From a virus: a stretch of 27,707 nt of DNA. The notes beneath the pieces are model-generated. The model saw only the letters and a list, made by a program, of their open reading frames with translations. It ran no database searches and was not told the origin of the DNA. The stretch is taken from positions 1 to 27,707 of the IMG/VR virus record IMGVR_UViG_3300042556_002536; one strand, given 5' to 3'. Each line of letters starts with the position of its first letter. Position 1 is the first letter of the stretch. Shown here one piece after another: positions 1-27,707 of this stretch. The position numbers were made by a program, and so were the translations under genes.

Positions 1-1
1 G

Positions 2-379
2 TATATTCAAGAAAAAGATGATAAGGTAAAACAATCATTTAAGCCTAAAAAATGGCAGCCAATGATATTAAATGGAAAAGATGCAATTGTTCCTACAGAA
101 GCAGGTAAATGTTTTTGGGAAGCACAACTACATTTGACTTTACCTAAAACAGGTAGACCAACATATGTAAAAATGAACTACTCAAGAGACTATAAAGGTA
201 AAAACGATACCACTGGAACAAACACATACGCTATTCCTGCCGATATTGAATCTGTACAATTTACACTCTCATGGTACTTTAATGCTAAACCAGACACACC
301 AATTTCGTGCATGGTTTACCATAACGGAGCATCAGACATTGTTTCTGAAATAAGACAATTCAAAGGAATGATACTATAA
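2..379 (+). CDS. Unknown protein, 5' end outside window
   Basis: The frame is open to the left edge: 20 codons precede the first internal ATG at 62 and none is a stop, so this is the C-terminal part (at least 125 residues) of a longer gene rather than a complete gene starting at 62. I do not recognise the family. The visible part is rich in Thr, Tyr and Asn with alternating beta-like stretches, and has no membrane segment or cysteine cluster. Its stop TAA shares one base with the ATG of the M23 peptidase gene (TAATG), so the two are translationally coupled. A virion or lysis-associated role would fit the neighbour but is only a guess. Confidence 0.7.
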   Translation, partial: YIQEKDDKVKQSFKPKKWQPMILNGKDAIVPTEAGKCFWEAQLHLTLPKTGRPTYVKMNYSRDYKGKNDTTGTNTYAIPADIESVQFTLSWYFNAKPDTPISCMVYHNGASDIVSEIRQFKGMIL

Positions 380-768
380 TGGCATCACCAATTAAAGATG
401 GAAAGATTACAACAGCGTATAAAAAACTAGGTAAGATGTGGTCGAAAGGCTATCATACTGGGGTCGACTATGCTGTTAAGACAGGAACACCAGTACTTGC
501 AGTTGCAGATGGAAAGATTGAACCAGCAAGTTGGGGAAAGTCTTACGGAACTCAAGCAGTACAAAAAGTTGAAGGCGGATGGGTAATCTATGCACATCTT
601 TCTAAACTAGATGTAAAAGCAGGAGATCAAGTAACTAAAGGACAACAAATAGGATTAAGTGGAAACACAGGAAACTCTTCTGGTCCACACTTACATTTTG
701 AAATGAGAGATAATATTCGTTGGTCAGCAGGAAAAGATATAGATCCACAAGCAATATTAGATAAGTAG
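379..768 (+). CDS. M23-family peptidoglycan endopeptidase (LytM-like)
   Basis: A 129-residue protein that is essentially a lone M23 metallopeptidase domain; it should cleave peptide cross-links of the cell wall. The zinc and catalytic residues are visible: H26 and D30 (HTGVD), H73 (YAHLS) and H104/H106 (GPHLHFE). The glycine-rich GLSGNTGNSSGPHLH stretch is the family signature. There is no signal peptide and no recognisable wall-binding domain. It follows a partial gene by a 1-nt overlap and precedes an RsmI-like gene by 15 nt. In a phage it could be an endolysin needing a holin, or a virion-associated lysin that opens the wall on entry. The sequence does not decide between these. Confidence 0.9.
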   Translation: MASPIKDGKITTAYKKLGKMWSKGYHTGVDYAVKTGTPVLAVADGKIEPASWGKSYGTQAVQKVEGGWVIYAHLSKLDVKAGDQVTKGQQIGLSGNTGNSSGPHLHFEMRDNIRWSAGKDIDPQAILDK

Positions 769-783
769 AAAAGGAATAGTAAA

Positions 784-1497
784 ATGTCTGGCAGATTAAT
801 CGTAGGATCAATGCACATTGGCCATGTACTTGACATGAGTCAAAGAATGATTGATGCAATTCGTGATAACAAAGTTATATATAGTGATTATATGCCAGAC
901 AATTTATACGACCTGCTTGATTTTTATGGACTAAAAAGAAATGAATACGATATAAGAATTTTAAAAAGTACAAACACATTATTTGCAGATGAATATCAAT
1001 TAAAAGAATGTATGGATTTAATAAAAGAAGGAAGAACAATACTGTTACTTGCTGGAGAAGGACAAATTGGTATTGCAGATCCTGGTAACCAATTTATTCA
1101 AGAATGTATAAAACAAAATCTTAAATATACTGTATACCCTGGACCAAACTCTCACGTTACCGCATTTGTTGCAAGTGGAATAACTAACGGAGACTTTACA
1201 ATATCTTCAAATATGCAGTATCCAGAAAAAACTATCTCATATTTTAAGGATCAAGACACCCCATTAGTGATACCAATTTGGCCGAATAGACTTGAAGACA
1301 TATTACAATTAATTGATACTGAGTTTAAGTTTAATAATGGTAAAAATAAACAAGTAACTGTATGCGTAGACATGACATCTAATGAAGAAATGTTTATAAC
1401 TGATTGGGCTAACAAAATAGCACACAGAGAAGAAATTAAAAAAATTAGAGAACACGGCAAAATAGTATTAGTAATTAGTGATTTTATTAAAGAATAG
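784..1497 (+). CDS. RsmI-like tetrapyrrole-methylase-family protein (left copy)
   Basis: 237 residues resembling RsmI, the 16S rRNA C1402 2'-O-methyltransferase of the tetrapyrrole methylase (MraW-independent) family. The N-terminus GRLIVGSMHIGHVLDM corresponds to the family's start VxTPIGNLxDI. Near residues 90-101, AGEGQIGIADPG matches the SDAGTPGISDPG loop, followed by YPGPNSHVTAFVASGI, the PGPSA..AL..SGL motif. It is shorter than typical RsmI (about 280) and lacks the EDTR motif, so the substrate may differ. The Shine-Dalgarno AAGGAA is 7-8 nt before ATG 784. Its end overlaps a convergent oxygenase gene by 11 nt. A paralogue lies at 26617-27297. Confidence 0.7.
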   Translation: MSGRLIVGSMHIGHVLDMSQRMIDAIRDNKVIYSDYMPDNLYDLLDFYGLKRNEYDIRILKSTNTLFADEYQLKECMDLIKEGRTILLLAGEGQIGIADPGNQFIQECIKQNLKYTVYPGPNSHVTAFVASGITNGDFTISSNMQYPEKTISYFKDQDTPLVIPIWPNRLEDILQLIDTEFKFNNGKNKQVTVCVDMTSNEEMFITDWANKIAHREEIKKIREHGKIVLVISDFIKE

Positions 1498-2101
1498 ATT
1501 TATAAGTATCAAAATCTTTAAATTTTATTGATCTATAAACGTTGTATCTATTTCCATCTATTGGATCTTTAACACCATGAATAAAGTTTTTATTGCCAGC
1601 CCACATTACTAAAGAGTTTGCTTTGGGCTTAAATTCATAATTTCTTTCAGGAAAATATACTTGACCACCAGAATAATCGTCATTTATGTATATGTTACAA
1701 GACAAGTATCCGTCCCAAGCATTTCTCCAATCAACCAACTCTTCATCTTTAGGCTTTTCTCTATTTAAACCTTCTATAATATCAGTATGTACAGGCGTTA
1801 TAGCACCTGGAGTGGCTATAGTGGCAGCAAGCATATGTGTATCATCATCAACAAATTCTAAACCATAAAGTTCTGTAGCAGTATCTATAATTTTTTTATT
1901 GTATTTATTTTGTATTTCAATAATTTCTGAAGTAATAACTTTATCTATTTCTTCTTGAATGTGCTGACCATTTTGTGGTTGTGCTGCTGAAACCCAATCT
2001 AAAAACTTTAACATCTTATTATAATCATCAATGTCCATAAAGTTTTCTTTAGTTTTAATTAAACTTATATCATCACCTAAAACATCTACAAATTTGTTCA
2101 T
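1487..2101 (-). CDS. 2OG-Fe(II) oxygenase, prolyl-4-hydroxylase-like (copy 1)
   Basis: 204 residues with the iron and 2-oxoglutarate ligands of the P4H-type jelly roll: H105-x-D107, distal H175 (IHGVKD) and R185 (GNRYNVYR). Between them lies the signature INDDYSGGQVYFPERNYEFKPKAN. The family hydroxylates proline or other side chains using O2 and 2-oxoglutarate; the substrate cannot be read from sequence. ATG 2101 overlaps the TGA of the upstream oxygenase gene (ATGA), so the two are translationally coupled. It ends tail-to-tail inside the RsmI-like gene on the other strand. Confidence 0.88.
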   Translation of the reverse strand: MNKFVDVLGDDISLIKTKENFMDIDDYNKMLKFLDWVSAAQPQNGQHIQEEIDKVITSEIIEIQNKYNKKIIDTATELYGLEFVDDDTHMLAATIATPGAITPVHTDIIEGLNREKPKDEELVDWRNAWDGYLSCNIYINDDYSGGQVYFPERNYEFKPKANSLVMWAGNKNFIHGVKDPIDGNRYNVYRSIKFKDFDTYKSIL

Positions 2102-2814
2102 TTTGTATGATAATCTTTATTTAAATCTCTTAGGTATTGTAAGTTTGCCTGATATGGAAATGGTATCTTTGCTAACCTAGTATCTAACTCTCTTTGTGTT
2201 ATATTAGAAAAGAAAGCAACTATTGTATATCTTGGATTACCAGCACCTATGTCATGTATTTTGTGTTCATAAATATAAGATGCTGGAAATAAAAATAATT
2301 GATTTGCTTTAGGCTTTATTTTAATTCCAAAATTTATAAACTCTAATTCTCCACCCTCGTAATCATCGTTTGGATAATAAACCATTGCAACAGTTCTAGG
2401 TGTTCCATAAGAATCATCTGGATGCATACCAAAGTAATCACCTGCAGTATATTTGCTTATTCTCCAGTACTCTCTGCTCTGTGGATCTAAATCATAATGC
2501 CAAAGATATGAATCTACTATGTCTTCAAAAACCTTACATAACTCTAAATCTTTTTCTGGTTCTTCGAATGTTATCCAAGTACTTACACCCTTTTTGCCAA
2601 CTTCTTTTGAAATCTGTTTTCCATCTGAATCATAGATGTAATCTTCTCTAACAAATCTGCCAGCATCATCTAATTGTTTAATGTAGTTAAGTCCATCTGG
2701 CCATACATTGTTATATATATGTATGCCTGGTGCTGGTTGTTCGTGTTTATAATTGTTGCCCTCGCGGCTTTGAGTAATATTTATCTTGGCATTAGCCAAT
2801 TTTATAGGATCCAC
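2098..2814 (-). CDS. 2OG-Fe(II) oxygenase, prolyl-4-hydroxylase-like (copy 2)
   Basis: 238 residues; HPD motif H131-x-D133, a probable distal histidine H184 in YEHKIHD, and R195 in GNPRYTIVAFF. The core PNDDYEGGELEF...IKPKAN is typical of P4H-like enzymes. The start is GTG at 2814, preceded by GAAAGG about 8 nt upstream and by a TGATATAAT extended -10 at 2847-2839, giving a leader of about 18 nt. It forms a two-gene unit with the next oxygenase (4-nt overlap). The N-terminal 60 residues are longer than in the other copies and carry a PAPG segment of unknown role. Confidence 0.87.
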   Translation of the reverse strand: MDPIKLANAKINITQSREGNNYKHEQPAPGIHIYNNVWPDGLNYIKQLDDAGRFVREDYIYDSDGKQISKEVGKKGVSTWITFEEPEKDLELCKVFEDIVDSYLWHYDLDPQSREYWRISKYTAGDYFGMHPDDSYGTPRTVAMVYYPNDDYEGGELEFINFGIKIKPKANQLFLFPASYIYEHKIHDIGAGNPRYTIVAFFSNITQRELDTRLAKIPFPYQANLQYLRDLNKDYHTK

Positions 2815-2838
2815 CTAAATACCTTTCAGTTAGTATTA

Positions 2839-2847
2839 ATTATATCA
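2839..2847 (-). promoter_or_regulatory. Extended -10 promoter TGATATAAT upstream of 2814
   Basis: TGATATAAT reads on the minus strand from 2847 to 2839, a TG-n-TATAAT extended -10 element. The predicted +1 is near 2832, leaving about 18 nt with a Shine-Dalgarno before GTG 2814. It lies just downstream of the methyltransferase stop. The same nine bases recur before other genes in the window. Confidence 0.6.
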
Positions 2848-2855
2848 TACATAAA

Positions 2856-3458
2856 TTAATCCTTTTTTATGTATATATCTGAATAGCCACAATACCCAAG
2901 AGAGTATCCAACAACGTGCCAGTTGCTATTATTTAAAAAATTATTTACTGCCTCAACACACTCATACTCATGTTGTTCAAACCAACCATAAAAAGTATAA
3001 TCGTTTATTCCTATAATGCCACCGTCATTAATAAGTTTATCACACTCTGTTAAATAATTATATATTGATTGATAATCATGAGATGCATCTATATAAATAT
3101 AATCAAATTTTTTATCTATAGTTTTAATAGTATTATCTATATTACCAGCAATAGTTTTAATATTTTTATCTTTTAACAAATCTTTTACGTATTGCTCATG
3201 ATTTTCAGCATTCCATCTTCCATACCTTGCACACGGCTCATTAAAAAAATCTAACAAATACGAAAGTTCAAAATTTTTTCTATCAAGGATCCACTTTGAG
3301 TAGTCCCCTCCACCAGCACCTAGTTCTAGATATAACCCTTTGTCAGGAATTATAGATAAGATATTCTCATCAAACCTATCAGCAAAAAGTTTAGCATTAA
3401 TTAATTTTGATGCCTGAATATATTCAAATCTTTTATTTTCGCCTCTAGGTTGCTGCAT
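2856..3458 (-). CDS. Class I SAM-dependent methyltransferase (Methyltransf_24-like)
   Basis: 200 residues from ATG 3458. Motif I is LYLELGAGGGDYSKWI (SAM-binding glycine loop). A later YIYIDASHDYQSIYNYL and DGGIIGINDYTF match the Asp-His and post-motif region of Methyltransf_24-type enzymes, which act on small molecules or glycans. A longer reading from an ATG at 3512 exists, but 3458 is preferred because a TGCTACAAT extended -10 lies exactly 6 nt before it, which predicts a leaderless mRNA. It is transcribed divergently from the glycosyltransferase at 3475. The target is unknown; methylation of a glycan made by the neighbouring enzymes is an inference. Confidence 0.83.
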   Translation of the reverse strand: MQQPRGENKRFEYIQASKLINAKLFADRFDENILSIIPDKGLYLELGAGGGDYSKWILDRKNFELSYLLDFFNEPCARYGRWNAENHEQYVKDLLKDKNIKTIAGNIDNTIKTIDKKFDYIYIDASHDYQSIYNYLTECDKLINDGGIIGINDYTFYGWFEQHEYECVEAVNNFLNNSNWHVVGYSLGYCGYSDIYIKKD

Positions 3459-3477
3459 GCTATAATTGTAGCATATG
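3456..3477. promoter_or_regulatory. Shared mirror-symmetric -10 for two divergent leaderless genes
   Basis: On the plus strand TGCTATAAT occupies 3458-3466 and the ATG of the glycosyltransferase is at 3475. On the minus strand TGCTACAAT occupies 3473-3465 and the ATG of the methyltransferase is at 3458. The -10 hexamers overlap by two bases within the near-palindrome GCTATAATTGTAGC. Counting from the -10, +1 falls exactly on the minus-strand ATG and about 2 nt before the plus-strand ATG. The two start codons are only 16 nt apart, leaving no room for a separate leader or ribosome binding site. Confidence 0.65.
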
Positions 3478-4176
3478 AACTCTACATCACTTATTACCGT
3501 AGCCTGGGGCAATAAATATAAAGTTGTTATTCCTAGATGGTGGCACTATATAGAAAGAATAAGGATTAAACCAGATGAAATAATAATAGCATATCATCCA
3601 GATGATGACACTGGTGTTAGAGAGTTGGCTGAACAACATAAAGACTATAACATTAAATTAGTTGAATGCTATGAAAGAAATTACGCAAAAATGGCTAACA
3701 CAGCAATAGCAGCAGTAACTTCAGAATGGTTTATTCCAATTGGATTTGATGACTTTTTATATCCTAATGCATTAGATTTTCAAAAAATTGTAAAACCAGA
3801 TGTTGATATTGTTTTAGCCTCTAGAGATGTAACAGTAGAAAATATTTTTGTGGAAACAAAACCAGAAAACTTTACAAAATTTCAAAGAATATTACAACCT
3901 ACAGCAAACTGGGCCTCACTAAGCAAAGGCTTTGAAGATCACAGAGTTTTTCATAATAGTCCAGTAAGAAAATCTTTATGGAAAAAACTTGGTGGATATC
4001 CAGACTATATAATAGCAGACTGGGCCTTTTTTTTAATTGCTTTACAAAATAATGTAAAGGTTCAGCATTGGTGTGCTGTAACTATTTTACAATATTGTAA
4101 TCCACAAACACTTAGTCAAAGTGAAGAAGCGTATACTGAAATTCACAATTTAAGAAAATCTATGGGACTAGAATGA
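3475..4176 (+). CDS. GT-A/GT2-like glycosyltransferase
   Basis: 233 residues. The N-terminus has a beta strand SLITVAWGN followed by PDEIIIAYHPDDD. Around residue 85-95, WFIPIGFDDFLYPNALD carries the DxD-like acidic pair expected of GT-A enzymes, and the C-terminal part has a YPDYIIADWAFFLIAL stretch where the catalytic Asp and acceptor region of GT2 enzymes lie. It should transfer a sugar from a nucleotide-sugar donor. ATG 3475 follows an extended -10 by 8 nt, with no Shine-Dalgarno, suggesting a leaderless transcript. Its TGA overlaps the next gene (ATGA), a nucleotidyltransferase that could supply its donor. Confidence 0.72.
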   Translation: MNSTSLITVAWGNKYKVVIPRWWHYIERIRIKPDEIIIAYHPDDDTGVRELAEQHKDYNIKLVECYERNYAKMANTAIAAVTSEWFIPIGFDDFLYPNALDFQKIVKPDVDIVLASRDVTVENIFVETKPENFTKFQRILQPTANWASLSKGFEDHRVFHNSPVRKSLWKKLGGYPDYIIADWAFFLIALQNNVKVQHWCAVTILQYCNPQTLSQSEEAYTEIHNLRKSMGLE

Positions 4177-4841
4177 AAACCATAGGGCTTTTACCAGCAT
4201 CTGGCAAAGCATCAAGAATGAATGGTTTACCTAAATTTGCTCTTCCTTGTGACGAAGACAACACATCTTTAATAGAAAGACAAGTTCAACAAATGAGTTT
4301 TTATGTTGATCAAATAGTTATAAGCACAACCAGCAAGTGGTATGAGTTAGTTAAGTCTTTTAATTTAAGTAAAGTAGATATTGTTGTTATAGAACCGTCT
4401 ACTATGAATGACGCTTTGGTTAAAATGTCAGAACAGTACAAGGCAGATAAGTATATAGTTGGCATGCCTGATACATACTTTAAAGGAGAAAACCCATACA
4501 TCAAATTATCTAAGCATATAAAAACTAATATGATTTCTATCGCATGTTGGCCAATGCACGATGAACTAAAGGGAAAAGTTGGTCAGGTTGAGTTGATTAA
4601 AAATTCTATTATTGGTATTGAAGAAAAGGCGAAAGACTGTGACTATCCACATATGTGGGGTGCTTTTGCTTTAGATAGCGTGGTATTAAATAAACTTAAC
4701 AGATTCAATATGCACATAGGTCTAGATCTTGAATACTTAATAGTAGATGAAATAACTAACATGTATGCTTTTGAGGTAGACGGAATGTACTTTGATGCTG
4801 GTACCATAGATGGGTATAGGGATTTATTAAATAGTATATGA
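4173..4841 (+). CDS. Sugar-phosphate nucleotidyltransferase
   Basis: 222 residues beginning with a clear nucleotidyltransferase signature: LLPASGKASRMNGLPKFALP at residues 6-25 corresponds to the G-x-G-x-R...PK loop that binds the NTP. GMPDTYF near residue 97 gives the metal-binding Asp, and YFDAGTIDGYRDLL near the C-terminus matches the WxDxGTxxxL motif of RmlA/GlmU-type enzymes. It should make an NDP-sugar from a sugar 1-phosphate and NTP. It is coupled by a 4-nt overlap to a glycosyltransferase. The exact sugar or base cannot be read. It is shorter than RmlA (about 290), so a minimal version is present. Confidence 0.8.
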   Translation: MKTIGLLPASGKASRMNGLPKFALPCDEDNTSLIERQVQQMSFYVDQIVISTTSKWYELVKSFNLSKVDIVVIEPSTMNDALVKMSEQYKADKYIVGMPDTYFKGENPYIKLSKHIKTNMISIACWPMHDELKGKVGQVELIKNSIIGIEEKAKDCDYPHMWGAFALDSVVLNKLNRFNMHIGLDLEYLIVDEITNMYAFEVDGMYFDAGTIDGYRDLLNSI

Positions 4842-4847
4842 TATAAT
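4839..4847 (+). promoter_or_regulatory. Extended -10 promoter for Hsp20
   Basis: TGATATAAT at 4839-4847 starts on the stop codon of the nucleotidyltransferase; an overlapping TATACT follows at 4848-4853. The predicted +1 near 4854 gives a leader of about 48 nt containing two purine tracts (GGAGGG at 4865-4870 and AAAAGGAG at 4887-4894). The second has ideal spacing to ATG 4902. Confidence 0.6.
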
Positions 4848-4901
4848 TATACTGTCTGCTCTTAGGAGGGACAAAACTACTCGCTGAAAAGGAGAAATAA
4901 A

Positions 4902-5315
4902 ATGGTAACATCTATGTTGGATCTTTTTCAAGATCCATTTTTTGTTGGCTTCAATCGTGAATTGGAGCGTTTTAAAAGGGTACAAACCAATAACAGTGGA
5001 TATCCACCATATGATCTAATCAAAATTGATGAAGATACATATAAGGTAGACATTGCCCTTGCTGGCTTTTCCAAAGATGATATTGAGGTAACTGTAGATA
5101 ACGGCTCACTCATCATTAAAGGTGAAAAGAAAGACAGCACTGACGGTTCTCAAACTGTCCATAAGGGAATCAGTTCTCGTAAGTTTACCCGCATTTTTGC
5201 ATTGGGTGAATATATGGAAGTAACTAATGCTGAATTGGTTGATGGACTATTGACTGTCAAGATTGAAAGAATCGTGCCAGAAGATAAAAAACCTAAACAA
5301 ATTCAGGTAAAATAG
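4902..5315 (+). CDS. Small heat shock protein, Hsp20/alpha-crystallin family
   Basis: 137 residues. The N-terminal arm MLDLFQDPFFVGFNRELERF resembles IbpA/Hsp20 arms; the alpha-crystallin domain runs from about residue 40 (YKVDIALAGFSKDDIEVTVDNGSLIIKGE) to about 125, with the ...DGLLTVKIER segment in place of the family's GVLT motif. The C-terminus IQVK contains an I-x-V anchor. Such proteins hold unfolding clients in oligomers, and many large phages carry one, probably to assist virion protein folding. It has its own promoter and the strongest Shine-Dalgarno in this part of the window, so it is probably highly expressed. Confidence 0.93.
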   Translation: MVTSMLDLFQDPFFVGFNRELERFKRVQTNNSGYPPYDLIKIDEDTYKVDIALAGFSKDDIEVTVDNGSLIIKGEKKDSTDGSQTVHKGISSRKFTRIFALGEYMEVTNAELVDGLLTVKIERIVPEDKKPKQIQVK

Positions 5316-5348
5316 ACTCATAGTTATTTATATTAACTAGAGGGACCT

Positions 5349-5380
5349 GAGCATGTCTGGAAACTGCTCTTTACTTTTTG
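5349..5380 (+). terminator. Possible intrinsic terminator after Hsp20
   Basis: GAGCA (5349-5353) pairs with TGCTC (5365-5369) around an 11-base loop, followed directly by TTTACTTTTT. The stem is short, but the position between the Hsp20 stop (5315) and the next promoter (5390) suits a terminator. Low confidence. Confidence 0.4.
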
Positions 5381-5389
5381 ACTACTGAT

Positions 5390-5398
5390 TGGTATACT
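5390..5398 (+). promoter_or_regulatory. Extended -10, leaderless start at 5405
   Basis: TGGTATACT occupies 5390-5398 and six bases (AGATAT) separate it from ATG 5405, so the predicted +1 is the A of the start codon. A weak -35 match TTTACT lies 17 bp upstream (5370-5375). No Shine-Dalgarno is present. Confidence 0.6.
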
Positions 5399-5404
5399 AG
5401 ATAT

Positions 5405-5611
5405 ATGGTTCCAAATGACGTGTTGTATCCTTTTGAAGAATTTGTGATGAACAAAAATAAAAGTCTTAAAGGTTATATTTATGATTATTTTGCTAAAGAA
5501 TGGTATTATCAATGCCCTTCTTGTTTTACTGACATTTATGGTCCTAGTAAAAAAGGTATAAGAAAAAACACTAAATATCATTACAAAGAAGTATGTGGTG
5601 GTGGTTGGTAA
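5405..5611 (+). CDS. Small unknown protein with one CPSC knuckle
   Basis: 68 residues from ATG 5405. I do not recognise the family. It is aromatic-rich (YIYDYFAKEWYYQCPSCF), with a CxxC near residue 37-40 and a further Cys near the C-terminus, so metal binding is possible but a full four-ligand site is not evident. An upstream in-frame ATG at 5378 is rejected because it would lie in front of the promoter. The stop TAA shares one base with the ATG of the YkgJ-like gene (TAATG), so the two cysteine-containing proteins are made together. Confidence 0.6.
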   Translation: MVPNDVLYPFEEFVMNKNKSLKGYIYDYFAKEWYYQCPSCFTDIYGPSKKGIRKNTKYHYKEVCGGGW

Positions 5612-6096
5612 TGTCTAAACAATGTGGCACATGTACAAAATGTTGTGATGGAACAACTGTGGGTGGATTAATTTACGGACACGGATTTGGTAACAAAAAG
5701 CCTTGTTACTTTTTAGACATAGCAAACAAAAACTGTAGCATTTATAGTGATAGACCAGAGCACCCATGTAAGTCTTATCAATGTATGTGGCTCAAATATG
5801 AGGATGTTCCTTTATGGATGAAACCAGAACATTCTAACGTTACGGTTACAGCAGAAGATTATAATGGTAATAAGTTTTTAATAATGAATGCTCAAACCAA
5901 TGATTATTCTGCAAAGGCATTGTCTTACGTAATCAACTATGCAGAAAAAAACAACATGAACCTAATCTACGATCTCACATTTGGAGGACCTTGGATATTA
6001 AAAGGAAACAAAGATCAACTAACAGACTATATTCTTAATTCAAAATCTTTTGAACACATGCCACTATACTATACTCATCAACAAGAAACTATATAG
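5611..6096 (+). CDS. YkgJ-like cysteine-cluster (metal-binding) protein
   Basis: 161 residues from ATG 5611. The first 60 residues contain eight cysteines (C5, C8, C11, C12, C32, C42, C53, C58) in the order CGTCTKCC ... PCYFLD...CSIYSDRP..PCKSYQC, which is the pattern of the YkgJ/CxxCxxCC family annotated as zinc or iron chelating. Some relatives act on Fe-S or metal handling, but the biochemical role is poorly known. The remaining 100 residues have no motif I can name. Its end overlaps the convergent oxygenase gene by 8 nt. A link to the iron-dependent oxygenases around it is only a suggestion. Confidence 0.8.
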   Translation: MSKQCGTCTKCCDGTTVGGLIYGHGFGNKKPCYFLDIANKNCSIYSDRPEHPCKSYQCMWLKYEDVPLWMKPEHSNVTVTAEDYNGNKFLIMNAQTNDYSAKALSYVINYAEKNNMNLIYDLTFGGPWILKGNKDQLTDYILNSKSFEHMPLYYTHQQETI

Positions 6097-6745
6097 TATT
6101 ATCAAAATCTTCAAACTTGGTCCAAAGACTACAAGAATATCTAGTGTTACCTTTAGTTTCTCTAACTCCGTGTAGATAGTGTGTGTTTCCAGGAAATGAT
6201 ATCAGCATTCCTGGTTTTGGTTTTATTTGAAAATCAAAATCTGGAAAAAATAATTCTCCACCTTCAAAATCATCATTTAAATATAAAATATTTGCTAAAT
6301 GACCACTCCAAAAATATGGAAAATATTTTTCTGTAACAGAGTACTCATTTTTTTCATCATGCTTTGGTTTCCAACCTATCACATCAGTATGTGGATCTAA
6401 ATATGTACCTGATGGATGAAATGCATAATGAAGGGCTATATCTGTTATCTGATTCATGTTATAAAATTTTGTAGAGTTTTCTGCTATTAAAGGAGTAATG
6501 TATGAAGCAAAATATTTTAAAACTTTATTATTTACTTGATTATAATGCAAACCTTTGCCATGAGTATGATGATTATCGTATTCTGGCTCATGTTTTTTAC
6601 ATTCATTAAGAATAAATTCAACTTCATCTTGTGGTAAAAAGTTTTCAAATATGCCAATATTTTTTATATCAATACCTAGTTTTGTTGTAATATTGTCCAT
6701 CTTTTTAACTGTTGGCCTGTAATATTTTTCATCTATCTTATGCAA
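6089..6745 (-). CDS. 2OG-Fe(II) oxygenase, prolyl-4-hydroxylase-like (copy 3)
   Basis: 218 residues with H119-x-D121, distal H192 (YLHGVRE) and R202 (GNTRYSCSLW). The signature LNDDFEGGELFFPDFDFQIKPKPG lies between the ligands. The called start is TTG 6745, two bases after the stop of the small gene upstream, with AAGAAAG inside that gene as a possible Shine-Dalgarno. ATG 6700 (MDNITTK) is a possible alternative and would not remove any catalytic residue. It belongs to a minus-strand unit starting at 7566. Confidence 0.87.
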   Translation of the reverse strand: MHKIDEKYYRPTVKKMDNITTKLGIDIKNIGIFENFLPQDEVEFILNECKKHEPEYDNHHTHGKGLHYNQVNNKVLKYFASYITPLIAENSTKFYNMNQITDIALHYAFHPSGTYLDPHTDVIGWKPKHDEKNEYSVTEKYFPYFWSGHLANILYLNDDFEGGELFFPDFDFQIKPKPGMLISFPGNTHYLHGVRETKGNTRYSCSLWTKFEDFDNTI

Positions 6746-6747
6746 AA

Positions 6748-6900
6748 CTAAACTTCTTTCTTGTGATTAACCAAATATCTAGCAAGTTTTTCTTTAACAG
6801 TTCCATCTTTTCTAACACGAACAATCCATCCATCTTTTACTTGAATTGGATTATGAGCATGCTTTTTTTTTCTATTTTTTCTTAATCTGTTATTGCTCAT
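6748..6900 (-). CDS. Small highly basic protein (50 aa)
   Basis: Starts ATG 6900 and ends TAG 6750-6748. The product begins MSNNRLRKNRKKKHAHN and continues with a VKDGWIVRVRKDGTVKEKL segment, so it has a strongly basic N-terminus and a short beta-hairpin-like DGWIVRVRKDG repeat-like motif. Nucleic-acid binding is likely from charge alone; no family is recognised. The ATG lies inside the end of the upstream membrane-protein gene (11-nt overlap), and the stop is 2 nt before the next gene. This packed arrangement, with an uninterrupted frame, is the main support. Confidence 0.6.
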   Translation of the reverse strand: MSNNRLRKNRKKKHAHNPIQVKDGWIVRVRKDGTVKEKLARYLVNHKKEV

Positions 6901-6994
6901 TGATTTTTTTTCTCTGATAAGATCTGCCCCAAAAAAATGAGGATATCATTAATAAACCAATAACCAATGAATGCCAAAAATAAAATATGTTCAT
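6890..6994 (-). CDS. Tiny single-pass membrane protein (34 aa)
   Basis: ATG 6994 overlaps the TGA of the upstream gene (ATGA), and the reading frame ends TAA at 6892-6890. The product is one hydrophobic helix (about residues 3-23, FYFWHSLVIGLLMISSFFW) followed by a basic tail RSYQRKKINEQ. Size and topology suit a phage small membrane protein, for example an accessory lysis or envelope factor, but no family can be assigned. Overlap with genes on both sides in a single run of coupled starts argues that it is translated. Confidence 0.6.
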   Translation of the reverse strand: MNIFYFWHSLVIGLLMISSFFWGRSYQRKKINEQ

Positions 6995-7566
6995 GACAAG
7001 ATTATTCTATTTGATTTAGTGTAATCTTTTCCAAAATCAGCAAATAATGCTTTATCTTTTTCACGATTAACTATTCCTCTTGACCATGCAAAACCAGCAT
7101 CTCCACCCCATGCTAACCACATAATCTTTCCGTTAGAAGGATCTGTTGCATTATTAAAGTCTTTACCTTTTTTATCTACTTCGTGTCTTGAAAAATAAGA
7201 ATACATACGTTTAACTGTGCTTAAAGATATTGACTCTCCTCTAGCAAGTTGACCTGCACGAGTCCAACCAACTGATGTACCAGCACCTTTTGCTTTGCCA
7301 TCTTCTTTGTATTTGATTGCTCTGCGTGCTGCTGATCTTACACCTGCTGGTGGAGAATATCCATCTGCTTTTGACAAACTGTCTGTTTCATAAACAACAG
7401 TGTCATCATCTTCCCAAAGATCATCCGCTTTTGCTGCAGGTACACAATTAGGAACTGGTTTACCATTAGCACCTGGCTTCATCCCACGTTGTACATAACC
7501 ATCCCAACATGGTGCTTGCTTGTTTACATCTTCTGGGTTATCTGAATTAATAGGTTTACTTGTCAT
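6991..7566 (-). CDS. Conserved phage-type protein with C-terminal 'RSAARRA...MYSYFSRHEVDK' domain
   Basis: 191 residues. The N-terminal 70 residues are acidic and low in structure (PCWDGYVQRGMKPGANGKPVPNC..., then WEDDDTVVYE). The C-terminal 110 residues contain PPAGVRSAARRAI, GWTRAGQLARGESISL, TVKRMYSYFSRHEVDKKGKDF and NGKIMWLAWGGDAGFAWSR. I recall this module from phage and prophage proteins, often near prohead protease or portal genes, but I cannot give its function. The promoter TGGTACAAT (7582-7574) places +1 one base before ATG 7566, so the mRNA is probably leaderless. It opens the minus-strand unit running to 6089. Confidence 0.75.
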   Translation of the reverse strand: MTSKPINSDNPEDVNKQAPCWDGYVQRGMKPGANGKPVPNCVPAAKADDLWEDDDTVVYETDSLSKADGYSPPAGVRSAARRAIKYKEDGKAKGAGTSVGWTRAGQLARGESISLSTVKRMYSYFSRHEVDKKGKDFNNATDPSNGKIMWLAWGGDAGFAWSRGIVNREKDKALFADFGKDYTKSNRIILS

Positions 7567-7573
7567 GTTTACT

Positions 7574-7582
7574 ATTGTACCA
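7574..7582 (-). promoter_or_regulatory. Extended -10 for the 7566 unit, near-leaderless
   Basis: TGGTACAAT reads on the minus strand from 7582 to 7574. The predicted +1 is 7567, one base before ATG 7566. No Shine-Dalgarno can fit. It is divergent from the promoter at 7592-7600. Confidence 0.55.
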
Positions 7583-7591
7583 CAATCTTAG

Positions 7592-7600
7592 TGATATACT
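7592..7600 (+). promoter_or_regulatory. Extended -10, leaderless start at 7607
   Basis: TGATATACT occupies 7592-7600, followed by six bases and ATG 7607, so the predicted +1 coincides with the A of the start codon. No recognisable -35 lies 16-18 bp upstream, as expected for a TG-extended element. Confidence 0.6.
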
Positions 7601-7606
7601 TGTTTA

Positions 7607-8260
7607 ATGATCTATGACAAATATGTAGAGCAATTTGACAAAATAGGGTATCTGGAAGATAGGATAGTTACAGTACCTGATTTTATTGATAAAGAAGGTC
7701 TTGACCTAATCAATAATTGGATGAATGATTTTGGACTACCTGGTGTAAACGACAAAAAAAATATAGACAACCAGGCAGTTGTTAATATACTGATTAATAG
7801 TGAAATAAAAATATATAATCAAATATGTAAAAACTATAAAAATAAATATGATGTTGATTTTGATGATAATGCTCTTGTTCCAACTCATTTAATAAAATGG
7901 GATCTTGGTTATGATAACCCATTGCCAGTACATGCTGACTGTGAAAGGCCAGATGGATTGCCAGCAATGCATGACGGATATTACAAGTATAATCTAGCAG
8001 CAATATGTTATTTAAATGATAATTATGTTGGTGGAGAAATTTTTTTTCCACAATTTAATAAAACTATTAAACCAAATGCAGGAGATTTGATAATGTTTCC
8101 AGGTAGATTTAGACACGGAGTAACTGGAGTTAAGAGTGGAGATAGACACACAATGTTATCTTGGTTTAGATTTAATGTTGAAGACAATACTCTTGATAAA
8201 GATTTACCATATGCTGGTACTGCTCTTGGTGTGCTGTTTAATGATGAGACAGGCAGTTAA
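7607..8260 (+). CDS. 2OG-Fe(II) oxygenase, prolyl-4-hydroxylase-like (copy 4)
   Basis: 217 residues with H109-A-D111, distal H170 (FRHGVTG) and R180 (GDRHTMLSWF). LNDNYVGGEIFFPQFNKTIKPNAG is the P4H-like core. It stands alone on the plus strand between two minus-strand units, with its own leaderless-type promoter, so it can be expressed independently of the other five copies. The 37-residue tail after the core (NVEDNTLDKDLPYAGTALG...) is longer than in copies 1 and 3. Confidence 0.88.
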   Translation: MIYDKYVEQFDKIGYLEDRIVTVPDFIDKEGLDLINNWMNDFGLPGVNDKKNIDNQAVVNILINSEIKIYNQICKNYKNKYDVDFDDNALVPTHLIKWDLGYDNPLPVHADCERPDGLPAMHDGYYKYNLAAICYLNDNYVGGEIFFPQFNKTIKPNAGDLIMFPGRFRHGVTGVKSGDRHTMLSWFRFNVEDNTLDKDLPYAGTALGVLFNDETGS

Positions 8261-8277
8261 TTAAAACCACCTGTCTC
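8246..8277. terminator. Hairpin between convergent genes, possible bidirectional terminator
   Basis: GAGACAGG (8246-8253) and CCTGTCTC (8270-8277) form a perfect 8-bp stem around a 16-base loop. The left arm overlaps the end of the oxygenase gene and the right arm is 13 nt before the convergent holin-like gene end. A T-rich stretch follows on the plus strand only after about 12 nt, so termination efficiency is uncertain. Confidence 0.45.
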
Positions 8278-8290
8278 TAATTACACCTGT

Positions 8291-8533
8291 TTATTTTTTA
8301 GCAGGTTTTTTTGCAGACTTTGCTGCTTTTTCAACTTCTGCTACATCTGGAAGTCTTCCAAATGCTGTGTCGCTTGGATTAATTGCACGTAATGCTACTG
8401 GGGCAATTGCTGCCAATAGAGCATATGCTAGATCTTTTGGATCTGTTACGCCTGTCATGTACAATGCTAGTCCAGCACCTAGGACAGAGCGTCCGTATGA
8501 TGCAAGAGCGGCTTTTAATTGTTCTTTATTCAT
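8291..8533 (-). CDS. Small holin-like membrane protein
   Basis: 80 residues from ATG 8533, chosen over an ATG at 8560 because AAAGGAG sits 6-7 nt before it. Two hydrophobic stretches follow a short amphipathic N-terminus: SVLGAGLALYMTGV and LAYALLAAIAPVALRAI. The tail is Lys/Ala-rich (VEKAAKSAKKPAKK). Size, two membrane segments and basic tail fit a phage holin, which would form membrane lesions releasing an endolysin. No holin family signature is certain. It is the last gene of the long minus-strand block. Confidence 0.6.
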   Translation of the reverse strand: MNKEQLKAALASYGRSVLGAGLALYMTGVTDPKDLAYALLAAIAPVALRAINPSDTAFGRLPDVAEVEKAAKSAKKPAKK

Positions 8534-8575
8534 TTTTATTTCTCCTTTTTCTTTGAGCATTTAATATGCCCAAAC

Positions 8576-9298
8576 CTATGAGTAATTTTTCTTGGACCAA
8601 AAGTTTTTCTTGTATCCATTTTCCATTACCTTTTTAATACCGTAAGACATTCTTTTAAATTGTTTATCATTATACTCTAGTCCTTGAGAAGTCCAATCTT
8701 CTCTTTTAATAAATATCATTTGATATATTGGAGTTCCAGCAGGTATCAAACCTTCAAACCCTTTCTTTACCATAAAAGGTATTGGCCCATTAACTGACCA
8801 TTTATCTGTATCTATAATACCATTCATTGTTAAGAATGGTAGGTCTAATCTGTTTGCTGGATGAAAGTATAATGTACTATACCCTGCTGGAGTCTGAGGT
8901 TCCCACTGTGTAATCCAATGAAATTCGTTAGTATAGTAACCATCAAAATTAGGAAACACTCTTCTAGAATCAGTATCCTGTGCTCTTGTAGACAATGGTT
9001 TAATTGGACCAGCCCACTTATAAGTTACAATATCATTACCTGTGTTTGGATCAATGCCAAGATTCGTTATTTCAACATCACATATTAGTTCTTGTGTATA
9101 TCCTGAAGTTAATGCATCTAAAAATGGTGGACATTTTTTTGCTGTACCGTCGTCCCTGTTACCTCTCAAAGTTGGTTGAAGAGTAGGCATATCCTTAAAC
9201 CATTTTGGTAAATAGTTTTTTGCAGACTGTGGTCTTGGGGTCATAAATTCTGCATCCTGACTAGATGGAACAAAGTTTACCTCTTGACTATTAGTCAT
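8576..9298 (-). CDS. Unknown conserved protein, paralogous family U1 (copy A)
   Basis: 240 residues, one of three clear paralogues here (with 22008-22769 and 22769-23497). Shared motifs in order: LPKWFK near residue 30; KKCPPFLDALTSGY near 54-67; TPAGYSTLYFHPANRLDLPF near 136-155; KKGFEGLIPAGTPIYQMIFIKREDW near 180-204. The mix of strands, turns and a G-x-I-x-x-G-T-P-x-x-Q segment suggests a beta-barrel fold; no function is known to me. ATG 9298 overlaps the stop of the tiny gene upstream (ATGA), with AAGGA about 10 nt before it. Confidence 0.75.
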   Translation of the reverse strand: MTNSQEVNFVPSSQDAEFMTPRPQSAKNYLPKWFKDMPTLQPTLRGNRDDGTAKKCPPFLDALTSGYTQELICDVEITNLGIDPNTGNDIVTYKWAGPIKPLSTRAQDTDSRRVFPNFDGYYTNEFHWITQWEPQTPAGYSTLYFHPANRLDLPFLTMNGIIDTDKWSVNGPIPFMVKKGFEGLIPAGTPIYQMIFIKREDWTSQGLEYNDKQFKRMSYGIKKVMENGYKKNFWSKKNYS

Positions 9299-9462
9299 GA
9301 TATAAACATCCTTCTTTTTAATTGATCCATGTGTAAATCACACAAGTTTAATTCTCGTGGATAATCATTAAATATTCGTGTTGCTTCTTCTTTACATGAA
9401 TATTCCTCACACACTTTAAAAGCATTCCACACTACCTCTGTTTGGTCTTTAAGCCTTATCAA
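9295..9462 (-). CDS. Small unknown protein with TTG start (55 aa)
   Basis: The start is TTG 9462, with AGAGGAGG 6-7 nt upstream, the best Shine-Dalgarno in the neighbourhood. It lies inside the last codons of the preceding gene (14-nt overlap), and its TGA overlaps ATG 9298 (ATGA). The product (LKDQTEVVWNAFKVCEEYSC...) contains three cysteines and a basic C-terminus DQLKRRMFIS. No family is recognised. It fills what would otherwise be a 150-nt gap. Confidence 0.62.
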   Translation of the reverse strand: MIRLKDQTEVVWNAFKVCEEYSCKEEATRIFNDYPRELNLCDLHMDQLKRRMFIS

Positions 9463-9892
9463 GATCCACCTCCTCTGGAATTAACTTCTTTAACTCATGA
9501 AATGATTTAGATACAACCTGCATCTGATTTCTAGTATCAGTATCAAAAATAGCACCATACTTGTCATGAAACTCTATAATGGGACTTAAATCTGTCACTA
9601 CATTACTAAGAGTGTTTTGTACATTTTCTATATACTCAAAAGCAGACTCTCTAGATTGATTAAGAAAGTTTATAAAACCTTCCTGAACATCTGTCTTTAC
9701 AGATTCTTCTTTATCCCTATGCTTTAATTTATCAAGCAAAAAAGCGTTTGTTGTAGTTGTGTCTATTTGCATTTGAAATATTTTACTCAAAGCATCAGTG
9801 TACTGAAACTTTAACCACATGCCCTTTAATATAGCAACCATAGACAACGCTGTAGTAAATATTAATAAAAGTATTAACCAACTATTTAACAT
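9449..9892 (-). CDS. N-terminally membrane-anchored unknown protein
   Basis: 147 residues. Residues 2-23 (LNSWLILLLIFTTALSMVAILK) form a membrane segment or uncleaved signal anchor; the rest is soluble, Asn/Asp/Glu-rich and probably helical or coiled (FLNQSRESAFEYIENVQNTLSNVV). No known domain. The layout (short N-terminal helix, coil, acidic tail EEVDLDKA) resembles the protein at 11397-11798, though sequence identity is not evident. The ATG is 11 nt inside the upstream gene, and a TTG-started gene overlaps its end. Confidence 0.65.
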   Translation of the reverse strand: MLNSWLILLLIFTTALSMVAILKGMWLKFQYTDALSKIFQMQIDTTTTNAFLLDKLKHRDKEESVKTDVQEGFINFLNQSRESAFEYIENVQNTLSNVVTDLSPIIEFHDKYGAIFDTDTRNQMQVVSKSFHELKKLIPEEVDLDKA

Positions 9893-10121
9893 CTTTAATA
9901 GCCTCTCTTGTTAACAAAACAATAGCACCATTTTGCTCTAATGCTTTTTTAACTTTAATTATATACTCAACTGCCGCTATCTTTCCATCGTGATCTAACT
10001 TAGCCAAAGATTTAGGATCTAGTTTAACAGACAAAAAGTTATCGTTATCTATAATTTGCACACCAAAGTTTTTAGGTGCAGTAATAGAACGAAAAGCCCT
10101 TTTCATGCTGTCAGTATACAT
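9882..10121 (-). CDS. Small unknown soluble protein (79 aa)
   Basis: 79 residues, basic at the N-terminus (MKRAFRSITAPK), then alternating strands NDNFLSVKLDPKSL and a helix AAVEYIIKVKKALEQNG. No family is recognised. ATG 10121 follows a TGATATAAT extended -10 (10145-10137) with a leader of about 9 nt that includes AGGAC, too short for a good Shine-Dalgarno. An alternative start is the Met at 10106 (MKRAF). This gene opens the last segment of the minus-strand block. Confidence 0.6.
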   Translation of the reverse strand: MYTDSMKRAFRSITAPKNFGVQIIDNDNFLSVKLDPKSLAKLDHDGKIAAVEYIIKVKKALEQNGAIVLLTREAIKDVK

Positions 10122-10136
10122 TATTAGTCCTATAAC

Positions 10137-10145
10137 ATTATATCA
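10137..10145 (-). promoter_or_regulatory. Extended -10 promoter TGATATAAT upstream of 10121
   Basis: TGATATAAT on the minus strand from 10145 to 10137; predicted +1 near 10130. It sits in the 31-nt gap between the WhiB stop and ATG 10121, the place where a new transcript would be expected. Confidence 0.58.
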
Positions 10146-10152
10146 GAGGCCA

Positions 10153-10443
10153 CTATTTATTCATACCCATGGTTAAGGTTTGCCAAATGTTTGCCCATAT
10201 TGGTTTTGTTTTGTGGTTATTAAATTCTCTAGATATTTCTCCTTGCTCAAGGTAAATACCGCCCCAAACTCCCCATTCTTTTTGAGTAATTCCAACAGAG
10301 AAACACTCTTTCATAACAGGACACTCTAAGCATAGTTTATCTATTGCTGGCCTAAGCATTGAATCATTTTCATATTTTTCAAAAAAAATGTTAGTATCAT
10401 ATTTATAACATGATCCTTTTTCTTTCCACTCATGTTTTTTCAT
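10153..10443 (-). CDS. WhiB-family Fe-S transcription factor
   Basis: 96 residues with the WhiB four-cysteine [4Fe-4S] set: C12, then C38-x2-C41-x5-C47 (CLECPVMKEC), followed by the GVWGG turn at 58-62. The family regulates transcription through sigma factor region 4 in Actinobacteria and is common in their phages; phage copies can override host regulators. The C-terminal tail after GVWGG is short and not strongly basic, so direct DNA contact may be weak. ATG 10443 is 1 nt after the upstream stop, with GTAGG as a modest Shine-Dalgarno. This gene is one of the best host indicators in the window. Confidence 0.93.
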   Translation of the reverse strand: MKKHEWKEKGSCYKYDTNIFFEKYENDSMLRPAIDKLCLECPVMKECFSVGITQKEWGVWGGIYLEQGEISREFNNHKTKPIWANIWQTLTMGMNK

Positions 10444-10444
10444 A

Positions 10445-10654
10445 TTAACCTACATATTTAGTTGGCATATTCCAACCATCTCGTGATGGCGAAAATATTT
10501 TTTTAATATACCATGCTCCATTTACAAAGGCACCAGCAGTAGATAGACGTCCTTTATCTGATTGCGTCATTTCTATTACATCCCAACCATCCCAAGATAG
10601 TTTTTTATTATTTGCAACAATTGATTCCATAACTTCTAACTTATCAATTATCAT
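10445..10654 (-). CDS. Small unknown protein (69 aa)
   Basis: 69 residues with a DGWDVIEMTQSDKGRLSTAGAFVNGAWYIKKIFSPSRDGWNMP core; the repeated DGW and the strand pattern suggest a small beta-sheet fold. No family is recognised. ATG 10654 overlaps the SpeD-like stop (ATGA), and its own stop is 1 nt before WhiB, so it is translated as a link between the two. Confidence 0.65.
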   Translation of the reverse strand: MIIDKLEVMESIVANNKKLSWDGWDVIEMTQSDKGRLSTAGAFVNGAWYIKKIFSPSRDGWNMPTKYVG

Positions 10655-11031
10655 TTTGCACCCAAGTCAATTGCTTTGAAACCATTTTCTCTGTCAAATA
10701 AAATCCAATCCATTGATTCTATTTGCATTTCTCTATTTATGTGTTCAAGAATAATATCTTTATCTAATTCTCCACATGTGTATAAATCAAATTGCAGCAT
10801 TGCAGGATCTTTTTCATCCCAAATATGAAATGCAATATGAGATGTTTCAATCATTACTATTGCTGTTAAACCACGATTTCCTTCAGCCTCAACATAAGAA
10901 GCAAAAGGTCCTTTGATAATCTTCATCTGTATTGCATAAACCAGTCTTGTTAAAAACCCAACGCCATCTTCTGGAGTCTTTAATGGATTTTTTACTTTAG
11001 CATTAATCAGTATGTGCTTGTGTTGTAACAT
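10651..11031 (-). CDS. S-adenosylmethionine decarboxylase-like pyruvoyl enzyme (SpeD family)
   Basis: 126 residues. The self-cleavage and catalytic region reads IETSHIAFHIWDEKDPAMLQ then FDLYTCGE: S64 would become the pyruvoyl group, H69 is the processing His (S+5 as in class Ib enzymes) and C86 the catalytic Cys. The residue before the cleavage Ser is Thr instead of the usual Glu. SpeD makes decarboxylated SAM for spermidine synthesis, but some phage and bacterial homologues have become ornithine or arginine decarboxylases, so the substrate is open. No spermidine synthase gene lies in the window. Phage polyamines usually serve DNA condensation. Confidence 0.82.
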   Translation of the reverse strand: MLQHKHILINAKVKNPLKTPEDGVGFLTRLVYAIQMKIIKGPFASYVEAEGNRGLTAIVMIETSHIAFHIWDEKDPAMLQFDLYTCGELDKDIILEHINREMQIESMDWILFDRENGFKAIDLGAK

Positions 11032-11043
11032 TGTTTTCTTTCT

Positions 11044-11394
11044 CTAGTAGCGGAATATTCCAACTTCAACGTTGTGAAGTTCTGCTTCTGCAACTAATGC
11101 AGAAGGTTGATCCTGTGGTGTACTTAAATAAGCAAAGTAACCAACTGAATCAAAATTTTCTTTTAGCCAAGTAGGTGCAACTTTAAAGAACTTAATCTTT
11201 TTGCCCCTTGCTCTTAGTCCTCTTTCAGATAAATTTGAAAACTCTGAAACCATAGAATTAACTTTTGCAGGACCTGCTGAATAAATATGAAACTTATCAT
11301 CATCTTCTGGCAAAGAAGCCAGTGCTACCCCCATAGCCCTAATGAATATGCTGTAGTCATCAAAACCTTTACTGCCTTGAACTGCGACTATCAT
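11044..11394 (-). CDS. SLOG/YspA-like Rossmann protein
   Basis: 116 residues. The start MIVAVQGSKGFDDYSIFIRAMGVAL matches the beta1-loop-alpha1 of SLOG-type (YspA/DUF2493-like) nucleotide-binding proteins, with GSKGFDD in the ligand-loop position. A later KIKFFKVAPTW and ALVAEAELHNVEVGIFRY fit the later strands. SLOG proteins bind nucleotide-derived ligands and include signal sensors and defence or counter-defence components. The assignment rests on the N-terminal motif and overall size; it is moderate. It sits 2 nt after the upstream stop, and its stop is 12 nt before SpeD. Confidence 0.55.
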   Translation of the reverse strand: MIVAVQGSKGFDDYSIFIRAMGVALASLPEDDDKFHIYSAGPAKVNSMVSEFSNLSERGLRARGKKIKFFKVAPTWLKENFDSVGYFAYLSTPQDQPSALVAEAELHNVEVGIFRY

Positions 11395-11396
11395 GC

Positions 11397-11798
11397 CTAT
11401 TCACCCTTTCTAAGTTGATCTATAATAAAAAGCATCTTATCTAATTCTACCTTACTCATACCCATTGTGTCAACTACTTTAGCATTAATTTTATCTACGT
11501 TACCGTCAATAATTTCAGACACATAAAACACATTATTTTTAGTCCAATATGCCTTGCCGTCTATAATCAATATCCTTATATTAACGCTCTTAAGATGTTT
11601 GGCTGATTGATTATTTTTAGGAGCCATCTTTGTTATTTGATCTACCTGTGGAAGTATAGGTGCTAAAATTCTATGTATGTGGCTTTGACTATATCTTATT
11701 AAAAAAAAAGCCTCGCGTTTATTTCTTTTATTCATTAAAAATAAAATAGATAAAAACAATACAAGAGTTGTTGTTACTGCTCCTAATAAAAATTCCAT
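11397..11798 (-). CDS. Membrane-anchored unknown protein (133 aa)
   Basis: Residues 2-22 form one hydrophobic helix (EFLLGAVTTTLVLFLSILFLM) followed by a basic stop NKRNKR, so the bulk is probably cytoplasmic. The middle segment ILIIDGKAYWTKNNVFYVSEII looks like beta strands and the end MSKVELDKMLFIIDQLRKG is helical. No family is recognised. It lies 5 nt downstream of the previous gene and 2 nt upstream of the SLOG-like gene. Confidence 0.65.
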   Translation of the reverse strand: MEFLLGAVTTTLVLFLSILFLMNKRNKREAFFLIRYSQSHIHRILAPILPQVDQITKMAPKNNQSAKHLKSVNIRILIIDGKAYWTKNNVFYVSEIIDGNVDKINAKVVDTMGMSKVELDKMLFIIDQLRKGE

Positions 11799-11803
11799 CT
11801 ATC

Positions 11804-12139
11804 TTATTCTTTTTCCATAATAATTCTGATTATTTCTTTTAATGTATATTTATTATTTTCTTTTAATTTTTCAACTTCTTCTTTATTAAATGCTTTTGGC
11901 AGTAAGTTTATTGTTGGTTCTTTTTGTGTTACATCCATTGCTATAAATCCGTGTTGCCACAATGCCATTGTTTCTCTAGTAAAATATGTTGCCATCTCAC
12001 TATGAAGTTCTGGATTAACATATTCTAATTTTGAAGTAAAGTTATATAATGGCTCTCCAGTTTCTATGTCCATACCAGCCACTTCTAAAGCACCAGTTAA
12101 AATTAAATTAGCAATAATGTCATCATTATTTTCAGTCAT
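11804..12139 (-). CDS. Unknown small acidic protein (111 aa)
   Basis: 111 residues, acidic and helical, no membrane segment. The central part (NPELHSEMATYFTRETMALWQHGFIAMDVTQKE) and the C-terminal KEEVEKLKENNKYTLKEIIRIIMEKE coil are the main features. No family is recognised. TAGGG lies 7 nt before ATG 12139, 9 nt after the stop of the secreted nuclease gene. Confidence 0.65.
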   Translation of the reverse strand: MTENNDDIIANLILTGALEVAGMDIETGEPLYNFTSKLEYVNPELHSEMATYFTRETMALWQHGFIAMDVTQKEPTINLLPKAFNKEEVEKLKENNKYTLKEIIRIIMEKE

Positions 12140-12148
12140 TATTAAACC

Positions 12149-12802
12149 CTACTTAATAATTGTTACAGAGAATGAGGTTTTCTTACAAGACTTTAAATTA
12201 TTTGCAATTGCATCTTTTTCTTTTTTATCAACAGAAAGAGACCATCTAACTTTAACTGATACCCAGTTAGTCAAGTATTCGCACACGTATGCTTTATTTG
12301 TTGGTAACCAATCTGCTGGATCTCTATCTGATTTTGATCTATTAGATGCACCTGTTACCGCAATTAAATGACGTGGATCTATCTGATCATTTGCATAAAC
12401 TTCACGTTTTTTTGCATCCCATGCCTGTGCACCAGAATCCCATGCCTCTGCTAAAGGAACCATATGATCAACATCAAGTTTACCTGCTTCAGTTACAGTT
12501 ACATTGTCGTATATGCTTAACCATTTACCGCCAGCAATTGCACACTTCTTGTCAACAGTTGGCTTTACAGTTGCTTCTGAAATAATAACTGCCTTTCTAG
12601 AATCACAGCCGTTTCCTACTCCAACCCAATGCTTAAACTGTTCTCTTTTATATCCTGTACGAACTTCATCAGCAACTTTTAAAGTATTTAATGCTGACAA
12701 TGCATCTTTATATTTTTTATCTGCAGCATTAGCAGATATAGTATTAAAACATAGTGCTATTGCACACAATGCAACTAAAACTTTATTGTGATTCTTATTC
12801 AT
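12149..12802 (-). CDS. Secreted HNH-type nuclease, DUF1524/GmrSD-C-like
   Basis: 217 residues. A signal peptide occupies about residues 1-26 (VLVALCAIALCF...SANA). The mature part follows the actinobacterial secreted DUF1524 pattern: LKVADEVRTGYKREQFKHWV, GCDSRKAVI, DVDHMVPLAEAWDSGAQAWD (the D-x-D-H metal/catalytic motif), ANDQIDPRHLIAV, NRSKSDRDPADWLP, and a C-terminal CEYLTNWVSVKVRW segment. It should cleave nucleic acid outside the cytoplasm. GGAGAAAACA precedes ATG 12802, which lies 8 nt inside the previous gene. In a phage it might degrade DNA released by lysis or help entry; these roles are guesses. Confidence 0.85.
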   Translation of the reverse strand: MNKNHNKVLVALCAIALCFNTISANAADKKYKDALSALNTLKVADEVRTGYKREQFKHWVGVGNGCDSRKAVIISEATVKPTVDKKCAIAGGKWLSIYDNVTVTEAGKLDVDHMVPLAEAWDSGAQAWDAKKREVYANDQIDPRHLIAVTGASNRSKSDRDPADWLPTNKAYVCEYLTNWVSVKVRWSLSVDKKEKDAIANNLKSCKKTSFSVTIIK

Positions 12803-13487
12803 TGTTTTCTCCTATTTTTTCTATTTTAAAACTGCTTCTATCATTATGAAAAATACTTTTAACATTAGGCATTTTAATTATTTTAGCATTTGGAAAATCA
12901 TGTTTAATTGCTTTAGTAACTTGTTCAAAATGTAACAAATCGTTTTCTGTCATTCCAGAAACATGTTTAACACCTACAACTACTTGTGTATTTGTTGACA
13001 AGTTATCAACGTATTCTCCACAGTCTACTTCATTCCATTTTTGATAGGTATCTATCATCAAGGTAGTGTCTTCTTTCCAATCAAACAAACCTAATTTTCT
13101 AATAACGTTTATTGCCCTAGTTGGTAAGGCATCTTCATGTGCATCACCAGTGTTTACGATTCTGTGATGAAATACTGCTGGATCTTCCCATGCTCTTGCA
13201 GAAGTATTTTCTTTTGTGTCTACCCAAATTATTCTATCTGCTTTTCCAAATATATCTCTATACTGATTTATATTAAATATAGCATCTACTATTACTGGCT
13301 TGTCTTGTTTAGATTCTAAAATTCTAGCCAATTCTCCTAGTTTGTGATAGTATGTTAATTCATTAGGACCTGACAAAAAATTAGTAAACGTCTCTTTATC
13401 TAAGTGTATGCCATTAATTCTGTCTTTTACTGCATCTGCAATTTCAGTTGCCCCAGAACCAGGTAGTCCTATAAATTGAATTATCAT
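12795..13487 (-). CDS. P-loop kinase-like protein with degenerate Walker A plus C-terminal nucleotidyltransferase-like region
   Basis: 230 residues from ATG 13487 (1 nt after the upstream stop). The N-terminus IIQFIGLPGSGATEIADAV is an APS-kinase-type P-loop in which the Walker A lysine is replaced by Ala (A13). HLDKETF and KPVIVDAIFNINQYRDIF fit later kinase strands. After about residue 165, TQVVVGVKHVSGMTENDLLHFEQVTKAI..FPNAKIIKMPNV resembles the later half of a cytidylyltransferase/NMNAT-like domain without an HxGH. The fusion recalls phage kinase-transferase fusions. With the lysine lost, ATP-dependent phosphotransfer is doubtful; a scaffolding or partner role is possible. Confidence 0.62.
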   Translation of the reverse strand: MIIQFIGLPGSGATEIADAVKDRINGIHLDKETFTNFLSGPNELTYYHKLGELARILESKQDKPVIVDAIFNINQYRDIFGKADRIIWVDTKENTSARAWEDPAVFHHRIVNTGDAHEDALPTRAINVIRKLGLFDWKEDTTLMIDTYQKWNEVDCGEYVDNLSTNTQVVVGVKHVSGMTENDLLHFEQVTKAIKHDFPNAKIIKMPNVKSIFHNDRSSFKIEKIGENNE

Positions 13488-13488
13488 T

Positions 13489-13944
13489 TTAACTAAAATG
13501 TCTCTCGTATTGCAAAACAACTTGTGCGATCATGCTATCTATAGAACCCATGGACTTTGTTATTACAAAATGATACTCGTCTTCAGATGGCTTTTCCCAC
13601 TTAAAATCAGATGGAGCATTTGGAACTGGAGTTGGAGGAAGGGCATCCGCTTCATCAACTGTATCTACCCAAACACTCATTGTGTTTGCATATTGATCTG
13701 GGTTATCTCTAAATTGTGCCCTTGCTTCTAGTGTTGGAAAATATCCACTTGGTATATAAAGTTCAACATTATTTCTTGATGCTACCGTGCCAATAGTTCT
13801 CAACCATCTTGCAAATGGAGACTCTGTACTTGCAGTAGGCAACTCTCTATCTGTACAAAAAAACCCACCCATCTTATCTGAAAAACCTTTTGCAACTTGA
13901 TTTCTAGTTTCTGCATCTAAGCCAAAAAAATGAACAGTCCGCAT
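13489..13944 (-). CDS. Degenerate APS-kinase-fold protein
   Basis: 151 residues. VHFFGLDAETRNQVAKGFSD at the N-terminus aligns by position with a P-loop kinase start, but the glycine-rich loop and lysine are absent. VELYIPSGYFPTLEARAQFRDNPDQY followed by SVWVDTVDEAD resembles the APS kinase segment IVAFISPYxxxRExxR and its FxEVYVDTP strand. A Pro-rich linker LPPTPVPNAPSDF follows. This suggests a pseudo-enzyme or a regulatory subunit for the next gene, which lacks the lysine too. It is 1 nt downstream of the DUF7455-like gene. Moderate confidence in the fold, low in the role. Confidence 0.55.
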   Translation of the reverse strand: MRTVHFFGLDAETRNQVAKGFSDKMGGFFCTDRELPTASTESPFARWLRTIGTVASRNNVELYIPSGYFPTLEARAQFRDNPDQYANTMSVWVDTVDEADALPPTPVPNAPSDFKWEKPSEDEYHFVITKSMGSIDSMIAQVVLQYERHFS

Positions 13945-13945
13945 T

Positions 13946-14188
13946 TTAGTCTTGACCTTTCAGTTTATTCTCAACTAACTTATCTCTTTCGTCTATAATA
14001 TTAATAGCAAACTTCATAATTTTATCATATCCAACAGCATTATCTACAATTTTATTATAATGATGTGCACAAAACAATAAGTCTCCATCTAGGCCTATAG
14101 CCTTTACGTAGGCTTGTGCATTACACCTATCACATCTATCATTTAATGTCAATAGATATTCTTTTTTATCAGAGGCTGTTGTAGTCAT
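13946..14188 (-). CDS. DUF7455-like small zinc protein
   Basis: 80 residues from ATG 14188 (MTTTASDKK...). The signature DRCDRCNAQAYVKA...LDGDLLFCAHHYNK (C19, C22, C40, H42/H43) matches the actinobacterial DUF7455 family, a four-ligand zinc site of unknown function. The start at 14188 is chosen because a complete promoter (TTGATA, 17 bp, TATAAT) places +1 one base before it, and because family members begin similarly. An upstream ATG at 14233 would lie before the -35. Confidence 0.8.
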   Translation of the reverse strand: MTTTASDKKEYLLTLNDRCDRCNAQAYVKAIGLDGDLLFCAHHYNKIVDNAVGYDKIMKFAINIIDERDKLVENKLKGQD

Positions 14189-14195
14189 TAACATA

Positions 14196-14224
14196 ATTAT
14201 ACCTTTGTTTAGTAGTTGTATCAA
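14196..14224 (-). promoter_or_regulatory. Sigma70-type promoter, near-leaderless, for the DUF7455-like gene
   Basis: On the minus strand TTGATA (14224-14219) and TATAAT (14201-14196) are separated by exactly 17 bp. The predicted +1 is 14189 and the ATG is at 14188. The -10 lacks a TG extension, unlike most others here, and compensates with a good -35. Confidence 0.65.
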
Positions 14225-14257
14225 TTCTATCATATACCGCGAACTTTGTCTACTGTA

Positions 14258-14443
14258 TTATTTTTTTCTTTTATCTGTTGAATAAAATCCATCACCATTA
14301 AATACACTGGCTACGGAATCATATTTTCGAACCAGGGATACGTTGCATTTTTCACAATCGTACCCTGGATCGTTTTCCCTAATTGAGCGAACTTTTACGT
14401 ATTCTGTTTGACATTTTTTACATATATATTCATAGATGGGCAT
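14258..14443 (-). CDS. FmdB-like zinc ribbon protein
   Basis: 61 residues starting MPIYEYICKKCQTEY, the classic FmdB opening, with C8-x2-C11 and C30-x2-C33 forming one zinc ribbon. FmdB-type proteins are small putative regulators or translation-associated factors; the mechanism is not established. The C-terminus (SVFNGDGFYSTDKRKK) also follows the family, where FxGxGFYxTD is frequent. ATG 14443 shares one base with the stop of the DUF2061 gene (TAATG). Confidence 0.85.
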   Translation of the reverse strand: MPIYEYICKKCQTEYVKVRSIRENDPGYDCEKCNVSLVRKYDSVASVFNGDGFYSTDKRKK

Positions 14444-14667
14444 TAATCCACCTTTTTACCAAACCTTGACCAGGCTCTTTCATGTAAAAAAAATCCAACC
14501 ATTTCACAGGCTGTATAGATTATTGCAAATGATCCAGCATATTCCCAGTGTGCTTCACCAGTTATTGCTTTTTCAAAAAAATATACTAACGTACCAACAA
14601 AACCTATGTGTACGATAGGCCAACTAAAACTTTTATATAAACTTCTTTTTCTAGATTCTTTTTTCAT
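14443..14667 (-). CDS. DUF2061-like membrane protein
   Basis: 74 residues. KRSLYKSFSWPIVHIGFVGTLVYFF and then YTACEMVGFFLHERAWSRF match the DUF2061 pattern (KRSLxKxxxWR... LxEmxxKxxxxxxHERxW). Two hydrophobic helices, residues about 17-32 and 43-60, predict a small integral membrane protein of unknown function. It overlaps the oxidoreductase gene by 17 nt upstream and the FmdB-like gene by 1 nt downstream. Confidence 0.75.
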   Translation of the reverse strand: MKKESRKRSLYKSFSWPIVHIGFVGTLVYFFEKAITGEAHWEYAGSFAIIYTACEMVGFFLHERAWSRFGKKVD

Positions 14668-15628
14668 AAATCTTATTCCTTATCTCATCAAAGAACTCTG
14701 CAAATCTAAGTGATTCAGAGACTGGCAATACAAAAGATTTTTCTCCTCTAATATAATCAGCAAATTGTTCTGCCATTATTTTATAAGGATCGCAAGCCTC
14801 AAATTCTTCTATTACTATTTTACCATAATTATCTTCAATAATCAAGTTACTCACATTATTGTAAGAAAAATAAGCATCGTTGCCTGCTGTATATATTTTA
14901 CCCTCTGTTCCAGTAATTGTTAAATAGTCCGTTTGTTTAATGTTCATAGAGGTAACAGTTCTGCATTCTATATCATTAATTCTGTAATTGATTATTAGCG
15001 TTTCATCACAACCATCTGGATGCCAAAGGACCTTTGTTGTGATATCTTCAACAGGAGCAAAATTAGTTATCCACAATGGTGCAACTGCAGAATAAGGACC
15101 AAGGTCATAAAGACTTCCACCACCTAGTTCAGGGGTTGTTCTAATCTTATTAATATCATTAAGTTGAGAGTAGGTAGCACATGTATCAATGCTAGTTATT
15201 TGACCAATTACCCCCAAATCAATAAGTTCTTTGATTCTGACAGTTCGAGGGTGCCATCTATTCCAACTTGCTTCCATTAACAATTTTCCTGTTGATTCAG
15301 AAACCTTGATTGCTTCCTTTAATTCTTGAGCATTCATGGCTATTGGCTTTTCACACAAAACATGCTTGCCTGCTTGCATGGCCTTTATTGCCCAAGGAAT
15401 ATGTAAAGAGTTTGGTAAAGAAATATAAACTGCTTCAATTTCAGGATCATCAATCAAGTCTTGATAGTTATCATAAATTTTTCCTGTAGGAGAAAGTGCT
15501 TCTGCTCTTTTTAAATCTCTACTTGCAACACCACTAATTGTAACAGCAGAAGAATCTTGCATTGCTGGATAAAGACCTATCTTAGCAATTAAACCTGCAC
15601 CAATAAAACCGAATCTGACTTTTTCCAT
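14651..15628 (-). CDS. Gfo/Idh/MocA-family NAD(P)-dependent oxidoreductase
   Basis: 325 residues, full family length. The Rossmann start VRFGFIGAGLIAKIGLYPAM carries GxGxxA; VYISLPNSLHIPWAIKAMQAGKHVLCEKPIAMN carries the nucleotide-proximal EKP motif; GGGSLYDLGPY is the catalytic-domain loop, where a D-x-x-x-Y/H arrangement is usual. Members oxidise or reduce sugars, inositols and nucleotide sugars. In this cluster the likely role is remodelling a sugar before or after transfer, which is an inference from context. ATG 15628 shares one base with the GT60-like stop (TAATG). Confidence 0.9.
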   Translation of the reverse strand: MEKVRFGFIGAGLIAKIGLYPAMQDSSAVTISGVASRDLKRAEALSPTGKIYDNYQDLIDDPEIEAVYISLPNSLHIPWAIKAMQAGKHVLCEKPIAMNAQELKEAIKVSESTGKLLMEASWNRWHPRTVRIKELIDLGVIGQITSIDTCATYSQLNDINKIRTTPELGGGSLYDLGPYSAVAPLWITNFAPVEDITTKVLWHPDGCDETLIINYRINDIECRTVTSMNIKQTDYLTITGTEGKIYTAGNDAYFSYNNVSNLIIEDNYGKIVIEEFEACDPYKIMAEQFADYIRGEKSFVLPVSESLRFAEFFDEIRNKIYEKRI

Positions 15629-16584
15629 TATGAATATGTCTTGCTATTAATAATACTCTTTCTTATTTTCCAATAATTTTCTTCCATATCTATTTCATTA
15701 TAAAAATCTATAATACTTCTTGTATAGTTTAAAATATTAAAATATTTATTTTTACCCATTATCATTAATTTTTTAACTTCTTTTGTCATTTCGTCATCAT
15801 CTAAAACCCATATTCTGGTCCAATGATTTGGATCATTGCGATCAGTTCCAACAAACTTCCACCATCTTTCATCATATGGAAATGAGTATTTAGCATCGTT
15901 ACCAGCATAGTGAACTATATTTTCAGCATATGGGGCAACCACATCATAATTTTGGCAATACACCGCTATAGATTGTTCTGGTTCTTCAAATGGAAATCTA
16001 TGATATGAAGGAAACTTTATAGCCTTAATATCAGAACATTTTGCAAAAATAAAATTACAAGAAATATAATAGTTTTTAAAATACTTGTCATTAACTTTAT
16101 CTTTATTTAATATTGAATCAAACTCAACAACTTCACCATGTAAGTCTAATTGATCAAAATCTCCATCTACAACCCACCTTGTTTTCCAATTACGTTTACC
16201 TTGAACTTTGGCTGTAGCCTGTCTAGATATTATTCTCTTTTCATTGTTCTTAGTTAATTCTTCTATGTCATCTATTAAAGCAGTGTCCCAGTTAAGTTCA
16301 AAATCTGCATGAGCGTCTATTCCCAAGAAATACTGTTCATCTTCTATTAGACCCCTTATAGCCTCTCTAATGCCTACTATACCTGGTTGGCCTTCTGCTA
16401 TGTCTTGATCTCTAACTATTTTTACATTGTTAAACATTGATAAGTCTGGTTCTTGTTCGTAGTTTAATCCAAGCCCAAATACAATATTTTCAGGGTAATA
16501 AGCAGTATCTAAAATATGATTCATAGTATCTACTAGATGAGTATCTTCCCATGCTGGAATCGACACAAATATTTTATTATTCAT
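15628..16584 (-). CDS. GT60-like (PF11397, Skp1 GlcNAc-transferase type) glycosyltransferase
   Basis: 318 residues from ATG 16584 (TAATG overlap with the carbamoyltransferase). The N-terminal region KIFVSIPAWEDTHLVDTMNHIL and ENIVFGLGL, then YFLGIDAHADFELNWDTALI (the D-x-H metal/donor motif) and IISRQATA, follow the PF11397 GlcNAc-transferase family. Later RFPFEEPEQSIAVYCQNYDVVAPYAENIVHYAG matches its acidic GEE-type and C-terminal His region. In eukaryotic Skp1 this family adds GlcNAc to hydroxyproline. The acceptor here is unknown. A possible internal promoter TGATATAAT lies 37 nt upstream. Confidence 0.75.
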   Translation of the reverse strand: MNNKIFVSIPAWEDTHLVDTMNHILDTAYYPENIVFGLGLNYEQEPDLSMFNNVKIVRDQDIAEGQPGIVGIREAIRGLIEDEQYFLGIDAHADFELNWDTALIDDIEELTKNNEKRIISRQATAKVQGKRNWKTRWVVDGDFDQLDLHGEVVEFDSILNKDKVNDKYFKNYYISCNFIFAKCSDIKAIKFPSYHRFPFEEPEQSIAVYCQNYDVVAPYAENIVHYAGNDAKYSFPYDERWWKFVGTDRNDPNHWTRIWVLDDDEMTKEVKKLMIMGKNKYFNILNYTRSIIDFYNEIDMEENYWKIRKSIINSKTYS

Positions 16585-18014
16585 TATATTATCTTTGCTC
16601 CGTATGTTTGTTCCCAATTAATTATATCACTCTCATCATTAAGTAATGGCTGACCTTTAATATTTAAACTGGTATTTAATAAAACTGGTACCTTTGATAT
16701 TTTGTACCATCTAGATAACAAATCGTATAGCCCAGGATGCTGATCCTTATTTACAGTCTGAACCCTAGAGGTTCCATCTTTATGAACAACGGACGGTATC
16801 AAATCTGGCTTTAAACACTTAACTGCATACTGCATATAAGGACTTGTAAAATTCATATCAAACCATTTACTTGCATGTTCTTCCATCACAACTGGTGCAA
16901 AAGGTCTAAAGAGTTCACGCTTTTTAATATTATTAACCTTATCCTTAATGTTTGGATCTCGAGGGTCTGCCAATATACTTCTATTACCTAATGCTCTTGG
17001 TCCGTATTCTGCTCTTCCACTCGCTACCGCCGCAATTCCGTTATTTACTATTTCATTTAATGCTGCATATACTGGATAGTTATCTCCCAAATCATATCCA
17101 AGAAATGGTGTCTTAAAATCAATATGCTTTCCGTACAGTGCTGCTGCTGCACCCAAAGAACTTCCAGCATCCCCAGGGTTAGGCATAATCCAGATGTCAT
17201 CAAATATATTCCACAACAACGTGTTAGCAGAACAATTAAGAGCACAACCACCCATAAAAACTAATTTATTTTTCTTGGTTATTTTTTTTGCCATATACAT
17301 AAAATCTATTAACTTTATTTGATAAACTTCTTGCACTGCTGCTGCAATATCAAATCTATCTTGTTCGTGAATCTCCATACCCCAATCAAAAATTCCTTTA
17401 TGAAAATTATATTTTTGATAACCAATTGATGGAAAGTACTCTAAAACTTTTTTAAGATATTTTTGTTTATCCCCATAAGCGGCCATGCCCATCATTATGT
17501 ACTCCTCTTGGTTTGGCATCAGGCCAATCAATTGAGTAAAAGCAGAATAAAACAAACCAAAACTAAAAGGATAATTATCTTTGTACATTAACTTAATATC
17601 ATTTCCTTCTCCAGTCCAAATGGTAGAGGTATTAAACTCTCCAATTGAATCAAGCACTACAATTGCTGCATCATCAAACTTGCTAGTATAGTACCCTGCT
17701 GCAGCATGCGAGTAATGGTGTTTAAAGTTAGTTCTTGGTATTGCATTAAGATAGGTATGTTCAAACCAAGGCTTGCCGCCACCAAAACCACCACGAGTTG
17801 CAACTCTCAGTTTTTTTAAAAAAGGATTTTCATAGTAGGCTATTTGATCTGGAATCCCATACTCCAATGCATTATCTATTAAATCCTTATTAGTAAACCA
17901 ATCGTTTTTAATTTTGCTATATCTTTCTGCATGCCCAGAAAATAAGACTTCATTGTTTTTAATTAAAGATATAGAAGCATCATGAGTTGTTTCATTAATT
18001 CCCATTATTAGCAT
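16584..18014 (-). CDS. O-carbamoyltransferase, NodU/CmcH/TobZ family
   Basis: 476 residues, close to the family length of about 500-580 though shorter. MLIMGINETTHDASISL opens the Kae1-like domain; NFKHHYSHAAAGYY carries the metal-binding histidines (H99-H103); MGGCALNCSANT and GRAEYGPRALGNRSILADPRDP are the nucleotide and YrdC-like signature segments; LLNTSLNIKGQPLL closes the family pattern. These enzymes transfer a carbamoyl group from carbamoyl phosphate to a sugar hydroxyl. The start at 18014 has GGAG 8 nt upstream and overlaps the SGNH-like gene by 20 nt. Confidence 0.92.
   Translation of the reverse strand: MLIMGINETTHDASISLIKNNEVLFSGHAERYSKIKNDWFTNKDLIDNALEYGIPDQIAYYENPFLKKLRVATRGGFGGGKPWFEHTYLNAIPRTNFKHHYSHAAAGYYTSKFDDAAIVVLDSIGEFNTSTIWTGEGNDIKLMYKDNYPFSFGLFYSAFTQLIGLMPNQEEYIMMGMAAYGDKQKYLKKVLEYFPSIGYQKYNFHKGIFDWGMEIHEQDRFDIAAAVQEVYQIKLIDFMYMAKKITKKNKLVFMGGCALNCSANTLLWNIFDDIWIMPNPGDAGSSLGAAAALYGKHIDFKTPFLGYDLGDNYPVYAALNEIVNNGIAAVASGRAEYGPRALGNRSILADPRDPNIKDKVNNIKKRELFRPFAPVVMEEHASKWFDMNFTSPYMQYAVKCLKPDLIPSVVHKDGTSRVQTVNKDQHPGLYDLLSRWYKISKVPVLLNTSLNIKGQPLLNDESDIINWEQTYGAKII
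16621..16629 (-). promoter_or_regulatory. Possible internal promoter TGATATAAT before the GT60-like gene
   Basis: TGATATAAT reads from 16629 to 16621 on the minus strand, inside the end of the carbamoyltransferase gene. Predicted +1 is near 16614, giving a 30-nt leader with ACGGAG before ATG 16584. It could let the glycosyltransferase be expressed without the upstream genes, but it is inside coding sequence and may be chance. Confidence 0.35.
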
Positions 18015-18822
18015 CTGTGTACTCCGTTCTATCTAAAAATTCTATAGACCATGCGTGATGTGCAGCCTCGCTTGGATGACTGCTGTCATTTCCTAAAATT
18101 GTCATAGAAGGATCAACATCCTGTATATACCTAAAAGTATTATCAGCAAATCTTTTATTATCTATTTGATAATAAGTATCAAAAGATTCTTTCATATTAT
18201 TATGTGTTTTAATTTCATAATCATATATATCCAAATAAATAAAATCAGTTACTCCTGGAACAGTATCAACCCAAGATGTTGTAATTAATTTAATATTTTT
18301 ATTTTTACAATAACTGTCCAATATGCTGTATAAATTATATACAAATAAATCTACGATTGTTCCATCTCTACCATCGTTAGTATTAAATTTATTCCAATCT
18401 CTACCGTAATTAGAAAAAAGAATAAATATATAATCTGGATCAGAATATTTTGCAATATATTTAAAAACATTTAAAAGTATTTCTATTGGCGACCCACCAG
18501 ATAAACTTACATTAAAATATCCACTACACTTTTCTTTTTTATTTATCTCATCATACACTTTATAAGACCAACTTTTTTTAATATTATCCACTCCACAACC
18601 TGCTGTTATTGAACATCCAGCAAACAATAAATGTTTTTTATTATTATGTATTTTTGTAAAGTCATCACTAAAATAATAATTATAAAGATTGCTTTCAGAA
18701 TTTGATTTTAAAAATGGTCCAACTATATCTTTGTCTTTTGTTAATAAATGTTGAAAATATTGAGGAGTATCTTTTTTTTGTTGTTCAATTATTCTTTTAT
18801 AACTATCTGCATAATTGTTCAT
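17995..18822 (-). CDS. SGNH/GDSL-like hydrolase or acyltransferase (copy 1)
   Basis: 275 residues. Block I is KHLLFAGCSITAGCGV (Ser in GCSIT), block II NVSLSGGSP (Gly), block III DYIFILFSNYGRD (Asn), block V NDSSHPSEAAHHAW (Asp and His in D-x-x-H). These are the four SGNH signatures, so the protein should be an esterase or acyl/acetyl-transferase acting on a glycan or small substrate. No signal peptide or membrane helix is visible. The ATG at 18822 follows a 68-nt AT-rich spacer with no clear promoter. It overlaps the carbamoyltransferase start by 20 nt. Confidence 0.72.
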   Translation of the reverse strand: MNNYADSYKRIIEQQKKDTPQYFQHLLTKDKDIVGPFLKSNSESNLYNYYFSDDFTKIHNNKKHLLFAGCSITAGCGVDNIKKSWSYKVYDEINKKEKCSGYFNVSLSGGSPIEILLNVFKYIAKYSDPDYIFILFSNYGRDWNKFNTNDGRDGTIVDLFVYNLYSILDSYCKNKNIKLITTSWVDTVPGVTDFIYLDIYDYEIKTHNNMKESFDTYYQIDNKRFADNTFRYIQDVDPSMTILGNDSSHPSEAAHHAWSIEFLDRTEYTDANNGN

Positions 18823-18890
18823 ATTAATAAATAAAATCTCTTTTTTTAAAATGTTTTTTATTTTTTCTCAACCAAAAATAAAACTTTATT

Positions 18891-19781
18891 TTATATATTA
18901 TTTTTTTCATCTAAATACCTTTCGTAAAAATATTCACTCCACGCATTATGATAGGCAATTCCGTAATGTTTAGATCCATCCAATGTTTCCATTAAATCTT
19001 TTCTGTCTTTATTCTGTTTACAGTAGTCATATAATTTTTTAGAAAATTTTAAACTATCTATATTTTTAAAAGTATCAACATTTTTTTCTAACAACACACA
19101 TTGTTCATAAGGATTTCTAACTCCAAATTCAAAATAAGAATCTTCAGCACTTGGACGCATATACCCATTTTCATCAACAAACATATAATTTGGTTTTATT
19201 ATATTTAAATCATTTTTAATTTTATGCCAAGATAAATCTTGTTCAGGAATAACCCAAGTAGTTGATATCAATTTTATATTATTAGATACACAATAATCTT
19301 CAAATTGTTTATAAAATTCAATAACAAATGGAGTAAGAAGTATGTCTGGATTTTTTAAATATCTAAAATCTCTTTCAAGATCTGGTAATAATAAAAATAT
19401 TACATCTGGTTTTGTATATTGTCTTATATATCTATATACATTTGTTATTATTTCTATTATGCTTGCACCTTCAACTCCAAGATTAAAATATCCGCTAAGG
19501 GGTTCTTCTGATAAAAGTTTATTGTATAATATATGACTCCAAACCTCTTCATATTTACTTCCATAACCAAATGTATGTGAGCAGCCAGCAAACAATATAT
19601 GTTTTTTAGAATGTGTTTTTATAAATTCTTCACATCTAAATCCTTGTTTATTTGTTACAAAAGAATAATTTAATTTTTTAAAATTTTCAACATCTTTAAC
19701 ATTGCCTTTATCTACTAAAAACTCATTTAATTTATTGCTATATCGAATACTAGCGTGTAAGATTTCTTGCTCAAAAGTCAT
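18891..19781 (-). CDS. SGNH/GDSL-like protein (copy 2)
   Basis: 296 residues, a paralogue of the downstream gene. Matching segments are KHILFAGCSHTFGYG (block I), NLGVEGAS (block II), DVIFLLLPDLERD (block III, where the expected Asn is not evident) and DGSKHYGIAYHNAW (block V). In block V the acidic residue is one position earlier relative to the His than in copy 1, and block III lacks N, so catalysis may be altered. It starts at 19781 with a 1-nt overlap with the oxygenase stop. An AT-only hairpin follows the gene in the 68-nt gap to 18823. Confidence 0.65.
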   Translation of the reverse strand: MTFEQEILHASIRYSNKLNEFLVDKGNVKDVENFKKLNYSFVTNKQGFRCEEFIKTHSKKHILFAGCSHTFGYGSKYEEVWSHILYNKLLSEEPLSGYFNLGVEGASIIEIITNVYRYIRQYTKPDVIFLLLPDLERDFRYLKNPDILLTPFVIEFYKQFEDYCVSNNIKLISTTWVIPEQDLSWHKIKNDLNIIKPNYMFVDENGYMRPSAEDSYFEFGVRNPYEQCVLLEKNVDTFKNIDSLKFSKKLYDYCKQNKDRKDLMETLDGSKHYGIAYHNAWSEYFYERYLDEKNNI

Positions 19782-20455
19782 TATTCTTGTCCAGTAGAGT
19801 TTCTAATCATGTGCGATGGCACATTATGAAACCAAGTAGGCAAAGCATATCTTGGTCCTTTTAAAACAGAATCAACTTCATGAACATATAAAAAGTTAGA
19901 TGGAAAAAAAACAATACTGCCTGCTGATGGTTTAATAGTCACATTAGATTGTTTAAAAGTTATTTCTCCACCAACATAATCATCGTTAAGGTATAGCAAT
20001 ACAGATAAAACCCTAGTACTTACACCTTGGTCTTGATGTGGTGGCAAGTATCCAGATTTGTCATATCTTAATAAACTAGTTGCGTGCTCTTTTGCTTTAA
20101 CATTTTTTTGTGCAAATGGATATAATTTTGTTGAATAGTGCAACAGTGCTTCATCAATTGACCCATGTATTCTAGAAGATATGTTTCTTTGTTCATCTTT
20201 AAAAGCATCATCATCTGATATTTGTTCCATAGTTGGAATAAATTTTTGCCAACAAAATATTTCTTTTGTTCCAGCACTATCATTAATCCAAGGAGACCAA
20301 GGTTGAACAACTGTTCTCTGTTTAATATCTTCAGAACTATTCAAAAACCTTTCTTCTAGGTCTTCTATGTTTCTTATAATCTGATCAGTATTTTTTACAA
20401 TATTCTTATAATATACTAAACCTAAATCTAATACTTCATGATCTATTGAACTCAC
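19781..20455 (-). CDS. 2OG-Fe(II) oxygenase, prolyl-4-hydroxylase-like (copy 5)
   Basis: 224 residues with H140-Q-D142, distal H192 (YVHEVDS) and R202 (GPRYALPTWF). LNDDYVGGEITFKQSNVTIKPSAG is the core. Its N-terminal 60 residues are longer than in copy 6 and unrelated by eye. The start at 20455 lies 20 nt inside copy 6, so the two oxygenases are co-expressed as a pair immediately upstream of the SGNH and glycosylation genes. Confidence 0.88.
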   Translation of the reverse strand: MSSIDHEVLDLGLVYYKNIVKNTDQIIRNIEDLEERFLNSSEDIKQRTVVQPWSPWINDSAGTKEIFCWQKFIPTMEQISDDDAFKDEQRNISSRIHGSIDEALLHYSTKLYPFAQKNVKAKEHATSLLRYDKSGYLPPHQDQGVSTRVLSVLLYLNDDYVGGEITFKQSNVTIKPSAGSIVFFPSNFLYVHEVDSVLKGPRYALPTWFHNVPSHMIRNSTGQE

Positions 20456-21062
20456 GTTCTGCAGCCTCTCTTTCTAATGGATACTCTACGGCTTGCCAAG
20501 TTGGATTCTTATCTTCCCCCAAGAAATCTGGATCTGCATGTTCTGGAAGTGATGTGTGCATATATAGTGCAGTGTATCTATGACCTTCAGTTACTTCAGT
20601 GATACCGTGAATATATTCTGTACCAGAACTTGGAAAGAATACTGCAGAATATTTTTTAGGCTGGTATACAAAATCTTGATTAGGAAAAAATATTTTACCA
20701 CCTTGGTATTCTGGAGTTTCGTTTAAATAAATTATTGTACTAAATTCTATAAATGGCTCTGGACCTTGTGCATCTAAGTGTAGGCCACCCCTTGTACCCT
20801 TTGTCCAGTGTGATCCAAAACCTTTAAACACATATATTGGATTAAGAAATCCATTAAAAGACCTGTGTATTTCATTAGACTTATTGCCATACTTAATCAT
20901 AATATCCATGACCGTTTTATTGTATGGTAATGATGTACCACCATATCTTTTACTATAGTATTCTGGATACGGATTAACTTCTGATGGGTTGTGTTGTTCC
21001 CTTATTAGGGTATCTGCGTCTTCCTTGGTTATGAAATTATCCACTACCGCGATTCTATGCAT
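20436..21062 (-). CDS. 2OG-Fe(II) oxygenase, prolyl-4-hydroxylase-like (copy 6)
   Basis: 208 residues with H95-L-D97 (GGLHLDAQG), distal H152 (YIHGITE) and R162 (GHRYTALYMH). The core region YLNETPEYQGGKIFFPNQDFVYQPKKYS differs from the other copies by a longer NETPEYQGG loop. A TGATATAAT extended -10 at 21091-21083 gives a leader of about 14 nt with AGGA before ATG 21062, so this gene begins a transcript that probably covers the following decoration genes. Confidence 0.88.
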   Translation of the reverse strand: MHRIAVVDNFITKEDADTLIREQHNPSEVNPYPEYYSKRYGGTSLPYNKTVMDIMIKYGNKSNEIHRSFNGFLNPIYVFKGFGSHWTKGTRGGLHLDAQGPEPFIEFSTIIYLNETPEYQGGKIFFPNQDFVYQPKKYSAVFFPSSGTEYIHGITEVTEGHRYTALYMHTSLPEHADPDFLGEDKNPTWQAVEYPLEREAAEREFNRS

Positions 21063-21082
21063 ACTGTTCCTGTCTTTTCTCT

Positions 21083-21091
21083 ATTATATCA
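21083..21091 (-). promoter_or_regulatory. Extended -10 promoter TGATATAAT upstream of 21062
   Basis: TGATATAAT from 21091 to 21083 on the minus strand, just before the glycosyltransferase stop. Predicted +1 is near 21076, followed by a short leader with AGGAACAGT before ATG. It marks the head of the oxygenase-SGNH-carbamoyltransferase-GT60 run. Confidence 0.62.
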
Positions 21092-22015
21092 TTAATCAAT
21101 ATAGTTGATCTTAGTCATAAACTTCTTTGAATCTATGTCAGTAAACAAGGATGCGTCTGGATCGTACTCTACATCGTTTAATGGAAACGGTATATAGTTT
21201 AATTCATCAATATTAATCTTATGCTTTCCAAAGAAAGAAGCAGTATCCCCCATCAAAGGCTTGCCTATATCCTCATATTTATTTTTTTGTTTTTTAAACA
21301 AATCAATCATTTCATTATAGTTGTGATATTTAGAAAAGGTTGTATACAGGTATTCCAAAGTATCTACTTCATCTTTATTGTAAAAACTATCTGGACAACT
21401 GTATACCTTTATATGGTTACTATAGTATAAAAGAGATAGGGTTTCCTCTTCACCATAATACTTCATGTACCATGGATAGCCAATTTGTTGTAATGTTGAT
21501 GTATGTCCAAAAATTAAATCTCTGCTAACAAAATATGTTTGATTAAGACTATCGGTTGTCTCTTCTTCTTTTTTTAAATAAAACAATCCATCATTACTCA
21601 AAGTTATTTTATTCTTTCCACTAATAATAGACTGTTTATCTTTAAGATTTTTTAACAAATACTCATCCCAGTCTTGACTTAAATATATATTGTCAGACAA
21701 CAATAATGTATATGAATACTGAGATTGACTAAGTATGTCATTTTTATACTTACAAGGACTCTTTATTTTATCCCAAACAATGTGACTGTAGTTAACGTCT
21801 TGAAAATTTTCAAAGTATTCCCATTTTTCTAAAGCATTTTCATTATAAAATCCAAACTGATCCCATTTTGTTAAAGGGCTTTGATCAAAAATTTTAACAA
21901 ATATTTTATTTTTTTTAGAAGATCTTTCTACTAAATTGGCAACAACATTTTTTAAATTTTTGTTCTTATAAGAATATATAATTACATTGATTGGATTAGG
22001 CAAATCTTTATTCAT
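21092..22015 (-). CDS. Glycosyltransferase-like protein, probably related to the GT60-like enzyme
   Basis: 307 residues. INVIIYSYKNKNLKNVVANL opens a GT-A-type Rossmann strand; SYTLLLSDNIYLSQDWDEYLL has the acidic D-N-x...WD pattern that in PF11397 enzymes binds the donor; YYGEEETLSLLYYSNHIKVYSCP resembles the family's GEE...G-x-x-v-x-x-P segment. It is more divergent than the 15628-16584 enzyme, and the family call is tentative. It overlaps the U1-family gene by 8 nt upstream, and its stop is 1 nt past the TGATATAAT promoter for the oxygenase pair. Confidence 0.6.
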   Translation of the reverse strand: MNKDLPNPINVIIYSYKNKNLKNVVANLVERSSKKNKIFVKIFDQSPLTKWDQFGFYNENALEKWEYFENFQDVNYSHIVWDKIKSPCKYKNDILSQSQYSYTLLLSDNIYLSQDWDEYLLKNLKDKQSIISGKNKITLSNDGLFYLKKEEETTDSLNQTYFVSRDLIFGHTSTLQQIGYPWYMKYYGEEETLSLLYYSNHIKVYSCPDSFYNKDEVDTLEYLYTTFSKYHNYNEMIDLFKKQKNKYEDIGKPLMGDTASFFGKHKINIDELNYIPFPLNDVEYDPDASLFTDIDSKKFMTKINYID

Positions 22016-22769
22016 CAGAATCTTCTTTTAAACCCTTGTTTCTAAATAGTTTTTTTCTCCAAGCAGTTTTTTTATAATAACCATATAACATTGACCTTCT
22101 ATTCTCTGCTTTAAACTCATGCTCGTCAAATTTTTCTTGACTTAAATCTAATTCCATTTCCCAATTATCTCTTTTAAAAGGTATCATTTGAAATAGTGGA
22201 GTTCCCTTTTTAATAATTCCCTGAAAGCCTCTTTTTAAAAAGAATGCTGTAAACACTGGAAGGCCCCATATATCTGATTCGACAATACCAGACATAGTAA
22301 TAAAAGGTAGATCGTGTCTATTCATTGGATGAGTTATTAATACAGAATAACCTGGAGGTGTTTCATAGTACCAATTCATTCTCCATCCGTAATGTATTGG
22401 ATGACAGTTATCTGGAACTGGAAGATCTATTGTTGGTCTTTTATCCATTATCATTATATCTTTATCCCAAGATAATTTTGGTTTTCCATTTTTATCTAAC
22501 TCTACTAACAAATCATCTTCTAATAAATAATAGTATCCAGCAGTTAATGAATCAAGAAATGGCATACACATTTTTGTTGCAACCCTTGCACCATCTCCAC
22601 CTATATTGTTTACTGGAGATAAATACTTTTCGTCATTCCATATTTCATGTTTTGCCAAAGCCTTGTACCATTCTGGCACATGCCTTACAGCAGGTTCTGG
22701 TGGAGTAAAGATGTTATTATAGTTTGGTCCACCACCTGGAGTAAAAGATATTTTTAGTGGATCATTCAT
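22008..22769 (-). CDS. Unknown conserved protein, paralogous family U1 (copy B)
   Basis: 253 residues. Family motifs: VPEWYK, TKMCMPFLDSLTAGY, TPPGYSVLITHPMNRHDLPF, KRGFQGIIKKGTPLFQMIPF then KRDNW, in the same order and spacing as copies A and C. The N-terminus KISFTPGGGPNYNN and the basic tail RKKLFRNKGLKED are its own. Function unknown. TAATG overlap with copy C (shared base 22769) shows co-translation, and an 8-nt overlap couples it to the glycosyltransferase. Confidence 0.75.
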   Translation of the reverse strand: MNDPLKISFTPGGGPNYNNIFTPPEPAVRHVPEWYKALAKHEIWNDEKYLSPVNNIGGDGARVATKMCMPFLDSLTAGYYYLLEDDLLVELDKNGKPKLSWDKDIMIMDKRPTIDLPVPDNCHPIHYGWRMNWYYETPPGYSVLITHPMNRHDLPFITMSGIVESDIWGLPVFTAFFLKRGFQGIIKKGTPLFQMIPFKRDNWEMELDLSQEKFDEHEFKAENRRSMLYGYYKKTAWRKKLFRNKGLKEDSDE

Positions 22770-23497
22770 TACTTATATTCTTTTTTTTGTCTAAATTTTT
22801 CTTTATAGGAATTTCTAAAACTGCTTCTCACTAAAAGTCTTTGTCTTTCAATTTCACCCTTTCCTTCAGAGTGAGCAACAAATTCTGATTCCCAACTTTC
22901 TCTTTTAAAAGGAATTGCCTGAATCAGTGGTGTTCCTTGTTTAATTATTCCTTCAAAACCTTTTTCAATATGCATTGAAAGATGTCCATCTGAAGCAAAT
23001 TTATCTGTGTCAACAACTGCTTCAAACATTTGAAATGGAACTGGATCTCTATGAAATGGGTGAGTAAACAATGTGCTGTATCCTTTTGGAGTCATCAATG
23101 CCCAAAACGGTAATATTCTAAATATTTGTTTGTGATATCTGTCTAAGTTTACTGGATAATTAGATACTTGTTCTGTTGTATGAGTTGCAATCATGTCGTT
23201 TCCAAGAAACTTTAATTCATTTGGAACACTCCAAGTTATTTTTTCTGGATTAGTAGCATTAACATATATGTCCATTGGAACTTTAAAAATGTATCCAGCA
23301 GTTATCAAATCAAATATTGGCATACATCTTTTTATGGTGCTACTCATACCACCTTTAGATATATACTCTTTAAACTCATCACCTATAAATCCTGGCTGTT
23401 GCTTATACCAGTCTGGCATACACTTAATTGCTGCTTCTGGTTTTGGTACAAAAACTTCTGTCTTATCAGAAAAAGGATAGAAACTAACCTTATTCAT
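22769..23497 (-). CDS. Unknown conserved protein, paralogous family U1 (copy C)
   Basis: 242 residues. Motifs MPDWYK, IKRCMPIFDLITAGY, TPKGYSTLFTHPFHRDPVPF and EKGFEGIIKQGTPLIQAIPF then KRESW define the same family as copies A and B. The distal G-x-I-x-x-G-T-P-x-x-Q-x-I-P-F segment superficially recalls the G-D-R-x-x-Q-L-I motif of trimeric dUTPases, but the nucleotide-binding motifs are not visible, so I do not make that call. A TGATATAAT promoter at 23529-23521 and AGGAG 7 nt before ATG 23497 suggest an independent transcript start. Confidence 0.75.
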   Translation of the reverse strand: MNKVSFYPFSDKTEVFVPKPEAAIKCMPDWYKQQPGFIGDEFKEYISKGGMSSTIKRCMPIFDLITAGYIFKVPMDIYVNATNPEKITWSVPNELKFLGNDMIATHTTEQVSNYPVNLDRYHKQIFRILPFWALMTPKGYSTLFTHPFHRDPVPFQMFEAVVDTDKFASDGHLSMHIEKGFEGIIKQGTPLIQAIPFKRESWESEFVAHSEGKGEIERQRLLVRSSFRNSYKEKFRQKKEYK

Positions 23498-24197
23498 AAA
23501 ATCTCCTAATCTCTTTTACCATTATATCACTTGCCTCAAAAACCATGTTGTACATTGGAGAAAACCTACCTATCTTTCCATATTCTTGATCAATCATATG
23601 ACTTCCTATTTTCTTAAATTGAAAGTGAACAAAAGGTGGATCAACATGTTGAGTGTTGTTTAGTATTTTTTTAAAACTCATTGTGTCTTCTGATATTAGA
23701 AATGGAGAACCCTCTGGTTGCCTAATGTCAACAGATATATCTTCATCAATAATCCAAGGTACATAGAATCTAAATGTCTGATTAAAACATGTTGCAGAGT
23801 CACCAAAGTCTTTTTTATCTGACAAGTAGTATTGCCTAATCCAGGGACGATCTAAGTTCCACATAATTCTTTCCTTATATGGCTCATCCCTTTCCATTGT
23901 GTTAATAATTTCAGGGCTATTAACTAAAAATATCTCAGCATGATTGGTTTGCTGAAGAGTAACCACATTGTTATCAATACTTATTAGTTTTGGTTTTGGA
24001 TATAGCCTATCAACATAAAGGTTAATTGGTTTTATAATATCGTTATCTTTTCCTTTGATGCCTTCAGGATAACTAAGCCATCTTGATGGAACCCTAGATC
24101 TTTTATTAATCCATAAAAAAGATTCAGACTTTGATTTATGCCATATAAAAAAGTCTTCCCTTAATTCAGAGATTGACTCGTTATTGCTCTGTTTCAT
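23490..24197 (-). CDS. Unknown phage protein (235 aa)
   Basis: I do not recognise the family. It shares length and gene neighbourhood with U1 copies B and C and has aromatic-rich segments such as FRFYVPWIIDEDISVDIRQ and HVDPPFVHFQF, but none of the U1 motifs, so I keep it separate. A jelly-roll-like fold is possible from the strand pattern, not more. It starts 17 nt inside the PD-(D/E)XK-like gene and overlaps copy C by 8 nt. Confidence 0.6.
   Translation of the reverse strand: MKQSNNESISELREDFFIWHKSKSESFLWINKRSRVPSRWLSYPEGIKGKDNDIIKPINLYVDRLYPKPKLISIDNNVVTLQQTNHAEIFLVNSPEIINTMERDEPYKERIMWNLDRPWIRQYYLSDKKDFGDSATCFNQTFRFYVPWIIDEDISVDIRQPEGSPFLISEDTMSFKKILNNTQHVDPPFVHFQFKKIGSHMIDQEYGKIGRFSPMYNMVFEASDIMVKEIRRFYE
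23521..23529 (-). promoter_or_regulatory. Extended -10 promoter TGATATAAT before copy C of family U1
   Basis: TGATATAAT from 23529 to 23521 on the minus strand, inside the end of the preceding gene; predicted +1 near 23514. A 17-nt leader with AGGAG leads to ATG 23497. Confidence 0.5.
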
Positions 24198-24666
24198 CCC
24201 AATCCTTATTTAATAATTCTTTTGGTATGACCTTGTACCCACTTCTATCAATACCAATTTCATATCCTTTTTCAGCCTCTATCCAACCCAACAGATTAAC
24301 TGTTCTATATTCTGAGTCTGATAGTTCTGCACCCCAAATAATTAAACCACGATTGAGATCCTTTTCACGCACTGCTGGACCAGACTGTGTTCTTACTCTT
24401 CTTACCTCTATGTTTGTTCCTACATCTGGCATATCTTTATACTTTTTATGCTTTCTACCGTCCCAAACTGAGGCATGCCAATATTGGTTTGTATATTTAG
24501 CAACTGCTAATTCACAAATTGCTGATGCAGGTTGAGCGTTTCTATCTTCTTCCATACTAGATCTATTGTAGTATGAAGCATCTACCTTATTCCAATTCTC
24601 TGTATATCTTCGCATACCTACCATATAGGCGTGTTCATATTCCCATGGTTCTAATTCAACTATCAA
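24181..24666 (-). CDS. Possible PD-(D/E)XK-fold protein (161 aa)
   Basis: The start is TTG 24666 with AGGA about 8 nt upstream. The pattern AICELAVAKYTNQYW (E52, K57), then MPDVGTNIEVRRVRT (D81, E87-V-R89) and a later RGLIIWGAEL...VNLLGWIEAEKGYE fits the helix E, D...ExK/ExR core of PD-(D/E)XK nuclease-like proteins seen in phages. The second catalytic residue reads ExVR rather than ExK. A nuclease is therefore a suggestion; DNA or tRNA processing would suit its place just downstream of a tRNA array. No promoter is visible beyond the tRNA transcript. Confidence 0.5.
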   Translation of the reverse strand: MIVELEPWEYEHAYMVGMRRYTENWNKVDASYYNRSSMEEDRNAQPASAICELAVAKYTNQYWHASVWDGRKHKKYKDMPDVGTNIEVRRVRTQSGPAVREKDLNRGLIIWGAELSDSEYRTVNLLGWIEAEKGYEIGIDRSGYKVIPKELLNKDWDETEQ

Positions 24667-24693
24667 TTGTATTCCTATTCTGTTAGTATTGCG

Positions 24694-24765
24694 AGCCTCG
24701 ACTCAGGATTGAACTGAGGACCTTCCGCTTACAAGGCGGACGCACTACCACTGTGCTATCGAGGC
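24694..24765 (-). tRNA. tRNA-Thr (UGU)
   Basis: 72-nt cloverleaf on the minus strand. Acceptor GCCTCGA pairs with TCGAGGC, anticodon stem TCCGC/GCGGA encloses loop CTTGTAA (anticodon TGT), and the T stem CTCAG/CTGAG encloses the canonical loop TTCAATC. The 3' CCA is not encoded (the next bases are CGC). One nucleotide separates its 5' end from the 3' end of tRNA-Met. Confidence 0.93.
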
Positions 24766-24766
24766 G

Positions 24767-24840
24767 TGGGAATAGTAGGACTTGAACCTACGATAGCCGA
24801 ATTATGAGTTCGGTGCCTTAACCTACTTGGCTATATTCCC
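24767..24840 (-). tRNA. tRNA with CAU anticodon (Met elongator or Ile2)
   Basis: 74-nt cloverleaf. Acceptor GGGAATA/TATTCCC, anticodon stem CCGAA/TTCGG around CTCATAA (anticodon CAT), T stem GTAGG/CCTAC around TTCAAGT. The anticodon stem lacks the three G-C pairs of an initiator tRNA. Whether it is Met or a lysidine-modified Ile2 tRNA cannot be settled from sequence. The 3' CCA is not encoded. Confidence 0.9.
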
Positions 24841-24845
24841 TTTGG

Positions 24846-24918
24846 CTGGCGTGGTAGGTCTCGATCCTACGACTTCGAAATTAACAGTTTCGCACTCTGC
24901 CAACTGAGTTACACGCCA
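24846..24918 (-). tRNA. tRNA-Asn (GUU), odd T-loop
   Basis: 73-nt cloverleaf. Acceptor TGGCGTG/CACGCCA, anticodon stem CGAAA/TTTCG around CTGTTAA (anticodon GTT), T stem GTAGG/CCTAC. The T-loop reads ATCGAGA, so position 54 is A instead of the near-universal T. It is the first tRNA of the array in transcription order and begins 6 nt after the subtilase stop. Confidence 0.9.
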
Positions 24919-24924
24919 TCTTTT

Positions 24925-25827
24925 TTATTCTGAAACTAACACTAACTTGTCAGTAACAGTTAAACCTTTTTGCCATTGTGTTGCAACAGCAACATTTGCA
25001 GAAGAGGTTGTCTGAGGAATCAAACCAAACAGCACTGAGCCATAATTAAACTTACCTGTTGGTAATACTCCAAAATAATCTGTATTTTGATCATGATTTC
25101 CTACTGGAAATGTAGAAACAGAAACCGTATCAGTGATACATGCTGGATATGCTACTGGTTTTCTGTTTGAATCATTACCTGTAGAAACAAATACTGGAAT
25201 GCCTTTATTTTTTAAACTGGCAACTGTTGCTCTAATTGCTGGATCAACAATTTTAACATTAACTAATCCAGTTGGAGAAAGTTTACATTCTCCTGGCTTT
25301 GTCATATTTCCACTTAGTCCATAAGAAAATGACACAGCAGATACATTTGATGAATTAGTATCTACCCATTTTAATGCTGCAAGAAAATCATTACCATTTA
25401 ATATTCCAACTGCACCTTTGTTTGATACTGTTGCAGATCTAACTAATATAAGTGGAACATCTGGATTATTTCTGCGAGCAACTTCAACCATAGCCATACC
25501 ATGATTTACTGGATCAGAAACTCTTTTAGAAGGTTTTGGTGTATTTACACACTTATCTGTTGCAACACAAACAATAGTTGTGTTAGCAACTCTTGTATCA
25601 AAGTAACTATCGATAATTACAATTGGTTTAGTATTAACTGCTGGTGTTGGAGTTGGTGTAACAACTGGTGTTGGAACAACTACAGGTGCTGGACTCTCAA
25701 CTATAGGTGTTGGAGTTGGTGTAACAACTGGTGTTGGAACAACTACAGGTGCTGGACTCTCAACTGCACTTACTGGAACTGCTAGTACTGAAAATAAAAC
25801 AGATAAAACAATGAACATTTTTTTCAT
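24925..25827 (-). CDS. Secreted subtilisin-like (S8) serine protease with proline-rich linker
   Basis: 300 residues. A signal peptide spans about 1-21 (FIVLSVLFSVLAVPVSA). Two 21-residue repeats of VESPAPVVVPTPVVTPTPTP type (residues about 22-63) form an extended linker. The catalytic part has D73 (IVIIDSYFD), H109 (NHGMAMV), oxyanion N218 (STGND) and S275 in TTSSANVA, in subtilase order. It is short for S8, and the GTSxA motif is degenerate (TTSSA), so activity should be tested. GGAG lies 8 nt before ATG 25827, whose A overlaps the stop of the 58-aa gene. It is secreted and may act on host envelope proteins. Confidence 0.78.
   Translation of the reverse strand: MKKMFIVLSVLFSVLAVPVSAVESPAPVVVPTPVVTPTPTPIVESPAPVVVPTPVVTPTPTPAVNTKPIVIIDSYFDTRVANTTIVCVATDKCVNTPKPSKRVSDPVNHGMAMVEVARRNNPDVPLILVRSATVSNKGAVGILNGNDFLAALKWVDTNSSNVSAVSFSYGLSGNMTKPGECKLSPTGLVNVKIVDPAIRATVASLKNKGIPVFVSTGNDSNRKPVAYPACITDTVSVSTFPVGNHDQNTDYFGVLPTGKFNYGSVLFGLIPQTTSSANVAVATQWQKGLTVTDKLVLVSE
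25643..25768 (-). repeat. Two tandem 63-bp repeats encoding a Pro/Val/Thr linker
   Basis: Two almost identical 63-bp units (25643-25705 and 25706-25768) inside the subtilase gene. They encode the repeated APVVVPTPVVTPTPTP linker. Near-identity at the DNA level points to recent duplication by slippage or recombination. Confidence 0.85.
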
Positions 25828-26003
25828 TAAGATAACTCCATTAATCTAATTACATAACAACATGGGTCGCCACCTTGGTCCCACTCTTCTTGCTCTTCTT
25901 CGCTCATGTATTGAAAACCACCATCATGAGTACTACAAAATGGCTCAGTTATCCAGCCCTTGTCAATGCCTTGTAACAGCCAAATCTCAAATTCTGTATT
26001 CAT
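25827..26003 (-). CDS. Small acidic unknown protein (58 aa)
   Basis: 58 residues. The start MNTEFEIWLLQGIDKGWITEPFC and an acidic centre SEEEQEEWDQGGDPCCYVIRLMELS make the protein; C-terminal cysteines CC are notable. I do not recognise the family. ATG 26003 sits exactly at the +1 predicted from a complete TTGACA-17-TATACT promoter, and the TAA overlaps the subtilase ATG, so this gene leads the subtilase-tRNA transcript. Confidence 0.72.
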   Translation of the reverse strand: MNTEFEIWLLQGIDKGWITEPFCSTHDGGFQYMSEEEQEEWDQGGDPCCYVIRLMELS

Positions 26004-26009
26004 ATATCT

Positions 26010-26038
26010 AGTATATACCTAGATGCTTACCGTGTCAA
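26010..26038 (-). promoter_or_regulatory. Consensus sigma70 promoter with leaderless start at 26003
   Basis: On the minus strand TTGACA (26038-26033), a 17-bp spacer and TATACT (26015-26010) are followed by AGATAT and ATG at 26003, so the predicted +1 is the A of the start codon. The -35 is a perfect consensus match. It lies across the stop codon of the proteasome-like gene. Confidence 0.75.
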
Positions 26039-26579
26039 TAGGACCAGTGCAAGATGTTGAAAAATTAATAGCAGCACCTACTGCTTGAATAACTCTGTTT
26101 CTTCCATTTTTTTGTTTTTGAGTAGAGTAAAGTGATCCCAATGCAAATTCTGATGCTGAGCCCATTGCCAAATAATCTAAATCATATTCTGTTAATGACA
26201 TGTCTACAGCACTGTGTTCAAAAATTCTACCCTTAACACAAATTATCATTCCAAAGTCTGAGTCCTTAGAAACGTCAACCCACCATCTGTCATAGAAATC
26301 TCTTAGTGATATTAAAAATTTTGTGTACATAAATCTATCTAAGTTGCCGTCTGGTACAGGTGGTTTAAAGTTTAATCTTATTCTTTCACCATCCATGGTG
26401 CCAGCGTATCCTATTAGGTATTGACCAGTTTTCCAAACCTTTGGTGCCTTCAAAGTAAGCATGCTGTTTTCATCTGATGCACCTCTGTCACCAGCCATAA
26501 ACATTTTATTTTCTTGTCTAACTACCGCTATGCACGTCAAAGTAAGCCTCTTTTGTATAGTGTTATTAAAGTATACCAT
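26019..26579 (-). CDS. Proteasome-beta/HslV-like Ntn hydrolase (T1 family)
   Basis: 186 residues. If T15 in LTLTCIAVV is the mature N-terminal Thr1, then D31 (AGDRG) is residue 17 and K47 (APKVWK) is residue 33, the exact spacing of the proteasome catalytic triad T1/D17/K33. A 14-residue propeptide precedes it. DYLAMGSASEFALGSL near 132-147 matches the GSG region of the beta subunit. This supports a processed threonine protease. It is smaller than bacterial 20S beta subunits, and no alpha subunit or ATPase ring gene lies nearby. A weak TATAAA at 26593-26588 may drive it. Confidence 0.82.
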   Translation of the reverse strand: MVYFNNTIQKRLTLTCIAVVRQENKMFMAGDRGASDENSMLTLKAPKVWKTGQYLIGYAGTMDGERIRLNFKPPVPDGNLDRFMYTKFLISLRDFYDRWWVDVSKDSDFGMIICVKGRIFEHSAVDMSLTEYDLDYLAMGSASEFALGSLYSTQKQKNGRNRVIQAVGAAINFSTSCTGPIDTVSI

Positions 26580-26600
26580 CTATCATTTTTATAGTCAACA

Positions 26601-26609
26601 TGCTATACT
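26601..26609 (+). promoter_or_regulatory. Extended -10, leaderless start at 26617
   Basis: TGCTATACT occupies 26601-26609. The predicted +1 is 26616 and ATG is 26617, so the mRNA is almost leaderless. An upstream in-frame ATG at 26461 lies inside the divergent protease gene and is rejected. Confidence 0.6.
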
Positions 26610-26616
26610 GCTATAT

Positions 26617-27297
26617 ATGGCTGGACTATTGACCCTGGGATCTGTACATATTGGTAACATATCGGACATATCTTTTAGGACTATTAGAAGTATCATTGAT
26701 CATGATGTAATTGCTGTAGAAAGCCTTGAAAAATTTAACAAACTATTACTTGATTTAGAAATTGAAACAAACGCACATATTATAGAAATACCAAGTTGTG
26801 AAGAAATAAATGCAATTAATAATATAGTTCAGATATTACTAAATGACAAAAACGTACTAATATTATCTGATCAAGGCAATGCTGGCTTTCACGATCCAGG
26901 TAGTGGGTATGTCAATGTTGCACTAATGCATAACATAAAGGTAACTGCTATACCTGGACCTAATTCAGTAATCACTGCGTTAACTGTATCAGGGATGGCA
27001 CATGGTGTCTTTATATATGGTTGCTATCCTAAAGATAGTGATGAGAATAAAGAGTTTCTTAAGAAGTTTATAGACACTGATTATCCAATAGTATTTTTAT
27101 GTGTTCCAAGTATTATTGGGCAAGTATTAAACGATACCCTGGAAGTTTTTGGTGAAAGCAAACATTGTATTTATGCTCAAGATCTTACAATGCCAACTGA
27201 AACAATCTTTAGATGCACGGTAAAAGAAATGCTTACAAAATATTATAATAACGAACTCAACAGGGAATCCGTTATTATAATAGGTAGACCTACTTAG
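26617..27297 (+). CDS. RsmI-like tetrapyrrole-methylase-family protein (right copy)
   Basis: 226 residues from ATG 26617. LLTLGSVHIGNISDI aligns with the family's N-terminal VGTPIGNLxD; LILSDQGNAGFHDPGSG aligns with SDAGTPGISDPG; AIPGPNSVITALTVSGM is the PGPSAxxxALxxSGL motif. Compared with the left copy it keeps the same order but diverges throughout. It lacks the EDTR motif and the RsmI C-terminal domain. Transcription is divergent from the protease gene. Its TAG overlaps a holin-like gene on the other strand by 8 nt. Confidence 0.72.
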   Translation: MAGLLTLGSVHIGNISDISFRTIRSIIDHDVIAVESLEKFNKLLLDLEIETNAHIIEIPSCEEINAINNIVQILLNDKNVLILSDQGNAGFHDPGSGYVNVALMHNIKVTAIPGPNSVITALTVSGMAHGVFIYGCYPKDSDENKEFLKKFIDTDYPIVFLCVPSIIGQVLNDTLEVFGESKHCIYAQDLTMPTETIFRCTVKEMLTKYYNNELNRESVIIIGRPT

Positions 27298-27574
27298 ACT
27301 TTTTGTCTACTGAGTTAAATGCAGCATTGATTTCATCGATGCTTAGTCTTCCGTCATCAATGAATCCTCTTGCTAGTTTTTCAACTACTGTAGCAACACC
27401 AAGTGTTCCTGCAAGAATGATTGCACTCATTGTATCGATACCGATGATTGCACCAGCACCAATAACACCAAGACCGTTGGCTGCAAATACAGCGACTATT
27501 CTAAGTAGAATATTTTTAATACCACTGATTGCTCCCATTGCCTTTTCGTCATCTAATTTTGTTTCTTTAGCCAT
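27290..27574 (-). CDS. Holin-like membrane protein
   Basis: 94 residues from ATG 27574, preceded by AAGGAGAAG. Two hydrophobic segments NILLRIVAVFAANGLGVIGAGAIIG and TMSAIILAGTLGVATVV are followed by LARGFIDDGRLSIDEINAAF, a DG(K/R)L-x-x-EEI tail frequent in phage holins. It probably forms membrane lesions at lysis. An upstream ATG at 27613 has no ribosome binding site and is rejected. The ATG shares one base with the stop of the previous gene (TAATG), so the two membrane proteins are coupled. Confidence 0.7.
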   Translation of the reverse strand: MAKETKLDDEKAMGAISGIKNILLRIVAVFAANGLGVIGAGAIIGIDTMSAIILAGTLGVATVVEKLARGFIDDGRLSIDEINAAFNSVDKKSK

Positions 27575-27705
27575 TATTCTTCTCCTTCCCTTATTCGTAT
27601 AGTTACTAGCCATACGATTAAGACAGTTATAATTGCATACCCTACGATAGTTTTTGCACTACCTTCAAGTACTAGCCATGCTGCGAACATACCTAGCAAT
27701 GTCCA
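27574..27705 (-). CDS. Membrane protein, 5' end outside window
   Basis: The open frame from the right edge to TAA 27576-27574 gives the last 43 residues of a longer protein. Two hydrophobic segments (WTLLGMFAAWLVLE and TIVGYAIITVLIVWLVTI) end in the charged RIREGEE. The 3' end carries the Shine-Dalgarno for the next gene, and its stop overlaps that gene's ATG, as in other phage lysis cassettes. A second holin or antiholin is possible. The start is not visible. Confidence 0.65.
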   Translation of the reverse strand, partial: WTLLGMFAAWLVLEGSAKTIVGYAIITVLIVWLVTIRIREGEE

Positions 27706-27707
27706 CA

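Follow-up and report, generated by a model that had tools for sequence, protein, structure and literature searches.

Skp1 of Dictyostelium and Toxoplasma is modified in series, first by the 2OG prolyl hydroxylase PhyA and then by the GT60 enzyme Gnt1, as described in an excerpt of PMC6939170, where the polypeptide alpha-GlcNAc-transferase of Trypanosoma cruzi is likewise placed in GT60. Few genes of aquatic phages recur as often as those for 2OG oxygenases and are still unexplained. Cyanophage S-SZBM1 encodes nine and cyanophage S-SCSM1 encodes 24, and numerous 2OG oxygenases were reported in 14 of 16 genomes, with roles in 2OG/nitrogen metabolism or repair proposed (Sullivan 2010). That a single phage can encode many oxygenases is thus known from cyanophages; in S-SSM5, several 2OG genes have a Nol-like carbamoyltransferase and tail-fibre genes as neighbours.

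We analysed a window of 27,707 nucleotides from a freshwater bacterial virus (IMG/VR record IMGVR_UViG_3300042556_002536). Like the marine cyanophages S-SSM5, S-SCSM1 and S-SZBM1, it carries many divergent 2OG genes, encoding six distinct 2OG-Fe(II) oxygenases. Two of them share a conserved block with a polypeptide-transferase-like glycosyltransferase and a carbamoyltransferase. This gives a concrete, assayable pathway, in which one can test whether bacterial viruses hydroxylate a molecule and then cap it. The likeness to the Skp1 pathway is that oxygenase and PF11397-type glycosyltransferase genes adjoin; the phage block differs in having two oxygenases, a core glycosyltransferase without D-x-H, a carbamoyltransferase, and SGNH-like and DUF6065 genes.

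Six divergent 2OG-Fe(II) oxygenases

The earlier note had listed six oxygenases that keep H-x-D...H and Arg, and this was borne out: the open reading frames are in place, H-x-D and the distal His are kept in 6/6, as is an Arg that follows the latter by 10-11 residues, and each gives a match to the phage oxygenase family phrog_61 (E ≤ 2.1e-12). Five exceed 27 bits, the cut-off of PF13640, namely oxy2 (2098..2814, minus strand; 46.7 bits), oxy3 (6089..6745, minus; 38.1 bits), oxy4 (7607..8260, plus; 37.3 bits), oxy5 (19781..20455, minus; 61.6 bits) and oxy6 (20436..21062, minus; 34.8 bits; H95, D97, H152 and R162), while oxy1 (1487..2101, minus) fell short with 24.9 bits (E 4e-5) and matched phrog_61 at E 6.4e-13. 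Pairwise identity among the six is just 20-33%, indicating that they are not recent duplicates. Oxy5 and oxy6 are core genes of the conserved block, here called the cassette; oxy1 to oxy4 lie outside it.

A profile comparison with the PDB, covering oxy5 and oxy6, matched oxy5 to PKHD, P3H1, P4H and PHD2, the first three being tied, and, from a profile of 34 rows, gave prolyl 3-hydroxylase 1 (P3H1, E 2e-8) as the nearest solved relative of oxy6. The nearest NCBIfam models for oxy2 to oxy6 are PKHD-type dioxygenases, all far under cut-off. Most PF13640 relatives of solved structure are prolyl hydroxylases, and nearest-match evidence of this kind is therefore biased. Collagen-type prolyl 4-hydroxylases have a Lys about 10 residues past the distal His, and the finding of Arg, not Lys, in 6/6 speaks against this class. 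An Arg there is expected of PHD/P3H/PLOD-like hydroxylases, a class to which the six may belong. An identity as TET/JBP base hydroxylases (PF12851, cut-off 34.9) was rejected, the best of the six being oxy4 with 20.8 bits. Named-phage relatives of oxy6 are 27% identical (among the matches listed, the best 40 of 54 records), and those of oxy5 (416 records) cover less than 80% of the query.

A conserved cassette with a proposed tailoring role

Positions 24197-15628 of the minus strand form a conserved gene block, which we read as a tailoring cassette. Its order is DUF6065-like genes, the glycosyltransferase GTb, oxy6, oxy5, optional SGNH-like genes, the carbamoyltransferase CarbT and, in some phages, the glycosyltransferase GT60 with an oxidoreductase. 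A minus-strand run from 21062 to 15628 with two oxygenases at its head had been claimed previously and stands; the oxygenases and glycosyltransferases named at that time were correct, and the carbamoyltransferase, SGNH-like and DUF6065 cassette genes had been overlooked.

GTb is directly upstream of oxy6 in 34/37 non-redundant loci (<90% identity); two of the other three have a methyltransferase there, and one ends at a contig edge. CarbT was found in 21 of the 30 loci with enough flank. Of 20 long contigs (75-125 kb), all carry oxy6, and in 17 the stretch examined has GTb and oxy5 as well. In three loci (L152, L170 and L172), the stretch examined contains oxy6-oxy5-CarbT and neither GTb nor DUF6065, suggesting that glycosylation may not be obligatory. 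Across close loci oxy6 is 87-100% identical, and mean identity in ten of them is 96% for oxy6, 94% for both oxy5 and CarbT, 80% for GTb, 74% for SGNH1 and 58% for SGNH2. The gene g12795, outside the cassette, has a mean identity of 79%, and some non-cassette genes vary as much.

Two related glycosyltransferases

GT60 (15628..16584, minus) is a PF11397 glycosyltransferase, as had been proposed, with 52.1 bits against a cut-off of 21 and an intact D-x-H; D-x-H (D90, H92) and WD are kept in 8/8 aligned rows. Its GT60 assignment is by the PF11397 profile and D-x-H. The central role once given to this gene passes to GTb (21092..22015, minus), which is the core glycosyltransferase, GT60 being accessory. 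In a Pfam scan, the GTb protein of the window alone gave no family over cut-off and no PF11397 match. Among its relatives, 23/54 matched PF11397 at E ≤ 0.01 (best 4.2e-10), and comparison of the GTb and GT60 profiles by hhalign gave a probability of 98.1% (E 7e-14, 241 columns). Judged by these profiles, GTb is a distant PF11397 relative, and the kinship that the earlier note saw between the two enzymes holds at this distance. The D-x-H metal site is absent from GTb, which has S-D-N at the aligned place, so that its metal site is altered relative to that of GT60.

The AF2 model of GTb (pLDDT 86.9) has a predicted fold nearest to ppGalNAc-T2 in a VIA search (Z 21.0, rmsd 3.1, 246 aligned), with ppGalNAc-transferases making up 29 rows (Z 18.2-21.0), followed by heparosan synthase (Z 16), cellulose synthase (Z 16) and the collagen lysyl hydroxylase LH3 (Z 15). 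GTb is GT27-like by predicted fold; a shared fold proves no function. The known enzymes nearest to the pair are the T. cruzi transferase, by the family of GT60, and the ppGalNAc-transferases (GT27), by the fold of GTb. The hydroxyls that both modify on proteins are there without an oxygenase, and kinship with GT60 therefore does not imply hydroxyproline. A tblastn search of 50,697 named phage records gave no match to GTb.

Oxygenase-glycosyltransferase pairs in phages and bacteria

An oxygenase is the immediate neighbour of GTb in 59/60 non-redundant cases, a count that is partly selected because DUF6065 or oxy6 served as the query for these loci. Where the glycosyltransferase alone was the query (L202-L260; glycosyltransferase ≤ 53% identical), an oxygenase was immediately beside 16/54 GT60-type genes and 27/417 of the others (odds ratio 6.1, p 2.7e-6, the p value being only a guide, since the loci are related and some have the same cassette). 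The window's own clade showed no excess of oxygenases near GT60 (2/10 versus 52/151 other genes).

Of 27 bacterial loci counted by eye, 15 have an oxygenase no more than three open reading frames away from the PF11397 gene, and the pairs occur in three gene orders. SAR86-type bacteria have PF11397-type genes paired with Lys-type P4H, and one bacterial 875-aa fusion (L310) joins PF13640 P4H-like, PF11397 and TTL parts. The bacterial P4H partners viewed as translations have Lys at the place of the Arg, unlike the phage oxygenases. Two bacterial phylum samples had PF11397 in 28/398 and 11/395 genomes, and of the 42 short loci kept from them, just two showed an oxygenase, namely the fusion L310 and L313, the latter from the starting genome. 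If the neighbours and the fusion hold true biochemically, hydroxylation-linked glycosylation exists in bacteria as well.

It might be argued that each oxygenase is an auxiliary gene in its own right, with a minor role unconnected to the others (2-oxoglutarate/nitrogen balance, repair), their nearness to glycosyltransferases being incidental. Many 2OG oxygenases per phage are indeed usual in cyanophages (S-SZBM1, S-SCSM1, Sullivan 2010), and this reading could still hold for oxy1 to oxy4, which are outside the cassette. It leaves unexplained the fixed order GTb-oxy6-oxy5 and the P4H-PF11397 fusion, as well as why oxy6 stays 87-100% conserved among close loci, and we regard it as improbable.

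Proposed hydroxylation and capping of an acceptor

The best explanation, to which we give a probability of roughly 45%, is that the cassette carries out hydroxylate-and-cap tailoring, with a protein made during infection as the most likely acceptor and proline as a possible target. Oxy6 and oxy5 would put hydroxyl groups on the acceptor, and these new hydroxyls would then be capped by GTb and, in some phages, by GT60 too; CarbT would add an O-carbamoyl cap to hydroxyls, and the SGNH-like enzymes would add or remove acyl groups. The reaction order, acceptor, sugar and role of DUF6065 are what we infer here, beside established genes, families, conserved order, oxygenase-glycosyltransferase neighbourhood in phages and bacteria, and glycosyltransferase fold prediction. 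A protein is favoured as acceptor because PF11397 enzymes and the nearest glycosyltransferase folds are polypeptide transferases, and because the nearest oxygenases are prolyl/protein hydroxylases.

Hydroxylation followed by capping is supported by the recurrent GTb-oxy6 order (34/37 loci), by the bacterial pairs (15/27 loci) and the P4H-PF11397-TTL fusion, and by the Skp1 precedent of PhyA followed by Gnt1 (PMC6939170, excerpt). Against it stand the Arg of the phage oxygenases versus the Lys of the bacterial partners, the loss of D-x-H in GTb, the resemblance of DUF6065 to a nucleotide-enzyme fold, the lack of any special closeness of GT60 to oxygenases in the window's clade, and the pairing with an oxygenase in only L310 and L313 of the 42 phylum-sample loci.

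The earlier note had proposed that the phage hydroxylates and glycosylates proline-containing proteins, a subtilase linker being one candidate; the recurrent oxygenase/PF11397 neighbourhood speaks for the proposal, and the linker as substrate is not supported. The secreted protein (24925..25827, minus) is subtilase-like by eye, with 0 Pfam families, and its Pro-rich linker is found in 8/35 orthologs; of the 27 without it, 25 come from a locus that also encodes GTb, oxy6 and oxy5. Most phages with the cassette thus lack the linker.

A narrower form, which we hold to be fairly unlikely, makes the cassette a phage counterpart of the Skp1 pathway: hydroxylated residues (hydroxyproline or other) on phage-made proteins would be glycosylated by PF11397-type transferases and carbamoylated by the NodU-type enzyme, with ancestry shared with the bacterial P4H-PF11397 pairs. 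If true, this would be hydroxylation-dependent protein glycosylation in a virus of bacteria.

CarbT, DUF6065 and a possible nucleotide target

CarbT (16584..18014, minus) is a NodU/TobZ-type O-carbamoyltransferase (PF16861 176 bits, PF02543 120.3 bits; NovN, GdmN and TobZ in the PDB), scoring 148.6 bits with NCBIfam NodU, far under the cut-off of 1000. The G-N-R signature is present in 75/75 distinct homologs with the motif; nine further rows, with the L037 and L038 enzymes of cyanophages among them, are without the motif string. At the place of TobZ W408 the family has V (72) or I (3), never W, with TobZ numbering (W408, G421, R423) placed by residue spacing. The phage 5-hydroxymethylcytosine (5hmC) carbamoyltransferase is of the same superfamily and has, by the same spacing, a similar residue there (I), and differs in its C-N-T signature. 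A 5hmC DNA carbamoyltransferase identity for CarbT is not supported, its G and R being canonical and a thymidylate synthase partner being found in 0/20 long contigs.

The DUF6065-like gene dufB (22008..22769, minus) scores 18.6 bits with PF19541, under the cut-off of 26.6. Its AF2 model (pLDDT 84.6) matched dUTPases in all 50 rows listed by VIA (best Z 9.2, rmsd 2.6, 117 aligned); Foldseek gave the DUF6065 match E 6.4e-4 and a TM by query of 0.27, and 3/57 members matched EutQ instead. The predicted fold is dUTPase/dCTP-deaminase-like, and DUF6065 holds a GIVDTD...GTPxxQ stretch, which we take to resemble dUTPase motifs. A dUTPase-like fold is possible for DUF6065, and with it a target among nucleotides. 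Next to dufB are its paralog dufC (22769..23497, minus; 31% identical by alignment) and dufD (23490..24197, minus), a probable distant paralog by its conserved cassette position, with no Pfam match; a further paralog outside the cassette, dufA (8576..9298, minus), is 32% identical to dufB by alignment.

In DNA or nucleotide hypermodification, the oxygenases would oxidise a base, GTb/GT60 and CarbT would cap it and DUF6065 would shape the nucleotide pool. Consistent with this are the predicted fold and motif stretch of DUF6065, a DUF6065 relative beside thymidylate synthase and near DNA polymerase in one halovirus region, the action of a phage carbamoyltransferase on 5hmC (PMC8670742, excerpt), and V/I in CarbT where the 5hmC enzyme has I. 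We consider it unlikely: thymidylate synthase, C5 DNA methylase and TET-associated glycosyltransferase families were each found in 0/20 long contigs (75-125 kb, which may be fragments), the Tet_JBP matches are under cut-off, the G-N-R of CarbT is like that of the small-molecule enzyme NovN and not the C-N-T of the 5hmC enzyme, and an excerpt of PMC8670742 describes carbamoyltransferases of unmodified contigs as flanked by glycosyltransferase genes, among others.

SGNH-like genes and possible glycan tailoring

Another target would be a polysaccharide, lipid or nucleotide sugar of host or virion, in which case the oxygenases would hydroxylate the glycan or lipid and the SGNH-like enzymes and CarbT would decorate it. 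SGNH-like, NodU-like and Gfo/Idh genes are usual in glycan pathways, as are the GT2 and NTP-transferase-like genes also present in the window, and SGNH2, SGNH1 and GTb vary more than oxy6, oxy5 and CarbT, as variable surface decorations do. Pfam scans of 39 window proteins gave no polymerase or flippase, and by fold GTb stands nearer to ppGalNAc-transferases (Z 18-21), the polysaccharide synthases reaching Z 16 at most; tailoring of a surface glycan or small molecule is rather unlikely in our view.

The oxidoreductase (14651..15628, minus; Gfo/Idh/MocA, PF01408 91.3 bits) is accessory and missing from several close loci. SGNH1 (17995..18822, minus) is SGNH-hydrolase-like by eye, with no Pfam match and with GCS..G and D..HPS motifs in its translation. 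SGNH2 (18891..19781, minus), SGNH-like by eye and also with no Pfam match, is variable, its best match per locus in the ten close loci being 32-96% identical, the lowest perhaps paralogs.

The oxygenases and the cassette

All six oxygenase genes and both glycosyltransferase genes described in the earlier note lie where it placed them, and the HxD motif, distal His and Arg that it attributed to the oxygenases are present in 6/6. Scores against PF13640 (cut-off 27 bits) are 24.9 bits for oxy1 (gene at 1487), 46.7 for oxy2 (2098), 38.1 for oxy3 (6089), 37.3 for oxy4 (7607), 61.6 for oxy5 (19781), and 34.8 for oxy6 (20436), and pairwise identity among the six is 20-33%. By profile, the nearest relative of oxy6 is P3H1 (E 2e-8), and the nearest relatives of oxy5 are PKHD, P3H1, P4H, and PHD2; fold prediction would scarcely tell P4H apart from its sister families. 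Of 203 pattern matches in genome contigs, none was confirmed as a cellular relative of oxy6.

A scan with the protein of GT60, the PF11397 glycosyltransferase gene at 15628-16584 (-), returned 19 viral loci. In 18 of them the order is dufD-dufC-dufB-GTb-oxy6-oxy5-(SGNH)-CarbT-(SGNH)-GT60-(GFO), as far as the locus ends reach, where the duf genes are DUF6065-like, CarbT is a NodU/TobZ-type carbamoyltransferase, and GFO is a Gfo/Idh/MocA oxidoreductase; the most distant locus, L021, carries GT60 genes at either end. Identity to the window in ten close loci is 87-100% for oxy6, 80-100% for oxy5, and 76-97% for CarbT (means 96, 94, and 94%), with means of 80% for GTb, 74% for SGNH1, and 58% for SGNH2, whose low values perhaps reflect paralogs. 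SGNH1 found no match among named phages.

The oxy6 scan confirmed 176 relatives, of which 80 were kept and 37 were left at <90% identity. GTb stands immediately upstream of oxy6 in 34 of these 37 loci, a methyltransferase occupying the place in 2 and the contig end in 1. Thirty loci have at least four genes upstream and at least five downstream of oxy6; GTb is present in 29 of them, DUF6065-like genes in 29, CarbT in 21, and SGNH-like genes in 14. The GT60 gene at 15628, on which the earlier note placed its emphasis, was rejected as the key enzyme, given that it falls within the counted range in 3 of these 30 non-redundant loci (L137 has GT60 genes just beyond that range). The dufC slot is taken in 13/37 loci by another gene of 218-255 aa; the five that were read resemble each other, and the one scanned had no Pfam match. 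In three loci (L152, L170, and L172), the core is reduced to oxy6-oxy5-CarbT within the stretch examined.

The window, an IMG/VR virus record of 27,707 bases, is probably a fragment, because G016, a related contig of 91.5 kb, carries this cassette along with genes that were assigned by eye to terminase, tape measure, and replication proteins. Window positions 1-25000 have no near DNA matches among named phages. A WhiB-family regulator gene at 10153-10443 (PF02467, 44.2 bits) suggests an actinobacterial host.

The two glycosyltransferases

The gene at 15628-16584 is indeed a PF11397 member (52.1 bits), and the kinship proposed for the second enzyme, GTb (21092-22015, -), was borne out by a profile comparison with GT60 (E 7e-14 over 241 columns). 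The window GTb itself has no PF11397 match; 23 of 54 members of its family do. The family keeps WD in 53/54 and H231/Y233 in 54/54 and has S-D-N at the place of the D-x-H of GT60, so that GTb, judged from its residues, may use a different metal site or none. In fold comparisons, the predicted GTb structure (pLDDT 86.9) had polypeptide GalNAc-transferases as its best 29 matches (Z 18.2-21.0; top rmsd 3.1, 246 residues aligned), followed by heparosan synthase and cellulose synthase (Z about 16); the collagen lysyl hydroxylase-glucosyltransferase LH3 matched with Z about 15. By sequence, the GT60 profile found no PDB relative at E 1, the GTb profile found a single chance-level PDB row (E 0.11), and GTb had 0 matches in 50,697 named phage records.

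Association of oxygenases with glycosyltransferases

In loci from the DUF6065 or oxy6 scans, an oxygenase is the immediate neighbor of GTb in 59/60 non-redundant cases. We also considered loci found by the glycosyltransferase alone (L202-L260; at most 53% identical to that of the window, some holding the same cassette), where 16/54 GT60-type genes have an immediate oxygenase neighbor versus 27/417 other genes (Fisher p 2.7e-6), and 24/47 versus 76/330 have one within three genes. There is no such excess in the window's own clade (GT60 genes 2/10, other genes 52/151, within three genes), which goes against a pairing of GT60 itself with oxygenases there; CarbT and SGNH-like genes stand between them in this clade.

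Scanning genomes yielded 27 PF11397 relatives from bacteria, 15 of them with an oxygenase within three ORFs (counted by eye; the glycosyltransferase gene of L287 is cut). In 13 of the 15 the gene order is the same, these loci coming from SAR86 and further proteobacterial bins; the others belong to a Polaribacter and a betaproteobacterium. In the SAR86 locus L276 (5324-7008), to which 12 further loci are syntenic, the oxygenase, by eye a Lys-type prolyl 4-hydroxylase (PF13640, 63.7 bits), lies 35 bases from the divergent PF11397 gene. Two phylum samples contained PF11397 in 28/398 and 11/395 genomes (8 of the 11 over the cut-off). They yielded 42 loci of at most 3.9 kb, with some duplicates and with two from one starting genome in which the P4H lies past the locus end. 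The pairing as a general bacterial rule was rejected, as an oxygenase occurs among these 42 only in the fusion locus L310 and the starting locus L313. The fusion protein (875 aa; L310 487-3114, G347:C1:1306047-1308671) joins a P4H-like domain (PF13640, residues 99-204), PF11397 (299-538, 222.3 bits), and a tubulin-tyrosine-ligase-like (TTL) domain (663-857); among 289 genomes of its class, it is the sole match across both PF13640 and PF11397. Of three further long PF11397 proteins scanned from the sample, two carry a second domain with a weak resemblance to methyltransferases.

Proposed function and acceptor

The most economical reading of the cassette is a hydroxylate-and-cap system, in which the oxygenases would produce hydroxyls that GTb, CarbT, and the SGNH-like enzymes would then decorate. 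We favor protein as the acceptor on the basis of the kinship of the glycosyltransferases, the predicted fold of GTb, the nearest relatives of the oxygenases, and the bacterial pairs. The modified residue may or may not be proline, because the phage oxygenases have Arg where the oxygenases of the bacterial pairs have Lys, and because GT60 also includes, according to PMC6939170, a T. cruzi polypeptide GlcNAc-transferase.

A less likely alternative, which draws in part on DUF6065, is that the cassette modifies DNA. The predicted structure of dufB (pLDDT 84.6) appears to have a dUTPase-like fold, all 50 listed matches being dUTPases (top Z 9.2, with 117 residues aligned; TM-score weak, 0.27 by query), and the place of TobZ W408 is V or I both in the CarbT family and in the 5hmC carbamoyltransferase (PMC8670742). 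However, 75/75 distinct motif-bearing CarbT homologs have G-N-R against C-N-T in the 5hmC enzyme (the motif string is absent from 9 further rows), and thymidylate synthase, C5 methylase, and TET-associated glycosyltransferase were each found in 0/20 contigs 75-125 kb long; every one of these contigs carries oxy6, and in 17 the stretch examined has GTb, oxy6, and oxy5. PF13640 matches number 2-7 per contig. DUF6065-like paralogs lie in the window at 22008-23497 and 8576-9298; the profile found nothing in PDB by sequence at E 1, and no paper on DUF6065 was found in the open-licence literature. Its tblastn relatives in named phages comprise 50 records, by name 49 haloviruses and one cyanophage, and the single phage region viewed has thymidylate synthase and DNA polymerase nearby.

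Returning to a protein acceptor, the subtilase linker, which had been put forward as a proline-rich substrate (secreted, by eye subtilase-like protein, 24925-25827, -), does not hold as a conserved one, being Pro-rich in 8/35 distinct full-length orthologs; 25 of the 27 without such a linker have GTb, oxy6, and oxy5 at the same locus. In four loci (L137, L141, L146, and L154), the slot of the subtilase-like gene, before dufD, is occupied by a gene whose product (503-522 aa) looks secreted, has a Pro-Thr linker, and does not match the subtilase-like profile. G016 has a 414-aa secreted gene with a Pro-Thr linker and, at 90143-90871, a phage gene with a collagen-like Gly-X-Y stretch. These Pro-Thr-linker proteins and the collagen-like gene are possible hydroxylase substrates.

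Among the matches listed in the open-licence literature, no paper deals with phages that glycosylate hydroxyproline, and none reports the present combination. Cyanophages with multiple 2OG oxygenases each are known, for which repair, nitrogen, or metabolic roles have been proposed (PMC9146016, PMC9602691, PMC3037559, PMC10436341).

Other genes of the window

Tandem tRNA genes (Asn, Met, and Thr; 24693-24918) adjoin the cassette, and an Ntn-hydrolase-like gene (26019-26579; proteasome/HslV-like by eye) is found upstream of it in many loci viewed. The window also encodes an S-adenosylmethionine decarboxylase family protein (10651-11031, 47.8 bits) and a protein that looks secreted and carries a GmrSD C-terminal HNH domain (12149-12802, 53 bits). 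Two genes of the tetrapyrrole-methylase family, RsmI-like by eye, lie at 784-1497 (25.9 bits, just under the cut-off of 27.8) and 26461-27297 (61.6 bits, over it).
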